Part shown: positions 1 through 64,000 of the stretch, one piece after another
Layout: every line of letters begins with the position of its first letter
How positions within the stretch are numbered: the first letter of the stretch is position 1
DNA from: Ottowia flava
GTDB taxonomy: Bacteria > Pseudomonadota > Gammaproteobacteria > Burkholderiales > Burkholderiaceae_C
Assembly: GCF_008017535.1 (NCBI RefSeq)
Contig: NZ_VRUA01000019.1
Location: forward strand, 1 to 64,000
Length of the DNA stretch: 64,000 nucleotides
Direction: 5' to 3'
Notes under the pieces: generated by a model
Database searches by the model: none
Told to the model about the DNA's origin: nothing
The model's input: only the letters and a program-made list of their open reading frames with translations
Position numbers and translations under genes: made by a program

Positions 1-107
1 CCGCGCTGCTTCATGTCGTGGCAAGCCGCCCGCTATCGGCTGGCTTCAATCGTGTTTTGAACACCATCCCTAATTAAAAATAGACGACAGCGTTCCACTC
101 ACCGCCA

Positions 108-147
108 GTCGAACAAAAGCACACTGGGGCATCGAAGCCCCAGTGTG
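108..147 (-). terminator. Rho-independent terminator of bktB
   Basis: A perfect 11-bp stem (CACACTGGGGC pairing with GCCCCAGTGTG) closes a 6-nt loop. Read on the minus strand it is followed by a T-rich stretch (CTTTTGTTC), so it ends transcripts coming from the thiolase gene. Confidence 0.75.
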
Positions 148-192
148 CGCACGACGGCAGCCAATCAGGCCAACCAAAAAAATGCCGGTGGA

Positions 193-1377
193 TTACATCC
201 GCTCAAAAATCGCTGCAATCCCCTGCCCACCGCCAATGCACATGGTGACCAGCGCATAACGGCCGCCGGTGCGGTGCAGCTCGTGCACGGCTTTGACGGT
301 GATGACCGCGCCGGTGGCGCCGATGGGGTGGCCCAGCGAGATGCCGGAGCCGTTGGGGTTGACCTTGGCGGGGTCGGCGCCTAGGCCTTTGGTGACGGCG
401 CAGGCTTGGGCGGCGAAGGCTTCGTTGGCTTCGATGACGTCCATCTGGTCCAGTTTCAGGCCGGTCTTGGCGAACACGGCTTTGGACGCGGGCACGGGAC
501 CGATGCCCATGATCTTGGGGTCGACGCCGGCGTGGGCGTAGCCGACCAGGCGGGCCAGGGGCTTGACGCCGCGGGCGTTGGCGGCGGCGGCTTCCATCAG
601 CAGCACGGCGGCGGCAGCGTCGTTGATGCCGCTGGCGTTGGCGGCGGTGACGGTGCCGTTTTCTTTCAAGAAGACGGGCTTCATCTTCTGGAAGTCTTCC
701 AGCTTGGCGCCGGCGCGGAAGTGTTCGTCTTTTTCAAACGCGACTTCGCCTTTCTTGCTTTTGAGCATGATCGGCACGACCTGGCCCTTGAAGCGGTCTT
801 CGGCCCAGGCGCGTTCGGCGCGCTGGTGGCTTTCCAGGGCCAGGGCGTCCTGGTCTTCGCGCGACACGCCGAATTCCTTGGACACGTTTTCGGCCGTCAC
901 GCCCATGTGGATCTTGTGGAAGGGGTCGTGCAGGGCACCGACCATCATGTCGACCAAAGTGGTGTCGCCCATGCGCGCGCCCCAGCGGGTGTTCAGGCTG
1001 GCGTAGGGGGCGCGGCTCATGTTTTCGGCGCCGCCGCCGATGGCCACGTCGTAGTCGCCCAGCAGGATGCCCTGGCTGGCGCTGACGATGGCCTGCAGGC
1101 CCGAGCCGCACAGGCGGTTGACGTTCATGGCCGGGGTTTCGATGGGGCAGCCGCCGTTGACGGCCGCCATGCGCGACAGGTACATGTCGCGCGGCTCGGT
1201 GTTGACGACGTGGCCGAAGACGACGTGGCCGACGTCCTTGCCTTCCACATTGGCGCGCGCCAGCGCTTCCTTGACCACGGTGGCGGCCATGTCGACGGGC
1301 GGAATGTCCTTGAGGCTGCCGCCGTAGGTGCCGATGGCGGTGCGCACACCGCTGACGAGGACAACTTCACGTGCCAT
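193..1377 (-). CDS. bktB: Beta-ketothiolase / acetyl-CoA acyltransferase (BktB type)
   Basis: This cytoplasmic thiolase catalyses reversible Claisen condensation of two acyl-CoA units, as used in polyhydroxyalkanoate precursor supply or in thiolysis during beta-oxidation. The 394-residue length is typical. The nucleophilic cysteine is Cys90 in NRLCGSGLQ. The catalytic pair is His350 in GHPIGATGA and Cys380 in MCIGGGQG. The N-terminus (MAREVVLVSGVRTAIG) and overall sequence resemble Ralstonia BktB, which accepts C4-C5 acyl chains, more than PhaA; that substrate preference is inferred from family resemblance. It is a single-gene unit with a ribosome-binding AGGAG just upstream and its own terminator. 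Confidence 0.93.
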   Translation of the reverse strand: MAREVVLVSGVRTAIGTYGGSLKDIPPVDMAATVVKEALARANVEGKDVGHVVFGHVVNTEPRDMYLSRMAAVNGGCPIETPAMNVNRLCGSGLQAIVSASQGILLGDYDVAIGGGAENMSRAPYASLNTRWGARMGDTTLVDMMVGALHDPFHKIHMGVTAENVSKEFGVSREDQDALALESHQRAERAWAEDRFKGQVVPIMLKSKKGEVAFEKDEHFRAGAKLEDFQKMKPVFLKENGTVTAANASGINDAAAAVLLMEAAAANARGVKPLARLVGYAHAGVDPKIMGIGPVPASKAVFAKTGLKLDQMDVIEANEAFAAQACAVTKGLGADPAKVNPNGSGISLGHPIGATGAVITVKAVHELHRTGGRYALVTMCIGGGQGIAAIFERM

Positions 1378-1572
1378 TTTTGTATCTCCTGCAAGTTGGG
1401 GTAGGGGGTGAAAAGGAGCGCAGAACTGCGATCAGGACAAGTATGCACCCGATCCCGGAAGGGCCCAGGGCGGGTGGTGACGCACGGGTGACCGTCACAC
1501 GGGTGTCATCAAAACGACTTAGGCTTTCTTGTCCCCAATACCTGCGCCGGGCCCGCCTGGCGCGCGCCGACC

Positions 1573-2478
1573 GTGAGCGAAGAAGAAATCATCCGCCGCC
1601 TGCGTGGCGACCTGCTGGACAGCTACGACGAAGAGCTGGAGATGGAGCTGGAAGACCGCAACATCGATGCGGTGTCCGGCGTCGTCACCGATTCGCCCGA
1701 ATACCGCAGCGCGCGCCGGCACTATTTCCGCGAGCTGTTTCGCCTGCAGGGCGAGCTGGTCAAGCTGCAGGACTGGGTGGCCACGACCAAGACCAAGGTC
1801 GTCATCATTTTTGAAGGGCGCGACGCGGCCGGCAAGGGCGGCGTGATCAAGCGCATCACCCAGCGGCTGAACCCGCGCGTGGCCCGTGTGGTGGCGCTGC
1901 CCGCGCCCAGCGACCGCGAGAAGACGCAGTGGTACTTTCAGCGCTACGTGCCGCACCTGCCGGCGGGCGGCGAGATCGTGCTGTTCGACCGCAGCTGGTA
2001 CAACCGCGCCGGGGTCGAGCGCGTGATGGGCTTTTGCACCGAGGCCGAGCTGGAGGAGTTCTTCCGCACCGTGCCCGAGTTTGAAAAGATGCTGGTGCGT
2101 TCGGGCATCGTGCTGATCAAGTACTGGTTCTCGATCTCGGACGAAGAGCAGCACCTGCGCTTTCTGGGCCGCATCCACGACCCGCTGAAGCAGTGGAAGC
2201 TCAGCCCCATGGACCTGGAAAGCCGCCGCCGCTGGGAGGATTACACCGGCGCCAAGGAGGAGATGCTGCAGCGCACGCACATCCCCGAGGCGCCCTGGTG
2301 GGTGATTCCGGCGGACGACAAGAAAACCGCGCGCCTGAACTGCATCAGCCACCTGCTGGCGCAGCTGCCCTACCACGAGACGCCGCGGCCGGAGGTGATC
2401 CTGCCCGCACGCGAACGGCACGAGGATTACGTGCGACACCCGGTGCCGGACAGCATGATCGTGCCGCAGGTGTACTGA
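1573..2478 (+). CDS. ppk2: Polyphosphate kinase 2
   Basis: PPK2 enzymes move phosphate between polyphosphate and nucleoside di- or triphosphates. The 301-residue protein shows the Walker A loop GRDAAGKGG (residues 82-90) and the lid/Walker B segment DRSWYNRAGVERV (139-151), both hallmarks of the family. The start is a GTG; no in-frame ATG precedes it and the N-terminus (MSEEEIIRRLRGDLLDSYDEE) is typical of PPK2, but the ribosome-binding site is weak. It is divergent from bktB with 195 bp between them. Whether it prefers ADP or GDP cannot be read from the sequence. A copy of the dispersed repeat lies 55 bp after the stop. Confidence 0.92.
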   Translation: MSEEEIIRRLRGDLLDSYDEELEMELEDRNIDAVSGVVTDSPEYRSARRHYFRELFRLQGELVKLQDWVATTKTKVVIIFEGRDAAGKGGVIKRITQRLNPRVARVVALPAPSDREKTQWYFQRYVPHLPAGGEIVLFDRSWYNRAGVERVMGFCTEAELEEFFRTVPEFEKMLVRSGIVLIKYWFSISDEEQHLRFLGRIHDPLKQWKLSPMDLESRRRWEDYTGAKEEMLQRTHIPEAPWWVIPADDKKTARLNCISHLLAQLPYHETPRPEVILPARERHEDYVRHPVPDSMIVPQVY

Positions 2479-2532
2479 GGCGGTGCGATATGGGCGCCGG
2501 GCGGTCGCCCGGTGGCGCCATCAGGAATTCAA

Positions 2533-2588
2533 GTCAAATTGGCCTCTGGCCTTACAGCCACCTGCGCGATCAGCTATCGAATCGGTAG
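2533..2588 (+). repeat. Dispersed 60-bp repeat, copy 1 (forward)
   Basis: It shows the family landmarks in order: CAAATTGGCCTCTGGCC, TTACAGCCACCTGCGC, then CAGCTATCGAAT. It lies between the convergent stops of ppk2 and the SDR gene. Confidence 0.85.
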
Positions 2589-2624
2589 CGGTCAGCCGTT
2601 GACCTGGATGGTGTCAGACGCTCT

Positions 2625-3398
2625 TCAGCTGGCCTGGCGCACGTCGGCCACCGGCTCGCTGCCGAAGTCGGGGCGCGCCAGGTAGGCCAGGATGCGCCGC
2701 GCCGCGTCGTCGGGCGAGGTCAGTTGCCCGCCTTGCTTGAGCTGCTCGAAATTGCCGCGGTCGGGGAAGGCGCCCGCATCCGCGCCGCGCAGCTGCACCT
2801 GCATGTCGGTGTCGATCACGCCCGGGGCGAGCGAGCAGACCTTGGCACCGCCCGGTGCGTTGGCCTCGTCCAGCGCGAGGCAGCGCGTGAAGTGGTCCAT
2901 GCCGGCCTTGGCGGCGCAGTAGGCGGCCTGCGACGCCATCGCCTTGCGGCCGAGGCCCGACGAAATGTTCAGCACCTTGCGTTCGGCCTTCCAACCGCGC
3001 GTGGCGTCCAGAAAGGCGGCCGACAGCAGCATCGGCGCTTCCAGCCCGACGCGCAGCGCGTTGGCCAGGTCGGCCGGGCGGCTGTCGCGCAGCGGGGTGA
3101 TCGGCGGGATGACGCCAGCGTTGTTGATCAGCGTGGCGCTGGCAAAGCGGTCGGTGGGCAAGTCGCCCAGCCAGCCGCGCAAATGCGTGGCGGCCGCGAC
3201 ACCATCGGCCAGGTCGGCCGACCATTGGGTCAGCTGCGCGCCCGACTTCGTGGCGTGCTGCGCCAGCTCGCCGTTGACGCGCCGCGCCAGCGTCAGCACG
3301 GTGTGACCGGCCGCCAGCAACTGCTGCGCCATGGCCAGGCCCATGCCGCGCGATGCGCCGGTGAGGATGTAGATATGTTTTGCTGCAGATTCACTCAT
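2625..3398 (-). CDS. Short-chain dehydrogenase/reductase
   Basis: A classical SDR of about 257 residues. It has the glycine-rich NAD(P) loop TGASRGMG near the N-terminus, the structural NNAG motif, and the active-site serine and YCAAK tyrosine-lysine pair (NISSGLG and SQAAYCAAK). The start chosen is the ATG opening MSESAAKHIYILTG, because the nucleotide fold begins at once; the frame stays open 25 codons further up but through a hairpin region. It resembles sepiapterin-reductase-like and YciK-like SDRs, and the substrate is unknown. A 24-bp perfect palindrome sits 24 bp upstream of the start. Confidence 0.85.
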   Translation of the reverse strand: MSESAAKHIYILTGASRGMGLAMAQQLLAAGHTVLTLARRVNGELAQHATKSGAQLTQWSADLADGVAAATHLRGWLGDLPTDRFASATLINNAGVIPPITPLRDSRPADLANALRVGLEAPMLLSAAFLDATRGWKAERKVLNISSGLGRKAMASQAAYCAAKAGMDHFTRCLALDEANAPGGAKVCSLAPGVIDTDMQVQLRGADAGAFPDRGNFEQLKQGGQLTSPDDAARRILAYLARPDFGSEPVADVRQAS

Positions 3399-3421
3399 GC
3401 TTTGGAATCTAACAAAACAAC

Positions 3422-3445
3422 GCGCCCACGACATGTCGTGGGCGC
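3422..3445. promoter_or_regulatory. Perfect 24-bp palindrome upstream of the SDR gene
   Basis: The half site is GCGCCCACGACA and the second half is its exact reverse complement. On the minus strand it is followed by GTTGTTTTGTT, so it may be a second terminator for the SYLF gene. It may equally be an operator for the SDR gene, which starts 24 bp away. Confidence 0.5.
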
Positions 3446-3449
3446 CATC

Positions 3450-3482
3450 TGACAAAAACACAACGCCGCACAAGGCGGCGTT
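3450..3482 (-). terminator. Terminator of the SYLF lipoprotein gene
   Basis: An 8-bp stem, AACGCCGC with GCGGCGTT, closes a 5-nt loop and is followed on the minus strand by GTGTTTTTGTC. It begins 55 bp after the upstream stop. Confidence 0.75.
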
Positions 3483-3536
3483 GCTTCAGGGTACCGGGCT
3501 CGGGCGCGACCAGCGTGCCCAAGCGGCCCCGTGGCC

Positions 3537-4127
3537 TTACATGCTGATCTGCGTGATCTTGGCTGCGCCGACGGCAGCGCCGGCCTCCAGGCCCACGTTG
3601 GTCAGCACGAAGCTGGTCACGGCCTGCTGGTAGGTCTGGGTGTCGACCGAGCCGTTGGCGCCGATCTTGCCGGCCGCCACCGTGGCGTCGGCGCCGGCAG
3701 TCCAGCCCTTGCTCGACTTGAACTTTTGCAGCGCCTCGGGCGTGTTGAAGACATAAACCACCGATTTCGATTGGCCGCCGGCCTGCAGGCCGACCGAGCC
3801 CGCGGTGGTGCTGTAGTAGCCGCTGGTGCGGCCACCTTCACGCAGCGCGCCCTTGCCGTATTCGGCCCCAACGACGAAGGCGCCGCCCACGACCGACGGG
3901 AACACCAGCGTGCCCGCGGCGCGCTGCACCAGTTCACGCGAACCCGGCACGGTGGAATACAGGCGCGCCAGGGTGGCGTCCACGTTCTGGTCCATGGCGT
4001 TGCGCGCGCTCGGGCCCGAGGCTTCGGAGCCCGCCGGTGTGGTGGTGCAGCCGACAAAAGCGATACCACCCACGGCCAGCGCAGCGGCCAGACCCAGGGT
4101 GCGAAGAGATGGGAAGGATTTGTTCAT
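3537..4127 (-). CDS. SYLF-domain (YSC84-like) lipoprotein
   Basis: This is a 196-residue exported protein. The N-terminus is a signal peptide ending in the lipobox FVGC, so it is probably anchored in a periplasmic or outer-membrane leaflet. The rest is glycine- and alanine-rich with the pattern FPSVVGGAFVVGAEYGKGAL...GYYSTTAGSVGLQAGGQSKS, typical of the SYLF/YSC84 lipid-binding domain. The start at MNKSFPSLRTLG is favoured because AGGAG lies 8-12 bp upstream and the signal peptide begins there. The function in bacteria is poorly known; phospholipid binding is inferred from eukaryotic relatives. Confidence 0.85.
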   Translation of the reverse strand: MNKSFPSLRTLGLAAALAVGGIAFVGCTTTPAGSEASGPSARNAMDQNVDATLARLYSTVPGSRELVQRAAGTLVFPSVVGGAFVVGAEYGKGALREGGRTSGYYSTTAGSVGLQAGGQSKSVVYVFNTPEALQKFKSSKGWTAGADATVAAGKIGANGSVDTQTYQQAVTSFVLTNVGLEAGAAVGAAKITQISM

Positions 4128-4262
4128 GTGCAGACTCCTCTGAGAACCGAAAACTTCAGTTGGCGCCACTCTAGTGCGCGGGCCAAGGGCGGGGCGTAGG
4201 ACACCGGCTTGTGCTGGTGTCACATAGCCGCGCCGAAAAAAGTGTCGCACGCGGCCCCAGTT

Positions 4263-4925
4263 TCAGGCCGCCACCACGAGCGCGTAGCGCGCCCGCAGTG
4301 CTTGTCCGTCTATCACATAAGGTTGGGTCAATACGCGGCGCCCGTGTGTGTCCAGGCTGCGCCAGAGGAAGTCGCGCGCGTTGCCCGGATCGCCCTCGAC
4401 GTAAAGCTGGGTGGTCAGCAATTCGCGCTGGCCCAGACGCACCTTCAGGTGAATGTGCGGCGTGCGGCCGCTGTAGGGCGCCGGCCGCAGCGTGTGAAAA
4501 CGCCAGGTGCCGTCGCCGCCCAGCGCGACCCGGCCAAAGCCCTGGAACGCCGGGTCGGCCCGATCACCGTCGCGCGGGTGGTGGTAGTGGCCAGCCTGGT
4601 CGCACTGCCAGATTTCGACCTGTGCGCCCTTCAGCGGGCGGCCGTCCAGGTCAACCACCGTGCCTTCGACCCAGGCGGGCGTGCCGCCGCGGTAGCGCAG
4701 CGCGCCGTTCTTCAGCAGGTCGTGGTCGGAATCGGAAGGCAGTGCGACGGGGTAGAACGGCCCTTCGGTCTGGCGCGGCGTGGCGCGCAGAGGTTCTGTG
4801 GGCTGGGCGCGCACGCCGGTCAACACCCAGGGCGCGGCCAGCAGGGCCAGGGCGGCCTGTCGGCGGCGCGCCAGGCGCGGGCGCGGCGCGGGCAGGCTGA
4901 AGGTGGGGTGGCGCGGGTCGGGCAT
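4263..4925 (-). CDS. Exported intradiol (catechol-type) ring-cleavage dioxygenase
   Basis: The protein belongs to the protocatechuate 3,4-dioxygenase beta-like family of non-haem Fe(III) enzymes. With the start at MPDPRHPTFS (220 residues), the four expected iron ligands are visible: Tyr114 (GHYHHP), Tyr151 (PAPYSG), His157 and His159 (PHIHLKV). The N-terminus carries RRR followed by a hydrophobic stretch ending VRAQ, a Tat- or Sec-like signal peptide, which cytoplasmic PcaH lacks. Exported relatives are annotated as hypothetical dioxygenases and the true substrate is unknown. No aromatic catabolic genes flank it. Longer starts would run into the repeat copy just upstream. Confidence 0.85.
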   Translation of the reverse strand: MPDPRHPTFSLPAPRPRLARRRQAALALLAAPWVLTGVRAQPTEPLRATPRQTEGPFYPVALPSDSDHDLLKNGALRYRGGTPAWVEGTVVDLDGRPLKGAQVEIWQCDQAGHYHHPRDGDRADPAFQGFGRVALGGDGTWRFHTLRPAPYSGRTPHIHLKVRLGQRELLTTQLYVEGDPGNARDFLWRSLDTHGRRVLTQPYVIDGQALRARYALVVAA

Positions 4926-4966
4926 GGGCTGTGCGAGCCCACCTGTGGCGCCAGAGTTCCCCGCGA

Positions 4967-5028
4967 TTTTGCTATGAAAGGCGTAGCTGGCTGCACGCGG
5001 CTGTAGCGAAAAAGGTCTATTTGACAAG
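4967..5028 (-). repeat. Dispersed repeat, copy 2 (reverse)
   Basis: On the minus strand it reads CAAATAGACC, then GCTACAGCCGCGTGCAGC, then CAGCTACGCC. It is clearly related to the family but has diverged in the linker. It lies between the dioxygenase start and the pseudouridine-synthase stop. Confidence 0.65.
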
Positions 5029-5046
5029 TATTTCTGTGTGATCCGG

Positions 5047-5814
5047 TCAAAACGGTGCAGCGCAGTGCCAGCGCAGTGCTTCGCCCGTCGCGGGGTGCGT
5101 CAGACCAAGCGCGCACGCGTGCAGCATCAGCCGCGCTGCCGCATCATGCGGCGGCCCGTACAGCGCGTCGCCCACGATCGGGTGGCCCAGCGCCATCAGG
5201 TGCACTCGCAACTGGTGCGAACGCCCGGTGACGGGCGCCAGCGCCACGCGTGTCGTGTCTGTCGCCGGGTCGTGGGCCAGCGGGCGCCAGTGCGTCTGGC
5301 TCGGCTTGCCATGCAAGGGGTCGACCCTGCTGCGCGGCCGGTTGGGCCAGTCGAGCAGCAGCGGCAGATCGATCAGGCCCCAGCCGTCGGCGGGCGTGGT
5401 GCTTAGACCATCGGCTGCGCGCACGCCGTGCGCCAGCGCGGCGTCGCTCCGGTGCGCATCGGCGCTCGCTTCGGGCGGCAAGAGCAGCCGACCATGCACC
5501 AGCGCTTCGTAGCGCTTGGCCACGCGGCGCTCGGCGAAATCGGCGGACAACTGCCGTTGCACCGCGAGGCTGCGCGCCAGCACGATCAGGCCGCTGGTGG
5601 CCTGGTCCAGCCGGTGCACCACCAGCGCGTCGGGCCAGCGGCGCAGGGCGCGGGCGCTCAGGCAGTCGGCCTTGTCGGGGCCGCGGCCCGGCACGGCGAG
5701 CAGGCCGGCGGGCTTGTCGAGCACCAGCAGGTGGGCGTCTTCGTGCACGACGCACAGAGCATCCAGATGGACGCTGGGCTTAGAGCCGTCTGCGCAGGCA
5801 GCTATCGAATGCAT
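5047..5814 (-). CDS. RluA-family RNA pseudouridine synthase
   Basis: The enzyme isomerises uridine to pseudouridine in rRNA or tRNA. The catalytic aspartate is Asp70 in HRLDQATSGLIVLAR, and the family opening EDAHLLVLDKPAGLLAVPGRG is present. It is 255 residues and lacks an S4 domain, like RluA or TruC, but the modified site cannot be assigned. The only in-frame ATG gives the N-terminus MHSIAACADGS, which is encoded by a copy of the dispersed repeat, and no clear ribosome-binding site precedes it. The RRNA-fold residues begin around residue 21, so the first ten or so are an add-on. Confidence 0.85.
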   Translation of the reverse strand: MHSIAACADGSKPSVHLDALCVVHEDAHLLVLDKPAGLLAVPGRGPDKADCLSARALRRWPDALVVHRLDQATSGLIVLARSLAVQRQLSADFAERRVAKRYEALVHGRLLLPPEASADAHRSDAALAHGVRAADGLSTTPADGWGLIDLPLLLDWPNRPRSRVDPLHGKPSQTHWRPLAHDPATDTTRVALAPVTGRSHQLRVHLMALGHPIVGDALYGPPHDAAARLMLHACALGLTHPATGEALRWHCAAPF

Positions 5815-5816
5815 AG
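5781..5816 (+). repeat. Dispersed repeat, copy 3 (partial, over the pseudouridine-synthase start)
   Basis: Only the right half is recognisable: GTCTGCGCAGGCAGCTATCG. On the opposite strand this encodes the first ten residues of the RluA-type protein. Confidence 0.5.
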
Positions 5817-5884
5817 TGAATTATGGCACCGTCCGACCGCGTCAAGGCGACCCGACAGGCGCATGCGCAGCAGGCCGCCGCTGG

Positions 5885-6412
5885 TCACGCGGGGTTGATC
5901 GGCGGTGTGGGCGTGCCCAGCGCCAGCACCTGCGCCAGTTCTTCGGCGCCCACGCTGCGGGCGCTGCCAAAGCCGGCGATCTGGCGCGCGCCGGTCGGGC
6001 GCAGCGTGACGAAGCGGAAGTCGCCCAGCTCGGCCATGAACGCGGCTTCGGGAAAGCGCTGCACATAGGCCGCATGGGCGCTGCGCTGCGCGGGCGAGTC
6101 GGGCGCCGGTGTGCGGGCCAGCGCGTCGAGGGTGACGCGGGGCAAATCGTGCACCGGGCTGCCCGCGACCTCGGGCGCGCTGACCAGCAGCGACGCGCGC
6201 GGATCGGCCTGCAGATTGGCCGTGTGCGCGGCCAGGCCGCTCAGGTGCAGCACGATGACCGGGGCGCCGTCGCCCAGCGGGTCCACCGCAAAGGGCACCA
6301 GCGACACGCTCGGCGCGCCGCCACTGGCGTTCAGCGAGCCCAGCGCGCCGGTGCGGCGGGCGCACAACAGTTGGTGCAGGGCTTGGCCCAGACGGGGCAG
6401 ATGGGCAGTCAT
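5885..6412 (-). CDS. FMN-binding split-barrel protein (HugZ / PNPOx-like)
   Basis: The 175-residue protein has the pattern of the pyridoxamine-phosphate-oxidase-like split barrel: LCARRTGALGSLNASGGAPSVSLVPFAVD at the start and RASLLVSAPE in the middle, as in HugZ/HutZ haem-utilisation proteins. It also has the late FRFVTLRPTGARQIAGFG segment typical of that group. It could be a haem-degrading oxygenase or a general flavin reductase. No haem-uptake genes are nearby, so the role stays open. It is transcribed alone, with a dispersed repeat 50 bp upstream. Confidence 0.75.
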   Translation of the reverse strand: MTAHLPRLGQALHQLLCARRTGALGSLNASGGAPSVSLVPFAVDPLGDGAPVIVLHLSGLAAHTANLQADPRASLLVSAPEVAGSPVHDLPRVTLDALARTPAPDSPAQRSAHAAYVQRFPEAAFMAELGDFRFVTLRPTGARQIAGFGSARSVGAEELAQVLALGTPTPPINPA

Positions 6413-6460
6413 CCGGCGACGACGGGGTAGGGCGCCGAGCGGGTCGGTTGGCCAGTCTTC

Positions 6461-6522
6461 AAGGAAAACTGGCTGTCAGGCCTACAACCACCTGCGCAGA
6501 GCGCTATGAAAAATAGAGTTTT
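6461..6522 (+). repeat. Dispersed repeat, copy 4 (forward)
   Basis: It reads AAAACTGGCTGTCAGG, then CCTACAACCACCTGCGCAGA, then GCGCTATGAAAAATAG. The terminal CTAT-GAAAA-ATAG mini-hairpin is intact. Confidence 0.85.
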
Positions 6523-6554
6523 CAGGCGGGTGCGGAAAGCGCTGGCCAGCGCGG

Positions 6555-7745
6555 CTACATCACCTTGCACAGCTCGAACACCAGCGCCGGGCCAAGCGAC
6601 TGTCCGATCGCGCCCGCGGCGACGCGGCCGGTGGAGATGGCGCCGATGGTGGACGCCTGGAACTCGGTCGCGCCAGCCTGTTCGTTGATTTCGATCATCG
6701 CCGGGTGCGAGCCGGCCTGCGCGCCAATCTGTTCGCGCAAATGCTCCATCTGCTGCGCCGGCACGCTGGCGTCGTAGACCAGGGCGTCGGGCAGGTGCTG
6801 GTTGGCCAGGCGCCTGGCCTGGTGCGCATCTTCGGCCTGATCGACCAGCACCCCGTAGCCGGCCAGCGCCTGCAGGCACTGGGCGCGGCGCTGCGGCTGG
6901 GTCGAGACCACCAGCACGCGGCAGCCCTGGATCACGGCCGACACGCTTGAGGGGCCGGCGTGCTCTTCGGCGGCGGCGGCCAGTTGTGTGTCGGTCGCAG
7001 CGGCCAGGCTGACGGTGACGCGCACATGGTCGTCGCGCATTTCCATCTGCGTCTGCGCATCGAGCGCGCGCGCCAGCTGGTGCCACAGCATCCAGCGCAT
7101 GCTGCGCCAGCTTGCTTCTGGCGTGGTGGCCGGGTCGCACCAGGCGGCCACGCGCAGGCGCGGGCGGCCGGCGCGGCTGGACCTGTCCACGGTGATGGCG
7201 ACGCTGGGCGAGAGCTGGCCGGCCCACTGCAGCATCTCGTCGATCAGCAGGTAGGTCATGCTGGAATCGGCAAACACCTGCGCCTGCGCCAAACCCTGGC
7301 GCACGCTGACCTGACGGCGCTTGAACCAGTCGCTGCGCGTCGTCAGCGCGGCGCGGGCGACGTCGGCCAGGTTGAGCACCTCGCGGTGCTGGGCGGGCGG
7401 GTCTTCGCGCAGGCGCAGCATCTGCTGCGCGGCCAGGCCGGCCTGGCGCGCCCGCTCGATCGAGTCGCGCAGCGGGCCCAGGCCGTTGACCAGGCCGGGC
7501 TCCAGCCGGTTGAGGCGGTCGAGCTGTTCGCTGGCCGCGTTGAGCGAGGTGGAAACCTCTTCGCCCATCAAGCGCACCACGTCGGGCCAGGGGATCGGCG
7601 GGCCGTCCGCGGCTACGGTGGCGGTCAGCCCGTTGGCGGCGGCCATGTGCGGCCGGCTGCGCTCGACAGGCCTGGCAGGCGCAGCGGCGTCCGGCGGCAC
7701 CCGCGTGCGGGCGGCCTGTCGCAGGGAAAACCAGTTGAGTGCCAT
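6555..7745 (-). CDS. Degenerate hybrid histidine kinase-like protein
   Basis: This 396-residue cytoplasmic protein reads like the remains of a sensor kinase fused to a receiver. Residues about 55-130 form a helical, dimerisation-like segment but carry no phosphorylatable His box. Residues about 130-260 align in pattern with the HATPase fold (DSSMTYLLIDEMLQWA where the N box should be), without the asparagine or glycine boxes. Residues about 285-350 look like a receiver domain (CRVLVVSTQPQRRAQCL ... ALVYDASVP). A strong AGGAGG precedes the ATG. I infer a pseudo-kinase, scaffold or partner-regulating protein. It is downstream of the cytochrome operon by 166 bp. Confidence 0.6.
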   Translation of the reverse strand: MALNWFSLRQAARTRVPPDAAAPARPVERSRPHMAAANGLTATVAADGPPIPWPDVVRLMGEEVSTSLNAASEQLDRLNRLEPGLVNGLGPLRDSIERARQAGLAAQQMLRLREDPPAQHREVLNLADVARAALTTRSDWFKRRQVSVRQGLAQAQVFADSSMTYLLIDEMLQWAGQLSPSVAITVDRSSRAGRPRLRVAAWCDPATTPEASWRSMRWMLWHQLARALDAQTQMEMRDDHVRVTVSLAAATDTQLAAAAEEHAGPSSVSAVIQGCRVLVVSTQPQRRAQCLQALAGYGVLVDQAEDAHQARRLANQHLPDALVYDASVPAQQMEHLREQIGAQAGSHPAMIEINEQAGATEFQASTIGAISTGRVAAGAIGQSLGPALVFELCKVM

Positions 7746-7911
7746 GTCAGCCTCCTTCCTAGCATGAAGCCTGCTGCGCCCGGGACTCCACCCAGCGACG
7801 CGCAGGCGTGCGATGTGGCAGCAAAGTATAGGGGCCGGGGCACCATCAGTGCGTGCTCAGCTTGCGTGCAAGGCCGTTTGGCCGGCCCAAGGAGCAGTGC
7901 GGCGGGCGTGT

Positions 7912-9219
7912 TCAGCGCAGGTTGCTGGCCACGCGGCTGCGCATGCGGTGCACGTCCAGTGCCGAGACTTCCGGCGCGCCGTTGCCCCAGCTGGCGCGCA
8001 GGTAGGTCAGGACGGCGGCGATTTCGCGGTCGCTCAGCACCAGCGTGAAGGGCGGCATGCCGAACGGACGCGGGTGGCCGGCGGTATCGGGGGCGAAGCC
8101 CCCGTAGAGCAGGGTTTGCAGCAGGTTGTCGGTCTGCGCCATGGTCACGGCGCGGTTGCCGGCCAGCGGCGGGTAGGCCCCGCGCACGCCCTGGCCCTGG
8201 GCGCCGTGGCAGTCGACGCAGTGCTGCTGGTAGAGCTTTTCGCCTGCGACCACGGCGGAGGTGCGCACGGGCGGACGGTCGCGCGTGGGTGCGGGCCCCT
8301 CGGTAGGCGGCAGCGCCTTCAGGTAATCGGCCATGGCGCGCAGGTCGGGTTCGCTCAGGTATTGCGTGCCCTGGGTGACGACTTCCGTCATCGGGCCGCT
8401 GACCTGGCCGTGGGGCGCGACGCCGGTGCGCAGCAGGGCAACGATCTCGTCCACCGGCCAATCGGCCATGCCGGCTTCGCGCGGGGACACGAGCGAGGGC
8501 GCGTACCAGCCTTCGCTGGCCATCAGCCCGCCGCCCAGGCTTTGCCAGTCGCCGCCGCCCCAGCCGTCGCGCGGCGCGTGACAGGCCGAGCAATGCGCCA
8601 CGGCGTAGGTCAGGTAGGCGCCACGCACGATGGTGGGGCTGTTCTTGCCGGGGGCGGGCAGCGAGGGCGACGCGCCCGCCTTGAAGTACAGCGCGCGCCA
8701 CACCGCCAGCGCGGCCTGCGTACCGTAAGGCCAGCGCAGGTCGTGGTCGGGCACCTGGGTGCGCACCGGCTTCAGGCTGCGGAAGTGGGCGAACAGCGCG
8801 TCGGCGTCTTCGCGCGTGAGCGCGGTGGTGTGTGTGTACGGGAAGGCCGGGTACAGCAGGCGGCCGTCCGCGCCGCGGCCGTAGTGCAGCGCGCGCCAGA
8901 AGGTGGCGGCGTTCCACTGGCCGATGCCGGTGTCGGCGTCGGGGGTGAGGTTGCTGGTGTAGAGCGTGCCGAACGGTGTCGGGATGGCGCGGCCCCCCGC
9001 ACCCGCGACGCCGCCGCGCGTCGTGTGGCAGGCCATGCAGTTGCCGGCGCGCGCCAGGTAGGCGCCGCGTTCCAGCAGCGCGGGGTCGTTGGTGGCGGGC
9101 GCCGTGGCGCTGGCGCCGCTGACGTCCACGCCGTCGCCGAAGTTGATCCACCACAGCCAGGCGCAGGCCAGCAGCAACAGCGCGATCAGCCCGCCGCCGA
9201 TCCAGACCAGGCGCTTCAT
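7912..9219 (-). CDS. Membrane-anchored triheme cytochrome c
   Basis: Three CXXCH haem sites (CMACH, CSACH, CVDCH) are spaced through 435 residues, the layout of the cytochrome subunit of membrane alcohol, gluconate and aldehyde dehydrogenases. The N-terminus (MKRLVWIGGGLIALLLLACAWLWW) is an uncleaved anchor, leaving the haem domains in the periplasm. The start is fixed by an ATGA overlap with the diheme cytochrome upstream. No dehydrogenase catalytic subunit is adjacent, so the electron donor is unknown. It is the last gene of the fecR-ompA-cytochrome operon. Confidence 0.88.
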   Translation of the reverse strand: MKRLVWIGGGLIALLLLACAWLWWINFGDGVDVSGASATAPATNDPALLERGAYLARAGNCMACHTTRGGVAGAGGRAIPTPFGTLYTSNLTPDADTGIGQWNAATFWRALHYGRGADGRLLYPAFPYTHTTALTREDADALFAHFRSLKPVRTQVPDHDLRWPYGTQAALAVWRALYFKAGASPSLPAPGKNSPTIVRGAYLTYAVAHCSACHAPRDGWGGGDWQSLGGGLMASEGWYAPSLVSPREAGMADWPVDEIVALLRTGVAPHGQVSGPMTEVVTQGTQYLSEPDLRAMADYLKALPPTEGPAPTRDRPPVRTSAVVAGEKLYQQHCVDCHGAQGQGVRGAYPPLAGNRAVTMAQTDNLLQTLLYGGFAPDTAGHPRPFGMPPFTLVLSDREIAAVLTYLRASWGNGAPEVSALDVHRMRSRVASNLR

Positions 9220-9974
9220 CGCGCGGCCCCGGGCAGCGGCGCAGTGCCGCATTTCAGGTCGGGCGCGCCGGCCGGCACCTCAGGCAGCCTGGGCGCGGGG
9301 CTCGGGTCGGTGGGTACGGGTTGCGCAGCCAACCAGCTGACGACGGCGTAGGCATCGCTGTCGCTCAGGCGGCGCACCACGTCGGCCATGCAGTCGGGCG
9401 CGTGGGCGCGGCGCTGTCCGGTGCGCCAGCCGCCCAATTGCGCCATCAGGTAGTCCAGCGGCAGGCCCAGCAGGCCAGGGACCTGGGGCAGGGCGCCCGT
9501 CAGCGCCTGCCCGTGGCATTGCACGCAGGCGGGCAGACGCAGCGAGGGGTCGCCGTGCAGGGCCAAGTCGCGTCCGCGGGCCAGCACCGGCGCGGCGGCG
9601 CGCTGGGCGGGGGCTACCGGCGCCGGGTAGGGCACCTGCAGGTTGGCGAAGTGCTGGGCAATTTCGTGCAGGTAGGCGTCGGACAGCGGGTCGACCAGAC
9701 GCGTCATCAGCCCGTAGTGGCGCCGACCGTCGCGGAAGTTGAGCAGCTGGTTGTACAGGTAGCCCGCTGGCTTGCCGGCCAGGCGCGGGTAATAGCCGTC
9801 CGGGCCCGCCCGACCCTGGTCACCATGGCACGCGGTACAGGCCTGTGTGCGCTGGGCCATGTCGTCGACAAAGCGCGGCGCGGCGGCCAGCGCGGGCGCC
9901 AGTGCGATCAGCGCAGCGGCCAACGCGGCCCGCAGGCCCGGGGCCACGCCTCGAATACGAAACGCGCGGCCCAT
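9216..9974 (-). CDS. Periplasmic diheme cytochrome c (c4-like)
   Basis: A signal peptide (residues about 1-31, ending ALAAAP) precedes two class I cytochrome domains, with CTACH and CVQCH haem sites about 115 residues apart. The first domain has the c4-type sequence GDQGRAGPDGYYPRLAGKPAGYLYNQL. The 252-residue length is a little longer than cytochrome c4 because of a proline-rich tail. It starts 5 bp after the ompA stop and overlaps the triheme gene by 4 bp, so the two cytochromes are translationally coupled and probably exchange electrons. Confidence 0.88.
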   Translation of the reverse strand: MGRAFRIRGVAPGLRAALAAALIALAPALAAAPRFVDDMAQRTQACTACHGDQGRAGPDGYYPRLAGKPAGYLYNQLLNFRDGRRHYGLMTRLVDPLSDAYLHEIAQHFANLQVPYPAPVAPAQRAAAPVLARGRDLALHGDPSLRLPACVQCHGQALTGALPQVPGLLGLPLDYLMAQLGGWRTGQRRAHAPDCMADVVRRLSDSDAYAVVSWLAAQPVPTDPSPAPRLPEVPAGAPDLKCGTAPLPGAAR

Positions 9975-9979
9975 GCCGG

Positions 9980-10582
9980 TCAGCGGATGGTGATTTCGGC
10001 GCGGCGGTTACGCGGCTCGGGCGTGTTGTCGGGCGTGGGCACGACCGGCTGACGCTCGCCGCGACCGACCGCGTCGACGCGCGCGCGGTCGAAGCCGCGC
10101 GACACCAGCAGGTCGCGGATGGCCGACGCACGCTGCAGCGAAAGCTGGTCGTTCGATTCCACCGTGCCGACGCTGTCGGTGTGGCCAGTCACGATGATCT
10201 CGCCTCCCGGACGAGCTGTGGCGCGCGCCAGCACATCGGCCAACTGGTTGGTGGATTCGGCGGTCAGGTGCGAGCCACCTGTCTCGAAGTACAGCGTGAG
10301 TTGCTGCTCCGGCGCCGGCTGGGCCGCCAGCAGCTGTTGGTAGCGGCGGTTGACCTGCTCGGGCGTCAGCTGATCGGTTTCGAGCTGTTGCTGGGCACTG
10401 ACCTTGGCTTCGCTGTAGGGCGTGGTCAGCACGGTGCTGGCTTCGCGCGAACGCACCTCGACCGCGCCCTGGCGACCTTCCTGAGGCAGCAGCACGACCC
10501 GGGTGGCGGGAGCGCAGCCGGCAACGACCGTGCCCAGCAGCATCAGGCCGAGCAGGCGGGTCACTGGCTTGGCGGCGTTCAT
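9980..10582 (-). CDS. OmpA-family lipoprotein
   Basis: The protein has a lipoprotein signal (LLGTVVAGC) and a C-terminal OmpA-like peptidoglycan-binding domain, seen in LTLYFETGGSHLTAESTNQL ... VTGHTDSVGTVESNDQLSLQRA ... VDAVGRGERQPVVPTPDNTPEPRNRRAEI. The linker (residues about 20-95) is short and charged. It is probably tethered to the outer membrane and grips peptidoglycan. Its start overlaps the end of the FecR-domain gene by 4 bp (ATGA), so the two are made together. Confidence 0.88.
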   Translation of the reverse strand: MNAAKPVTRLLGLMLLGTVVAGCAPATRVVLLPQEGRQGAVEVRSREASTVLTTPYSEAKVSAQQQLETDQLTPEQVNRRYQQLLAAQPAPEQQLTLYFETGGSHLTAESTNQLADVLARATARPGGEIIVTGHTDSVGTVESNDQLSLQRASAIRDLLVSRGFDRARVDAVGRGERQPVVPTPDNTPEPRNRRAEITIR

Positions 10583-11082
10583 GGGCTTTCCTCCACGATG
10601 AAGTCGGTGCCGCGCACGCCGATCACCGTGGTCGGCGTGGTGACTTTGACGTGTTCAGGTTTGATCTTGGCGATCAGCCCCGTCACCATGCGCAGGCTGC
10701 CGCGCGCCAGGCTGACCATCAGGTTGCCGTCCTGCGTGGTGGGGTCGAAATCGAAGGTAGAAAGGTCGACCGAACTCTCGGGCCCGACGGCCAGCACCGT
10801 GCCATCTTTCAATGTGAGCGCGGCGCTGCTCTTGGAGCCGGTCAACACGCGGTCGGAGGCCATCAGCGCGCCGCCCACCAAGGCAGCACTGCGCACATTG
10901 CCGCGCACCACGGTGACCTCGCCCTGGACGGTCTTGAAGGTGCCGTGGCGCGCATCGCCAGCGATGGTGGCGCGCTGCGTTGTGGAAGCGGCCGGTGCAG
11001 GGGTTTGGGCCAGCACGGCCGAGGCGGCTAGCAGGCCGGCGCAGCCCATCAGGCGGGCAGTCAAGATGAATCGGGGGGGCAT
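10579..11082 (-). CDS. Secreted FecR-domain protein
   Basis: This 167-residue protein has a Sec signal peptide (residues about 1-25, ending VLAQ) followed by a single FecR-like domain, recognisable in VQGEVTVVRG...ALVGGALMASDRVLTGSKSSAALTLKDGTVLAVGPESSVDLSTFDF...VTTPTTVIGVRGTDF. Unlike FecR it has no membrane anti-sigma part and no sigma factor gene is near. In other bacteria such stand-alone FecR domains accompany OmpA proteins and CHASE2 cyclases; here cytochromes follow instead. It is the first gene of the operon, behind a good sigma-70-type promoter. Confidence 0.82.
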   Translation of the reverse strand: MPPRFILTARLMGCAGLLAASAVLAQTPAPAASTTQRATIAGDARHGTFKTVQGEVTVVRGNVRSAALVGGALMASDRVLTGSKSSAALTLKDGTVLAVGPESSVDLSTFDFDPTTQDGNLMVSLARGSLRMVTGLIAKIKPEHVKVTTPTTVIGVRGTDFIVEESP

Positions 11083-11128
11083 GACGCTCTCCAGCGGCGC
11101 GGGACTTCACAAGGCCACGCCAAAGCTT

Positions 11129-11157
11129 TTTATATGCCAATGGTACCAGCGGGCCAA
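11129..11157 (-). promoter_or_regulatory. Promoter of the fecR-ompA-cytochrome operon
   Basis: On the minus strand a TTGGCC -35 element and a TATAAA -10 element are separated by exactly 17 bp. The predicted start of transcription lies about 40 bp before the fecR ATG. Confidence 0.55.
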
Positions 11158-11275
11158 TGGGCGCGATGCGCGTGCGGCGGTGACAATCCGAACCCACGGT
11201 GGTGCCACGGCGCGGCCGCCCGTGCTGGTTGCGCGCCCGCGATACTCCCTCTTTTCAGGTTCGGCCTACCTTTTT

Positions 11276-12319
11276 GTGACCCTCGTTCTCGCCCCCATGG
11301 AAGGCCTGCTGGACCACGGCCTGCGCGACATCCTGACGCGCGCCGGGGGCGTGGACCGCTGCGTGTCCGAATTCATCCGCATCACCGACCAGCTGCTGCC
11401 ACCCCGCAGCTTCATCCGCGTGGTGCCGGAGCTGCTGCGCGGCAGCCGCACGCGCTCGGGCGTGCCGGTGCGGCCGCAGCTGCTGGGGTCCGACCCGGTT
11501 TGCGTGGCCGAGAACGCCGCGCGCCTGGCCGAGCTGGCCCCGGCCGGCATCGACCTGAACTTCGGCTGCCCCGCCAAGACCGTCAACCGCCACCGTGGCG
11601 GCGCCGTGCTGCTGAACGAGCCCGAACTGGTCCACGCCATCGTCGCCGCTGTGCGCCGCGCCGTGCCGGCGGCGATCCCGGTGTCGGCCAAGATGCGCCT
11701 GGGCTACGAGGACGACGGCCCCATGCTCGACTGCGCCCGCGCCATCGAGGCGGCCGGCGCCAGCGAACTCGCCGTGCACGCGCGCACCAAGGCGCAGGGC
11801 TACAAGCCGCCTGCTTACTGGGACGCCATCGCGCGCATCCGCGCCGAAGTGCGCCTGCCCATGATCGCCAACGGTGACATCTGGAACGTGGCCGACGCCT
11901 GGCGCTGCCGCGCCGAAACCGGCTGCCATGACCTGATGCTGGGCCGCAGCATGGTGCGCCGCCCCGGTCTGGCGCTGGCGATTGCGCAAAGCCAGGCGCC
12001 GAAGGACCCGCTGGGCGGCACCGCAGAAGGCGTGCCGTCCGACACCGACCCGGCCGTGCGGGCCCTACCATGGCGCCGGATCGAGCCACTGCTGGTGGAT
12101 TTCTGGGCCGACGTCAGCTCGCGTGTGGAGCGCCGCCACCGGGCGGGGCGCCTCAAGCTGTGGCTGACCTATCTGCGCCACGCCTACCCGGAGGCCGACC
12201 AGGCGTTCGACGCGCTGCGCCGCATCAACGACGCCCCCGCTATCGACGCCTGGATACTATCGATTCAGGAGCGGCTTGCGCAGGTGGTTGTAGCGCCAGA
12301 GGCCGATTTTGTTCTGTAA
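11276..12319 (+). CDS. dusC: tRNA-dihydrouridine(16) synthase
   Basis: A flavin enzyme that reduces uridine in tRNA. The opening LVLAPMEGLLDHGLRDIL and the active-site cysteine Cys98 in LNFGCPAKTVNRHRGGA are diagnostic for Dus, and the sequence around Cys98 fits the DusC subgroup. Phosphate-binding IANGDI and MLGRSM follow. The start taken is the GTG just before LVLAPMEG: homologues begin there, although the frame is open much further upstream. Residues from about 326 (AWILSIQERLAQ and onwards to the stop) are encoded by a reversed copy of the dispersed repeat, so the native C-terminus has been replaced or extended. Confidence 0.9.
   Translation: MTLVLAPMEGLLDHGLRDILTRAGGVDRCVSEFIRITDQLLPPRSFIRVVPELLRGSRTRSGVPVRPQLLGSDPVCVAENAARLAELAPAGIDLNFGCPAKTVNRHRGGAVLLNEPELVHAIVAAVRRAVPAAIPVSAKMRLGYEDDGPMLDCARAIEAAGASELAVHARTKAQGYKPPAYWDAIARIRAEVRLPMIANGDIWNVADAWRCRAETGCHDLMLGRSMVRRPGLALAIAQSQAPKDPLGGTAEGVPSDTDPAVRALPWRRIEPLLVDFWADVSSRVERRHRAGRLKLWLTYLRHAYPEADQAFDALRRINDAPAIDAWILSIQERLAQVVVAPEADFVL
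12254..12315 (-). repeat. Dispersed repeat, copy 5 (reverse, inside the dusC 3' end)
   Basis: On the minus strand it reads AAAATCGGCCTCTGGCGC, then TACAACCACCTGCGCAAG, then CGCTCCTGAATCGATAG. It is one of the best-conserved copies, although it is read as protein on the plus strand. Confidence 0.88.
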
Positions 12320-12383
12320 TGGGGTGCAGCGCTGCGTCGCACCGCTGACCTTGCTGTCTTGTTCTTGTTGAAGGGTTTCACCT

Positions 12384-13355
12384 GTGGCTTCCAGCCTGCT
12401 CTTGCTGATCGACGACATCGCCGCTGTCCTGGACGATGTGGCCGTCATGACCAAGGTCGCGGCCCGCAAATCGGCCGCCATGGCCGACGATGTGGCCGTG
12501 CTGACCAAGCTGTCGGCCAAGAAGACCGCCGGCGTGCTGGGCGACGACTTGGCGCTCAACGCGCAGCAGGTCACCGGCGTCAGCGCCAACCGCGAGATCC
12601 CGGTGGTCTGGCAAGTCGCCAAGGGTTCGATGGTCAACAAAGCCATCCTGGTGCCCGCGGCGCTGGCCATCAGCGCCTTCGCGCCCTGGGCCGTCACGCC
12701 GCTGCTGATGGTCGGCGGCGCCTTCCTGTGCTTTGAAGGCTTCGAAAAAGTCGCCCACAAGTTCCTGCACAAGGAAGAGGCCGACAGCCACGAAGCCGAA
12801 CTGAAAGCCGCCGTGGCCGACCCCAACGTCGATATGGCCGCCATGGAAAAGGACAAGATCAAGGGCGCCGTGCGCACCGACTTCATCCTGTCGGCCGAGA
12901 TCATCGCCATCACCCTCGGCGCCGTCGCCGGGCAGGACTTCTGGACCCAGCTGGCGGTGCTCACCGGCATCGCCCTCATCATGACCGTGGGCGTCTACGG
13001 CCTGGTCGGCGGCATCGTCAAACTGGACGACCTGGGCCTGTACCTCAGCCAGAAGGCCAGCAGCACCGCGCAGTCGATCGGCCGCGGCATCCTGTGGCTG
13101 GCGCCCTGGTTGATGAAATTCCTGTCGGTCGCCGGCACCGCCGCCATGTTTCTGGTCGGCGGTGGCATCATTGTGCACGGCATCCCGGCGCTGCACCACC
13201 TGGTCACCGACTGGAAGACCGCCGCCGGAGGTATCGGCTGGCTGGTCGAGATGCTGGCCAACGCCGGCGTCGGCATCGTCACCGGCGGCATCGTCGTGGC
13301 GGCGGTCACGCTGTTTCAGAAACTGCGCGGCAAGAAGCCAGCGGCGGCGCATTGA
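12384..13355 (+). CDS. DUF808 (YedI-like) inner-membrane protein
   Basis: The 323-residue protein begins [39 protein letters not shown] and carries the [16 protein letters not shown] block, the signature of DUF808/YedI proteins. About four or five hydrophobic segments follow between residues 85 and 310 (for example [23 protein letters not shown] and the [15 protein letters not shown] region). The start is GTG. The family is widely conserved but has no established function. It follows dusC by 64 bp and could be co-transcribed. Confidence 0.88.
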
Positions 13356-13504
13356 TGCAGGCCTGGGCCCCTGGCTGGGCTACTGTCGGTTTTCGCGCAG
13401 GCCAGGCAGCACCGGCGCACTAGGAAAACTACCTACTGGGTGATACCCAGCTGGTAAGCGCACGAACTGGCAGACGCGCTCGCCCTCCAGACCGCATTAC
13501 AAGT

Positions 13505-13558
13505 CTTTTATGGCTGTGGGCATTGCTGGATCAGCGCAGCCAGCTATCCATAGTGAAG
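13505..13558 (+). repeat. Dispersed repeat, copy 6 (strongly decayed)
   Basis: Only the right end (CAGCGCAGCCAGCTATCCATAG) resembles the family. The rest of this 237-bp gap between convergent genes holds nothing else recognisable. Confidence 0.3.
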
Positions 13559-13592
13559 CAAAGCGGTCACCGACTGACGGCGACACGGCTGC

Positions 13593-14519
13593 TCATGTTG
13601 CAGCGGGCTTCGCCTCCGGCCAAGCCGCAAACCGCGCCACCAGATGCTCCACCAGCGCGTGCACGCGCGCGGGCACGAAGCGGTTGCTGGGCAGCGTGGC
13701 GTACAAGGTGTAGGGCTGGCCGGCCCAGTCGGGCAGCAGGGCGACCAGTTGGCCGCGCTGCAGGGCGGCGTGCACGTCCAGCCGGGACTTGTAGACGATG
13801 CCGGCGCCGGCCATGGCCCATTCGCGCGCAACGGCGCCGTCGTCGGCGCTGCGGTCGCCGCTGATGGGCACGTCCAGCTGTTCGCCAGCGCGCTCGAAGG
13901 ACCAGCGCTGTTCGCGCCGCCCGCCGATCTGCAGGGCAATGCAGTTGTGCTGCGCCAGCTCGCGCGGGTGCGTGGGCGTGCCGCGCCGCTGCAGGTAGGC
14001 GGGTGCGGCGCAGGCCACGCGCCGCGTGGTGCACAGCGGGCGCGCGACCAGCTGCGAGTCGCGCAGTTCGGCCGCGCCGTAGCGCAGGGCCAGGTCGACC
14101 GCGTCGCGCCGCACATCCAGCACCTGATCGCTGGCCGACAGGGCGATCTGCACGCCGGGGTGCTGCGCCAGGAAGTCGTCCAGCCAGGGCAGCAGCACGC
14201 TGCGCCCCAGATCGGACGACACGGCCAGGCGGATGCCGCCACGCAGCGCGCCCACCGCGGCCGACGCCTGGCTGGCGCCTTCGTCGATCAGCTCCAGCGC
14301 GCGGGTGGCGTAGTCCAGCAGGGTCTGGCCCTGCGGCGTCAGGCGCATGGCGCGGGTGGACCGCTCGAACAGGCGCACCTGCAACTGCGCTTCCAGCCGC
14401 TTGAGCATGGCGCTGGCCGCCGCTGGGGTAACGCCCAGCGCCCGCGCCGCCGCTGTCAACGAGCCGCCTCGCGCGGTCTCAACCAGCACGCGCAGGTCAC
14501 TCAGATTTTCAAACTGCAT
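13593..14519 (-). CDS. LysR-family transcriptional regulator
   Basis: The 308-residue protein has an N-terminal winged helix-turn-helix (residues about 5-62, with SLTAAARALGVTPAAASAMLKRLEAQLQVRLFERSTRAMRLT) and a periplasmic-binding-like effector domain beginning near residue 92 (GGIRLAVSSDLGRSVLLPWL). It lies divergent from the quinone-oxidoreductase-like gene with an 85-bp shared control region, so it probably regulates that gene in response to an unknown ligand. It resembles the CrgA/AaeR-like subgroup. Confidence 0.92.
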   Translation of the reverse strand: MQFENLSDLRVLVETARGGSLTAAARALGVTPAAASAMLKRLEAQLQVRLFERSTRAMRLTPQGQTLLDYATRALELIDEGASQASAAVGALRGGIRLAVSSDLGRSVLLPWLDDFLAQHPGVQIALSASDQVLDVRRDAVDLALRYGAAELRDSQLVARPLCTTRRVACAAPAYLQRRGTPTHPRELAQHNCIALQIGGRREQRWSFERAGEQLDVPISGDRSADDGAVAREWAMAGAGIVYKSRLDVHAALQRGQLVALLPDWAGQPYTLYATLPSNRFVPARVHALVEHLVARFAAWPEAKPAAT

Positions 14520-14547
14520 TTGAAGAATATGGAAATGATTCGGTATT

Positions 14548-14561
14548 CACAAAGCATTGTG
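14548..14561. promoter_or_regulatory. Candidate LysR operator half-site dyad
   Basis: CACAA and TTGTG flank 4 bp in the middle of the divergent intergenic region. This is the only dyad there, but it is short. Confidence 0.35.
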
Positions 14562-14604
14562 CATTTTCTACAGTGACTCTCATCTTCTTTTTTGGAGCCC
14601 CGAG

Positions 14605-15615
14605 ATGAAAGCCGTTGGCTACTTCACCCCTCAACCGATCGACCACGCCGATGCGCTGCTCGACCTCGATTTGCCCACGCCCACGCCCGGCGCGCACGAC
14701 CTGCTGGTGCGGGTGAAGGCGGTGTCGGTCAACCCGGTGGACGTCAAGGTGCGCGCTTCGGCCACGCCCAAGGACGGCAGCGCGCGCATCCTGGGCTGGG
14801 ACGCGGTGGGTGTCGTCGAGGGCATGGGCGCCGACGTGCAGGGCTTTGCGGTGGGCGACCGCGTGTACTACGCCGGCGATCTGACGCGACCGGGCACCAA
14901 CGCCGAGCTGCACGCCGTGGACGCCCGCATCGCCGCGCACGCCCCCAAGACCCTGAACGACGCCGAAGCCGCGGCGCTGCCGCTGACCAGCATCACCGCT
15001 TGGGAATTGCTGTTCGACCGCCTGGCCGTGCCGGCCGGTGGCGGACAGGGTCAAACCCTGTTGGTGATGGGCGGCGCGGGCGGCGTCGGTTCCATGCTGA
15101 CGCAGCTGGCGCGCGAGCTGACGGAGCTGCGCGTGGTCGCCACCGCCTCACGGCCCGAGACGCGCGCCTGGAGCCTGGACCACGGCGCGCACGACGTGAT
15201 TGACCACCGCCAGCCGCTGGCGCCGCAATTGGCGGCGCTGGGCTTGCCGCAGATCGACCTGGTCGCGGGGCTGACGCACACCCCGCACTACTTTGCGCAG
15301 TACGTCGACTGCCTGCGCCCGCAAGGCCGCATCGCGCTGATCGACGACATGGACACGCTGAACGTGGTGCCGCTGAAGGCCAAAAGCCTGTCGCTGCACT
15401 GGGAGATGATGTTCACCCGCTCAATGTTCGGCACCGCCGACATGGCGCGCCAGGGCGCGCTGCTGGCCGAGGTCGCCCAACTGGCGGACGCCGGCCGCAT
15501 CCGCAGCACGCTGACCGAGGAATTCGGCCCGCTCAATGCCGCCAACCTGCGCCGCGCCCACGCGCGGGTCGAAAGCGGCAAGATGATCGGCAAGGCCGTG
15601 CTGGCGGGCTTTTGA
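14605..15615 (+). CDS. Zinc-independent alcohol dehydrogenase / quinone oxidoreductase family protein
   Basis: A medium-chain dehydrogenase/reductase of 336 residues, of the NADPH:quinone-oxidoreductase type. It has the GroES-like N-domain (VKAVSVNPVDVKVR, ILGWDAVGVVEGMG) and the nucleotide loop LLVMGGAGGVGSMLTQLA. The cysteine and histidine zinc ligands of true alcohol dehydrogenases are absent, and it ends in HARVESGKMIGKAVLAGF as in ZADH1/YogA proteins. The ATG chosen has GGAG 8 bp upstream. It is likely regulated by the divergent LysR protein, and such pairs often respond to electrophiles or quinones (inference). Confidence 0.88.
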   Translation: MKAVGYFTPQPIDHADALLDLDLPTPTPGAHDLLVRVKAVSVNPVDVKVRASATPKDGSARILGWDAVGVVEGMGADVQGFAVGDRVYYAGDLTRPGTNAELHAVDARIAAHAPKTLNDAEAAALPLTSITAWELLFDRLAVPAGGGQGQTLLVMGGAGGVGSMLTQLARELTELRVVATASRPETRAWSLDHGAHDVIDHRQPLAPQLAALGLPQIDLVAGLTHTPHYFAQYVDCLRPQGRIALIDDMDTLNVVPLKAKSLSLHWEMMFTRSMFGTADMARQGALLAEVAQLADAGRIRSTLTEEFGPLNAANLRRAHARVESGKMIGKAVLAGF

Positions 15616-15639
15616 GCGGTCTGGAAGCAGAGGCCGGAT

Positions 15640-15702
15640 TTATATAAGGAATTGGCCTCTTTCCCTACTGCCATCTGCGCGACCAGCTATTGAAATGGAA
15701 GC
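15640..15702 (+). repeat. Dispersed repeat, copy 7 (forward)
   Basis: It reads GGAATTGGCCTCTTTCCC, then TACTGCCATCTGCGCGACC, then AGCTATTGAAATGG. It lies between the convergent stops of the oxidoreductase and the Bug receptor. Confidence 0.82.
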
Positions 15703-15756
15703 AAGTGTCGCTCAAGTCGGGGGGGTGCCGATGGGGCATCGCCAGCCCCCCGTCGC

Positions 15757-16740
15757 TCACTGCAGCGGCAACTTCACCGCTTCCACCAGGCGCTTCCAGC
15801 GTGCGATTTCTTCTTTCTGGTATTTCAGCATCTCGGCGGGCGTGGTGGCCAGTTGCTCGCTGCCCTGGCGGGCGTAGAACTCGTGCACTTCGGCGGAGTT
15901 GCTGGCTTGGCGGAACAGCTCGGCCAAGCGCTTGATTGCGGGGGCCGGGGTTTTGGCGGGGACGGCGGCGGCGACCCAGTTGACGGCCAGGAAGTCGGGG
16001 TAACCGGCGTCGACGATGGTGGGCACGTCCGGCAGCAGCTGGTAGCGCTTGGCCGCCGTGAACGCCAGTGCGCGGGCGCGGCCGCCCTTTACGAGCTCGA
16101 CTGCGCCGGAGGCGTCGACCACGGCGAAGTCGACGGTGTTGCTGACCACGGCGTTGATCGCGTCGCCCGCGCCCTTGAAGTTGACCAGCGTGGTTTTCAT
16201 CTTGGCCAGGTCGTTCAGCCATTCCGAGTACAGCGTGTACGAGATCGAGCCCGAGCCGTAGTTGAGCGCGCCGGGGCGCTTGCGCGCATCGGCGACCAGG
16301 TCGGCCAGCGTGCGGTACGGCGAGTTGGCGGGCACGATGATCAGGCACGGGCCGCGCGAGAGCAGCGAGATCGGCGCGAAGTCGGTCAGCGGGTCGTAGG
16401 GCAGCTTGCGGAAGGTGGCGGCGTTGGTCGACAGCGTGGAGTTGCTGCCCAGAAACACCGTGTAGCCATCGGCCGGCGCGTTCAGCACCGTCTGCACGGC
16501 GATGAAGCCGTTGCCGCCGGGCTTGTTTTCGACCACCGCGCCATGGCCGGTCAGCTCGCCCAGCACGCGGGCGTACAGGCGCGCCGTCGTGTCGGTGCCG
16601 CTGCCCGACGGAAAGGGCACGACCAGCCGCAACGGCCGGCTGGGAAAGACGTCGGCGGCATGGGCGCCAGTCACCAGGGCGGCGGCCGCACCGGCGACGC
16701 TGAGAATGAATTGGCGGCGATTCGAGGCAAGGTTTTTCAT
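15757..16740 (-). CDS. Bug-family (TctC-like) periplasmic solute-binding receptor
   Basis: The 327-residue protein has an N-terminal RRQF...AAALVTGAHAAD signal (Tat- or Sec-type) and the Bug signature PSRPLRLVVPFPSGSGTDTTAR, with the later PDVPTIVDAGYPDF segment. Bug receptors bind carboxylates with high affinity and are greatly expanded in Burkholderiales, often without a TctAB transporter beside them, as here. It is the last gene of a crotonase-CaiB-acyl-CoA dehydrogenase cluster, so its ligand is probably the carboxylic acid degraded by those enzymes. The ATG chosen is preceded by GGAG. Confidence 0.9.
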   Translation of the reverse strand: MKNLASNRRQFILSVAGAAAALVTGAHAADVFPSRPLRLVVPFPSGSGTDTTARLYARVLGELTGHGAVVENKPGGNGFIAVQTVLNAPADGYTVFLGSNSTLSTNAATFRKLPYDPLTDFAPISLLSRGPCLIIVPANSPYRTLADLVADARKRPGALNYGSGSISYTLYSEWLNDLAKMKTTLVNFKGAGDAINAVVSNTVDFAVVDASGAVELVKGGRARALAFTAAKRYQLLPDVPTIVDAGYPDFLAVNWVAAAVPAKTPAPAIKRLAELFRQASNSAEVHEFYARQGSEQLATTPAEMLKYQKEEIARWKRLVEAVKLPLQ

Positions 16741-16798
16741 GGTGTCTCCGTAAGGGTGAATCCGCTGCGCTGGCGGCGGCAAGGGTGTTGAGTGAGAG

Positions 16799-17965
16799 TC
16801 AGCGGCGCAGGCCGAGCAGTTCGCGCGCGATGACCCAGCGGTGCACCTCGGACGGGCCTTCGTAAATGCGCATCAGCCGGGTTTCGTTGGCCATCTGCTG
16901 CAGGGGCAGTTCCTTGGTCATACCCATGGCGCCCAGGGTCTGCATGGCGTGGTCGATCACGTCCCAGGCCATTTCGGTGGCGAAGACCTTGATCATCGAG
17001 ACCTGCATACGCGCTTCATCGCCCGCGTCGATGCGGGCGGCCGCGTCGTAGGTCATCAGGCGGCAGGCGTGGATGCGGGTAGCGGCGTTGGCGACCCACC
17101 ACTGGATCGCCTGGCGGTCGGCCAGCCTGGCGCCGAAGGTCTCGCGCTGTTGGGCGTATTCGCACAGCATGTCGAGCGCGCGCTGAGCGCGGCCGATGCA
17201 CCAGGCGGCCATCTGCACGCGGCGGGTCGACAGGCGCGACTGCATGGGCGCGAAGCCGTGCCCTTCGCGCCCCAGCATCTGGCTGGACGGGACGCGGCAG
17301 TCGTCAAAAGCGACTTCGTAGGTCGATACACCCCCGATCATCGGAATGCGCCGCTCAACGCGAAAGCCCGGCGTGTCGCGATCGACGATGAAGGCGGAGA
17401 TGCCGCCGCGCGCGCCCTTGGCCTTGTCGGTCACCGCCATGGCGATGGTCCAGTCGGCACGGGCCGCGCGGCTGATCCAGATCTTGCGGCCGTTCAGGAT
17501 CCAGTGGTCGCCGTCACGCTCGGCCCGGGTGCTCATCATGGCCGGGTCGCCGCCGGCGCCGGGCTCCGAGATGGCGATCGCCGACACGGTTTCGCCGCGG
17601 GCGTAGGGCGCCAGGTAGCGCGCGCGTTGCGCTTCGTTGGCGGTCAACATCAGCATGCGCAGATTGGGCGAATCGGGTGGCAGCTCGTAGGGCGTGACCG
17701 TGTGGCCCAGCGCTTCGTTGACACCGACCATGGCGACCACGGGCAAGTCCGAGCCACCCATCTCCTCCGGCGCGTCCAGTCCCCACAGGCCCAGCTCACG
17801 CGTAAGCTTGTCCAGACGCTCTTTTTCCTCGACAAGCAGCTCCAGCGGCTGACCGGCGGCCTCGCGCGACAGCACGGCGGGCTCCAGGGGAATCAGGTGC
17901 TCGCGCACGAAGCGGGCGACCAGCTCCTTGAGCATGCGGTGTTCTTCAGGCAATTCCGTGTTCAT
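16799..17965 (-). CDS. Acyl-CoA dehydrogenase
   Basis: An FAD-dependent enzyme that introduces an alpha,beta double bond into an acyl-CoA and passes electrons to ETF. The 388-residue sequence has the family blocks AISEPGAGGDPAMMSTRA, GRKIWISRAARADW and the C-terminal MRIYEGPSEVHRWVIARELLG, in which Glu369 is the candidate base. The start overlaps the CaiB stop by 4 bp (ATGA), so the two genes are coupled. Chain-length or branched-chain preference is not evident. Confidence 0.93.
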   Translation of the reverse strand: MNTELPEEHRMLKELVARFVREHLIPLEPAVLSREAAGQPLELLVEEKERLDKLTRELGLWGLDAPEEMGGSDLPVVAMVGVNEALGHTVTPYELPPDSPNLRMLMLTANEAQRARYLAPYARGETVSAIAISEPGAGGDPAMMSTRAERDGDHWILNGRKIWISRAARADWTIAMAVTDKAKGARGGISAFIVDRDTPGFRVERRIPMIGGVSTYEVAFDDCRVPSSQMLGREGHGFAPMQSRLSTRRVQMAAWCIGRAQRALDMLCEYAQQRETFGARLADRQAIQWWVANAATRIHACRLMTYDAAARIDAGDEARMQVSMIKVFATEMAWDVIDHAMQTLGAMGMTKELPLQQMANETRLMRIYEGPSEVHRWVIARELLGLRR

Positions 17966-19146
17966 GGTCTGGATCCGTCGTGGGAAGGGAGTTCGCCGAG
18001 CACTTCGGCCGTGTGTTCACCCAGCGCAGGTGCATGGCGGCGCAGCGACAGCGGTGTCGCGGAAAACCGCGCGGTCGGTCGCAGCTCGACCAAGGCGCCC
18101 TCGGTCGGATGCTGGGTGTGCTGGAACAGGCCCACGGCGCGCAGGTGCGGGTGGTTGGGCAACTCGTCGATGCCATAGATCGGCGTGGCAGGGATGTCGA
18201 GGTCTTCGAAGATCGCCATCCACTCGGCAGACGAGCGCGTCGGGGTGATTTCCGCCATGGCGGCGTAGAGCGCGCGGATGTTGGCGTTGCGCAGGGCCGG
18301 GTCGGTCACGGCAAAGCGTTCGGCCAGGTCCTCGCGGTCGGCGGCGCGGAAAAACGCCTGCCAGTGGCGCTCGGTGTAGGGCAGGGCGCAGATCCAGCCG
18401 TCCTGCGTCGGCGCCGGGCGACGGCCACCTTGCATCAGGCGCGCGTAGCCGGCGGGCTCGGTCTGCGGCTCGAAGGTCAGGCCGCCCAGGTGTTCAGCGA
18501 GCGCGAAGGAGGCCATGGTTTCCAGCATCGGCACTTCGACGCTCTGGCCCACGCCATGGCGCTCGCGGTGGAAAAGTGCCGCCAGCACGGCGTTGGCCAG
18601 CGCCAGCCCGGTGGTCTTGTCGGCGATCAGGCTGGGGACGTAGTCCGGCTGGGCGCTCAACGAGGTGGTGAGCCCGACCAGACCGCAAGCGGCCTGGATG
18701 ATGTCGTCAAAGGCCGGGCGGTCGCGGTGTGGGCCGTCCTGGCCAAAGCCGGTCGCCACGCAGTAGACGATGCGTGCATTGATCGCTGCCACGGCCTCGT
18801 AGCCGAAGCCGAGGCGCTCGATGGCCGACACGCGCATGTTGTGCACCAACACGTCCGCGGTGGCGATGAGCTGGCGCAGCTGCTCGGCGCCTTCGGGCGT
18901 CTTGAGATCGATCACCACGGAGCGCTTGTTGCGGTTGAGCGCCAGGTAGATCGAGCTCATGCCGCGGTGGCGCGAGACGCCGTTGGCGCGCATCAGGTCG
19001 CCTTCAGGCGCCTCGATCTTGATCACGTCGGCACCGAAATCCGCCAGGATCTGCGTGGCCAGTGGACCGAGGACGACGGAGGTCAGGTCGAGCACGCGCA
19101 CGCCGTCCAGCGGGCCGGCCGATGTCGTGGACTTGGTTGGGGTCAT
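17962..19146 (-). CDS. CaiB/BaiF family CoA-transferase (class III)
   Basis: Moves CoA from a donor thioester to a carboxylate through an aspartyl-CoA intermediate; the candidate nucleophile is in RPAFDDIIQAACG. The opening GPLDGVRVLDLTSVVLGPLATQILADFGADVIKIEAPEGD and the 394-residue length are typical. The start is the ATG of MTPTKSTTSAGPL; more upstream codons overlap the crotonase gene. It lies 10 bp after that gene and overlaps the acyl-CoA dehydrogenase by 4 bp, suggesting it activates the acid that the dehydrogenase then oxidises. Confidence 0.93.
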   Translation of the reverse strand: MTPTKSTTSAGPLDGVRVLDLTSVVLGPLATQILADFGADVIKIEAPEGDLMRANGVSRHRGMSSIYLALNRNKRSVVIDLKTPEGAEQLRQLIATADVLVHNMRVSAIERLGFGYEAVAAINARIVYCVATGFGQDGPHRDRPAFDDIIQAACGLVGLTTSLSAQPDYVPSLIADKTTGLALANAVLAALFHRERHGVGQSVEVPMLETMASFALAEHLGGLTFEPQTEPAGYARLMQGGRRPAPTQDGWICALPYTERHWQAFFRAADREDLAERFAVTDPALRNANIRALYAAMAEITPTRSSAEWMAIFEDLDIPATPIYGIDELPNHPHLRAVGLFQHTQHPTEGALVELRPTARFSATPLSLRRHAPALGEHTAEVLGELPSHDGSRP

Positions 19147-19156
19147 GCGGGGTTCC

Positions 19157-19930
19157 TCAGCGGCCATGAAACACGGGGGCGCGGCGGGCGGCCATGGCGG
19201 CCACGCCTTCACGGAAGTCTTCGGTGGCGAATTCGGTGCGCTGGATCGCGCATTCGTGCCGGTTGGCCTGCACGATGGCATCGGCCAGGCCCCGACGCAG
19301 CGTGGCGCGGGTGGATTCGACGGCCAGCGGGGCGGAAGTCGCGATTTCCTCAGCCAGAGCCAGCGCGGTGGGCAGTACCTGCGCCTTGTCGACGAGCACG
19401 TCGATCAGTCCGAGGGCCTCGGCTTTGGCGCCGTCGATGCGTCGGCCGGTGTAGAACATCAGGCTGGCCTGCTGCTCGCCGATCAGGCGGGGCAGCGTCA
19501 GACTCAGGCCGAAGCCGGGGTGAAAGCCCAGGCGGTTGAAGTTGGCGCTGAAGCGGGCCTCGGCGCACGCGACGCGGAAATCTGCCACCAGCGCCAGACC
19601 GAGACCCGCGCCGACCGCGGCGCCTTCGATGGCCGCGACGATGGGTTTGCGGCCGCGAAACAGCCGCATCGCCTGCACGTAGAACGACGAGGGATCGGCG
19701 TCTGACGTTGGCGTCTGGCGAGGGGCGCCGAAGTCCGCACCGGCACAGAAGGCGCTGGCGCCTGAGCTGAGCACGATGGCCCGGCAGGCGGCGTCGGCAT
19801 CGAGCGCCTCCAGCGCATCGGCCAAACGGCGCATCACGTCTTCGTCAACGTAGTTGTGCGGTGGGCGGGTCAGCACGACATGGGCGACGTGCCCCGTCTG
19901 TGACACCTGGATGTCGTCTGCAGTGGTCAT
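19157..19930 (-). CDS. Crotonase-superfamily protein (enoyl-CoA hydratase/isomerase type)
   Basis: A 257-residue crotonase fold with the first oxyanion-hole loop SAFCAGADFG and the second in IEGAAVGAGLGLALVADFRVA. In bovine crotonase the catalytic glutamates sit in GGGCELA and QPEILLG; aligning by eye, the equivalent positions here read GAGLGLA and ANFNRLG. Both glutamates therefore appear to be missing, so hydration is doubtful and an isomerase, lyase or thioesterase role is possible. It is the first gene of the operon, 109 bp from the divergent iclR gene. The start is the MTTADDIQVS ATG, behind GGAGA. Confidence 0.85.
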   Translation of the reverse strand: MTTADDIQVSQTGHVAHVVLTRPPHNYVDEDVMRRLADALEALDADAACRAIVLSSGASAFCAGADFGAPRQTPTSDADPSSFYVQAMRLFRGRKPIVAAIEGAAVGAGLGLALVADFRVACAEARFSANFNRLGFHPGFGLSLTLPRLIGEQQASLMFYTGRRIDGAKAEALGLIDVLVDKAQVLPTALALAEEIATSAPLAVESTRATLRRGLADAIVQANRHECAIQRTEFATEDFREGVAAMAARRAPVFHGR

Positions 19931-20001
19931 GCCCGGCTTGTCTCCTTCGGGTGGGTGGTGGGAATCTGGCCCAAGTATTTCTGGCGCACCCCGGGTCTGG
20001 C

Positions 20002-20028
20002 TATACTGGAATTTCAATAGTTGAAATT
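20002..20028. promoter_or_regulatory. IclR-type operator with overlapping -10
   Basis: AATTTCAA and TTGAAATT flank 3 bp (positions 20010-20028), a perfect 8-bp inverted repeat. A TATACT -10-like hexamer on the plus strand lies at 20002-20007, so bound protein would cover the iclR start of transcription. The site is 12 bp before the iclR ATG and about 80 bp before the divergent crotonase start. Confidence 0.7.
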
Positions 20029-20039
20029 ACGAGGCGTGC

Positions 20040-20867
20040 ATGCCAGCTACCGTCAGCGGCGTTTCGTCCCGCAGGGAAACCGCGCTGACCCGCGTGTTCA
20101 CACGCGACGCGGCGGGCAGCCTCACGCTGGCGCGCGGGCTGCGCCTGTTGCACGCCTTCCGGGTGGGGGTGATCAGCCTGACGAATGCCGAGTTGGCGCG
20201 TCGCACCCAACTGCCGCGCCCCACAGTCAGCCGCTTGACCCAATCGCTGGTCGAAGCCGGGTTTCTGGATTACGACGTGGACGAGCGCAGTTATCGGCTG
20301 AGCGCGCTGTTTCTCAGCCTGTCAGACGCCTACCAGCAGGCGCATCCCACGAGCCACGTCGCGCAGCCGCTCATGCGGCAGTTGGCCGAGAAGCAGCGCC
20401 TGAACGCGGGGCTGGCCAGGCCGAACGATCTGGACATGGTGTACTTGGCCACCGAACGCTGGGGGCGTGACAGCGTCTCGCAGGTGCGGCGGGTCACCGC
20501 AGGTACCCGTGTGCCGATGGAGCAGACGGCGACCGGGCTGTCTCATCTGGCTTCGTTGAACGATGCTGCTCTGGACCATCTGGTGCCACGCCTGGCCCAG
20601 CGCAGCGGCGTGACGGAGGCTGCGGTGCGAGCCAGTGTCCTGCGCTGCACGCGGCAGATGGCGCGGCAGGGCTATTGCACGGCGGAGTTCATGCCCGATC
20701 ACCTGTTCGCCGTCGCCACCACCTTGGTCAGCGCGGACGACCAGACCTACAGCCTCAGCATCAGCTTTTCGTGCGAGCGCGAACGCGTACCGGCCGAATT
20801 GCGACGCCACGCGATGTACCTCAAGAAGCTCAAGCGGGACATCCTCGCGGCCAGCGCCCGGCCGTAA
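20040..20867 (+). CDS. IclR-family transcriptional regulator
   Basis: The 275-residue protein has an N-terminal winged helix (LTLARGLRLLHAFRVG ... LTNAELARRTQLPRPTVSRLTQSLVEAGFLDYD) and a C-terminal IclR effector domain (residues about 95-265) with the GTRVPMEQTATGLSHLA block. It is divergent from the crotonase-CaiB-dehydrogenase-Bug operon and most likely represses both that operon and itself through the palindrome between them. The effector is presumably the substrate or a CoA intermediate of that pathway. Confidence 0.93.
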   Translation: MPATVSGVSSRRETALTRVFTRDAAGSLTLARGLRLLHAFRVGVISLTNAELARRTQLPRPTVSRLTQSLVEAGFLDYDVDERSYRLSALFLSLSDAYQQAHPTSHVAQPLMRQLAEKQRLNAGLARPNDLDMVYLATERWGRDSVSQVRRVTAGTRVPMEQTATGLSHLASLNDAALDHLVPRLAQRSGVTEAAVRASVLRCTRQMARQGYCTAEFMPDHLFAVATTLVSADDQTYSLSISFSCERERVPAELRRHAMYLKKLKRDILAASARP

Positions 20868-20898
20868 GCTGCGCCGCGGGGTGCCTTGCGGCGCAGGC

Positions 20899-22449
20899 TC
20901 AGGCGGTATGGGCCTTGCGCAGTTCGCGCTTGAGCAGTTTGCCGCTGGGGTTCTTGGGCAGCGCGTCGGCGAACACCACGCGCTTGGGCGCCTTGAAGGT
21001 GGCCATGTGGGTGGTGCAGTGGGCGATGACCTGCTCTTCGGTCAGCGCCTGCCCGACCTTGACGACGATGACGGCCGTGACGGCTTCGACCCATTTCGGG
21101 TCGGGCAGACCGATCACGGCGACTTCGCTCACCTCGGGCAGGCGGTAGATCATTTCCTCGACCTCGCGGCTGGCCACGTTTTCACCGCCGGTCTTGATCA
21201 TGTCCTTCATGCGGTCGACGACGGTGATGTAGCCCTCGTCGTCGATCACGCCCAGGTCGCCCGAATGGAACCAGTCGCCGCTGAAGGCCGCGGCGGTGCG
21301 CGCTTCGTCCTTGAAGTAGCCCTGCATCAGGTGCGGCGAGCGGTGCACGATCTCGCCGACTTCGCCCACGGCCACGTCGCGCATGTCCAGATCGACCACG
21401 CGCGTTTCCACGTTCAGCACGGCGCGCCCGGCCGAGCCGGCCTTGCGCAGCTGGTCGTCCGGGCCGAGCATGGTGGCAAGCGGGGCGATTTCGGTCTGGC
21501 CGTACAGATTCCACAGCCGCACGTTCGGCAGGCGGCGGGCGATTTCCTTGAGCACTTCCACCGGCATGATCGACGCGCCGTAGTAGCCCTTGGCCAGCTT
21601 CGACAGATCGGTGCCGTCAAACAACGGCGAGCGCATCAGCGCGATCCACACCGTGGGCGGCGCAAAGAAGCTGGTGATGCCCTGGTTGGCCATCAGCGGC
21701 AGCAGGTGGTCGGGCGTGGGTTTGGCGGTGATGTGGTTCTCGGCACCGACGTAGATGGCGGGGCCGAAGAACACGTCGAGCTGCGCGCAGTGGTAGAGCG
21801 GCAGCGCATGCAGAACCACGTCGCCTTCGGCGATTTCGGCGTTAATGACGCAGCTGACGTACTGCCACAGCACGGCGTCGTGGGTCAGCATGGCGCCCTT
21901 GGGGCTGGATTCGGTGCCGCTGGTGTAGACGATCTGCGCCAGGTCGGTGCTTTGCAGCGGCACGTCGGGCAGGGCGGCCGTGCAGGCGGCCAGCTCGTCG
22001 AAGCTGACCATGCCGGGCACCGGCTGGCTCGGGTCTTCGGAGGGCAGCCAGATGAAATTCGTGACCTGCGTATCCAGCGCAGCGGCGGCGTGCGCCAGCT
22101 CCGCCAGGCCGCTGTCGGTGGCCAGCCATTTCGCCCCGGCGTGGCGCAGGATGTAGGCGACCTCGTCGGCCTTGAGCATGAAGTTGATGGGCACCAGCAC
22201 CGCGCCCAGGCGCGCCAGCGCAAAGCGCAGTGCGGCGAAGCCGTGCGAGTTGCGCGCCAGCACGGCCACGTGATCGCCCGTGCGAATGCCGCGCTGTGCC
22301 AAGCCCGCAGCCAGGCGCGTGACGATGGCATCGAACTCGGCGTACGTCCAGCGCGTGTCACCGCAGACGATGCCGGTCTTGGTCGGCAGGCGCAGCGCCG
22401 TGCGGCGCAGGACGTCGGCGATCGACTGGCGGCGAACGATGGGGTGCAT
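20899..22449 (-). CDS. AMP-forming acyl-CoA synthetase (fatty acid--CoA ligase family)
   Basis: The 516-residue ANL-superfamily ligase activates a carboxylic acid through an acyl-adenylate. The P-loop is YTSGTESSPKGAM, the A5 motif NLYGQTEIAPL, the A7-A8 hinge GDWFHSGDLGVIDDEGYITVVDRMKDMIKTGGENV, and the catalytic lysine lies in NPSGKLLKREL. GGAG precedes the ATG. It is convergent with iclR and may supply CoA esters to the neighbouring CaiB/dehydrogenase operon, but it is a separate transcription unit and its substrate is unknown. Confidence 0.92.
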   Translation of the reverse strand: MHPIVRRQSIADVLRRTALRLPTKTGIVCGDTRWTYAEFDAIVTRLAAGLAQRGIRTGDHVAVLARNSHGFAALRFALARLGAVLVPINFMLKADEVAYILRHAGAKWLATDSGLAELAHAAAALDTQVTNFIWLPSEDPSQPVPGMVSFDELAACTAALPDVPLQSTDLAQIVYTSGTESSPKGAMLTHDAVLWQYVSCVINAEIAEGDVVLHALPLYHCAQLDVFFGPAIYVGAENHITAKPTPDHLLPLMANQGITSFFAPPTVWIALMRSPLFDGTDLSKLAKGYYGASIMPVEVLKEIARRLPNVRLWNLYGQTEIAPLATMLGPDDQLRKAGSAGRAVLNVETRVVDLDMRDVAVGEVGEIVHRSPHLMQGYFKDEARTAAAFSGDWFHSGDLGVIDDEGYITVVDRMKDMIKTGGENVASREVEEMIYRLPEVSEVAVIGLPDPKWVEAVTAVIVVKVGQALTEEQVIAHCTTHMATFKAPKRVVFADALPKNPSGKLLKRELRKAHTA

Positions 22450-22471
22450 GCAGGTCTCCTGAGTTGAATTC

Positions 22472-22528
22472 TGGATAAAATTGGTCTACAGCCCTACAAC
22501 CATAAGCGCCAATAGCTATAAAGTTTGA
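22472..22528 (+). repeat. Dispersed repeat, copy 8 (forward)
   Basis: It reads ATAAAATTGGTCTACAG, then CCCTACAACCATAAGCGCC, then ATAGCTATAAAG. Its right edge reaches into the last codons of the methyltransferase gene. Confidence 0.75.
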
Positions 22529-23223
22529 AGCAAATTGATGCGCATCGGACGCAGGAAGGGCGTGCCCGGTGGCGGCTTGAGCGCCTCGAAACGCTCGCGC
22601 ACCGCGTCGCGCATGCCGGGGCTCCAGCGGCGGTCGGCATAGGTCACGCCGGTCATGCGACGCTCGTAATCATCGAAATCGGTAAAGCGCACCGGCATGT
22701 CGAAATGGAGTTCGGCCACTTCGCGCCAGCCGCCCGTGGCCAGTGCGCGCTGCACGGCGGCGTACGCGGCCTCGCGCACCTGCTGCTCATCGTTGAACAA
22801 GCGGTTGATCTCGTTGAGCGGGCCGTCGAACACGGGCTCCGACACATACAGATGGGCCCTGAGGCGCAGCACGCGCCGGGTCTCGGCCAGCGCCTGGTCC
22901 AGCAGAGGCAGCGGCACGTGGTGCAGCGACTTGAGCATCAACGCCAGGTCGAACTGCGCATCCGGCGAGGGGATGGCCTGCGCGCCCGCGGCCACAAAGC
23001 GCAGCCCGGGGACGGCCGGCGCGGCCAGATTTTGCGCGTGCTGGATCGCGTCCACTTCGAGCGCCAGCACGCTGCAGTCCGGGCGCGTCTGCACCAGGCG
23101 CCGCGACAGCGCTGCCCCGCCGCAGCCCAGCTCGATCACACGCAAGTTGTGCAGCGGCACCCAGCGCGCGATCAGCGCCAGTTCGTCACGCGTCTGTTCG
23201 GTGGTGGGGGCGATCAGCGGCAT
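22516..23223 (-). CDS. Class I SAM-dependent methyltransferase
   Basis: The 235-residue protein has the SAM motif I VIELGCGGAALSRRL, an acidic residue at the end of strand 2 (VLALEVD) and a later DLALMLKSLHHVPLP block, the usual order of UbiE/Methyltransf_11 enzymes. The start taken is MPLIAPTTEQ, because the longer frame overlaps the NUDIX gene upstream. Its stop region coincides with a repeat copy. The substrate is not identifiable. It follows the NUDIX gene by 16 bp and is probably co-transcribed. Confidence 0.82.
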   Translation of the reverse strand: MPLIAPTTEQTRDELALIARWVPLHNLRVIELGCGGAALSRRLVQTRPDCSVLALEVDAIQHAQNLAAPAVPGLRFVAAGAQAIPSPDAQFDLALMLKSLHHVPLPLLDQALAETRRVLRLRAHLYVSEPVFDGPLNEINRLFNDEQQVREAAYAAVQRALATGGWREVAELHFDMPVRFTDFDDYERRMTGVTYADRRWSPGMRDAVRERFEALKPPPGTPFLRPMRINLLQTL

Positions 23224-23239
23224 CGTGAGCGGTGGCGAT

Positions 23240-24130
23240 TCAGTCCAGGAACGGGCCAAAGCCCTCGGGCGGCTCGAAACGCTTGTTGCGCCACACCACG
23301 CGCGTGGGCACGGGCTCGGGCAGGGCGCGCTCTGGCACCGAGTGCATGGGATCGCCCGGGTAGCAGAGCACGCGGGTTTCGCTGGTTTCGACGGGCTCGG
23401 GCTCGACCAGCGCCGGACGGCGCGCACGTGCGTCCTGCATGGCGGCGGCCACGTCGGCGTACTGCATGAGGTGCAGCAGGCTGATGATCTGCGGCGGCGC
23501 CAGGTCGATCTCGTGCGCGCGGTATTGCTGCAGCGCGGTGCGCGGCGGCAGCCAGCGCGCTTCGGTGACCTCGAAATCGTCGATGCGGGTTTCCTGTGCC
23601 GCGGGTGCGGCGGCCAGGAAGAAGCGGGTGTCGAAGCGCTTGTTCATCACCGAAGGGCGGCGCGGGGTGATCCAGCGCGACCACGGCGCGAGCGCGTCGG
23701 TGTCCAGCCGCGCCTCGCGCTCGGCCAGCAGGGCGCCGAACGTCGTGCCCGTGCGCAAGCGCTCGCAGGCCTCGGCGCTGCGGGTGGCGACCTCGGCATC
23801 GCCGAGCTGAAGGTAGAGCAGGCCGGATTCCTCGGCCGCCTCGCGAGCGGCCGCGACGTACAGCCCAGCCGCCTGCGCAGGCGTCAAGCCGGGCTCGCCC
23901 AGGCGCGCGTGCAGCTCGGCCGGATCGCGGTCGAGCCGCGCGAGCAGATCGGGCGCGGTGTCTTCCTTGTCCACCTTGCCGCCCGGAAAGACGTAGGCGC
24001 CGCCCAGCACGGCGGAATCGGTATGGCGCCGCATGAGCAGCACTTCCAGCCCGGCCGCGCCGTCGCGCAGCATGACCACGCTGGCCGCGTCGCGCGGCGG
24101 GGTGTCGATGATCTCGTGGTTGAGTTCCAT
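23240..24130 (-). CDS. NUDIX hydrolase with a long insertion in the Nudix box
   Basis: The protein hydrolyses nucleoside diphosphates linked to another group, perhaps CoA esters. The fold begins with ASVVMLRDGAAGLEVLLMRRH and AYVFPGGKVDKED. The second half of the Nudix box, AAAREAAEESGLLY, comes only some 40 residues later, the arrangement seen in the NUDT19/RP2p subgroup, which includes CoA diphosphatases. It has 296 residues from the ATG of MELNHEIIDTPP, the start being chosen because family members open at this point. Divergent from the SDR gene. Confidence 0.83.
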   Translation of the reverse strand: MELNHEIIDTPPRDAASVVMLRDGAAGLEVLLMRRHTDSAVLGGAYVFPGGKVDKEDTAPDLLARLDRDPAELHARLGEPGLTPAQAAGLYVAAAREAAEESGLLYLQLGDAEVATRSAEACERLRTGTTFGALLAEREARLDTDALAPWSRWITPRRPSVMNKRFDTRFFLAAAPAAQETRIDDFEVTEARWLPPRTALQQYRAHEIDLAPPQIISLLHLMQYADVAAAMQDARARRPALVEPEPVETSETRVLCYPGDPMHSVPERALPEPVPTRVVWRNKRFEPPEGFGPFLD

Positions 24131-24256
24131 GGCGCCACATTGTGGCGGCAAGCGCGTGGGGCCACTGTCCGGTGGGCAACAGGCGCCGGTTGGCGGCTGA
24201 ATTACAGTCGCCCCGAACTTTGTCTGACCCACTACTTACAACTGGAGAGAAGCAAC

Positions 24257-25168
24257 ATGGACAAGATCGATTTCACCGGCCGCGTGGCCATCGTCACGGG
24301 CGCGGGCGGCGGCCTGGGGCGCCTGCACGCGCTGGGCCTTGCCGCGCGCGGCGCCAAGGTGGTCGTCAACGACCTGGGCGGCGCGGTGGACGGCACCGGC
24401 GGTTCGGTCACTGCGGCACAGAAGGTGGTGGACGAGATCAAGGCCGCCGGCGGCGAGGCGATCGTCAACGGCGCTTCGGTGACCGACTTCGCGGCCGTGC
24501 AGGCCATGGTGCAACAGGCGATCGACGCCTGGGGCCGCGTGGACATCCTGGTCAACAACGCCGGCATCCTGCGCGACAAGAGCTTCGCCAAGATGGAACT
24601 GGACGACTTCCGCCTGGTGGTGGACGTGCACCTGATGGGCGCGGCCAATTGCACCAAGGCCGTGTGGGCGCACATGGTGGCGCAGAAGTACGGCCGCATC
24701 CTGATGACGACGTCGTCCACTGGCCTGTACGGCAACTTTGGTCAGGCCAACTACGGCGCGGCCAAGATGGCGCTGGTCGGCCTGATGCAGACGCTGAGCA
24801 TTGAGGGCGCCAAGAACGACATCCGGGTGAACTGCCTGGCACCCACCGCCGCCACGCGCATGACCGAAGGCCTGCTGCCCCCCGAGGTGATGGAAGCCAT
24901 CCTTCCTGAAACCGTGGTGCCGACCATGCTGGTCGCCGTGAGCGAGCAGGCGCCCACGCGCACCATCTTCTGCGCCGGCGCCGGTACCTACGAAGCCGCC
25001 CACATCACCCTGACGCAGGGCGTGCACCTGGGCCTGACGCCCGACACGCCCGAACGCCTGCTGGCCGCGCTGGGCCAGGTGACCGACAGTCAGGGCGAGA
25101 CTGTGCCGATGAGCGGCGCCGAGCAGGGCACCAACGAGGTGCAGAAGGCGCTGGCGGCGCGCCGTTGA
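24257..25168 (+). CDS. SDR-family dehydrogenase, 3-hydroxyacyl-CoA dehydrogenase type
   Basis: A 303-residue NAD-binding SDR resembling the dehydrogenase domain of peroxisomal multifunctional enzyme 2 (HSD17B4). It shows the cofactor loop TGAGGGLGRLHALGLA, the acidic residue-containing VVVNDLGGAVDG that selects NAD, NNAGI, and the catalytic Ser/Tyr/Lys in TSSTGLYGNFGQANYGAAK. The extra 45 residues at the C-terminus after the fold are usual in this subgroup. It probably oxidises 3-hydroxyacyl-CoA in beta-oxidation (family inference). GGAGAG lies 8 bp before the ATG. Confidence 0.9.
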   Translation: MDKIDFTGRVAIVTGAGGGLGRLHALGLAARGAKVVVNDLGGAVDGTGGSVTAAQKVVDEIKAAGGEAIVNGASVTDFAAVQAMVQQAIDAWGRVDILVNNAGILRDKSFAKMELDDFRLVVDVHLMGAANCTKAVWAHMVAQKYGRILMTTSSTGLYGNFGQANYGAAKMALVGLMQTLSIEGAKNDIRVNCLAPTAATRMTEGLLPPEVMEAILPETVVPTMLVAVSEQAPTRTIFCAGAGTYEAAHITLTQGVHLGLTPDTPERLLAALGQVTDSQGETVPMSGAEQGTNEVQKALAARR

Positions 25169-25286
25169 GCGGCTGCCCTGGCGGCCCATTGGCGACCGCC
25201 GGTCGTGCTCCGGATCAAGATGGGCGTGGCTGCACGCGGCCGTCAAGGCTGTGCTAACTTCGCGCCCTGCAAGACAAGGACACACC

Positions 25287-26849
25287 ATGAACAACCTGAG
25301 GGACCGACTGAACGGCGTCGGGCCGGAGCGGTTGCGAGGCATCCGCCGCGGCATCGAGAAGGAAAGCCTGCGTGCGCGGCCCGATGGGACGCTGGCGCTG
25401 ACACCGCACCCGGCGGCGCTCGGCTCGCCGCTGACGCACCCACGCATCACCACCGATTTCAGCGAATCGCAGATGGAGTTGGTCACCGGCGTTCACCCGA
25501 CGGTGGACGCCGCGCTGTCCGAGCTGGGCGAGATCCACCAGGTCGTCTACCAGGAGATGGCCAACCTGGGCAACGAGATGCTGTGGGTGTCCAGCATGCC
25601 CTGCGGCCTGCCGTCGGACGAGAACATTCCGATTGGCGTGTTCGGCACGTCGAACGTCGGGCGCGCCAAGAGCGTCTACCGCATGGGCCTGTCGCACCGC
25701 TACGGGCGGCGCATGCAGACGATTTCGGGCATCCACTACAACTGGTCGCTGCCGGGCGTGAGCAGCGACGAGTATTTCGCGCTGATCCGCAACTTCCGCC
25801 GCCATGCGTTTCTGCTGCTGGTGCTGTTTGGCGCGTCGCCCACCGTGTGTTCGTGCTTTGTGGCCGGGCGCCCGCACGAATTGCAGCCGCTGGGCGCGCA
25901 CAGCATGTACCTGCCGTACGCCACCTCGCTGCGCATGGGCCGCCTGGGCTACCAGAGCGACGCGCAGTCCTCGCTGGCGGTCAGCTACAACAGCCTGGAC
26001 GGCTACGGCGCTTCTTTGGAAAAAGCGCTGACCGAGCCGTACCCGCCGTACGAGAAGGTGGGCATCCAGAACCCCGGTGGCGACTACAACCAGCTCGACA
26101 CCTCGCTGCTGCAAATCGAGAACGAGTTCTACGGCACCATCCGCCCCAAGCGCGTGATTCAGCCGGGCGAGCGCCCGCTGCACGCGCTGCGCGAGCGCGG
26201 TGTGGAATACGTCGAAGTGCGCCTGATGGACCTGAACCCGTTCGAGACCATCGGCATCAACGCCTCGACCGCGCGCTTTCTGGACGTATTCCTGCTGCAC
26301 TGCCTGCTGACCGAGAGCCCGCCAGACACGCCCGAAGAGATCGCCGCGCTGGCGCGCAACCAGCACCAGACGGCCGCACGCGGACGCGAGCCCGGGCTGG
26401 AACTGGAGCGCGCCGGTCAGAAGGTGAAGCTGACCGACTGGGGCCATGAGGTGCTGGCCGCGTGCGAGCCCATCGCCCAGTCGCTCGATGCCGCGTTGGG
26501 TGGCACCGGGTACTCTGAAGCCTGGCGGGCGGCCAAAGCCGCCTTGAACACGCCCGAACAACTGCCCTCTGCCCGCGTGCTGCAGGCGGTGCAGGCCACC
26601 GAAGGCCAGAGCTTCAAGGACTTTGTCTGCCAGCAATCGCAAAACACGCGCGATGCCTTTTTGATGCAGCCGTACCCCGACGCGCTGCGCGAGCGTTACG
26701 CGCGCATGGCCGCCGATTCGATCGACGAGCAAAAGCGCATTGAGCGCGCCGACACCATGCCTTTCGAGGAGTACCGCCGCCAATACGTGTCGGCCGAGCG
26801 CCTGGGCCTGCTCCCCGACGCGGTGATGGTCGGCGCGGAATCGCCCTGA
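25287..26849 (+). CDS. gshA: Glutamate--cysteine ligase
   Basis: This cytoplasmic enzyme makes gamma-glutamylcysteine, the first and limiting step of glutathione synthesis. The 520-residue length and blocks such as GIEKESLRARPDGTLA, ITTDFSESQMELVTGVHP, SGIHYNWSLP and VEVRLMDLNPFETIGI match the gammaproteobacterial-type (GshA class 1) enzyme also found in many Comamonadaceae. The ATG of MNNLRDRLNG is preceded by a purine-rich AAGGA. gshB is not nearby. Confidence 0.95.
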   Translation: MNNLRDRLNGVGPERLRGIRRGIEKESLRARPDGTLALTPHPAALGSPLTHPRITTDFSESQMELVTGVHPTVDAALSELGEIHQVVYQEMANLGNEMLWVSSMPCGLPSDENIPIGVFGTSNVGRAKSVYRMGLSHRYGRRMQTISGIHYNWSLPGVSSDEYFALIRNFRRHAFLLLVLFGASPTVCSCFVAGRPHELQPLGAHSMYLPYATSLRMGRLGYQSDAQSSLAVSYNSLDGYGASLEKALTEPYPPYEKVGIQNPGGDYNQLDTSLLQIENEFYGTIRPKRVIQPGERPLHALRERGVEYVEVRLMDLNPFETIGINASTARFLDVFLLHCLLTESPPDTPEEIAALARNQHQTAARGREPGLELERAGQKVKLTDWGHEVLAACEPIAQSLDAALGGTGYSEAWRAAKAALNTPEQLPSARVLQAVQATEGQSFKDFVCQQSQNTRDAFLMQPYPDALRERYARMAADSIDEQKRIERADTMPFEEYRRQYVSAERLGLLPDAVMVGAESP

Positions 26850-26948
26850 GTGCGGGCAGCCCGGGCGCGGCGGAGCCTGTGTTGCCCGGCCCTGAACGCC
26901 GAGGGCGGACCGATGGGCGGGCAGGGCGACAAGTGGCTCCGGTTTCAA

Positions 26949-27008
26949 GCATTTTTGGCCTCCAGCCCTACAACCATCTGCGCGGGAAGCTATTAAAAAT
27001 GTAGTAGT
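26949..27008 (+). repeat. Dispersed repeat, copy 9 (forward)
   Basis: It reads TTTTTGGCCTCCAGCCC, then TACAACCATCTGCGCGGG, then AAGCTATTAAAAATGTAG. It lies in the 248-bp gap between gshA and the esterase gene, which holds no other recognisable element. Confidence 0.87.
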
Positions 27009-27097
27009 CTGCAGGCTACAACGGCCAGCGCCTGCGCGCCACGCGCTGCCCAACGCCTTTTCGTTCCCTCCACTCGCGCCGCCCGCCTGACCTGCCC

Positions 27098-27793
27098 ATG
27101 TTCGACCCCGCCGCCCATGCACCTGCTGGCCCTTGCGCCCCGGCCCGCCGCGCCTTCGTGCTGCGCGCGGTCAGCGTGCTGGGCATGGGAGGCACCATCG
27201 CGCTCTTGCACGCCTGTGGGCGCAAGAGCCCGCGCGCCCAGGCCGTGCCGGCGGGCACCACGGTGCTGGCGCTGGGCGATTCGCTGACCTCCGGCGTGGG
27301 CGCCACGCCCGACACCGCCTACCCCGCGGTGCTCGCGCGCCTCACCGGCTGGAACGTGGTCAACGGCGGCTTGTCGGGCGACACCAGCGCGCAGGCGCTG
27401 GCGCGGCTGCCGGCGCTGCTGACCGAACACGCGCCCCAACTCGTCATCGTCAGCATCGGCGGCAACGACTTTCTGCGCCAACTGCCGGAGGCCGATACGC
27501 GCACGAATGTCCACGCCATCTGCCAGCAGGCGCTGGCCAGCGGCGCGCAGGTGCTGCTGGTCGCCGTGCCGCGTGCGACCGTGGCCGCTGCGCTGGGTCA
27601 GATGACCGACCACACGCTGTACGCCGAGGTGGCCAAGGACCTGAACGTCCCGCTGCTGCGCGAAGCCTGGGGCGAGGTGCTGGCCCAGCCGGATCTGCGC
27701 GCCGACCAGGTCCACGCCAACGCGAAGGGGTACGAACAATTCGCTCGCAGCGTGCAGGGCGGGGCGGCGGCGGTGGGGCTGCTGGCGCGCTGA
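27098..27793 (+). CDS. SGNH-family esterase / lysophospholipase-like lipoprotein (TesA type)
   Basis: The 231-residue protein carries block I with the nucleophile Ser62 (ALGDSLTSG), the block III GGND, and the catalytic DQVHAN near the C-terminus, so an arylesterase or thioesterase activity is expected. The N-terminus has an arginine pair, a hydrophobic stretch and LLHAC, so it may be a Tat-exported lipoprotein with Cys40 lipidated; TesA itself is a soluble periplasmic protein. A later ATG (Met30) would destroy the signal, so the longer start is preferred. Confidence 0.87.
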   Translation: MFDPAAHAPAGPCAPARRAFVLRAVSVLGMGGTIALLHACGRKSPRAQAVPAGTTVLALGDSLTSGVGATPDTAYPAVLARLTGWNVVNGGLSGDTSAQALARLPALLTEHAPQLVIVSIGGNDFLRQLPEADTRTNVHAICQQALASGAQVLLVAVPRATVAAALGQMTDHTLYAEVAKDLNVPLLREAWGEVLAQPDLRADQVHANAKGYEQFARSVQGGAAAVGLLAR

Positions 27794-27843
27794 GAGCACG
27801 CGTTCTGACATGCCTCCGAAGCAGGAATATCCACGACTATCGC

Positions 27844-27855
27844 GCCCGAGTGATT
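27844..27855. repeat. 12-bp direct repeat, left copy
   Basis: GCCCGAGTGATT occurs here and again, in the same orientation, exactly 1,500 bp to the right (29344-29355). The pair brackets the transposase remnant and the P-domain fragment. Confidence 0.6.
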
Positions 27856-27944
27856 CAGAGCCCGCCCGAGCCTTTGGGGGTGCGCTGCGAGGGCAACTTA
27901 ATCGCCGTTGTGCGCCTGGAAGCGTTGAGTGGGGGGGTCATGTG

Positions 27945-28808
27945 CTAGTCCACTGAATCCGAAGAATCGGATGTGATGCGTTGAGTTGGATCAGCATATG
28001 CCCACTTCAACGGCTTGGGGTCCTTGTTGTACTGGCGGATATAGCGCATGAGCTTCTTGTCCAGGTCTTTGACCGAGGTGAAGACGCCGCGGCTGATGAC
28101 GTCGCGCTGGATGCGAGCGAACCAGTTCTCCACCTGATTCAGCCACGACGAATATGTCGGGGTGTAGTGCATATGGACGCGCTGATGTTTGGCCAGGAAC
28201 ACTTGCACGAGCGGCGTCTTGTGACTGCTGACGTTGTCGCAGATGACGTGGATCTCGCGGCGCCTGGGTTGACTGGCAAGGATGTCTTCGAGGAAGGTCA
28301 CGAACTGCTCGCTGGTGTGACGAGTGGCGGATTTGCCCAGAACCTCGCCGGTGCCGGTGTTGAGTGCGGCGAACAGGCTGAGCGTGCCGTTGCGCTTGTA
28401 TTCGAAGCCGTGACTCTGGGCGCGTCCGGGCGACAGCGGCAGCATCCGGTCCTTGCGGTCCAGCGCTTGGATCGCCATCTTCTCATCCACGCAAAACACG
28501 GCCGCGTGCGCGGGCGGCTGCAGGTACAGGCCGATCACGTCAGCCGCCTTGGTCTCGAAGTCCGGGTCGTTGGAGACCATGTGGGTATCGAGCCGATGGG
28601 GCTGAACACCGTGCTTGCGCCAGGTGCGCTGGACGGCCGAGAACGACACGTCGCCCAGTTCGGCGGCAAGCTTGCGGCTGCTCCAGTGCGTGGAGCCGTC
28701 TTTGGGTAGATGCTTGAGCGTTCGGTTGAGCACCCTGGCCTCGAGCTTGGCCGTCGGCGTCTTGGGCGTGCGGCCGGGGTGCAAGGACACCAAGCCGGCC
28801 AGCCCCTA
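27945..28808 (-). pseudogene. IS630-family transposase, 5'-truncated
   Basis: The readable frame gives about 283 residues with the DDE triad of IS630/Tc1-mariner transposases: Asp in VFCVDEK, Asp in VICDNVSSH, Glu in SWLNQVENWF (about 83 and 36 residues apart). The frame is entered only at GLAGLVSLHPGRTPK and is closed upstream by a TAG at 28806-28808. The N-terminal helix-turn-helix region, some 70-90 residues in full-length relatives, is missing. No ATG lies at the break; the first usable codon is TTG at 28793. It is therefore a dead remnant. Its 5' break abuts the P-domain fragment. Confidence 0.85.
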
Positions 28809-29235
28809 CGCTGCAAATGCCGCAGTCCACTTCGAGACGAACTGGTCATTGCAGGCAAGCTTGCTTCGAATGTCGACTCGGCGTTCGCCATCGCGTACGC
28901 GCAAGATCCGAAACGCAGCCAATCGTCGCTGCAAGCCATTCCCGACTTCACGCTGGTCAACGCGCTTCAGGGCGTTCGCTACCAGGAAATGCGCCTCATC
29001 GACGAGTTCACCGGCGGTGATCAGACGATGGACGAATTCCAAGTGCTGATGGACGGCAGCGACGTTTGCCTGGGTTCGGTCGGCATCGTGGTGGAGTCGC
29101 CGGCCGGCACCAAGTCCATCCTGAAAATGCCGCTGGACCACCTGGGGCAGGAGCAGGTCAAGGATTTCACGAACTACGGATTGGGCAGCTACGCCTTCTA
29201 CGGTGAGCGCGCGTGGACAGTGGAAGGTCTACGCC
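28809..29235 (+). pseudogene. Fragment of a protease P-domain (subtilisin/kexin-type), broken at both ends
   Basis: The plus-strand frame encodes about 140 residues with no start codon of its own. The region VCLGSVGIVVESPAGTKSIL followed by DFTNYGLGSYAFYGERA and WTVE has the pattern of the P/homo-B domain (..SPSGT..L ... F....GE...WTL) that follows the catalytic domain of S8 peptidases. No catalytic triad is present in the window. The piece ends in frame at 29306, but similarity fades after the WTVE block. I infer that an S8 peptidase gene was destroyed by the neighbouring IS630 insertion or a deletion. Confidence 0.55.
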
Positions 29236-29343
29236 GCAGCATCCAACCCGACGCGCTATCCCACCGACGATGGGGTAGGCCCCAGTTGTGCTGCGGCACC
29301 GGCTGATGGTGTGTTCGCGCCCCAAGCTACGCTCCGCGTGCAT

Positions 29344-29355
29344 GCCCGAGTGATT
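29344..29355. repeat. 12-bp direct repeat, right copy
   Basis: Identical to 27844-27855 (GCCCGAGTGATT). The next bases on each side differ, so the match is exactly 12 bp. Confidence 0.6.
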
Positions 29356-29454
29356 GCGCAATAGTGCCTCGGCAAGACCCAGCCGGGTGCTGCTCTACCG
29401 ATGCCCTGTTCTGCCACGAGCCCATGGCACAATCGCGCCGCCGCCTGCGCGCGG

Positions 29455-29546
29455 CACACGCTGGGGGTGCCCCGCGGGCCCTGGGCCGGCGCGGGCTGAG
29501 AGAGTCCCTTCGAACCTGATTGAGGTCATCCTCGCGCAGGGAAGCC
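29455..29546 (+). ncRNA. TPP riboswitch (THI element)
   Basis: The conserved THI landmarks occur in order: GGGGTGCCCC (29464 on), GGGCTGAGA (29493-29501), CCCTTCGAACCTGAT (29506-29520) and CGCGCAGGGAAG (29533-29544). They bind the pyrimidine and pyrophosphate of thiamine diphosphate. It lies 82 nt upstream of cytX, which suggests that TPP turns the transporter off. Confidence 0.93.
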
Positions 29547-29556
29547 CGCTCATCCG

Positions 29557-29586
29557 GCCGCGTTCGCCCACCTTGGGCCACGCGGC
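29557..29586 (+). promoter_or_regulatory. Hairpin in the riboswitch expression platform
   Basis: GCCGCG pairs with CGCGGC, and an inner GCCC pairs with GGGC. No U-run follows, so control by translation or by alternative pairing with the aptamer is likelier than intrinsic termination. Confidence 0.4.
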
Positions 29587-29627
29587 GCGAGCGATTTCCT
29601 TGTGCCGTGCCGCACGGAATCCGCCGC

Positions 29628-30920
29628 ATGAGCCCAACCGCTTCTTCCCCTTCCTCTTCCTCTCCTGCCGCTGCCAACGAAGCACTGGCGCCGTTGCCGG
29701 CCGACCGGCGCGTGTTCCGCTGGCACGACCACGCGTCGCTGTGGTTCAGCCTGGGCGTGGGGCTGCTCGTCATGCAGGTCGGCGCCTACCTGATGCCGGC
29801 GCTGAGCCCGCGCGAGGCGCTGGCGGCGATCGTCTTTGGCTCGCTGATCGGCGCGGGGCTGCTGGGCTGGGTCGCCAAGCTGGGTTGCGACAGCGGCCTG
29901 GCCAGCGCGGGGCTGATGCACGCGGCCTACGGGCGGCGCTTCGCCGGCCTGCCGATCATCTTGAACATCGTGCAGCTGGTGGGCTGGGGCACGTTTGAAT
30001 TGGTGGTGATGCGCGATGCTACCGTCGCCATTGGTCGCCAGTCGGGCGGCATGGCGGCCAGTTGGTGGCCAGTGGCGGCCACGCTGCTGTGGGGCGGCGT
30101 GGTGGCGCTGCTGGTCAGCGGGTCGATGGTGCAGCTGGTGCGCCGCGTGATCGCGCGCGTTGCGCTGCCGCTGGTGGTGCTGTCGCTGCTGTGGCTGTCC
30201 TGGCAATTCCTGGGCATGGCGCAGGCGCAAGGCCTGGCGCAGCTGTGGGCGCGCCCGGGCGAAGGCGGCATGGGCGTGATGCCCGCGCTGGACCTGGTGA
30301 TCGCCATGCCGATTTCGTGGCTGCCGCTGGTGGCCGACTACGCGCGCCACGGCATGAGTGGCCGCAGCGCGCTGCGTGGGACGTGGCTGGGATACGCGCT
30401 GGCCAACATCTGGTGCTATGCGCTGGGCGTGCTGGTGGCGCTGACCCTGCCCAGCAAAGACCTCGTGACGGCGCTGCTGCTCGCGCAGGGCGGGCTGATC
30501 GCGTTGTCGCTGATCCTCGTGGACGAAGTGGACAACGCCTACGGCGACGCCTATTCCGGCGCCGTGTCGGCCCACAGCCTGCTGCCGCGTTGGAGCGTGC
30601 GGCGCTGGGGCTTATTGCTGGCGCTGGGCTGCACCGCGCTGGCGCTGGTGCTGCCGATGCACAGCCTGGAGCCGTTTCTGCTATTGCTCAGTTCGGTCTT
30701 CGTGCCGCTGTTCGGCGTGATCCTGGGCCGCCTGGCGTTGGGTGTTGACGTGGGCGCCGCGCTGCAGCGCGCGCGCAGCGTGCACGGGGTGCCGGTGGCG
30801 CTGTGGCTGGGCGGCATCGCCTTCTACCACCTGCTGCCCCAGTGGCTGCCGGGCTGGGGCGCGGCGCTGCCGACGCTGGCCGTGTGCTTTGTGCTGGCGC
30901 GGTTGACGCGCGGGCGTTGA
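29628..30920 (+). CDS. cytX: Hydroxymethylpyrimidine permease CytX (NCS1 family)
   Basis: The 430-residue membrane protein has about 11-12 hydrophobic segments and resembles the cytosine permease (NCS1) family; a broken helix reading ALDLVIAMPISWLPLVADYARH is typical of CytX. CytX transporters take up the thiamine precursor hydroxymethylpyrimidine, and the TPP riboswitch just upstream supports that assignment over cytosine uptake. The ATG at MSPTASSPSSSS follows the riboswitch; earlier in-frame codons lie inside the aptamer. It is a single-gene unit. Confidence 0.9.
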   Translation: MSPTASSPSSSSPAAANEALAPLPADRRVFRWHDHASLWFSLGVGLLVMQVGAYLMPALSPREALAAIVFGSLIGAGLLGWVAKLGCDSGLASAGLMHAAYGRRFAGLPIILNIVQLVGWGTFELVVMRDATVAIGRQSGGMAASWWPVAATLLWGGVVALLVSGSMVQLVRRVIARVALPLVVLSLLWLSWQFLGMAQAQGLAQLWARPGEGGMGVMPALDLVIAMPISWLPLVADYARHGMSGRSALRGTWLGYALANIWCYALGVLVALTLPSKDLVTALLLAQGGLIALSLILVDEVDNAYGDAYSGAVSAHSLLPRWSVRRWGLLLALGCTALALVLPMHSLEPFLLLLSSVFVPLFGVILGRLALGVDVGAALQRARSVHGVPVALWLGGIAFYHLLPQWLPGWGAALPTLAVCFVLARLTRGR

Positions 30921-30940
30921 GCGGGCCGATCAGCGTCTGC

Positions 30941-31000
30941 TGCAAATTCAGGAGCTGGCCGCGCAAGTGGTTGTAAGGCCAGCTCCGGATTTCATTTGAA
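30941..31000 (-). repeat. Dispersed repeat, copy 10 (reverse)
   Basis: On the minus strand it reads GAAATCCGGAGCTGGCC, then TTACAACCACTTGCGCGG, then CCAGCTCCTGAATTTGC. It lies between the convergent stops of cytX and sbcC. Confidence 0.82.
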
Positions 31001-31019
31001 ATAGGGGATTCGCTGCCGC

Positions 31020-34000
31020 TCAGTAGACCAGCCGCGAATGCCCCACGCCGCCGCCTTTGTCGACGCGGATCTGCACCGGGATGCGCTCCTTCAGCGCCTC
31101 CACGTGGCTGATCACGCCGATCATCTTGCCGCTGGCGTTCAGCGCGTCGAGCGCCGCGAGGGCGACCTCCAGCGTGTCGCCGTCCAACGTGCCAAAGCCT
31201 TCGTCCAGGAACAGCGAATCGATCGAGGTCTTGTGGCTGACCAGGTCCGACAGCGCCAGCGCCAGCGCCAGGCTGACCAGAAAGCCTTCACCGCCCGACA
31301 GCGTGCGCGTGTCGCGCGCCACGTCGCCCTGCCAGCCGTCGACCACTTCCAGCTCCAGCTCGCCCGTCGCCCTGCGCCGCAGCGTGTAGCGCCCGTGTAG
31401 GCGCGCGAGGTGCTGGTTGGCCAGGTGCAGCAGATGGTCCAGCGTCAGCCCCTGCGCAAACCGGCGGTACTTGTCGCCCTTGGCCGAGCCGATCAGCCCG
31501 TCCAGCCGCTGCCACAGATCGCTGTCGGCGCGCTGCTGGTCGATGCGGGTCAGCAGCGCCTGCTGGCCGCTGCGGCGCGCGGCGTCGGCGTCCAGCTGGG
31601 TGCGGATTTTCGAGAGTTGAGCGATGCATTCGTCCCGCTGCGCCTGCAGCTGATCGATGCGCGCCTGCAACGCTTCGGGCGCTTCGTCGGTCAGGGCCTG
31701 CGTGGCCAGTGCGGTGTGGCGCGCCTGCGCTTCACCCAGCAGCGTGGCGGCGCGCTGCGCCTCGGTGCTCAGGCGGGCGTCCCAGGCCGTCAGGCGTTCG
31801 TGTTCGTCGGCGGGCAATAGGGCGGCGTGGTACGCGGCTTCGTCGCTCAATGGGCTGGCGTGCAGGGCGGCGGCCCAGGTGGCGGTGGCCTGTTCGGCCT
31901 CGGCCTGTGCGCGAGCGTGCTGCGCCTGCGCCGCTTCCAGCCGGCCCGCCAGCGTGTGACGGGTGTGGGTGATGTGCTCGACCGTTGACGCAGCTTCGGC
32001 CAGCGTCGTGGGCAGTGCCAGCGTGTTCGCAGTGTCGGGCGCGGCCACCGCCGGTGCGGTCTGCGCGCGCGCCGTCCACAGCGTGGCGTCGGCGTCGGCG
32101 CGCTCGGTGGCGGCGCGTTGCGTGCCGATGTCGAGGGCCAAGGCCTGCAGGCGCTGCTGCGTGGCCTGCCAGCGTTGCCATTCGGCCGCGCGTTCGGCCA
32201 GCCAGGGCGCGGCGGCGTCGTCCGCTTCCGGCACGGCGTGGCCGGCGTCGGCCAGCGCGCGGGCCAGTGCCGCGTGCACGGCGTCCAGCTCGTCCTGCGC
32301 CGCGCGCTGCTGCTGTGTGGCGGCTTCCTGGCGCTGGCCCAGCTCGGTCAGCGATTGCTGCAGGCGTTCGCGCGCATGCTGCGCGGCTTGCAGTGCCTGG
32401 GCGCTGTGGGCAGCGGCCTCGGTGGCGCGGCTCAGGGCCTGCTCGGCGGCTTCGGCTTGGGCCAGCGCTTGCGCCAGGCGTTGCGTGCGCGCATCGCTGG
32501 CCTGCGCGGCTTGGGTCAGGACTTCTTCGCGCGGCCAGGCGTCGGCGGCGGGGACGTTGGTGTCTGGCCCAGCCTGGTCCAGCAAGGTTTGCCAGCGTTG
32601 GGCGGCGGCGCTGGCATCTTCCTGCAGCTCGGTCGCCTGAGCCTTGCCTTGATCGACCTGGGTCTGCGCCGCGGCGGCGTTGGCTCGGCATTGCTCGCCC
32701 TGCGTGCGCAACGCGTCCAGCGCGGTTTGGGCGGCGTGCAGCGCTTGTTCGGTCTCGCCGACGTTCAGCGCGGCATACGCGGCGATGGCTGGGTGTTCGC
32801 TTGCGCCGCACAGCGGGCAGGCTTCGCCCGGCTGCAGCGCGTGGCGGTGCGCCTCCAGGCTTTGGATGCGCTGTTCTTGCGCCAGCAGTTTCTGTTTGTC
32901 GCCCACGACGCTTTGCTGCGCCTTGAAGCGCTCGCGCAGGGCGGGCAGCGTCTGGGTCAGCCGGTCCAGCGCGGCCTGGTCGGCCGCCTGGCGTTGTTGC
33001 CGCGCGGCGATTTGCGCGGCCAGGCGGCGGCGTTGGCGCGCGGCGTCTTCCAGTTGCTGCCACCACTGGCCTTGCTGCTGCGCGGCTTGCCAGTGCGCGC
33101 GCAGGGCGGCCAGGGTGTCGGCGGCGTGGTTGGCCAGCTGTTCCTGCAGCGCGCGGCGGCTGGTGTTCAGCACCGTGTCGGCAGCTTGTTGAGCCTGCTC
33201 GGCGCCCTTGACCGCCGCTTCCTGCTGCTGCAAGCGTTCCTGCAACTGGCCGCGGTCGGCTTCGCCTTGGCGCAGCAGCGCGGCCTGCGCGGCGATGCGC
33301 TGGCGCAGGGCCGTGCGCTGATCGAAACGCAGGCGCCAGTCCGCCATGTGCTCGCCGAGCAACGCGTGGGCGGGGTGCGCGCGCTGGTGGTCGTCGGCCT
33401 GGTCGTGCTCGGCTTGCAGCGCTGCCAAGCGGTTGTGCGCCGCTTGCGCGGCCTGGGTGGCCAAAGCGTGGGCGTGGCGCAGGTGCTGGCCCAGCTGCTG
33501 GTTCAGCGCGCCATCCTCGGTGTGCAGGCGTTCCAGCGCGGCCGCGCTGTCGGTCAACGCTTGCTGCGCGCGCTGCGCTGCCTGGTGCGTGGGTTGCAGG
33601 GCCTGCGCGGGGGCGTGAGCAGCGAGGCGCTGCAATTCGGGCGCGGCGTCGGCGCGGGCTTGCGCGGCAGCGCATTGTGCTTGCTCGGCCTGGGCCAGCG
33701 TTTGGGCGGCCTGGTCGCGCTCGCGTTGCCATTGGCGCAGGCCGCTGGCGCTTTGCAGTTGGGATTGAAGCGCCGTCTGCTCACCGTGCAGGCGGGTGCT
33801 GTCGGCCTGCAGCGCGTCGCGCTGCTCGCTCTCCATCAACTGCACGCCATCGGCCTGCGCCTGCAGCTGCTCCAGCGCGTGGCGCGCGTCACGGGAACGC
33901 TCAAACACGGCTTGCGATATCTGGCCGTAGATCTCGGTGCCCGTTAGCTCTTCCAGCAGTTCGGCGCGGTCGTTGGCGTTGGCGTTCAGGAAGGCCGCAA

Positions 34001-34484
34001 AGCCGCCTTGGGCCAGCAACATCGACCGCGTGAAGCGCGCGAAGTCCAGGCCGGTGAGCGCGGCAACGCGTTTGAGTTTGTCGCCGCTGTGGGTGCTGAG
34101 GATCTCGCCCGCGCCGTGGTCGCCGGTGAGTTGAGCCAGCTCGACCTTGGGCGCCTGCAGCGCGCCGTCGATGCGGTCGCGTGCGCGGCGCTGGCTCCAG
34201 AATGCGCGGTAGGCCGTGCCTTTGACCTCGAACACCACTTCGGCCAGACAGTCGGCGGTGTGGCGCGTCATTAGCTCGTTGCTTTGGCCGCCCACGCTGG
34301 GCAGGCGCGGCGTCTGGTGGTACAGCGCCAGGCAAATGGCGTCGAGCAAGGTGGATTTGCCGGCGCCCGTCGGCCCGGTGATGGCGAACAGGCCGTTGTC
34401 CTTGAACGGCGCTTGGCGGAAGTCGACCGTCCATTCGCCCTTGAGCGAATTCAGGTTCTTCAAACGCAGGCTGAGGATTTTCAT
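31020..34484 (-). CDS. sbcC: SbcC, ATPase subunit of the SbcCD nuclease
   Basis: A Rad50-like SMC protein of 1,154 residues that works with SbcD to open hairpins and trim DNA ends. Walker A is GPTGAGKST (residues 37-45). The centre is a very long Gln/Ala-rich coiled coil broken by the zinc hook CPLC (Cys556 and Cys559). The signature motif LSGGEG starts near residue 1062 and is followed by the Walker [13 protein letters not shown]. The ATG overlaps the sbcD stop by 4 bp. The alanine- and glutamine-rich coil gives strong open frames on the other strand, which are not genes. Confidence 0.95.
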
Positions 34485-35734
34485 GCGGCCGCTCCGCCGG
34501 CGGCGTCGGTGCCGAGCTGGTCCAGCACCTGGCGGTAGCGCGTGTCCAGCGCGGTGCGCAGTTCTGGCGTCAGCGTTTCCTGCGCCAGCCGACGCGCGAA
34601 GACCTCGTGCGGGCTGAGTTCGTGCAGCGCCTCACCCGCGTCACCCGCCAGTTGCGGCGCGGCCGTGCCGCGCTGGCGGCGCACGCGCAGCACCTGCACC
34701 GGCAGCGCAGCGGTGAGCGCGTCGACGCGCGCGGCCAGGTCGGGCAGGTAGTCGTCTTCCTGCACCGTGACTTCCAGCCACACCGGGCATTCGGCGGTGC
34801 CGGGCGCGGCGGCGGCCTGCAGCGCGGCGGGCAGGGTGATGAGCGAGCCGGCCACCGCAGCCAGCGGCCGGAAGGCGGGCACTGGCAAGGCCTCAATGCG
34901 CTGTACGCCGTCGGCGCCCAGGTCGATCAGCAGCACTTGCTTGGCCTGCCGCGCTTCGTCAAAGCTCAGCGCGATGGGCGAGCCGCTGTAGCGGACGTGG
35001 TCCAGCCCGCCCACTTTTTGCGGCTGGTGGATGTGGCCCAGCGCGATGTAGTCGGCCGGTGGGAAGGCGCTGGTTGGGAAGGCTTCGAGCGCGCCGACGT
35101 AGATCTCGCGCACCGATTCGCTGCGGCTGGCGCCGACGGTGGTCAGGTGCCCGGTGGCGACGATGGGCAGACGTTGGCCGTGGTCCGCCAGGTGCTGCGC
35201 CTGAAGCGCTTGCGCGGCAGCGTAGACGCGCGCGTAGGTGCCCTGGATGGCGCTCTGCAGCGCCAGCTGCTTGTCCGCGGCCGACTGGCCGGCGTCGCTT
35301 TGCACCACGTCACGCGCGCGGATGAAGGGCAGGGCGCAGACGATGCAGCCGAGCGTGGCTGCGTCGCCGCGCATGGGCAGCGTCAGCACGTGTTGCGCCG
35401 CGTCGGCATCAACGGCCGCGACGACGTGCGCGTTCAGCTGCGCCAGCAGCGGCTGGTGCTCGCCCAGCACACTGACCGAATCGTGGTTGCCGCCCAGCAC
35501 CAGCAGGGCCACGCCGGCGCGGCACAGGCGGCCGATCAGTTGGTTGTACAACTCGCGCGCGTAGCTGGGTGGCGCGCCGGTGTCGAAGATGTCGCCCGCG
35601 ATCAGCACGGCGTCGACCGCGTGGGCATCCACCTGCCTCAGCAGCCAGTCGATCAGCGCCGCGTGCTCGGCCTGGCGCGTCTGGCCCATGAAGTGCTGGC
35701 CCAGGTGCCAGTCGGAAGTGTGAAGAAGGCGCAT
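34481..35734 (-). CDS. sbcD: SbcD, nuclease subunit of SbcCD
   Basis: A Mre11-like calcineurin-fold phosphoesterase of 417 residues. Metal-binding motifs are visible at the N-terminus: [25 protein letters not shown], and further on TGHLT and ALGHIHQPQ. The start [12 protein letters not shown] is preferred because the first metal motif lies immediately behind it; ten more upstream codons exist. It is translationally coupled to sbcC by the ATGA overlap. Confidence 0.95.
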
Positions 35735-35981
35735 GCGGAGAGATGGGGGCGCGAAGCAGGGCAACGGAGAGAAGCTGGCATTAGATCATCGCGCTGCGAC
35801 GCTGAAGGGGCACGGACAGGGGCTGCAAAGGTGCGCTCACTCCATGCCGAGCTGTCGCCCGCGTGGCAGCCAGGGCCGGCCCAAGGTGCGGCGCGAAGGT
35901 ACGATGGCCAAGCCACTGTTCTGGGCGCAGCCAGCGTGCGGGCAGTGGCCAAAATTCAACCACTTTGAGGAGACAGTCCCT

Positions 35982-36368
35982 GTGTTCAGCCACGTCATGA
36001 TCGGCGCCGCCGACCTGGAGCAATCCCGCCAGTTTTACGACGCCGTGCTCGGCACCCTGGGCATCGCGCCCGGTGCGGCCAACAAGCACCGCTATTTCTA
36101 CCGCGGCGGCGGTGGCACGTTTTCGATCAGCACGCCGATCAATGGCGAAGCCGCCACGCACGCCAACGGCGGCACCCTCGGCTTTGCCGCCAGTTCGCCC
36201 GAACAGGCCGACGCTTTCCACGCGGCCGGTTTGGCGCATGGCGGCGTGGCCTGCGAAGACCCGCCGGGCTGGCGCGGCGAGAAGCCGGGGCGCATGTACA
36301 TCGCCTACCTGCGCGATCCGGCGGGCAACAAGATCTGTGCGCTGCACCGCGAGCCCAAGGACGCTTGA
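35982..36368 (+). CDS. VOC-superfamily (glyoxalase-like) protein
   Basis: A 128-residue single-domain vicinal-oxygen-chelate protein with two beta-alpha-beta-beta-beta repeats: FSHVMIGAADLEQSRQFYDAVLGTLG at the start and PGRMYIAYLRDPAGNKICALHR at the end. Potential metal ligands are His in SHVMIG and the final acidic/His positions, but the substrate is not predictable. The start is a GTG with GAGGAG 8-12 bp upstream. The frame is open for about 80 codons before it, without protein-like sequence. The 247 bp up to sbcD show no other feature. Confidence 0.83.
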   Translation: MFSHVMIGAADLEQSRQFYDAVLGTLGIAPGAANKHRYFYRGGGGTFSISTPINGEAATHANGGTLGFAASSPEQADAFHAAGLAHGGVACEDPPGWRGEKPGRMYIAYLRDPAGNKICALHREPKDA

Positions 36369-36401
36369 GGCGGTCCGCCGCGGTCGGTGGCGGTTGACAG
36401 A

Positions 36402-36462
36402 ATGCTATAAAAAGAGAAGCTTGCAGCGCAGGTGGTTGTAGGGCCAGCGCTTGATTTTTCTT
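36402..36462 (-). repeat. Dispersed repeat, copy 11 (reverse)
   Basis: On the minus strand it reads AAATCAAGCGCTGGCCC, then TACAACCACCTGCGCTGC, then AAGCTTCTCTTTTTATAGC. The core is a perfect match to the consensus TACAACCACCTGCGC. Confidence 0.88.
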
Positions 36463-36505
36463 GATTTTTGGTGGCCGGCGTTGTCCTGACGCAGCGGTGT
36501 ACGCA

Positions 36506-36537
36506 CAAAAAAAGCCGACGGCGTGCTGCCGTCGGCT
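36506..36537 (-). terminator. Terminator of the PadR gene
   Basis: AGCCGACGGC pairs with GCCGTCGGCT around a 5-nt loop and is followed on the minus strand by seven Ts. It begins about 50 bp after the regulator stop. Confidence 0.9.
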
Positions 36538-36588
36538 CTTCTGTTGGATCGTCACGCCCGGGCGTTGACGACACGCCGGCGTGGCGGT

Positions 36589-37221
36589 TCAGGCCGCTTC
36601 GATCTGCAGCGCGGCCTGGTCCAGCACCGCGGCAATCGCCTTGACCTGAACGTCGGTCAGCGGCTCGGCCGGCACGCCGGGGCGGCCGTCGAGCTTCAGG
36701 CGCAGCGCGGTTCGGAAGTTCTCCAGCGCGCGGATCAGCGCCGCCGGGCGCTGGTGGCGCTCGTGTCGGCGGCCTTCGGACAGGCGGCCCAGCAGTTGCT
36801 GGAGCGCCGCGTCCTGCTCGGCCAGCGCGGCCTGGCCCTCGGGCGTGATGGCGTACTGCTTGCGCCCACCCGCGGCTTCGGTTGCGGTGATGTGGCCCAT
36901 GTCGACCAGCACGCTGAGCGTGGGGTACATGGTGCCGGGGCTGGGCTGGTAATCGCCGCCAACCAGTTCGCCCACGGCGCGGATCAGGTCGTAGCCGTGG
37001 CTGGGTTGCTGGGCGATCAGGTGCAGCGCCAACAGGCGCAGGCCACCGGCTTCAAACATGCGTTCGCGCCGGCGTGCTTGGTGGTGTTCGGCATGGCGCG
37101 GGCCGTGGCCGGGCCCATGGTGACGCGGCCCGGGACCGCCGCCGCCAAAGTCGTCGCCATGCGCGTGGCGCGGGGCGTGAGGATGGTGGTGGTGCGGATG
37201 GTGATGGTGGTGAGGAGGCAT
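36589..37221 (-). CDS. PadR-family regulator with His-rich N-terminus (YqjI-like)
   Basis: Residues 1-50 are extremely histidine-rich (14 His in the first 21 residues), followed by a PadR winged helix (GLRLLALHLIAQQPSHGYDLIRAVGEL...YQPSPGTMYPTLSVLVDMGHI) and a short C-terminal dimerisation helix. This architecture matches E. coli YqjI, a nickel- and iron-responsive repressor whose target is the ferric reductase yqjH. No yqjH homologue is adjacent here. Metal-responsive autoregulation is inferred, supported by repeated AAAGATRTRT motifs upstream. A good terminator follows. The 210-residue length fits YqjI. Confidence 0.85.
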   Translation of the reverse strand: MPPHHHHHPHHHHPHAPRHAHGDDFGGGGPGPRHHGPGHGPRHAEHHQARRRERMFEAGGLRLLALHLIAQQPSHGYDLIRAVGELVGGDYQPSPGTMYPTLSVLVDMGHITATEAAGGRKQYAITPEGQAALAEQDAALQQLLGRLSEGRRHERHQRPAALIRALENFRTALRLKLDGRPGVPAEPLTDVQVKAIAAVLDQAALQIEAA

Positions 37222-37243
37222 TATTGATTGACCCTGTGTGGTT

Positions 37244-37313
37244 AAAGATGTGTCAAAGATATATCGTAATACAGCTTAGAACAAGAGCCCATGTCGCTGC
37301 TTTACACATCTTT
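37244..37313. promoter_or_regulatory. Candidate PadR operators (three AAAGATRTRT motifs)
   Basis: AAAGATGTGT at 37244-37253 and AAAGATATAT at 37255-37264 lie 11 bp apart, one helical turn. A perfect inverted copy, ACACATCTTT, is at 37304-37313. All lie 23-92 bp upstream of the regulator start. Confidence 0.5.
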
Positions 37314-37594
37314 GCGTTGACGGCGCGACCTTGTGTCGGCGCGGGCGGAACGCTGAGGTGCTGCGCGGCACATGCGCAGGTGACGTCGCGGATGCGCGTG
37401 GCGCTCGCAAGGCGTGAAGGGGGCTGATGCGCGGGGAGCGGAGATCAGCCGCCGGCGTGGCCGATCACGCTATGGCCGCGACGGCACGAATTCAACGAGG
37501 CGGAGAGCAGGCGCGCCGGGGCTGGCAAGCGCGCTGCGCACGAAGGCGCGGGTCGCGTGAAGGAGGCGCTCATCAAAAAAATGGGGCGCCCAAC
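37314..37594. other. Intergenic sequence with no recognisable gene
   Basis: This is part of a 482-bp gap between the PadR start and the trhO stop. Open frames exist on the plus strand but have no protein-like sequence, no ribosome-binding site, and one overlaps trhO. I see nothing else here before the repeat copy at 37595. Confidence 0.6.
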
Positions 37595-37645
37595 GGCTCG
37601 CTGGCCCTACAGCTCATTGCGCGGGCAGCTACTCAATCAATAGCG
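37595..37645 (+). repeat. Dispersed repeat, copy 12 (forward)
   Basis: It reads CGCTGGCCCTACAGCTCATT, then GCGCGGGCAGCTACTC, then AATCAATAG. It sits 58 bp past the trhO stop. Confidence 0.72.
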
Positions 37646-37703
37646 TCAGGTTCGGGCGACCACGCAGGACGTCCTCAGCGCGGCGCGCCGCCTGGGCGGC
37701 GAC

Positions 37704-38504
37704 TCAGCCGGTCAGCTTGCGTGCCAGATCGTGGTCGTCCACGGCGCGGGCGCTGCGCTCGCTGGAGCGCGCGCTCAGGTCGGGCGCCAGGGCTTCGCGG
37801 CCGTCAAACACGAAGCAGTCGCCGTGGTAGTGGGCGCCACCGACTTCCTCGAAGTACTTGAGGATGCCGCCTTCGAGCTGCAGCACGTTGGTCAGGCCCA
37901 GGTCGTGCATGTAGATCGCGGCCTTTTCGCAGCGGATGCCGCCGGTGCAAAAGCTCACCACGGTCTTGCCTTCGAGCTGCGCGCGGTGATCGATCACCGC
38001 CTGTGGAAATTCGGTGAACTTGGTGATGCGCCAGTCGATGGCGTCATCAAAGCTGCCGTAGTCGACCTCAAAGGCGTTGCGCGTGTCGAGCATGACCACG
38101 GGCTTGCCTGCATCGTCATGGCCCTGGTCCAGCCAGCGCTTGAGCGTGGGCGCGTTCACCGCCGGTGCGCGGCCCGCAGCGGGGCGGATGGCCGGGTGGT
38201 TCATGCGGATGATCTCGCGCTTGAGCTTGACCAAGAGGCGCCGGAAGGGCTGACGAGCAGACCAGCTTTCCTTGGGCGCCAGGGCGGCAAAGCGTGGGTC
38301 GGCGCGCAGTTCTTCGACGAAGGCGCGCACGTTGTCAGGCGTGCCGGCCAGGAACATATTGATGCCTTCTTCGGCCAGCAGCACGGAGCCCATCAGCGCC
38401 CGCGCTTCGGCGGCGGCGAAAAGTTGCTCGCGCAGCGTCTCGCGGTCGGTCAACGGCACGAACAGGTAAGCGGAAATGTTGAGGACGGGCAGATTGGGGT
38501 TCAC
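37704..38504 (-). CDS. trhO: tRNA uridine(34) hydroxylase, rhodanese domain (TrhO/YceA)
   Basis: The enzyme makes 5-hydroxyuridine at the tRNA wobble position without prephenate. An N-terminal acylphosphatase-like domain ([21 protein letters not shown] ... [13 protein letters not shown]) precedes a rhodanese domain with the loop [12 protein letters not shown] (Cys186 and Cys192). The GTG at 38504 is preferred because homologues begin here ([14 protein letters not shown]). It lies only 9 bp behind a TACAAT box, so it may be leaderless. A second GTG at 38555, with GGAAG 7 bp upstream, would add 17 residues. It is the downstream partner of the GNAT gene. Confidence 0.88.
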
Positions 38505-38586
38505 CCCCCGATTGTAAAAAGCGCGCGTCGGGCTTACGAAACGATGCGTTGCCACGCTCAGACTTCCGTGCCGCAGTCGCGCCGGT

Positions 38587-39072
38587 TCAAGCCGCTTGGG
38601 CCAACTTCAGCAGCGCGTCGCCGCTCAGGCGGTAGCGCACCCATTCGCCCTGCGGCAGGGCGCCCAGGCTTTCGTAGAAGTCGATGGCGGGGCGGTTCCA
38701 GTCCAGCACGCTCCACTCGAAGCGGCCGCAATCCTGGTCGACGGCGATGCGCGCCAGGTGCTGCAACAGCGCCTTGCCCGCACCGCTGCCGCGCGCGGCG
38801 GGGTCGACATACAGGTCTTCCAGGTACAGGCCGTTGCGCCCCTGCCAGGTGGAGTAGTTGAAGAAGTACACGGCAAAGCCGATGGCCGCGCCGGCGCGTT
38901 CGCAGACCAAGGCATGGGCGCTGGCGCCAGCGTCGAAGAGCGTGCGCTGCAGATGACCGGGCGTGGCCTGGGCCTGGTCCACGGCGTTCTCGTAAATCGC
39001 CAGGTCGCGGATGAAGCCCAAGAGAGTCGGGATGTCGGCGGGCGTGGCAGGGCGGATGGTAAGGTCGGGCAT
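38587..39072 (-). CDS. GNAT-family N-acetyltransferase
   Basis: The 161-residue protein shows the acetyl-CoA loop [27 protein letters not shown] (the R/QxxGxG/A pattern) and the late [21 protein letters not shown] block. These, plus the [19 protein letters not shown] stretch, point to the diamine (spermidine/thialysine) acetyltransferase subgroup, but substrate choice is uncertain. The ATG at [14 protein letters not shown] was chosen because the GNAT fold begins with it. Confidence 0.88.
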
Positions 39073-39159
39073 GGGCGAATTGTGGGCGAGGGCGCCCGGG
39101 TTGGGCTGCGGCACGCGACTGCGCAAGTGTTCGACGCCATGCCCTATCGGTCAATATTT

Positions 39160-39221
39160 GAATCAAATCGACCTCTGGCCCTACAACCAATTGCGCGAGC
39201 AGCTATCAAAAAAATAGTTGT
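39160..39221 (+). repeat. Dispersed repeat, copy 13 (forward, near-consensus)
   Basis: It reads ATCAAATCGACCTCTGGCCC, then TACAACCAATTGCGCGAG, then CAGCTATCAAAAAAATAG. It is a useful reference copy, with the terminal CTAT...ATAG dyad intact. Confidence 0.92.
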
Positions 39222-39239
39222 GGTGAGTCCGTGCTAGGC

Positions 39240-39266
39240 GCAAAAAACCCGCCTTGTGGGCGGGTT
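39240..39266 (-). terminator. Terminator of the sdh-gltA operon
   Basis: AACCCGCC pairs with GGCGGGTT around a 5-nt loop, and six Ts follow on the minus strand. It begins 34 bp after the gltA stop. Confidence 0.92.
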
Positions 39267-39300
39267 CGGTGCGGGCTGCGCCCTGCAATGAGGGCGCGGA

Positions 39301-40596
39301 TCAGGGCACGTCGCGGCGCGGCGAACCGACGTACAGCTGGCGCGGGCGGCCGATCTTGTACTCGGGGTCGGCGATCATTTCGTTCAACTGAGCGATCCAG
39401 CCGACCGTGCGGGCCAGGGCGAAGATGCCGGTGAACAGGTTGACCGGGATGCCGATGGCGCGCTGCACGATGCCGGAGTAGAAGTCGACGTTCGGGTACA
39501 GCTTGCGCGACACGAAGTACTCGTCTTCCAGGGCGATCTTTTCCAGCGCCTTGGCCAGCGCGAACAGTGGGTCTTTTTCCAGGCCCATGGCGGCCAGCAC
39601 TTCGTTGCAGGTTTCCTGCATCAGCTTGGCGCGCGGGTCGTAGTTCTTGTAGACGCGGTGGCCAAAGCCCATCAGCTTGACGCCGCTGTTCTTGTCCTTG
39701 ACCTGCTTGATGAACTCGCCGATCTTCTCGACACCGCCTTGTTTCTGGATGTCGTAGAGCATGTTCAGCGCCGCCTCGTTGGCGCCGCCGTGGGCCGGGC
39801 CCCACAGGCAGGCCACGCCGGCCGCGATGGCGGCAAACGGGTTGGTGCCCGACGAGCCGCACAGGCGCACGGTGGAGGTGGAGGCGTTCTGCTCGTGGTC
39901 GGCGTGCAGGATGAAGATGCGGTCCATCGCTTTTTCGATGACCGGGTTGACCTTGTAGTCTTCGCATGGCGTGCCGAACATCATGCGCAGGAAGTTGCCG
40001 GCGTAGCTCAGGTTGTTCTGCGGGTACATGTACGGCTCGCCCTTGCCGTACTTGTAGGCCATGGCGACCAGCGTGGGCATCTTGGCGATCAGGCGGATGG
40101 CCGAGATCTCGCGGTGCTCCGGGTTGTTGATGTCGGTGCTGTCGTGGTAGAAGGCCGACAGGCCGCCGACCAGACCCGTCAGCACGGCCATTGGGTGCGC
40201 GTCGCGGCGGAAGCCACGCAGGAAGAACTGCATCTGCTCGTTGACCATGGTGTGCTTGGTCACGCGGTCTTCGAAGTCGGCCTTCTGCGCGGCGTTGGGC
40301 AGCTCGCCGTTCAGAAGCAGGTAGCAGGTGTCCATGTAGTTGCACTTCTGGGCCAACTGCTCGATGGGGTAGCCGCGGTACAGCAGTTCGCCCTTGTCAC
40401 CGTCGATGTAGGTGATGGCCGATTGGCACGCCGCCGTGGACATGAAGCCCGGGTCGTACGTGAACATGCCGGTTTGCGCGTACAGCTTGCGGATGTCGAT
40501 GACGTCGGGACCGATGGTGCCCTGGTACACCGGCAGCTCCACCGCGGGGCTGCCGTTGGAGAAGGACAGGGTCGATTTGTTGTCGGCGAGTTTCAT
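39301..40596 (-). CDS. gltA: Citrate synthase
   Basis: The type II (hexameric, Gram-negative) citrate synthase condenses acetyl-CoA with oxaloacetate at the entry of the TCA cycle. The 431-residue length fits. Catalytic residues lie in [26 protein letters not shown] and NVDFYSGIV. It is the last gene of the sdhCDAB-sdhE-gltA run, 42 bp after sdhE, and has a strong terminator. Confidence 0.97.
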
Positions 40597-40638
40597 GTCG
40601 TCTGGATTCCTTACAGGTTGGTGGGCGGAGGTGCTGCC

Positions 40639-40920
40639 TCAGGGTGCTGTGCGAGGCGTGACTCGCAGCAGGACCAGCAGTTCGCGCACATCCGGCGTGT
40701 CGAGATCGTCGACGGGTTCTTTTCGTCTCAGAAAGAGGTCGAGCAGATCGTTGTCGGACAGATCCATCAGCAGGCCCAGCGCATGGGCGCGCGCGGGCGT
40801 GATTTCGTGTTCATGGCGCTCGAAGAAGCGCTCGATGAACAAATCGTTTTCAAGCATGCCGCGCCGACAGCGCCAGCGCAGCTTGGCAATAGCTCGTTCG
40901 TCCAGGGCAGCGTCGGTCAT
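40639..40920 (-). CDS. sdhE: Succinate dehydrogenase FAD assembly factor (SdhE)
   Basis: This 93-residue protein helps attach FAD to SdhA. The family motif RRGMLENDLFIERFFERH, close to the RGxxE signature, is present. It sits 24 bp after sdhB and 42 bp before gltA, in the usual betaproteobacterial order. Confidence 0.94.
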   Translation of the reverse strand: MTDAALDERAIAKLRWRCRRGMLENDLFIERFFERHEHEITPARAHALGLLMDLSDNDLLDLFLRRKEPVDDLDTPDVRELLVLLRVTPRTAP

Positions 40921-40944
40921 GCGCTGTAGATCAGAGCTGGCCGA

Positions 40945-41649
40945 TCAGACCGCGCGGCGGACCATCAATTCCTTGATCTTGCCGATCGCTCGGGTGGGGT
41001 TCAGGTGCTTGGGGCACACGTCCACGCAGTTCATGATGGAGTGGCAACGGAACAGCCGGTACGGGTCTTCCAGGTTGTCCAGACGCTCGCCGGTGGCGGT
41101 GTCGCGGCTGTCGGCAATGAAACGGTAGGCCTGCAGCAGGCCGGCAGGACCGACAAACTTGTCGGGGTTCCACCAGAAGCTGGGGCAGCTGGTCGAGCAG
41201 CTGGCGCACAGAATGCACTCGTACAGGCCGTTGAGCTCTTCGCGCTCCTCGGGCGACTGCAGGCGCTCTTTCTCGGGCACGGGCGTGTCGTTGATGAGGT
41301 AAGGCTTGATCGAGTTGTACTGCTTGAAGAACTGCGTCATGTCCACGATCAAATCGCGGATCACCGGCAGGCCAGGCAGCGGGCGCAGCACGATCGGGTC
41401 CTTCAGCGTGCGCAGGTTGGTCAAGCAGGCTAGGCCGTTCTTGCCATTGATGTTCATGGCGTCGGAGCCGCACACGCCTTCGCGGCAGGAGCGGCGGTAG
41501 GACAGGGTAGGGTCCTTTTCCTTGAGCTTGATCAGCGCGTCGAGCAGCATGCGCTCGTTGCCTTCCAGCTCGACTTCCACCGTCTCCATGTACGGCTTGG
41601 CATCCTTGTCCGGGTCGTAGCGGTAGATCTTGAAGGTACGTTTTTGCAT
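40945..41649 (-). CDS. sdhB: Succinate dehydrogenase iron-sulfur subunit
   Basis: The 234-residue subunit carries the three Fe-S cluster motifs: the 2Fe-2S site (SCREGVCGSDAMNINGKNG then LAC), the 4Fe-4S site CILCASCSTSCP, and the 3Fe-4S site with CHSIMNCVDVCPKHLNP. It relays electrons from FAD in SdhA to ubiquinone at the membrane. It starts 29 bp after sdhA. Confidence 0.97.
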   Translation of the reverse strand: MQKRTFKIYRYDPDKDAKPYMETVEVELEGNERMLLDALIKLKEKDPTLSYRRSCREGVCGSDAMNINGKNGLACLTNLRTLKDPIVLRPLPGLPVIRDLIVDMTQFFKQYNSIKPYLINDTPVPEKERLQSPEEREELNGLYECILCASCSTSCPSFWWNPDKFVGPAGLLQAYRFIADSRDTATGERLDNLEDPYRLFRCHSIMNCVDVCPKHLNPTRAIGKIKELMVRRAV

Positions 41650-41678
41650 CGTGGATTTCCTTGGAACCGGGCCGGGGC

Positions 41679-43484
41679 TTAGAACGTGCGGACCTTGGGT
41701 GGCACCGTGTCCACCGTCAGGGGCTGGGTGCGCACCGGCTTGTAGCCGAGCTGGTTACCTTCCGAAAGCCACAGGGTGTGCTTCATCCATTCGGCGTCGT
41801 TGCGGCCGAGTGGCGCGACCGGGTCGTCGGCCGGGCGCTCGTAGTCGAGCACGGTATGTGCACCACGGCACTCGTGGCGGGCAGCGGCCGAGGTCATGGT
41901 GGCCTGGGCGACTTCGATCAGGTTTTCGACTTCCAGCGCTTCCTGGCGCGCCATGTTGAACACGCGCGAATGGTCCTTCAGGCCCAGGCCCTTGACGCGT
42001 TCACGCAGTTCTGCGACCTTGACGACGCCTTCGTCCATGCTGGCCTGCGTGCGAAACACGCCAGCGTGCTGTTGCATCGTGTTGCGGATGTCGTTGGCGA
42101 TGTGCTGCGCGTATTCGCCGTCGCTGGCGGATTCGAGGCGATTGAGGCGTTCGAGCGAATAGTCGGCCGCAGTGGCGGGCAGGGGCTTGAATGCACCGTT
42201 GCTGTGGTTGGCAATGATGTGGTTGCCGGCGGCTTTGCCGAACACCAGCAGGTCGAGCAGCGAGTTGGTGCCCAGGCGGTTGGCGCCGTGCACGCTGACG
42301 CAGGAGCATTCGCCCACCGCGTACAGGCCGCGCACCGGCACGTTCGGATCGTCGCCCATCGGGACGACCACTTGACCGTTGATGTTGGTCGGGATGCCGC
42401 CCATCTGGTAGTGGATGGTGGGAACCACCGGGATCGGTTCCTTGGTGATGTCGACGTTGGCGAAGTTGTGGCCAATTTCTTCCACCGACGGCAGGCGCTT
42501 GTGGATGGTGTCGGCGCCCAGGTGGGTCATGTCCAGCAGGATGTAATCCTTGTTGGGACCGCAGCCACGGCCTTCCTTGATCTCCTGGTCCATAGAGCGG
42601 GACACGAAGTCGCGCGGGGCCAAGTCCTTCAGCGTGGGCGCATAGCGCTCCATGAAGCGCTCGCCTTCGCTGTTGCGCAAGATGGCGCCTTCGCCTCGGC
42701 AGCCTTCGGTCAGCAGCACGCCGGCACCGGCCACGCCGGTGGGGTGGAACTGCCAGAACTCCATGTCCTGCAACGGCACGCCCGCACGCGCGGCCATACC
42801 CAGGCCGTCACCTGTGTTGATGAAGGCGTTGGTGGAGGCCTGGAAGATGCGACCGGCACCGCCGGTGGCCAGCATCACCGTCTTGGCGTGCAGGATGTAG
42901 AAGTCACCCGTTTCCATCTCGATGGCGGTCACTCCCACGACGTCGCCGTCGGCGTCGCGAATCAGGTCAAGCGCCATCCATTCCACGAAGAACGTGGTGT
43001 GGGCCGCCACGTTCTGCTGGTAGAGCGTGTGCAGCATGGCGTGGCCGGTGCGGTCGGCCGCGGCGCAGGCGCGCTGCACCGGCTTTTCGCCGTAGTTGGC
43101 CGTGTGGCCACCGAACGGGCGCTGGTAGATCGTGCCGTCCGGGTTGCGGTCGAAAGGCATGCCGAAGTGCTCAAGCTCGTACACCACCTTGGGCGCTTCC
43201 TGGCACATGAACTCGATGGCGTCCTGGTCGCCCAGCCAATCGGAGCCCTTGATGGTGTCGTAGAAGTGGTAGTGCCAGTTGTCTTCGCTCATGTTGCCGA
43301 GCGAGGCGCCGACGCCACCCTGCGCTGCCACGGTGTGCGAGCGGGTGGGGAAGACTTTGGACAGCACGGCGACGTTCAGGCCGGCGCGCGCGAGCTGCAG
43401 TGAGGCGCGCATGCCGGAGCCGCCAGCGCCGACGATGACCACGTCGAATTTGCGGACGTTGACTTGATCTTTGGTGTAACTCAT
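41679..43484 (-). CDS. sdhA: Succinate dehydrogenase flavoprotein subunit
   Basis: The 601-residue catalytic subunit oxidises succinate to fumarate. The FAD fold opens with VVIVGAGGSGMRASLQLA, and His50 in TRSHTVAAQGG is the expected covalent FAD attachment site. Substrate-binding residues lie in HPTGVAGAG and further on in the GAPxxR-like RDFVSRSMDQEIKEG and RLGTNSLLDLLVFG blocks. It is the third gene of the operon, 44 bp after sdhD. Confidence 0.97.
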   Translation of the reverse strand: MSYTKDQVNVRKFDVVIVGAGGSGMRASLQLARAGLNVAVLSKVFPTRSHTVAAQGGVGASLGNMSEDNWHYHFYDTIKGSDWLGDQDAIEFMCQEAPKVVYELEHFGMPFDRNPDGTIYQRPFGGHTANYGEKPVQRACAAADRTGHAMLHTLYQQNVAAHTTFFVEWMALDLIRDADGDVVGVTAIEMETGDFYILHAKTVMLATGGAGRIFQASTNAFINTGDGLGMAARAGVPLQDMEFWQFHPTGVAGAGVLLTEGCRGEGAILRNSEGERFMERYAPTLKDLAPRDFVSRSMDQEIKEGRGCGPNKDYILLDMTHLGADTIHKRLPSVEEIGHNFANVDITKEPIPVVPTIHYQMGGIPTNINGQVVVPMGDDPNVPVRGLYAVGECSCVSVHGANRLGTNSLLDLLVFGKAAGNHIIANHSNGAFKPLPATAADYSLERLNRLESASDGEYAQHIANDIRNTMQQHAGVFRTQASMDEGVVKVAELRERVKGLGLKDHSRVFNMARQEALEVENLIEVAQATMTSAAARHECRGAHTVLDYERPADDPVAPLGRNDAEWMKHTLWLSEGNQLGYKPVRTQPLTVDTVPPKVRTF

Positions 43485-43528
43485 GGTCGTGGTTCAGTCG
43501 TTCTTGTCTTGAATCGGCGCAGCGGGGA

Positions 43529-43894
43529 TCACAGGCGCCACACGATCTGGAAAGCCCAGCCCGCGCAACCGATCAGCCACACCAGGGTAAGGGCCTGCAG
43601 CGTCATCCGCACGCCCACCGATTTCACGTAGTCCATCCATACGTTCCGCATGCCGACCCATGCGTGCCAGACCAGTGCGACGATGACGGAGAAGGTGAGC
43701 ACGCGCATCCACTGCGACGCGAAGATGCCGGCCCATTTGTCGTAGCCCATCGGGCCGTGCGAGAACAGGACCTGGGCGAGCACCACGACGGTGAAGATCG
43801 CCATCAGGCCGCCGGTAAAACGCTGGACGAGCCAGTCGGCCAAACCGTAATGCGCGCCGACGACCGTGCGCTTGGAGCCGTAGTTGACAGCCAT
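43529..43894 (-). CDS. sdhD: Succinate dehydrogenase membrane anchor subunit
   Basis: A 121-residue membrane protein with three transmembrane segments (around residues 30-48, 58-80 and 95-118) that holds the complex in the inner membrane and helps form the quinone site. The central HAWVGMRNVWMDYV is the typical helix II histidine region that can ligate haem b. It lies between sdhC and sdhA. Confidence 0.93.
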   Translation of the reverse strand: MAVNYGSKRTVVGAHYGLADWLVQRFTGGLMAIFTVVVLAQVLFSHGPMGYDKWAGIFASQWMRVLTFSVIVALVWHAWVGMRNVWMDYVKSVGVRMTLQALTLVWLIGCAGWAFQIVWRL

Positions 43895-43917
43895 GGTGGT
43901 TTCCTTCTTCCTCTGAA

Positions 43918-44349
43918 TCAGTACAGGCCAAACAACTTGGCGCCCAGAACCACCGTCAGCAGGATGCTCAGCACCAGCGTGACCGCGGCCGACTGGCGGC
44001 CGAATGCTTTGGTGGTCTTGTGCGACACGTCCATGTAGATGTGGCGCAGGCCTGCGATGAAGTGGTGAAGGTAGGCCCAGATGAGCGCCAGCACCACCAG
44101 CTTGATGAACCAGCCCGGCAGACCGATCAGGCCGTTGGTAAAGGCAGAGATGAATTGCCCGAACGAGATTTCTGACGACACCGATTTATCAAACAGCCAG
44201 AGCACGAAAGGCAGCAGCAGAAACATCAGGACACCGCTGAAGCGGTGCGCACCCGACACCAGAGCCGCCAACGGCCACCGGTAATGGGGCAGATCGCTTA
44301 AGGCGTTGATGTTCCGGTACTCTGGACGGGGTTTGGCGACTTCTCTCAT
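43918..44349 (-). CDS. sdhC: Succinate dehydrogenase cytochrome b556 subunit
   Basis: The 143-residue three-helix subunit shows the family signature SGAHRFSGVLMF (HRxSG) and the haem-ligand region HHFIAGLRHIYMD. Together with SdhD it binds haem b and ubiquinone. It is the first structural gene of the sdh run. The 132 bp between it and gntR probably contain its promoter, but I could not identify convincing -35 and -10 boxes. Confidence 0.95.
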   Translation of the reverse strand: MREVAKPRPEYRNINALSDLPHYRWPLAALVSGAHRFSGVLMFLLLPFVLWLFDKSVSSEISFGQFISAFTNGLIGLPGWFIKLVVLALIWAYLHHFIAGLRHIYMDVSHKTTKAFGRQSAAVTLVLSILLTVVLGAKLFGLY

Positions 44350-44481
44350 GGGCAGACTCTCGTGGAAGAATTGGCGATGTTGTTGTGATCGGCGGACAAA
44401 CCGTTAAATTCTATTGCAATGCAGCAAGGCCGCTGTCGCGAGGCTGACGAAAGGCCTCATTGGCGCGCACAAAAACCGACC

Positions 44482-45288
44482 TCAGCTCAACTGGTTGCGG
44501 TAGTGATGGGTGTCGGTTCGGTACAGCCCGCGGCGCAGTTCCATCGGGACGTCGTTGTACGTGTAGGCAATTCGCTCTACGCTCAAAAGCGGCGTGCCGG
44601 AATCAACCTCCAGCAGCGCTGCCTGGGAGTCGTCTGGTGTGAGGGCGCGAATCTTCTCGTCGGCGCGCACCATGCGAACGCCGAACTCGGCTTCAAACAA
44701 CGCGTACATGGGGCCGTGGTACTGGGAAAGCCGTTCTGCCGTGAGGCCCTTAAAAGGCCCGCCGGGCAACCAGATGTCCTCCAGAATGGTCGGAACACCC
44801 TTGAAGCGCAGTAGGCGGCGGGCCTGCAGCACCGGGTCGCCGGCGCGCAGGCCGAGCAGCCGGGCCACGTCGGCGCTGGCGCGCTGACGGCGGCAATCGA
44901 TGAAGTCGCGCTGAGCCGGCCCTTCGCTGTCGACGCTGCCGGTATCGGGCATCAGGCGCAGAAAGCGGTATTGAATCTGTTGTTCGGCGTGGGTGGCAAC
45001 GAAGGTGCCCCGACCTTGGCGCCGCACCAGCAGGTTGTCGGCGGCCAACTCGTCCACGGCCTTGCGTACGGTGCCCTGACTTACCTTGAACCGGGCGGCG
45101 AGATCGAATTCGCTCGGGATGACTTCGCCGGGCTTCCATTCACCCTGTTGAAGGCTCTGCAGAATCAATCCCTTGATTTGCTGGTAAAGCGGGCTGAAGG
45201 CGGGCGCCTGACCCGACCACCCGTTTGCGCTGACGGAAGCCTCCGGCGCTTGTTGGCCGGGCGGTGATACGGGGCTGGCGGATGCCAT
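44482..45288 (-). CDS. GntR-family (HutC/UTRA) regulator of the TCA gene cluster
   Basis: The 268-residue protein has an N-terminal winged helix (residues about 32-100: LYQQIKGLILQSLQQGEWKPGEVIPSEFDLAARFKVSQGTVRKAVDELAADNLLVRRQGRGTF in pattern) and a UTRA ligand-binding domain (about 120-262). It lies directly upstream of sdhCDAB-sdhE-gltA on the same strand and divergent from mdh. Its position, together with the palindrome in the shared control region, suggests it regulates both arms and itself, presumably sensing a TCA intermediate. Confidence 0.92.
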   Translation of the reverse strand: MASASPVSPPGQQAPEASVSANGWSGQAPAFSPLYQQIKGLILQSLQQGEWKPGEVIPSEFDLAARFKVSQGTVRKAVDELAADNLLVRRQGRGTFVATHAEQQIQYRFLRLMPDTGSVDSEGPAQRDFIDCRRQRASADVARLLGLRAGDPVLQARRLLRFKGVPTILEDIWLPGGPFKGLTAERLSQYHGPMYALFEAEFGVRMVRADEKIRALTPDDSQAALLEVDSGTPLLSVERIAYTYNDVPMELRRGLYRTDTHHYRNQLS

Positions 45289-45336
45289 GGGGTGGAACTT
45301 GGGATGACTGAGGCTGCGCGATAGCCTTCAATGATA

Positions 45337-45348
45337 TCTTATATAAGA
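45337..45348. promoter_or_regulatory. GntR operator candidate (12-bp palindrome)
   Basis: TCTTATATAAGA is a perfect palindrome 49 bp upstream of the gntR start and 12 bp upstream of the mdh -35 box. No second copy was found before sdhC or acnB. Confidence 0.6.
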
Positions 45349-45359
45349 CACAAGACAAA

Positions 45360-45388
45360 TTGACCCTAAGGGTTATCGCGGATACACT
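45360..45388 (+). promoter_or_regulatory. Promoter of mdh
   Basis: A TTGACC -35 element and a TACACT -10 element are separated by exactly 17 bp. The predicted start leaves a leader of about 97 nt. Confidence 0.65.
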
Positions 45389-45491
45389 TCGAAGGTTTTC
45401 CCGTGGCCGGCTGGCCTGCTCAGGTGATGCGCCTCTTGGCGTGCCTGCGGCTCTGACCGGATTCATCACCAACTATCGGAGTTATCCATCC

Positions 45492-46478
45492 ATGAGCAAG
45501 AAGCCCGTTCGAGTGGCCGTTACCGGCGCCGCTGGTCAGATCGGTTACGCCCTGCTGTTTCGCATCGCTTCGGGCGAGATGCTGGGCAAGGACCAGCCGG
45601 TCATCCTGCAGCTGCTTGAGATTCCCGATGAGAAGGCTCAGAAGGCGCTCAAGGGCGTGATCATGGAGCTGGAGGATTGCGCATTCCCGCTGCTGGCGGG
45701 CATCGAGGCCCACAGCGATCCGATGACGGCGTTCAAGGACACTGACTACGCACTGTTGGTGGGTGCCCGCCCGCGTGGCCCGGGCATGGAACGCGCTGAT
45801 CTGCTGGCGGCCAACGCTCAGATCTTCACCGCGCAAGGCAAGGCCCTGAACGCCGTGGCGTCGCGCAACGTGAAAGTGCTGGTGGTGGGCAACCCGGCCA
45901 ACACCAACGCCTACATTGCCATGAAGTCGGCGCCTGACCTGCCGGCCAAGAACTTCACCGCCATGCTGCGTCTGGACCACAACCGCGCGCTGTCGCAACT
46001 GGCAGCCAAGACCGGCGTCAAGGTGGGCGACATCGAGAAACTGACGGTGTGGGGCAACCACTCGCCGACCATGTACGCCGACTACCGCTTCGCCACGGCC
46101 AACGGCAAGTCGATCAAGGACATGGTCAACGACCAGGTCTGGAACGCGGATGTGTTTCTGCCCACGGTGGGCAAGCGTGGCGCTGCCATCATCGAAGCGC
46201 GTGGCCTGTCCTCGGCGGCGTCGGCTGCCAATGCCGCCATCGACCACATGCGCGACTGGGCCTTGGGCTCCAACGGCAAGTGGGTCACGATGGGCGTGCC
46301 TTCCAATGGCGAGTACGGCATTCCCAAGGAAGTGGTGTTCGGCTTCCCGGTCACCACCGAGAACGGCGAGTACAAGATCGTCGAAGGTCTGGACGTCGAC
46401 GCGTTCTCGCAAGAGCGCATCAACAAGACCCTCGACGAGCTGAAGGGCGAGCAGGACGGCGTCAAGCACCTGCTCTGA
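45492..46478 (+). CDS. mdh: Malate dehydrogenase
   Basis: The 328-residue NAD-dependent enzyme oxidises malate to oxaloacetate. It has the nucleotide loop [19 protein letters not shown], the substrate-binding arginines in [15 protein letters not shown], and the catalytic Asp/His pair in RLDHNRA and VWGNHSPT. The sequence belongs to the cytosolic-type MDH common in Burkholderiales. The ATG of [12 protein letters not shown] is chosen because homologues start there; the frame is open 44 codons further through the promoter. It begins the rightward arm of the TCA cluster. Confidence 0.97.
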
Positions 46479-46489
46479 TCGCGCGAGCT

Positions 46490-47464
46490 ATGGCCCATCC
46501 GCGTGACGTTCTGCTTGGTGCCCAGGCCGCCACCGGCCTGCTGCCGGTGTGCGACCACTACAGCGGCGTCGAGGCGCGCATGCGCAAGAGCCTTCAGCTG
46601 CAGGCAGAACTCACGCAGGAATTCGGCACTTGCGTGTTTGACGTCACGCTCGACTGTGAGGATGGTGCGCCCGTAGGGGCGGAGACCGACCACGCCGAGT
46701 TGGTGGCGGAACTGGCACTGAACGCCCCAGCCGATGCTCGAGTGGGTGTGCGCGTGCACCCGGTGGACCATCCGGCGTTTGACGCCGACGTGGCGCGAAT
46801 TGTTGGCCGGGCCGGTCAGCGTCTGACGCACGTCATGATCCCGAAAGTCGAGACGGTCGCCGACGTGGATCGCGCTGAACGCGCGGTCTTGGCCGCGTTC
46901 CCTTTGGGGCTGCCGTTGCAGGTGCTGATCGAATCCCCTGGGGCCGTTCATCGTGCCTTTGAAATTGCCGCGCATCCACGGGTCCAATCGCTCAGCTTCG
47001 GGTTGATGGATTTCGTGTCGGCGCACGCGGGCGCCATCCCTGCAGCAGGCATGGGCGTTGAAGGGCAGTTCACCCACCCGCTGGTGGTGCGTGCCAAGCT
47101 GGAAATCGCCTCGGCCGCTCATGCGTCTGGCAAGGTGCCCTCGCATTGCGTAGTCACCGAATTCAACGATATCGACGCGATGCGCGGTGCAGCGCGCCGT
47201 GCGGCGCGTGAGTTTGGCTACACCCGCATGTGGAGCATCCATCCAAGCCAGATTCGGCCGATTCTCGAAGCGTTTGCCCCGGACGAAAAAGAAGTCGAAG
47301 CCGCCGCCGACATCCTGATCGCGGCGGAACGACAGGAATGGGCGCCCATCAGCCACGCGGGTCAGTTGCATGACCGGGCCAGCTATCGCCATTTCTGGCA
47401 GATTCTCGAGCGCGCGCACGCCACAGGAGTGGTATTGCCGGCCGAGGCAGGCGTGTGGTTTTGA
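46490..47464 (+). CDS. HpcH/HpaI aldolase / citrate lyase beta-like family protein
   Basis: The 324-residue protein has the CitE-like TIM-barrel pattern: [12 protein letters not shown] (acidic metal ligand), [45 protein letters not shown] with the metal-binding glutamate, and [12 protein letters not shown]. Relatives include malyl-CoA and citramalyl-CoA lyases, CitE-like proteins and malyl-CoA thioesterases. It follows mdh by 11 bp, so it probably acts on a malate- or citrate-derived CoA ester, but the reaction is not established. Confidence 0.87.
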
Positions 47465-47521
47465 CCGGGTGGCATGGCATCATTCCACTCCTTACAGTTG
47501 TTCAACGGAAGTGACCTCCCC

Positions 47522-48100
47522 ATGAAGCATCTCGCGCTCTCCATCGTTGCGGTAGCCGTTCTGGCCATGCCTTTCGGCGTGGTGCAAGCACAGACGAACG
47601 CCAACAAGCCGCCAGCCAAGAAAGCGGCGACCACCAAGAAGGCGCCAGCCAAGAAAACCGTCAAGAAGACATCCAAGGGCGTACCGGCCAAAACGGCCAA
47701 GGCGGTCGAGTCCAACACGCCGGTGGAGCCGTTGTCCAAGCGGCTGTCGGACGCTGAACTGGCGATTGCCCAGCGCGTCTACACCGGCCGTATCCAGTGC
47801 GAGTTGGGGGCGGACATCACCGTGACGCCGGACGAGAAGAACCCGGGTTTCTTCAACGTGTCTGCCGGCAAACAGCGCTACTACATGCACCCGGTGGAAA
47901 GCCGCACGGGCGCCATCCGCCTGGAAGACGGCCGCGCTGAAGCCATGATGCTGCAGCTGGGCAACAAATCGATGGTGATGAACCAGAAGCTGGGCCAGCG
48001 CGTTGCCGACGACTGCCAGACGTCTGAGCAGAAGCAGTTTGCTGCCCAACTGGAGCGCTCAGGCGGTCCCGGCTTGCTGGACGGGTCGCCGAAGAAGTAA
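47522..48100 (+). CDS. Exported protein with Lys/Ala-rich linker, function unknown
   Basis: This 192-residue protein has a clear signal peptide (about residues 1-24, cleaved after VVQAQ). A low-complexity stretch of Ala, Lys and Pro (residues 25-60) follows, then a compact domain of about 120 residues with a single pair of cysteines, in RIQCELG and ADDCQTS, that could form a disulfide. I do not recognise the domain. It is conserved in position between the lyase and acnB, apparently in the same transcript. Confidence 0.75.
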   Translation: MKHLALSIVAVAVLAMPFGVVQAQTNANKPPAKKAATTKKAPAKKTVKKTSKGVPAKTAKAVESNTPVEPLSKRLSDAELAIAQRVYTGRIQCELGADITVTPDEKNPGFFNVSAGKQRYYMHPVESRTGAIRLEDGRAEAMMLQLGNKSMVMNQKLGQRVADDCQTSEQKQFAAQLERSGGPGLLDGSPKK

Positions 48101-48205
48101 TCCAGGTCTCAGGGCGGCCTGCACTGGCCGTGGACCGCCGTGGACCGCGGCGCGGGGTGATGCGTGCCCCGCTTCGCAGACATTGAAACGCAGGAGAAGA
48201 GAACG

Positions 48206-50791
48206 ATGTTGCAAGCCTACCGCGCCCACGAAGCCGAGCGCGCCGCGATGGGCATCCCGCCTTTGCCGCTGGATGCCAAGCAGACCGCCGAACTGATCGA
48301 GTTGATCAAGACCCCGCCCGCAGGCGAAGAGCAGTTCCTGCTTGACCTGCTCGCGAACCGCGTGCCGCCTGGTGTGGATGACGCTGCCAAGGTCAAGGCC
48401 TCGTTTCTGGCCGCCGTTGCCCATGGCGACATCCAGGTGGCCTTGATCTCCAAGGCCAAGGCCACCGAGCTGCTCGGCACCATGGTGGGCGGCTACAACG
48501 TGCACCCGCTGATTGAGCTGCTGGACGATGCCGACGTGGCGGGCGTCGCGGCAGAAGCCCTGAAGAAGACGCTGCTGATGTTCGACTTCTTCAACGACGT
48601 CGCAGCTAAGGCCAAAGCTGGTAATGCCAAGGCCAAGGAAGTGATGCAAAGCTGGGCCGATGCCGAGTGGTTCACCTCTCGCCCCAAGGTCGAAGAAAAG
48701 ATCACCGTCACCGTCTTCAAGGTGCCCGGCGAAACCAACACCGACGACCTGTCGCCCGCTCCTGACGCCTGGAGCCGTCCCGACATTCCGCTGCACTACC
48801 TGGCGATGCTCAAGAACACGCGTCCTGACGCGGCGTTCAAGCCCGAAGAAGACGGCAAGCGCGGCCCCATTCAGTTTATCGACGAGCTGAAGAAAAAGGG
48901 TCATCTGGTGGCCTACGTGGGCGACGTGGTGGGCACGGGGTCTTCGCGCAAGTCCGCGACCAACTCCATCATCTGGGCGACCGGGATGGACATCCCCTTT
49001 GTGCCTAACAAGCGCTTTGGTGGTGTGACGCTGGGCGGCAAGATCGCTCCTATTTTCTTCAACACGCAGGAAGACTCTGGAGCGCTGCCGATCGAAGTTG
49101 ACGTCTCCAAACTGGAGATGGGCGACGTGATCGACATCTTCCCGTACGGCGGCAAGATCGAGAAGAACGGCGCCAAGGTTGCCGACTTCGAACTCAAGTC
49201 CGATGTCCTGCTGGACGAAGTGCAGGCCGGGGGCCGCATCAACCTGATCATCGGCCGCTCGCTGACAGCTAAGGCGCGTGAGGCCTTGGGTCTGCCCGCA
49301 TCGACCGCTTTCCGCCTGCCACAAGCGCCGGCCGAGTCCAAGACTGGCTTCACCCTGGCGCAAAAGATGGTCGGCCGCGCAGTCGGACTGCCGGAAGGTC
49401 AGGGCGTGCGCCCCGGCACCTACTGTGAACCTCGCATGACGACGGTGGGCTCGCAGGACACCACGGGCCCCATGACGCGTGACGAACTGAAAGATCTGGC
49501 TTGCCTGGGCTTCTCGGCCGACATGGTGATGCAGTCTTTCTGCCACACGGCTGCATATCCCAAGTCTGTGGACGTGAAGACGCACCGCGAACTGCCCCAG
49601 TTCATCAGCAACCGTGGCGGCGTGGCCCTGCGTCCGGGCGACGGCGTGATTCACAGCTGGTTGAACCGCCTGCTGTTGCCCGACACCGTGGGCACCGGCG
49701 GTGACTCGCACACCCGTTTCCCTATCGGCATCTCTTTCCCCGCTGGCTCCGGGCTGGTGGCCTTCGGCGCCGCGACGGGAGTGATGCCTCTGGACATGCC
49801 CGAATCCGTGCTGGTGCGCTTCAAGGGCGAAATGCAGCCCGGCGTGACCTTGCGCGATCTGGTGCACGCGATTCCGTTGTACGCCATCAAGCAAGGTCTG
49901 CTGACCGTAGCCAAGGCCGGCAAGATCAACGAATTCTCGGGTCGCATCCTGGAAATCGAAGGCCTGCCGAACCTGAAAGTCGAGCAAGCGTTCGAGCTGT
50001 CTGATGCGTCTGCCGAGCGCTCTGCCGCCGGTTGCACCATCAAGCTGAACCCCGAGCCGATCAAGGAATACTTGACCTCGAACATCGTTCTGATGAAGAA
50101 CATGATCGCCGACGGTTATGCCGACGCCAAGACACTGCAGCGCCGCATCGAGAAAGTGGAAGCCTGGCTGGCCAAGCCCGACCTGCTGGAAGCCGACAAG
50201 GACGCCGAGTACGCCCACGTCATCGAGATCGATCTGGCCGACATCAAGGAACCTATCGTCTGCTGCCCGAACGACCCGGACGACGCCAAGTTCCTGTCGG
50301 AAGTGGCGGGCACGCCTATCGACGAAGCCTTCATTGGCTCGTGCATGACCAACATCGGTCACTTCCGCGCGGCTGCCAAACTGCTCGGCGGCCAGCGTGA
50401 CATCCCGGTCAAGCTGTGGGTCGCTCCGCCGACCAAGATGGACCAGAACGAGTTGATCAAGGAAGGCCATTACGCGGCCTTCGGCACGGCCGGTGCGCGC
50501 ACCGAAATGCCGGGCTGCTCGCTGTGCATGGGCAACCAGGCCCAGGTGCGCGAAGGCGCGACGGTGATCTCCACCTCCACGCGCAACTTCCCGAACCGTT
50601 TGGGCAAAAACACCAACGTGTTCTTGGGCTCCGCTGAGCTGGCCGCTATCGCGTCCCGCCTGGGCAAGCTGCCGACCAAGGAGGAGTACCTTAAGGAAAT
50701 GGGCGTGATCGATGCCGACAAGGCCAGCGTCTACCGCTACATGAACTTCGATCAGATCGAGGAGTACGCCCAAGTGGCGGAAAAAGTCTGA
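48206..50791 (+). CDS. acnB: Aconitate hydratase B
   Basis: The 861-residue enzyme interconverts citrate and isocitrate and may also act as 2-methylisocitrate dehydratase. The N-terminal HEAT-like domain specific to AcnB ([30 protein letters not shown]) is present. The 4Fe-4S ligands lie in [10 protein letters not shown] and GCSLCMGNQ. It carries [13 protein letters not shown] and the usual swivel domain ahead of the catalytic core. The ATG of [12 protein letters not shown] follows AGGAGAAG. A terminator stands 46 bp after the stop. Confidence 0.97.
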
Positions 50792-50836
50792 TCGCTCGCT
50801 CTTGCTGGCAGCACCCCTCGTGGGACGCTGCTGAAG

Positions 50837-50868
50837 AACCCGCGACCCGAAAGGGCGCGGGTTTTTTT
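50837..50868 (+). terminator. Terminator of the mdh-acnB unit
   Basis: AACCCGCG pairs with CGCGGGTT, with an inner CCC/GGG stem and a GAAA loop, and seven Ts follow. Confidence 0.92.
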
Positions 50869-50928
50869 GTTGATCAGGAGCAGCGACCTGCTGGATCGGA
50901 TCTTCGGTCGACGCGTGTCGTGGTTAGA

Positions 50929-50990
50929 GAAAATTGGCTCTGAGGCAGTGTGGATAAGCGCTGAAAGCTATGCAAAAGATAGCAATTAAG
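50929..50990 (+). repeat. Dispersed repeat, copy 14 (diverged)
   Basis: It keeps AAAATTGGCTCTGAGG at the left and AAGCTATGCAAAAGATAG at the right, while the centre (GTGGATAAGCGCTG) has drifted. Apart from this, the terminator at 50837 and the dyad at 51095, the 328-bp gap before the kinase gene holds nothing recognisable. Confidence 0.55.
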
Positions 50991-51094
50991 AATCCGTGCC
51001 TTTCATATGCGGGCAACGGGATGGCTTGGATGCCAGCAGTATGGTGGCGCTGTGGAGCCCACATGGCTCAATGATTGAAATACTCATGGCAGTG

Positions 51095-51118
51095 CATGAA
51101 AATGTGTATGCTTTCATG
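51095..51118. promoter_or_regulatory. Inverted repeat just before the PfkB-kinase start
   Basis: CATGAAA and TTTCATG flank 10 bp and end one base before the ATG. A regulator bound here would block transcription or translation initiation. Confidence 0.35.
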
Positions 51119-51119
51119 A

Positions 51120-52148
51120 ATGAATGTGCCGACTGCCGTAGCCCTGCCCAGGCTTTTCGTCGTGGGCAGTTTTGTGGAAGCGCATTGCTGGTTTGTCGCG
51201 GAGCGCCCTGCCGCCGACGAAAGCCAGCATGCGAATGCTTACGCGCGGGAGTTTGGCGGCAAGGGGCTGGCGGTGGCGCTGGGCGCGCATCGCTTGGGTG
51301 TGGCAGTCGATTTGCTGATTGCAGCTGGCGAGGACGCCGCCGGTGATGCCTTGCTGGCACTGCTTCTGGAGGAAGGCGTGTCGAGCATGCACACCCATCG
51401 GCTTGGCCAGCATTCGGGGCGGGGATGTGGGCTGATCACTGCGCAGGGGGGTACCACGGTCACCGTCTTTGCTGGCGCAAATGCGTTGCTTGGCGGGCGG
51501 GAGTTGCAGTTGGCGGAGGCGGCGCTGCGCAGCGCCTCGGTCGTCTATGCCCAACTGGAGGTGCCGCTGGCGCTGGCGCAACAGGTTTTGCGCCGAGCTC
51601 GCTCGACCGGTGCGCTCACGGTGCTCAATGCGTCGCCATGGCCGGCGACGGCACTCTCAGGGCGTGAAGAAAGCTGGGCAGGGCTGCTGGCAGCGACGTG
51701 CGTACTGGTGCTCAATCAGAACGAGGCGGTCGCCGCTCTGGCCGAACTGGCTGATCGATCTGAGCCCGAGGGCGGCGTGACCACACTGGCGGCCCTGCCG
51801 CCGCACGTGACCGATTTGGTATGGCGGCGTTGGCCCGGCGGGCAGTGGCTGGTTATCACGCTGGGCGCCCGCGGTTGCGTCGCCTATGGTGCCGATGGTT
51901 CAGTCGTGGACGTGCAGGGCCATTTGGTCGATGTCCGTCAGCCGATTGGCGCGGGAGATGCCTTCAGCGCCGGCCTGTGCGCCGCGTTGACCGCTGGCGA
52001 AGCCATGGCCGACGCCCTGAAGCTGGCCAACGCGTGCGGCGCGCTGGCCACCAGTCGGGACGGTATTCTCGCGGCGTTGCCACGTCGGGAGGAGGTTCTG
52101 GGGCTTGCTGCTGCGGCTTACTCCGACGACCTGTCAGGACGCCGATAG
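51120..52148 (+). CDS. PfkB-family carbohydrate kinase (ribokinase-like)
   Basis: The 342-residue kinase has the N-terminal GGKGLAVALGAHRLG motif and the C-terminal PfkB signature IGAGDAFSAGLCAAL with the catalytic Asp in GAGD. LNASPWPATAL and LNQNEAVAAL match ribokinase-like proteins. The likely substrate is a pentose or a nucleoside, but nothing around it defines it. The start ATG lacks an obvious ribosome-binding site. It is convergent with a GntR gene. Confidence 0.87.
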   Translation: MNVPTAVALPRLFVVGSFVEAHCWFVAERPAADESQHANAYAREFGGKGLAVALGAHRLGVAVDLLIAAGEDAAGDALLALLLEEGVSSMHTHRLGQHSGRGCGLITAQGGTTVTVFAGANALLGGRELQLAEAALRSASVVYAQLEVPLALAQQVLRRARSTGALTVLNASPWPATALSGREESWAGLLAATCVLVLNQNEAVAALAELADRSEPEGGVTTLAALPPHVTDLVWRRWPGGQWLVITLGARGCVAYGADGSVVDVQGHLVDVRQPIGAGDAFSAGLCAALTAGEAMADALKLANACGALATSRDGILAALPRREEVLGLAAAAYSDDLSGRR

Positions 52149-52210
52149 CTTCAAAAAGAATAGCTGCTCACGCAGGTTGGTAAGGCGCCAGGCCAGGATT
52201 TTCTTTAGAA
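52143..52210 (-). repeat. Dispersed repeat, copy 15 (reverse)
   Basis: On the minus strand it reads AAAATCCTGGCCTGGCGCC, then TTACCAACCTGCGTGAG, then CAGCTATTCTTTTTGAAG. It begins in the last codons of the kinase gene. Confidence 0.75.
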
Positions 52211-52252
52211 CCTATGCAGACAGCCTGTCAGCGAAAGGGATCGGGATCCCAC

Positions 52253-53020
52253 TCAGCTCGCCAGATGCACCCGGTAGGCGTAGGCATCGCCGCGGAAGGT
52301 GCCTTCGACGTATTCGAACATGTGACCTTGCCTATCCAGGCTTCGGCGCTTGATCAGCAGACAGGGCATGGGCACGTCGAATTCAAAGGCCTCCATCTCG
52401 GCGGGTGAGCTCATCACGGCCTCAATGCTTTGCTCGGCGCCGCCCATCTGGATGCCGCAGTGTTCGCGCAGCCAGCTGTAGGCCGAGCCTTCACCCGACC
52501 AATCTTCGAGCTGCGGCGCCAGCGTCAGGTCGTACCAGGCCAGTTCGCGCGACAGCGGCGCGCCATCACCCAGACGAAGACGGCGCACGTGCAGCAGCGG
52601 GGCGTGAGAAGGCCGGCCAAAGATGCTGGCGATGGTGCGATCCTGCACCACTTCCAGCGCCAGCAGCCGCGTCGACGGCGCCAGGCCGAGCTCATGCATT
52701 TCTTCGGTAAAACCCTTGAGCCGTGACATTTCCGGGCTCACCCGCGGCGCGCGCTTGACTACCGTGCCCCCCCGGCCGGCGCCGCTGGCGATGACGTCGG
52801 CCTCGCGAAGCGCATCGTAGGCGCGCTTGACCGTGGTGCGGCTGACGTTCAACGCTTCGGCCAGGTCGCGCTCGGACGGCAGGTAGCTGCCTTCACCCAG
52901 GGTGCCGCTGTCGATCAGGGCCTGCAGCTGGCGCTGCAGCTGAACGTAGTACGGCCCGGGTTGGGCATCGGACAGACGAATGGCCGCCTGCACGGCTGGC
53001 GTGAAGGCCTTGTCGCTCAT
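52253..53020 (-). CDS. GntR-family (HutC/UTRA) regulator
   Basis: The 255-residue protein has a winged helix (YYVQLQRQLQALIDSGTLGEGSYLPSERDLAEALNVSRTTVKRAYDALREADVI in pattern, residues about 24-90) and a UTRA domain after residue 100. It starts 2 bp after the PhoH-type gene stop, so it belongs to that transcript rather than to a typical catabolic operon. Its target is unknown. The convergent sugar kinase is one candidate. Confidence 0.9.
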   Translation of the reverse strand: MSDKAFTPAVQAAIRLSDAQPGPYYVQLQRQLQALIDSGTLGEGSYLPSERDLAEALNVSRTTVKRAYDALREADVIASGAGRGGTVVKRAPRVSPEMSRLKGFTEEMHELGLAPSTRLLALEVVQDRTIASIFGRPSHAPLLHVRRLRLGDGAPLSRELAWYDLTLAPQLEDWSGEGSAYSWLREHCGIQMGGAEQSIEAVMSSPAEMEAFEFDVPMPCLLIKRRSLDRQGHMFEYVEGTFRGDAYAYRVHLAS

Positions 53021-53022
53021 GC

Positions 53023-54747
53023 TTACAGCACCTCGCTGGCGAAGTCCGCCAGGCGCGAGCGTTCGCCGCGCGCCAGCGTGATGTGACCGCCGTGAGGCCA
53101 GCCTTTGAAGCGATCAACGGCGTAGGTGAGGCCGCTGCTGCCTTCGGTCAGGTAGGGCGTATCGATCTGCGCGAGGTTGCCCATGCAGATGATCTTGGTG
53201 CCGGGGCCGGCGCGCGTGATCAGCGTCTTCATCTGCTTGGGCGTGAGGTTCTGCGCCTCGTCGATGATGATCCACTTATTCAGGAAGGTGCGGCCACGCA
53301 TGAAGTTCATGCTCTTGATCTTGATACGGCTGCGGATCAGCTCGTTGGTGGCTGCGCGGCCCCACTCGCCGGCGCCACCGGCGTCGCCCTTGGCCAGGAA
53401 TTCGAGATTGTCGTCCAGCGCGCCCATCCAGGGGCCCATCTTCTCTTCCTCGGTACCGGGCAGAAAGCCGATGTCCTCGCCCACGCTGACGGTGGCACGG
53501 GTCATGATGATCTCTGTGTAGCGGCGGTCGTCCAGCACCTGGGTCAGGCCGGACGCGAGGGCCAGCAGTGTCTTGCCGGTGCCTGCCGTCCCCGCCAAGG
53601 TGACAAAGTCGACCTCCGGATCCATCAGCAGGTTCAGGGCAAAGTTCTGCTCGCGGTTGCGCGCGGTCACGCCCCACACGCCGTTTTTCAGATGGGTGAA
53701 GTCCTTCAGTGTGCGCAGCACCGCGGTTTTGTCGCGGATTTCAGTGACGCGCGCGTACAGGCTGGGTTCGCCCGGCGATTCGAAGTACACGAACTCGTTG
53801 ATCTGCAATTGCGGCACAACTGGCCCGCTGATCCGGTAATAGGTGGAACTGCCGGATTGCCAGCTTTCCACTGTTTTGCTCTGGCGCGTCCAGAAGTCCG
53901 GTGGCAGTTGCAGCGAGCCGGGGTAGAGCAGATCGCCGTCTTCCAGCGTTTTGTCGTTCTCGTAGTCTTCAGCTGCGAGTCCTAGCGCGCGCGCCTTAAC
54001 GCGCATGTTGATGTCTTTGGACACCAGCACCACTTCGCGGCCACGGTCCGCGCCCACGTGTGCGGTGGCATGCAACTTTTCCAGCGCAGCGACGACGCCC
54101 AGGATCTGGTTGTCGGCTTTGCCCTGCGGCAGCGCGGCCGGCATCGTCACGTCAAGCGGTGCGGTCTGGAAATACAGCTTGCCTGCGGCTTCCGCATGAC
54201 CGGTGGAATCGAGCGCCAGGCCTTCGGCCATGTCAGCGCCTTTCACCCCGGCCAGCGCGTCCAGCAAGCGGCTGCTCTGGCGACCGTTGCGGGCCACCTC
54301 GGTCATGCCCTTCTTGTGCCCGTCCAGTTCTTCCAGGACGATCATCGGCAAATAGATATCGTGCTCTTCGAAGCGGAACAAGGCTACCGGGTCGTGCAGC
54401 AGGACATTGGTGTCCAGCACGAACAGGCGCTTGGGGCCCGCCACTTTGGCCCGGCGCGCACGTTGCGTGGGCTTGGGTTGCTCCAATGCCGGGGAGCGTT
54501 CGCGCAGCAGTGCGGGCTCTCGCGCCGTCATGGCAGGTTCGGTTGCCGGCGAACGGGCGCGCGTTGGCGCACGACCGCTGCGGGCGGCCACGGCAGACGC
54601 CGTGGGCTGTTCATCGCGCTCATCCGCCTGGCTTGCCGTAGGCGCGACTTTGGTGAGGCTCCCGCGTGCCTTGCGGCGTGCGGACAGGTCAATGACGTCG
54701 GGCGTGAGCTGGGCGCCGCGCTTGGCAGGAGGAGGGGGCAGGGGCAT
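53023..54747 (-). CDS. PIN-domain PhoH-family ATPase (PhoH2 type)
   Basis: The 574-residue protein begins with a basic, low-complexity stretch of about 105 residues. A PIN nuclease domain follows (LFVLDTNVLLHDP with Asp112, and further acidic residues in DGHKKG and LVSKDINMRVKARALG). The C-terminal PhoH P-loop ATPase has Walker A GTAGTGKTLLALA (Lys392) and Walker B WIIIDEAQNLTPKQMK. PIN-PhoH proteins of mycobacteria unwind and cut RNA; the same is inferred here. It is the first gene of a two-gene unit with gntR. Confidence 0.92.
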   Translation of the reverse strand: MPLPPPPAKRGAQLTPDVIDLSARRKARGSLTKVAPTASQADERDEQPTASAVAARSGRAPTRARSPATEPAMTAREPALLRERSPALEQPKPTQRARRAKVAGPKRLFVLDTNVLLHDPVALFRFEEHDIYLPMIVLEELDGHKKGMTEVARNGRQSSRLLDALAGVKGADMAEGLALDSTGHAEAAGKLYFQTAPLDVTMPAALPQGKADNQILGVVAALEKLHATAHVGADRGREVVLVSKDINMRVKARALGLAAEDYENDKTLEDGDLLYPGSLQLPPDFWTRQSKTVESWQSGSSTYYRISGPVVPQLQINEFVYFESPGEPSLYARVTEIRDKTAVLRTLKDFTHLKNGVWGVTARNREQNFALNLLMDPEVDFVTLAGTAGTGKTLLALASGLTQVLDDRRYTEIIMTRATVSVGEDIGFLPGTEEEKMGPWMGALDDNLEFLAKGDAGGAGEWGRAATNELIRSRIKIKSMNFMRGRTFLNKWIIIDEAQNLTPKQMKTLITRAGPGTKIICMGNLAQIDTPYLTEGSSGLTYAVDRFKGWPHGGHITLARGERSRLADFASEVL

Positions 54748-54820
54748 GGTCTAGGTGCTCAGATGATTCGAGCGAGCGGCAGGCCGCCCGCATACCGGCT
54801 GGCGGCAAGAGATACCACCA

Positions 54821-54854
54821 AAGAAAAAGCCGCCATGGGAGCCACGGCGGCTTT
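54821..54854 (-). terminator. Terminator of bcp
   Basis: AAAGCCGCC pairs with GGCGGCTTT, with an inner TGG/CCA extension, and T5-C-T3 follows on the minus strand. It separates bcp from the PhoH gene. Confidence 0.85.
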
Positions 54855-54960
54855 GATCGCGATGAGCGTCAACTGGACTGACTGCAGCATGTCGACCCAT
54901 TATGCATGAGCCGTTTGACGCTGGTGTGAGGGCGTTCGCTGGTTCCTGTCGCGTGAATGA

Positions 54961-55437
54961 TCAAGCAGCTTTCTTGAGCACCTTGACGGCTTTCAGCACT
55001 TCCTCAACGTGACCGGGTACTTTCAGGCCGCGCCACTCCTGAACCAGAATGCCTTCGGCGTTCACAAGGAAGGTGCTGCGTTCGATGCCCTTGACCTTCT
55101 TGCCGTACATGATCTTGTTTTTGACCACGCCAAACATGTGGCACATCTTCTCTTCGGTATCGGCAATCAGCTCGAATGGCAGTTCCAGCTTGGCCTTGAA
55201 ATCGTCGTGCGATTTCATGTTGTCCCGGCTGACGCCAAACACCACGGCACCGGCTTTGACGAAGTCTTTGTACTTATCGCGAAACTGCATTGCCTCGGTT
55301 GTGCACCCAGGAGTGTTATCTTTCGGGTAAAAATACAGGACGAGAGCTTGGCCGATATGGGAAGTGTTGGTAACCTTGACGTCGCCGGTGGCAATCGCTT
55401 CGAATTCGGGAAGGGGTTTGTTGACAACGATCGCCAT
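54961..55437 (-). CDS. bcp: Thioredoxin-dependent thiol peroxidase (Bcp/PrxQ)
   Basis: The 158-residue peroxiredoxin reduces peroxides. The peroxidatic Cys45 lies in NTPGCTTEA. In classical Bcp the resolving cysteine follows five residues later; here position 50 is Met, so this is a 1-Cys-like or atypical variant that must use another cysteine, such as that in EEKMCHMF, or an external thiol. The start MAIVVNKPLPEF has GGAG upstream. It is a single gene ended by its own terminator. Confidence 0.93.
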   Translation of the reverse strand: MAIVVNKPLPEFEAIATGDVKVTNTSHIGQALVLYFYPKDNTPGCTTEAMQFRDKYKDFVKAGAVVFGVSRDNMKSHDDFKAKLELPFELIADTEEKMCHMFGVVKNKIMYGKKVKGIERSTFLVNAEGILVQEWRGLKVPGHVEEVLKAVKVLKKAA

Positions 55438-55556
55438 ATGAACTTCAATCTCCGGACGGTTTTCTGATGGGGCTGCGAGGCAGCGCTGCTGCGCATGCGA
55501 ATTCCCGCGCCGCGTAAGCCACGCCGCGCGGTGTCGCAGGCAACAGTTACCAGCCG

Positions 55557-55955
55557 TTATTTTACCCCATCTGCGTCGGCGTTGCCTTGCTCGACCAGGA
55601 TGGCGGCGACCACGCGGCGCCCCTCCCCTGCCAGGATGTTGTAGGTCCGGCAAGCTGCTGCCGTGTCCATGGTTTCAATGCCAATACGCGCTTCAACCAA
55701 GGCGCGAATCCAGGGTGGCCGGGGGAATCGCAGGGCGTTGCCGCTGCCAAAAATCACCAGTTCCGGTTTGAGCGCGGCGAGGCGCTCGAAATGGGCGGCA
55801 TCCAGCGCGTCGAACCGGTCGACCCGCCAGTCCTGTTGTTCACCAGTCGTGCCGTCAAGAATCAGGCTGTGATGCACGCGCTCGCCTGCCACGGCAATCC
55901 AACCGGGGCCGTAGCCGGTGATGGCAGTGCCAAAGACGTCGGGCTGAAATTTCAT
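55557..55955 (-). CDS. Mth938-domain (DUF498) protein
   Basis: The 132-residue protein begins MKFQPDVFGTAITGYGPGWIAVAGERV and contains KPELVIFGSGNALRFPRP, the pattern of the Mth938/NDUFAF3-like domain. In eukaryotes the relative assists complex I assembly; bacterial members are uncharacterised. The start agrees with family members. It is divergent from alaA, with 97 bp between them, and runs into bcp with a 119-bp gap. Confidence 0.85.
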   Translation of the reverse strand: MKFQPDVFGTAITGYGPGWIAVAGERVHHSLILDGTTGEQQDWRVDRFDALDAAHFERLAALKPELVIFGSGNALRFPRPPWIRALVEARIGIETMDTAAACRTYNILAGEGRRVVAAILVEQGNADADGVK

Positions 55956-56052
55956 GCGGAACCTGTCGATCGCCTTATATGGGAGAAACCTGTGGCGAAT
56001 GTGTTCCAATTCTAGGTTTCCCTGGCGATCCATTGCCGCACAAGGTGTATCC

Positions 56053-57327
56053 ATGAAGCCGATTCCGAAATCCGCCAAGCTGGCCAACGTGCTTTACGAC
56101 GTTCGCGGTCCGATCGTGGATGCCGCCAAGCAGATGGAAGATGAAGGCCAGAAGATCATCAAGCTGAACATTGGCAACCTCGCGCCGTTCGGCTTCGAGC
56201 CGCCCGAGGAGATCGTGCAGGACATGGCGCGCAACCTGCTCGGCTCGGCGGGGTATTCCGACAGCAAGGGCATCTTCTCTGCGCGCAAGGCGGTGATGCA
56301 CTACACGCAGCAGCAAGGCATCGCGGGCGTGACCATGGACGACATCTACCTGGGCAATGGCGCCAGCGACCTGATCGGCATGGCCACCAACGCGCTGTTG
56401 TCCGAGGGCGACGAGATGCTGGTGCCAGCGCCCGACTACCCGCTCTGGACAGCGGTGACCAGCCTTTCCGGTGGCGTGCCGGTGCACTACCTGTGCGACG
56501 AGCACAACGGCTGGATGCCCAGCCTGGCCGACATCCGCGCCAAGATCACGCCGCGCACCAAGGCGATCGTCGTCATCAACCCCAACAACCCGACCGGCGC
56601 GCTGTATTCGGACGAGTTGCTGATGGGCATCGTCGAGATTGCGCGCCAGCACAACCTGGTCATCATGGCCGACGAGGTGTACGACAAGGTGCTGTACGAC
56701 GGCGTCACGCACACCGCGCTCGGCTCGCTGTCCACCGACGTGCTCACGCTCACCTTCAACTCGCTTTCCAAGTCGTACCGCTCGTGCGGCTACCGCGCCG
56801 GCTGGATGATCGTGTCGGGCGACAAGGCCGCCGCGCGCGACTACATCGAAGGCATCAACATGCTGGCCAACATCAAGTTGGGCAGCAACGTGCCGGGCCA
56901 GTACGCCATTCAAACGGCGCTAGGCGGCTACCAGAGCATTCAGGATTTGGTCAAGGAAGGCGGTCGCCTGCGCCGCCAGCGCGATCTGGCGTACGAGCTG
57001 ATCACCGCCATCCCGGGCGTCACCTGCGTCAAGCCGCAAGCCGCGCTGTACATGTTCCCGCGCCTGGACGCGAAGATGTACCCGATCGAGGACGACCGCC
57101 AGTTCTTCATGGAAGTGCTGCGCGCCACCAAGGTCATGCTGGTGCAGGGCTCGGGCTTCAACTACCCGGACCAGCACCATTTCCGCATCGTCTTCTTGCC
57201 GCACGAAGACGATCTGCGCGAAGCCATCAACCGCTTGGCCAAGTTCCTGGAGCAGTACCGCAACCGCCGCGCCAAGCTCGCGCCCGTGGTCGACATTGCT
57301 AGCAAAAAAGAAGCTGCCCGCGCTTGA
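56053..57327 (+). CDS. alaA: Glutamate--pyruvate (alanine) aminotransferase
   Basis: A class I PLP enzyme of 424 residues, similar to E. coli AlaA. The PLP lysine is Lys240 in NSLSKSYRSCGYRAGW; the co-substrate block NPNNPTGALYSDELL and MADEVYDKVLYDG are present. It makes alanine from pyruvate. The last ten residues (IASKKEAARA) are encoded within a reversed dispersed repeat. The gene stands 37 bp before hom and is likely co-transcribed with it. The ATG chosen (MKPIPKSAKLANVLYDVRGP) matches homologues. Confidence 0.92.
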   Translation: MKPIPKSAKLANVLYDVRGPIVDAAKQMEDEGQKIIKLNIGNLAPFGFEPPEEIVQDMARNLLGSAGYSDSKGIFSARKAVMHYTQQQGIAGVTMDDIYLGNGASDLIGMATNALLSEGDEMLVPAPDYPLWTAVTSLSGGVPVHYLCDEHNGWMPSLADIRAKITPRTKAIVVINPNNPTGALYSDELLMGIVEIARQHNLVIMADEVYDKVLYDGVTHTALGSLSTDVLTLTFNSLSKSYRSCGYRAGWMIVSGDKAAARDYIEGINMLANIKLGSNVPGQYAIQTALGGYQSIQDLVKEGGRLRRQRDLAYELITAIPGVTCVKPQAALYMFPRLDAKMYPIEDDRQFFMEVLRATKVMLVQGSGFNYPDQHHFRIVFLPHEDDLREAINRLAKFLEQYRNRRAKLAPVVDIASKKEAARA

Positions 57328-57358
57328 TGGACTGGGGCTACAGCACGATTTGACTCAA
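57296..57358 (-). repeat. Dispersed repeat, copy 16 (reverse, spanning the alaA end)
   Basis: On the minus strand it reads GTCAAATCGTGCTGTAGCCC, then AGTCCATCAAGCGCGGGC, then AGCTTCTTTTTTGCTAGC. It covers the last alaA codons and the alaA-hom gap. Confidence 0.72.
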
Positions 57359-57364
57359 GAATTC

Positions 57365-58690
57365 ATGAAACCAATGCAAGTGGGCCTGATCGGCCTGGGT
57401 ACCGTGGGTGCTGGCGTTTTCGAGGTGCTTCGACGCAACCAGGAAGAGATCAGTCGGCGGGCAGGTCGCAGTATTGAGGTGCGTGCCGTATCGCGGCGTG
57501 ACATCGCCAAGGCGCGGGCCATGGTTGGTGGTGCTGCCAGGGTGGAGGAAGATCCTCGCGCGCTCATTCGTGATCCCGAGATTGAGGTGATCGTTGAGTT
57601 GATCGGTGGTTATGACCTTTCGCGCGAACTGGTGCTTGAAGCCATCGCCGCCGGCAAGCACGTGGTCACCGCCAACAAGGCGCTGCTGGCCGTGCACGGC
57701 ACCGAGATCTTTGAGGCCGCCGACAAGAAGGGCGTGATCGTCGCGTTTGAGGCCGCCGTGGCCGGGGGCATCCCGATCATCAAGGCGCTGCGCGAAGGCC
57801 TGACCGCCAACCGCATCCAGTGGATCGCCGGCATCATCAACGGCACGACGAACTTCATCCTGAGCGAGATGCGCGACAAGGGCCTGGACTTCGACGTGGT
57901 GCTGAAAGAAGCGCAGCGCCTGGGCTATGCCGAGGCCGACCCGACTTTCGACATCGAAGGCGTGGACGCGGCGCACAAGGCGACCATCATGAGCGCCATC
58001 GCCTTCGGCATTCCGGTGCAGTTCGACAAGGCCTACGTGGAAGGCATCACGCAGCTGTCGGCCACCGACATCCGCTACGCCGAACAACTGGGCTACCGCA
58101 TCAAGCTGCTGGGCATCACCAAGCGCCGCGAAGGCGAGGGCGTCGAACTGCGCGTGCACCCCACGCTGGTGCCGGCCAAGCGCCTGCTGGCCAACGTCGA
58201 AGGCGCGATGAACGCCGTGGTCGTCAACGGCGACGCCGTCGGCACCACGCTGTACTACGGCAAGGGCGCGGGCAGCGAGCCCACGGCCAGTGCCGTCATC
58301 GCCGACCTGGTCGACGTCACGCGCCTGGCCACCAGCGACCCGCAGCACCGCGTGCCGCATCTGGCCTTCCAGCACAGCCAGATGCGCGACGTCAGCGTGC
58401 TGCCGATTGACCACGTCGTCACCAGCTACTACCTGCGCCTGCGCGTGGCCGACCAGGCCGGCGTGCTGGCGCGCGTGGCCACCATCCTGGCCGATGCGGG
58501 CATCAGCGTGGACGCGCTGCTGCAGCGCGAGGCCGACGAGGTGGGCGGTGAGGGCAGCACCCAGACCGACCTGATCATCCTGACGCACCAGGCGCGCGAA
58601 GGCGCGATGAACGCCGCGCAGGAACAGTTGCAGGCGTTGCCCAGCGTGCTGCAGCCGATCGTGCGCATCCGCAAGGAAGAGCTGGCCTGA
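57365..58690 (+). CDS. hom: Homoserine dehydrogenase
   Basis: The 441-residue monofunctional enzyme reduces aspartate semialdehyde to homoserine for threonine and methionine. The nucleotide loop VGLIGLGTVGAGVFEVL is near the N-terminus, the central GIINGTTNFIL and EADPTFDIEGVDAAHKATIM hold the substrate site, and a C-terminal ACT domain (residues about 360-435, LRLRVADQAGVLARVATILADAGISVDA) suggests feedback control. The ATG of MKPMQVGLIG lies just past the repeat copy. Confidence 0.96.
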   Translation: MKPMQVGLIGLGTVGAGVFEVLRRNQEEISRRAGRSIEVRAVSRRDIAKARAMVGGAARVEEDPRALIRDPEIEVIVELIGGYDLSRELVLEAIAAGKHVVTANKALLAVHGTEIFEAADKKGVIVAFEAAVAGGIPIIKALREGLTANRIQWIAGIINGTTNFILSEMRDKGLDFDVVLKEAQRLGYAEADPTFDIEGVDAAHKATIMSAIAFGIPVQFDKAYVEGITQLSATDIRYAEQLGYRIKLLGITKRREGEGVELRVHPTLVPAKRLLANVEGAMNAVVVNGDAVGTTLYYGKGAGSEPTASAVIADLVDVTRLATSDPQHRVPHLAFQHSQMRDVSVLPIDHVVTSYYLRLRVADQAGVLARVATILADAGISVDALLQREADEVGGEGSTQTDLIILTHQAREGAMNAAQEQLQALPSVLQPIVRIRKEELA

Positions 58691-58721
58691 CGCGCGCGCG
58701 TCGGCCGGGGCGTTCGCCGTC

Positions 58722-59279
58722 ATGAGCTATTGCGCGTTCGTGAATGGGCTGCCGCCGGGCACCGACGACCCCAACAAGGCCTACCACGACCACGCCTACG
58801 GCTTTCCGATCACGGACGACAACGCGCTGTTCGGCCGCCTGCTGCTGGAGATCAACCAGGCGGGCTTGAGCTGGACGTTGATGCTGAAGAAGCAGGCGGC
58901 GTTTGAGGCCGCCTACGACAGCTTCGACATCGCCCGTGTCGCCGCTTACACCGAGGCCGAGCGCCAGCGCCTGTTGCAGGACGCGGGCGTCGTGCGCAAC
59001 CGCCTGAAGGTCAATGCTGCGATCCATAACGCGCAGCAGATCCGGGCGCTGCAGGCCAGCCACGGCAGCTTCAAAAGCTGGCTGGATGCGCACCACCCGC
59101 TATCGAAAGACGAGTGGGTCAAGCTCTTCAAGCGCCACTTCAAGTTTGTCGGTGGCGAGATCGTGAACGAATTCCTGATGAGCACCGGCTACCTGCCGGG
59201 CGCCCACCAGCCCGATTGCCCGGTGTACGCCCGCGTGCGCGCGGCGCGCCCGCGCTGGGCCGACGACACCCCCAAGTGA
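58722..59279 (+). CDS. tag: DNA-3-methyladenine glycosylase I
   Basis: The 185-residue helix-hairpin-helix glycosylase removes 3-methyladenine from DNA. The structural zinc ligands match E. coli Tag: Cys4, a His in AYHDHAYG, and His162/Cys166 near the C-terminus. The active-site region reads LEINQAGLSWTLMLKKQ, with Glu in the expected place. It sits between hom and thrC, 31 bp after the former and 7 bp before the latter, a striking insertion of a repair gene into an amino-acid operon. Confidence 0.92.
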   Translation: MSYCAFVNGLPPGTDDPNKAYHDHAYGFPITDDNALFGRLLLEINQAGLSWTLMLKKQAAFEAAYDSFDIARVAAYTEAERQRLLQDAGVVRNRLKVNAAIHNAQQIRALQASHGSFKSWLDAHHPLSKDEWVKLFKRHFKFVGGEIVNEFLMSTGYLPGAHQPDCPVYARVRAARPRWADDTPK

Positions 59280-59286
59280 GTGTGAG

Positions 59287-60714
59287 ATGAACTACCTGTC
59301 CACCCGTGGCGACGCCACGCCGCGCCGCTTTTGCGACATCCTGCTGGAAGGTCTGGCGCCCGATGGCGGCCTGTACCTGCCCGAACACTACCCGCACGTC
59401 GACAGCACCATGCTGACGCATTGGCGCAACCTGTACGCGCAGCACGGCTACGCCACGCTGGCGTTCGAGATCCTCAGCCTCTACATCGACGACATCCCTG
59501 CGGCCGACCTGAAGGCGATCTGCGAGACGACCTACACCCCCGAAGTCTTCGGCACCTTGGAAATCGTGCCGCTGAAGTCGCTGCAGCCCAAGTTCTACCT
59601 GGAAGGCCTGTCCAACGGCCCCACGCTGGCCTTCAAGGACATGGCCATGCAGCTGCTGGGCAACCTGTTCGAATACGAACTGGGCCGTCGCGGCGAGCAG
59701 CTCAACATCCTGGGCGCCACCAGTGGCGACACCGGCAGCGCGGCCGAATACGCCATGCGCGGCAAGCAGGGCATCCGCGTCTTCATGCTCAGCCCGCACG
59801 GCCGCATGAGTGCCTTCCAGCAGGCGCAGATGTTCAGTCTGCAAGACCCCAACATCCACAACATCGCCATCGAGGGCGTGTTTGACGACTGTCAGGACAT
59901 CGTCAAGGCCGTCAGCAACGACCTGGGCTTCAAGCGCCGGCACAAGATCGGCACCGTCAACTCGATCAACTGGGCGCGCCTGCTGGCGCAGGTCGTCTAT
60001 TACTTTGCCGGCTACTTCCAAGCGACTCGCTCGAATGCTGAGCAAGTCAGCTTTGCCGTGCCCAGCGGCAACTTCGGCAACATCTGCGCCGGCCACGTCG
60101 CCCGCATGATGGGGCTGCCGATCCGCCAGTTGGTGCTGGCCACGAACGAGAACGACGTGCTGGACGAGTTCTTCCGCACCGGCGTGTACCGCGTGCGCGG
60201 CAGCGCCGACACGCACGAGACCAGCAGCCCGTCCATGGACATCAGCAAGGCCAGCAACTTCGAGCGCTTCGTGTTCGACCTGCTCGGCCGCGACGGCGCG
60301 CGCACCAAGGCCTTGTTTGAAGACGGCGTCGCCAAGCAAGGCCAGTTCGACCTTAGCCAGGACCCGGCCTTCGCCCAGGCGCGCGAGCGCTTCGGCTTCG
60401 TCAGCGGCAAGAGCACGCACGCCGACCGGCTGGCGACCATCCGCGACGTGTACGAGAAATTCGACGTGATGATCGACACCCACACCGCCGACGGCGTGAA
60501 GGTGGCGCGTGAACACGCCCAGCCGGGCGAGCCGATGATCGTGCTGGAGACGGCGCTGCCCATCAAGTTTGCCGCGACCATCGTCGAGGCGCTGGGGCGC
60601 GAGCCCGACCGCCCGCCCAAGTTCGACGGGATCGAAGCGCTGCCGCGCCGCGTGCGCGTGATGCCTGCGGACGCCGATGGCATCAAGCGCCTCGTCGTGC
60701 AGGAATGTGGATGA
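59287..60714 (+). CDS. thrC: Threonine synthase
   Basis: The 475-residue PLP enzyme converts O-phosphohomoserine to threonine. It has the long N-terminal domain of the proteobacterial type, MNYLSTRGDATPRRFCDILLEGLAPDGGLYLPE, and the PLP lysine Lys117 in LAFKDMAMQLLG, followed by ATSGDTGSAAEYA. It follows tag by 7 bp, so alaA-hom-tag-thrC is probably one transcript. thrB is not nearby. Confidence 0.96.
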   Translation: MNYLSTRGDATPRRFCDILLEGLAPDGGLYLPEHYPHVDSTMLTHWRNLYAQHGYATLAFEILSLYIDDIPAADLKAICETTYTPEVFGTLEIVPLKSLQPKFYLEGLSNGPTLAFKDMAMQLLGNLFEYELGRRGEQLNILGATSGDTGSAAEYAMRGKQGIRVFMLSPHGRMSAFQQAQMFSLQDPNIHNIAIEGVFDDCQDIVKAVSNDLGFKRRHKIGTVNSINWARLLAQVVYYFAGYFQATRSNAEQVSFAVPSGNFGNICAGHVARMMGLPIRQLVLATNENDVLDEFFRTGVYRVRGSADTHETSSPSMDISKASNFERFVFDLLGRDGARTKALFEDGVAKQGQFDLSQDPAFAQARERFGFVSGKSTHADRLATIRDVYEKFDVMIDTHTADGVKVAREHAQPGEPMIVLETALPIKFAATIVEALGREPDRPPKFDGIEALPRRVRVMPADADGIKRLVVQECG

Positions 60715-60771
60715 AATAGGCTCGAACGCCTTGAAGGGCGGGCGCGGCCAGCTATTAAACCAGTAGTACTC
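60714..60771 (+). repeat. Dispersed repeat, copy 17 (diverged)
   Basis: The left half has decayed (AATAGGCTCGAACGCCTTG), while the right half GGCGCGGCCAGCTATTAAAC is clear. It fills the gap between thrC and mobB, leaving only the mobB ribosome-binding site. Confidence 0.55.
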
Positions 60772-60783
60772 TGAGGTGGCACA

Positions 60784-61329
60784 TTGAAGGTGATTGGCTT
60801 TGCTGGGTACTCCGGCTCGGGCAAGACCACGTTGGTGGAACGCCTGATCCCCGAGCTGAAGCTGCGCGGCTTGCGCGTGTCCGTGGTCAAGCACGCACAC
60901 CACAAGTTCGACATCGACCATGAAGGCAAGGACACCTGGCGCCACCGCGAGGCGGGCGCGTTCGAGGTTGTCGTTGCGTCCGACCGGCGCCTGGCTTTGA
61001 TGCGCGAGTTTGAGGCGCCAGCGCAACTGAGCGTGCACCACCTGATTGCCGAGCTGTACGACGGCGTGGACTGGGTGCTGGTGGAAGGCTTCAAATCGAG
61101 TGACCTCCTCAAGATCGAGGTCTGGCGCGGCGCCCACGGCAAAGAGGCGCGTTACGCTGACGACGTGTTCGTCGCCGCGATCGCCACCGACACGCCAGAC
61201 GCCTTGCCCGAAGCCACACTGCGCCCGGTGCTGGACCTGAACGATCCGCACGCGATTGCCGACTGGATGGTCGCCCACGGCGAGCGCTTCAACTACGACC
61301 CTGAGCTTTACTTGCGCAACCATGTCTGA
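60784..61329 (+). CDS. mobB: Molybdopterin-guanine dinucleotide biosynthesis adapter protein
   Basis: A 181-residue P-loop protein with GYSGSGKTT at residues 8-16 and the KHAHHKFDIDHEGKDTWRHREAGA block characteristic of MobB, plus LVEGFKSSDLLKIEVWR. It assists guanylylation of the molybdenum cofactor. The start is a TTG with GAGG 9 bp upstream, and no better start exists. Its end overlaps moeA by 8 bp. Confidence 0.92.
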   Translation: MKVIGFAGYSGSGKTTLVERLIPELKLRGLRVSVVKHAHHKFDIDHEGKDTWRHREAGAFEVVVASDRRLALMREFEAPAQLSVHHLIAELYDGVDWVLVEGFKSSDLLKIEVWRGAHGKEARYADDVFVAAIATDTPDALPEATLRPVLDLNDPHAIADWMVAHGERFNYDPELYLRNHV

Positions 61330-62587
61330 CGCCCGCAGCCCTGCCGCCCGCCCGCCCTTGATGTCGCTGGACGACGCGATGCAGCGCCTGATGGCGCACG
61401 CCGCACCGCTGGGCCGCACCGAACGCGTCAGCACCTTCGATGCCGATGGCCGCGTGCTGGCGCAGGACGTGGTGTCCGAATTGCAGGTGCCACCCAACGA
61501 CAACTCGTCCATGGACGGCTACGCCGTGCGCGCCGCTGACGTCACGGCGGCCGGCGTTGAACTGCCCGTGTCGCAACGCATCGCCGCCGGCCATGCGGGC
61601 GGCCCGCTGACGCCCGGCACCGCAGCGCGCATTTTCACCGGCGCGCCCATGCCCGCAGGCGCCGATGCGGTCGTGATGCAGGAAGACACCGCCGCGCTGG
61701 ACGATGGCGCGCGCGTGCGCATCGACGTTGTGCCGGCGCCGGGCCAGTGGGTGCGCACGTCGGGTGAAGACGTGCTACGCGGTGCCACCGTGCTGCAAAA
61801 AGGAGAGCGCCTTGCGCCGGCGGGTGTAGGGCTGGCGGCCGGAATCGGCCTGGCCGAGCTCACGGTGGCGGCGCGCCCGCGTGTGGCGCTGTTCTCCACC
61901 GGCGACGAGTTGGTCATGCCCGGCCAGGTGCCGCCCGCGGCCATGAAGCCGGGCACCATCTACAACAGCAACCGCTTCTTCCTGCGCGCGCTGCTGCTCC
62001 GCCTGGGTTGCGAGGTGACCGATCTGGGCATCGTGCCGGACAACCGCGCGGCCACGCTGGCGGCGCTGCAATCGGCGGCCACCGGCCACGATCTGATCCT
62101 GACCAGCGGCGGTGTGTCGGTGGGCGAAGAAGACCACATCAAGCCCGCGGTCGAGCAGCTTGGCCAGCTCGACCTGTGGCAGATCGCCATGAAGCCGGGC
62201 AAGCCGTTCGCTTACGGTTCGATTCCGTCGGCGCAAGGCGCCGGCGTCTGCCACTTCATGGGATTGCCCGGCAACCCGGTGTCCAGCTTCGTCACCTTCC
62301 TGCTCCTGGTGCGGCCCTTCCTGCTGCGCCTGCAGGGCGCGACCGATACCGGGATGCCCGCGCTGGCCATGCGCGCCGACTTTGCCACCACGCGCCCCGA
62401 CAAGCGGCGCGAATTCCTGCGCGCGCGACGCAATGCGGATGGCGGCCTCGACCTTTTTGCCAACCAGAGCTCGGGCGTGCTGACCTCTGCGCACTGGGCC
62501 GATGGGCTGATTGACCTGCCTGCAGGCCAGACCATTGCGCAAGGCGAGATGGTGTGCTTCATCCCGCTGCGAGAATGGCTGGCATGA
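61322..62587 (+). CDS. moeA: Molybdopterin molybdenumtransferase
   Basis: The 421-residue protein inserts molybdate into adenylated molybdopterin. Landmarks are NDNSSMDGYAVRAAD, RIFTGAPMPAGADAVVMQED, the active-site region SGGVSVGEEDH, and LPGNPVSSFVTF. It overlaps mobB by 8 bp and moaD by 4 bp, so all three are translationally coupled. Confidence 0.96.
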   Translation: MSDARSPAARPPLMSLDDAMQRLMAHAAPLGRTERVSTFDADGRVLAQDVVSELQVPPNDNSSMDGYAVRAADVTAAGVELPVSQRIAAGHAGGPLTPGTAARIFTGAPMPAGADAVVMQEDTAALDDGARVRIDVVPAPGQWVRTSGEDVLRGATVLQKGERLAPAGVGLAAGIGLAELTVAARPRVALFSTGDELVMPGQVPPAAMKPGTIYNSNRFFLRALLLRLGCEVTDLGIVPDNRAATLAALQSAATGHDLILTSGGVSVGEEDHIKPAVEQLGQLDLWQIAMKPGKPFAYGSIPSAQGAGVCHFMGLPGNPVSSFVTFLLLVRPFLLRLQGATDTGMPALAMRADFATTRPDKRREFLRARRNADGGLDLFANQSSGVLTSAHWADGLIDLPAGQTIAQGEMVCFIPLREWLA

Positions 62588-62835
62588 AAGTCACGGTGCG
62601 CTATTTCGCCTCGATCCGCGAAGCCCTCGGCACGGGATCGGACAGTTTCGACACCTCCGCCACCACCTTGGCGGCCTTGCGCGACGAACTCATCGCCCGC
62701 GGCGGGCCACACGCCGAGGCGCTGGCCCGCGGCAGGGCGGTGCGCCTGGCGCTGAACCAGACCATGGCCGACGAAAGCACGGCCCTGGTCGACGGGGCCG
62801 AGGTGGCCTTCTTCCCGCCGGTCACAGGCGGCTAG
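62584..62835 (+). CDS. moaD: Molybdopterin synthase small subunit
   Basis: An 83-residue ubiquitin-fold sulfur carrier ending in the required Gly-Gly (PPVTGG), which becomes a thiocarboxylate. The ATG overlaps the moeA stop (ATGA). In many Burkholderiales moaE follows; here the next gene is on the opposite strand, so the large subunit must be encoded elsewhere. Confidence 0.95.
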   Translation: MKVTVRYFASIREALGTGSDSFDTSATTLAALRDELIARGGPHAEALARGRAVRLALNQTMADESTALVDGAEVAFFPPVTGG

Positions 62836-62857
62836 ACGCCGTCACCGGCGCCATGCC

Positions 62858-63656
62858 TCAGCGCAACCACTTGTCGTCGATCGCCTTGAGCGTGCCGCGC
62901 TGGCCCAGCAAGTCCCAGGTGAAGTTCATCACCCGCAGGTAGTCCGCGTCGTCGGTGGGCAGCAGGAAGCCGAGCCAGTTGGTGGCGGTCAGCGGTGCGT
63001 CCAGAAAGGCGGCGGCTAGGCGCGGATCGGCTTTCGCGTAGTGCAGGGCTTCATAGGTCTCGGTGATCATCGCGTCGCCCTTGCCTTCGGCGATCAGGCC
63101 GGGGATCTCGGCGTTCTTGTCGTGCGTGCTGACCTGGGCGCTCTTCAGGTTCTGCAGCACGAAGGCCTCGTTGGTGCCGCCCCGGGTTCTTGATGACGCG
63201 CACGCTGGCCTGGTTCAAATCCTGCACGCTGCGGAACTTGGCTTTGTCGGCGGCGCGCACCAGGGCCACTTTGCCAAACGGTGCGTAGCCGGGCAGCATG
63301 GCCGCCGCGCGCATGCGCGCCACGTTGCGCGTGATGCCGCCCACGGCCATGTCGAACTTGCCCGCTCTCAGGTCGGCCAGCAGGTTGGGCCAGGTGGTCG
63401 GGACGTATTCGACCTTCACGCCCAATTCCTTGGCCATGGCGTCGACGACGTCGATGTCGTGGCCGGCGTAGCCCGCGCCCTCCTTGATGGCAAAGGGCCG
63501 GTAGTCGCCCGGCGTGCCGACGCGCAGCACCTTGTTGTCCAACACCTTGTCCAGACGATCGCCCGCCCAGGCGGCGCCAGTCGCGATGAAGGCGGTGGTC
63601 AAGGTAGCGCAGCGGCCCACCAAGGCCAAAGTGCGCAGCGCAAAGAAAGATGCCAT
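62858..63656 (-). pseudogene. PheC-like periplasmic solute-binding protein / cyclohexadienyl dehydratase, frameshifted
   Basis: Two overlapping frames together encode a complete family 3 binding protein of about 265 residues. The N-terminal frame (MASFFALRTLALVGRCATLT..., signal peptide, RLDKVLDNKVLRVGTPGDYRPF, GYAGHDIDVVDAMAKELGVKVEYVPTTWPNLLADLRAGKFDMAVGGIT) runs to VRVIKNPG; the C-terminal frame continues with TNEAFVLQNLKSAQ. The break is one extra G in a run at 63180-63183. The pattern, including PTTWPNL and the rebuilt NPGGTNE, matches Pseudomonas PheC. Either a real null allele or a homopolymer sequencing error. Confidence 0.82.
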
Positions 63657-63688
63657 GGCTTGTCTCCTGAAGAATTGGGCACGCGAGC

Positions 63689-64000
63689 TTAGCGCGTCGC
63701 CGCGGATTCACCCAGCGTTTGGTGGATGGCGATCAGCCGGTCGCGCAGCGCGGCGCTGACCGGGTGCATGGGCGGACGAAGCGTTTCGCCCATCTCGCCC
63801 CGATGTGCCAGCAAGGCCTTGAGCGGCGCCGGGTTGGGTTCGGCGAACGCGGCTTCCAGGTAGGGCAGCAGGGGCAGCCACAGCACCTGCGCAGCCACAA
63901 GGTCGCCGCGCAGCAACAATTCCACGATATCGACCAAGCGGCGTGTGTGCAGATGGGCCGTTGCGGCGATGGCCCCCGCTCCGCCTTGTGCCACGGTGGC
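63689..64000 (-). CDS. DapA-family (dihydrodipicolinate synthase/N-acetylneuraminate lyase) protein, 3' end
   Basis: Only the C-terminal 100 or so residues are in the window; the start lies beyond the right edge. The visible part, GGAGAIAATAHLHTRRLVDIVELLLRGD and then FAEPNPAPLKALLAHRGEMGETLRPPM, is the characteristic C-terminal helical region of DapA-like aldolases, giving the last strand-end GGxGAIS-like glycine cluster and the NPxPxKxxL motif. The active-site lysine is outside the window, so true DapA cannot be told from a paralogue. It precedes the PheC-like gene by 32 bp on the same strand. Confidence 0.9.
   Translation of the reverse strand, partial: ATVAQGGAGAIAATAHLHTRRLVDIVELLLRGDLVAAQVLWLPLLPYLEAAFAEPNPAPLKALLAHRGEMGETLRPPMHPVSAALRDRLIAIHQTLGESAATR

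Follow-up and report, generated by a model that had tools for sequence, protein, structure and literature searches.

A family of ~65-bp DNA elements near gene ends in Ottowia flava and related genomes, with a RAYT as candidate reader

Results

Copies of the element in the window

The window, i.e. the 64,000-nt stretch of Ottowia flava DNA that we have analysed, carries a family of short dispersed repeats, the copies of which are collected in Table 1; all gene coordinates come from a purpose-written gene finder and are predictions. An iterated profile from the species' own genome finds 17 copies at E<0.01 (17.2 to 50.1 bits), which bears out the initial annotation, where a real family of about 17 copies, one per ~4 kb, had been proposed. 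A model built from 11 copies gives 19 matches at E<=1 in the window plus L001, 17 of which are located in the window. The string CTACAACCACCTGCGC occurs 17 times with at most three mismatches against 1.2 occurrences expected, a set that differs from that of the 17 profile copies, and CAAATTGGCCTCTGGCC occurs 3 times against 0.19 expected.

The six copies that had been singled out as the best (39160, 26949, 36402, 12254, 6461 and 2533) are all recovered by the profile; among the sites described as decayed, those at 13505 and 60714 are found at E<0.01, while the one at 50929 (E 0.013 with the seed, 0.0038 with profile R1) is outside the 17. With respect to the neighbouring genes, six copies are convergent, nine are tandem, two overlap or lie inside predicted genes and none is located in a divergent intergenic region, in agreement with the proposed placement in both orientations behind genes, often between convergent ones. 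The proposed distance of up to ~60 bp after the stop codon holds for most copies, but gaps of 68, 83 and 105 bp also occur.

Table 1. Copies of the element in the window (iterated own-genome profile; scores with profile R1 are added where available).
Feature	Position	Strand	Bits	E-value	Bits, profile R1
Copy, convergent intergenic	2536..2589	+	50.1	1e-14	60.8
Weak copy, tandem intergenic	4970..5022	-	20.7	2e-5	
Copy, tandem intergenic	5773..5816	+	35.0	7e-10	
Copy, tandem intergenic	6467..6518	+	30.3	2e-8	
Copy overlapping 3' end of predicted gene 11276-12319 (+)	12256..12309	-	47.6	8e-14	
Decayed copy, convergent intergenic	13510..13560	+	22.6	5e-6	
Copy, convergent intergenic	15650..15703	+	42.7	3e-12	
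Copy at stop of gene 22516-23223 (-)	22478..22531	+	28.3	9e-8	
Copy, tandem intergenic	26955..27005	+	48.1	6e-14	
Copy, convergent intergenic	30938..30992	-	39.0	4e-11	
Copy, convergent intergenic	36403..36457	-	39.3	3e-11	
Copy, tandem intergenic	37599..37644	+	32.7	4e-9	
Copy, tandem intergenic	39165..39217	+	45.6	4e-13	56.4
Copy, convergent intergenic	52148..52194	-	21.9	9e-6	
Copy overlapping stop of gene 56053-57327 (+)	57297..57351	-	26.7	3e-7	
Decayed copy, tandem intergenic	60728..60767	+	17.2	3e-4	
Copy inside predicted gene 61322-62587 (+)	61791..61841	-	23.4	3e-6	

Abundance, taxonomic spread and location

In 464 kb of the O. flava genome we have found 114 to 134 copies, depending on the profile: the iterated profile gives 122 and a profile pooled over genomes gives 134 at E<0.01, while the seed of six copies gives 87 at E<1e-3, each with 0 in the shuffle (one dinucleotide shuffle). 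A shuffled genome as rich in copies, which had been named as the result that would speak against the family, did not appear: 87 to 134 real copies compare with 0 in the single shuffle. The density, about one copy per 4 kb, corresponds by extrapolation to ~1,000 copies per genome, and no deserts occur, partial last bins aside.

Within one GTDB family, probably Comamonadaceae, 40 of the 120 genomes have the element, which was not found in any other family tested; its presence varies within the genus. Matches on plasmids of Comamonadaceae genera agree with the initial statement that similar intergenic sequences occur in this group. One consensus query gave no match in phages, and a 16-base pattern scan of genome contigs returned chance matches, with 0 loci holding a copy above 20 bits.

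The location of the copies follows the gene ends: 96 of the 122 O. flava copies are outside predicted genes, and the occupancy of intergenic regions of at least 100 bp in four genomes is 36-66% for convergent, 26-34% for tandem and 6-13% for divergent regions. Across six genomes, 109 copies have the same orientation as the transcription of the gene and 127 the opposite one, and copies of the two orientations score equally (p 0.63). Given the intergenic regions, the spacing is random, i.e. no more even than a random choice among them, so that regular spacing is rejected; replication polarity is also rejected, the strands being roughly balanced in five stretches.

Architecture, dialects and constraint

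The element is ~65 bp long, with information spanning ~65 alignment columns: a TT tract, AAAT, GGCC, two GCGC half-sites (seen in most dialects) that flank a variable loop, a near-invariant AGCT and ATAGC. Its GC content is 49-52%, and one tandem array has been seen (in genome G014). The 3' end reads GTAG in 18/114 copies of O. flava, 18/150 of G011, 22/82 of G014 and 15/64 of G023, ATAG being commoner.

The consensus differs from genome to genome, each genome having its own dialect, while the information profile along the columns is alike in two genomes of different dialect. Copies at orthologous sites fit the matrix of their own genome better in 20/22 cases for O. flava/G011, 27/28 for G011/G014, 19/22 for G011/G023, 39/48 for G014/G023 and 6/6 for G023/O. 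flava. In the tests of constraint, where copies were ascertained in one genome and compared at the orthologous site in the other, informative columns change ~3-6 times less than uninformative ones: 6/286 vs 20/169 mismatches for G023 to G010 (p 3e-5), 47/352 vs 85/208 for G014 to G023 (p 4e-13), 28/308 vs 63/182 for G023 to G014 (p 8e-12) and 10/132 vs 32/78 for O. flava to G011 (p 2e-8). The anchored flanks, which are partly coding, also change less than the uninformative columns (0.035 vs 0.118, G023 to G010, one-sided test), and the informative columns are only ~1.1 to 3.6 times below the flanks (one-sided test, nine comparisons). The constraint is seen in copies of both orientations, and orthologous copies nearly always keep the same orientation; the copy is absent at the counterpart site in 15/40 comparisons for G014 to G023, 10/22 for G011 to G023 and 3/13 for O. 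flava to G011.

From the constraint on informative columns and the fit to the own-genome matrix, we conclude that the element is not merely a dead transposon, a conclusion that is less clear when measured against the flanks. An account in which the copies are neutral remains of an old MITE- or REP-like element near gene ends, with subfamilies that mimic dialects, appears improbable to us: the presence and absence of copies within the genus and between sites, and the near lack of alike copies, would suit it, as would the likeness that orthologous copies retain by descent (core identity 0.64-0.69 vs 0.55-0.59 for random pairs in O. flava/G011, G011/G023 and G014/G023, but 0.58 vs 0.57 in G011/G014), yet neutral decay leaves unaccounted for the conservation of informative and not of uninformative columns, the agreement of same-site copies with their own-genome consensus and the shared information profile under different dialects. 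The constraint, which holds in both orientations, is best read as that of a protein-binding DNA site, one of the functions guessed initially; the binder is putative.

Insertion and mobility

A clean insertion, which a neutral relic would equally leave behind, is found in hisD of G014, where 84 additional bp, an in-frame segment of 28 codons, are located at a copy; they are missing from G023 and G003, and the corresponding segment is also missing from the two best PDB chains in the printed alignments. At least one copy has therefore arisen by insertion, which supports the earlier guess of a mobile origin. At hisD, the sole clean empty site, neither a target-site duplication nor terminal inverted repeats were found by eye. 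Extra residues relative to PDB homologues also occur at the copies in family-4 UDG (26), RlmJ (18) and GlmU (11); that every in-gene copy is an insertion is rejected, as the PDB alignment of LeuS has no clear insertion at its copy. A weak in-gene match common to four genomes, in a gene that we take to be NIF3-like, may be due to chance.

Recent copying or gene conversion is likewise rejected, the best within-genome pairs being 78-84% identical (the tandem array of G014 excluded), and there has been no recent burst of copying in the stretches examined. The mean pairwise identity of copies is the same as for sequences drawn independently from the matrix, with a wider spread (sd 0.065-0.076 vs 0.054-0.056) and a few pairs above 0.78 identity (1 in O. 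flava, 4 in G011 and 1 in G023, vs ~0.1 expected).

With copies that behave nearly as draws from a matrix, at ~1 per 4 kb on both strands, with species dialects and some copies in coding sequence, the element resembles uptake sequences such as DUS and USS, which also have many copies on both strands and are maintained by molecular drive through biased uptake of DNA and its recombination; dialects of DUS in Neisseriaceae are documented in PMC3630211. The origin of a new copy as a whole insertion in hisD, the length of ~65 bp and the strong intergenic preference make a motif of this kind quite improbable. DUS and USS are far shorter and less biased towards intergenic regions.

Comparison with RNA 3'-end signals

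The position of copies behind stop codons could also be that of an RNA 3'-end signal for transcript processing, stability or termination, as the initial annotation had suggested in part. The hairpin of moderate strength that G011 and G014 show, with a mean fold z of -1.4 to -1.6, points in this direction, as do terminator-like sites in convergent regions, which are somewhat fewer with a copy than without in O. flava (0.24 vs 0.45), G011 (0.38 vs 0.50) and G014 (0.22 vs 0.38), counts that are small and carry no statistical test. The difference is reversed in G023 (0.29 with vs 0.21 without), tandem regions have no consistent terminator deficit, and the hairpin is weak in O. flava (fold z -0.36). 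The orientation to transcription, which is random, and the constraint in both orientations further oppose an RNA role.

The predicted fold-back of ATAG on CTAT occurs in part of the copies, with no covariation, and compensatory changes were not seen: within a genome, no Watson-Crick covariation exceeds column shuffles. RNAalifold on 127 sequence-aligned copies yields 2 near-invariant pairs, and a conserved RNA fold is rejected; invariant pairs are uninformative either way in the covariation test. After APC correction, one pair each in O. flava and G011 exceeds the highest value from 20 shuffles of the columns; the two pairs belong to the loop and are non-Watson-Crick. Where the pooled covariation exceeds shuffles, most of the columns involved are loop positions at which the dialects differ, and 16-58% of the pairs are standard ones. 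We thus consider a role as an RNA 3'-end element unlikely and assign this reading very little probability.

The RAYT gene as candidate reader

A single copy of a Y1 enzyme gene, apparently inherited vertically, is present in the O. flava genome; its product passes the model NF047646, "REP-associated tyrosine transposase", with 82.3 bits at a cut-off of 80. Behind such RAYT genes (Y1 loci positioned by tblastn), the 3' half of the element scores at least 6 within 95 bp of the stop codon in 16/20 element-rich vs 5/20 element-free genera (p 0.001), compared with a baseline of 18% among 1,519 ordinary gene ends in four element-rich genomes; a motif defined post hoc from the sequences gives 16/20 vs 2/20 genera. 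Full-profile matches are found in 6/20 vs 0/20 genera, a rate of 6/20 that does not exceed the usual tandem-region occupancy of 26-34%. At the Y1 loci of the genus the 3' half scores at least 6 in 9/16 cases, and close copies on both sides of the Y1 gene are clear in L270 only. A single orthologous locus is probably represented by the RAYT loci under comparison; the contrast may thus stem from few events, and the p-values of the RAYT associations ignore phylogeny.

A Y1 gene (PF01797, which also takes in ordinary IS200 transposases) is present in 37/40 element-positive vs 52/80 other genomes (p 0.0009); within the genus, it is present in 12/15 element-rich vs 9/14 element-poor genomes (p 0.43). 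Genomes G017 (99% complete), G016 (86%) and G020 (76%) have at least 150 matches each at E<=1e-7 and no PF01797 match, which argues against strict dependence; conversely, G012 has a Y1 gene and 0 copies at E<=1e-7, and a simple dependence is weakened by all four. G128, not among the 89 Y1-positive genomes, is sparse in copies, with 8 decayed ones per 200 kb at a median of 18.7 bits, while G150, with a Y1 gene, has 30 copies (29.2 bits), a contrast that fits Y1 dependence, although a single genome proves little. G005, which lacks a Y1 gene, likewise has few copies (9 per 200 kb).

The element-rich genomes with no Y1 match would be at ease with a DNA site bound by a host protein that has no relation to the transposase, for example a protein of the nucleoid or of DNA topology, dealing with supercoils at the ends of genes, by which an ex-mobile element would have been fully taken over, comparable to the gyrase- or IHF-like use of BIMEs. 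The constraint in both orientations and the occupancy order of convergent, tandem and divergent regions in four genomes are as such a site would have them; promoter avoidance alone gives the same order, however, the random spacing speaks against it and the presence of the motif behind the RAYT gene is left unexplained, so that we regard this rival as possible but doubtful.

Discussion

The explanation that we tentatively favour, with somewhat less than even confidence, is a REP-class DNA element of ~65 bp that is read in trans by a co-evolving protein, the best candidate being the RAYT. A trans-acting protein would recognise the sites as DNA, and the co-evolution of the consensus with its reader would give rise to the dialects; the candidature of the single-copy RAYT, a HuH/Y1 enzyme, is suggested by the frequent occurrence of the element's 3' half behind its stop codon. 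The RAYT may once have spread the element as single-stranded DNA, with copies surviving where promoters were spared, i.e. at gene 3' ends, in convergent regions and in in-frame protein loops, and the pair of RAYT and sites may now persist because it serves the host at the ends of genes, a role for which we would guess the handling of supercoils or of single-stranded DNA where transcription ends. A fuller version, in which one branch of Comamonadaceae has kept a vertical RAYT and ~1,000 co-evolving sites, each under selection and with dialects shifting jointly for a host job at gene ends, is a possibility that we view with considerable doubt.

The comparison with known systems places the element next to REP and REPIN sequences with their RAYTs: it is short, high-copy and mainly extragenic, occurs in both orientations and shares its genome with the NF047646-type enzyme; in known pairs, enzyme and repeat co-evolve, according to passages of PMC8266576 and PMC8049555. 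It differs from REPs in its ~65 bp, as opposed to the 20-40 bp given in a passage of PMC3733652, in the lack of GTAG as a general tag, in its weak hairpin in O. flava and in its ~1,000 copies by extrapolation, and from REPINs, described as replicating populations, in its constraint and dialects at orthologous sites. The earlier statement that it is unlike REP/BIME sequences stands for length and tag, whereas the possible RAYT link sets it beside REP/RAYT systems.

ERIC, BOX, Correia/NEMIS and other MITEs are short non-autonomous repeats between genes, from which the element is distinguished in that no target-site duplication and no recent mobility were seen, the former at its one clean empty site, and by its constraint at orthologous sites. 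The BRE of Bordetella and Comamonadaceae is possibly a relative: like the element, it is dispersed and mostly intergenic, with some copies in coding sequences, and is found in Comamonadaceae, but the description in passages of PMC3110155 (75-91 bp with 69% average GC in Bordetella; no more than 29 copies, which are often arranged in tandem) sets the element apart by length, GC content and arrangement; the difference in copy number is weak evidence, as BREs were counted at >70% identity. BRE aside, we found no description of the element in the open-licence literature, which was the scope of the search, and no paper there with its 16-base strings; curated Rfam models give 0 matches at the gathering score in the window.

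According to passages of PMC8049555, the benefit of REP-type repeats and domesticated transposases for their hosts is an open question, and if a RAYT reads the element, the old question of REP-type repeat function becomes directly testable. Being kept at orthologous sites across species, the repeat makes selection on single sites measurable, and the difference in dialect between related species allows its reader to be sought by dialect swaps in vitro.

The element also enters conserved proteins in frame. This is a feature shared with the Rickettsia palindromic elements and PARCEL, palindromic repeats that are inserted in frame in protein-coding genes; by description, the element is set apart from them, as it is mainly intergenic, has other hosts and occurs in dialects.

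Abundance and distribution of the element

The Ottowia flava genome (4.12 Mb in 53 contigs, with the window being the initial 64 kb of contig C11) contains the element in very large numbers: across 464 kb of its sequence, a seed profile built on six of the named copies has detected 87 copies at E<1e-3, an iterated profile 122 at E<1e-3, and a cross-genome pooled profile 134 at E<0.01, against zero at the same cut-offs in shuffled sequence (for the seed profile, one dinucleotide shuffle of the 464 kb). A stricter pooled search, with no accompanying shuffle, gave 114 copies in the same 464 kb. The resulting density, one copy per 3.5-4.1 kb, agrees with the spacing of about 4 kb proposed in the initial annotation, as do the 17 copies found in the window at E<0.01 with the roughly 17 proposed there. 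By extrapolation, the genome would hold approximately 1,000-1,200 copies; the search of the whole genome gave at least 150 matches at E<=1.4e-10.

The element is found across one family. Profile R2 matches 40 of the 120 genomes of the GTDB family at E<=1e-5, and 4 of 200 genomes order-wide, all four from that same family; profile R1 gave no match in 16 genomes from outside it. Within the genus, 20 of 29 genomes match at E<=1e-7, with 1 to at least 150 copies each. The named matches are three plasmid records (Diaphorobacter, Comamonas and an uncultured bacterium), and a search of phage sequences with one consensus query gave no match. Diaphorobacter belongs to Comamonadaceae, the family for which the initial annotation mentioned similar sequences. 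One genome of the genus, G012 (7.0 Mb), has 0 copies at E<=1e-7 and 3 at E<=0.01, and a PF01797 transposase gene (Y1), which makes it a natural control for the element's role.

Conserved blocks and genome-specific dialects

The conserved region opens with a TT tract that lies about 9 columns ahead of AAAT, and closes a few bases past ATAGCA, with conservation dropping to about zero on both sides. The order of the blocks is TT(T)..AAG, AAAT, GGCC, (C)TAGCGC, an approximately 11-base loop, GCGC, GGCAGCTAT, a 7-base A/T-rich loop and ATAGCA. In this genome and in the related genome G011, the T of AGCT carries about 2.4 bits, and the A of AGCT, like the A within the TAG of ATAGC, carries more than 2 bits; the GC content of the element is 49-52%, compared with 66-68% in genome samples.

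Each genome has its own dialect of the element, with the differences concentrated in and around the loop: GCCCTACAACCACCTGCGC in this genome, GCGC..G..C.ACCAGCGCTGGC in G011, and GCGCTTG....CAAGCGC in G014, G023 and G150. When orthologous copies were scored by matrices that omit those copies, the matrix of a copy's own genome fitted better than the partner's in 20/22 cases for own/G011, 27/28 for G011/G014, 19/22 for G011/G023, 39/48 for G014/G023 and 6/6 for G023/own. Orthologous copies are slightly more alike than random pairs in most comparisons (core identity 0.64 vs 0.55 for own/G011; 0.58 vs 0.57 for G011/G014). The own dialect commonly has CTAC (61/114 copies vs 25/150 in G011), also seen in G016; on the other strand it reads, in some copies, as GTAG before a short GGCC palindrome, and this resemblance to REP may be coincidental.

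Constraint at orthologous sites

Element copies recur at orthologous sites within the genus. At sites with a copy in both genomes, the orientation agrees in 25/25 cases for G014->G023 (copies located in the first genome, examined in the second), 12/12 for G010->G023, 10/10 for own->G011 and 23/24 for G023->G014; each G003 comparison has 1 to 3 opposite-orientation copies, some where two copies sit close. The copy is absent from the partner in 15/40 (G014->G023), 7/31 (G023->G014), 10/22 (G011->G023) and 3/13 (own->G011) cases.

In a one-sided test, copies from one genome were compared with the anchored, near-collinear segment of the other, irrespective of whether the search had found a copy in it, over 22 informative and 13 uninformative columns; copies with length differences or far anchors, some of which are absences, were excluded. 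The motif columns are constrained site by site, the uninformative/informative mismatch ratio being 2.9 to 5.6 over nine comparisons.

Mismatches in the one-sided test for four comparisons
Comparison	Copies used	Informative columns	Uninformative columns
G023->G010	13/16 anchored	6/286	20/169
G014->G023	16/40	47/352	85/208
G023->G014	14/31	28/308	63/182
own->G011	6/13	10/132	32/78

The anchored flanks, which are partly coding, have mismatches of 0.035 (G023->G010) and 0.234 (G014->G023), between the column classes or near the informative one; in the two-sided ungapped G014/G023 comparison, the flanks and the uninformative columns have like mismatches (0.481 and 0.478), with indels inflating the flank mismatches. 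The contrast inside the element is therefore firm, and that against neutral DNA is not. Two-sided constraint is alike in both orientations of copies between tandem genes: mismatches in the two column classes are 0.091 and 0.425 in same orientation (19 pairs), and 0.132 and 0.562 in opposite orientation (39 pairs).

Genomic position and the RNA reading

Genes were called with a purpose-written finder. Among intergenic regions 100 bp or longer in own/G011/G023/G014, copies are present in 66/49/36/47% of those between convergent genes, 30/34/26/30% of those between tandem genes and 9/13/6/12% of those between divergent genes. Summed over six genomes, 109 copies in tandem regions have the same orientation as the gene and 127 the opposite one (p 0.27); in G014 by itself the counts are 17 and 32 (p 0.04). 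This balance, together with Watson-Crick covariation that does not exceed column shuffles within this genome or within G011, speaks against the earlier suggestion of an mRNA 3'-end element. RNAalifold on 127 copies gives two near-invariant pairs, and the mean fold z, similar on both strands, is -0.36 in this genome and -1.6 in G011. The hairpin is thus weak here, and an RNA 3'-end element is unlikely.

Insertion in coding sequence

About a fifth of the copies lie in predicted genes (26/122 own, 26/110 G011), and 35 of 53 in-gene copies from the two genomes fall in two frames out of six. At least one copy arose by insertion: in G014, hisD contains an additional, element-bearing stretch of 84 bp that keeps the reading frame; G023 and G003 are without it, and it is missing from the two best PDB alignments. 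Relative to PDB homologues, the protein is longer at the copy by 26 residues for a family-4 uracil-DNA glycosylase, 18 for RlmJ and 11 for GlmU, whose copy is common to G011; LeuS has no clear insertion compared with its PDB homologue. No target-site duplication could be read at the insertion.

A mobile origin, among the suggestions of the initial annotation, is supported by this insertion. There is no sign of large-scale recent copying: mean pairwise identity within genomes equals that of independent draws from the matrix, and the best pairs outside a tandem array reach 0.78-0.84, alike pairs being in slight excess. Recent gene conversion would be expected to leave more alike pairs.

A candidate reader

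We infer that a trans-acting protein would read the element sites, for which a REP-associated tyrosine transposase (RAYT) is a candidate. PMC8049555 describes RAYTs as single-copy and vertically inherited, and E. coli genomes with a RAYT as containing more REPINs; according to PMC8266576, the enzyme and its REP co-evolve. A single PF01797 gene occurs in this genome, with an element copy directly behind its stop; the encoded protein scores just above the NCBIfam cut-off for these transposases, and a sequence search at E<=0.001 gives it no PDB relative.

Y1 loci from 20 element-rich genera (drawn from 23 genomes with at least 17 hits and Y1) were contrasted with those of 20 genomes without an R2 match. 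A 3'-half score of at least 6 within 95 bp of the Y1 stop occurs in 16 rich vs 5 free (p 0.001), and of at least 10 in 13 vs 3; the former score is reached at 18% of ordinary gene ends and at 9/16 Y1 loci of the genus. The GCTATCAAATTTGATGTGTCC motif, defined after viewing the sequences, gives 16 vs 2, and the full profile behind the stop 6 vs 0. The loci have TCTGACCCC and CTTGGCA as common flanks and probably represent a single orthologous locus, so this contrast is treated as suggestive.

Y1 genes occur in 37/40 element-positive vs 52/80 other genomes, and within the genus in 12/15 element-rich vs 9/14 element-poor ones (p 0.43); G017, G016 and G020 are element-rich without a PF01797 match, and the nearly element-free G012 has the gene. 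The element differs from REPs in two features, its length and the GTAG tag, and is therefore not filed as one, in line with the initial annotation's view that it does not look like REP; it could well operate, however, as REP/RAYT pairs do.

The Y1 arrangement listed below suggests a unit with its own terminal repeats, and L280 may come from a contaminant or from transfer of a RAYT-REPIN unit.

Coordinates of individual features
Feature	Location	Description
Tandem array	G014:C1 ~1018066-1018620 (in L230)	Four element copies, 165-bp period; three 97-100% identical, the sole near-identical copies within sampled stretches
Y1 locus	L001:1430-2280 and L315-L354	Single-copy Y1 gene, often between GGGGTCAGA and TCTGACCCC; TGTCCCC inside right end
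Second Y1 gene	L280 (G022:C12 near 35070)	Beside GTGGGAGCGGGCTTGCCCGCGATAAG (which we take to be a Pseudomonas REPIN) plus inverted partner

G014 has 20 PF01797 matches, with several equal-score IS200-like genes and copies split into two ORFs; the remaining 28 genomes of the genus have 0-5 matches each.
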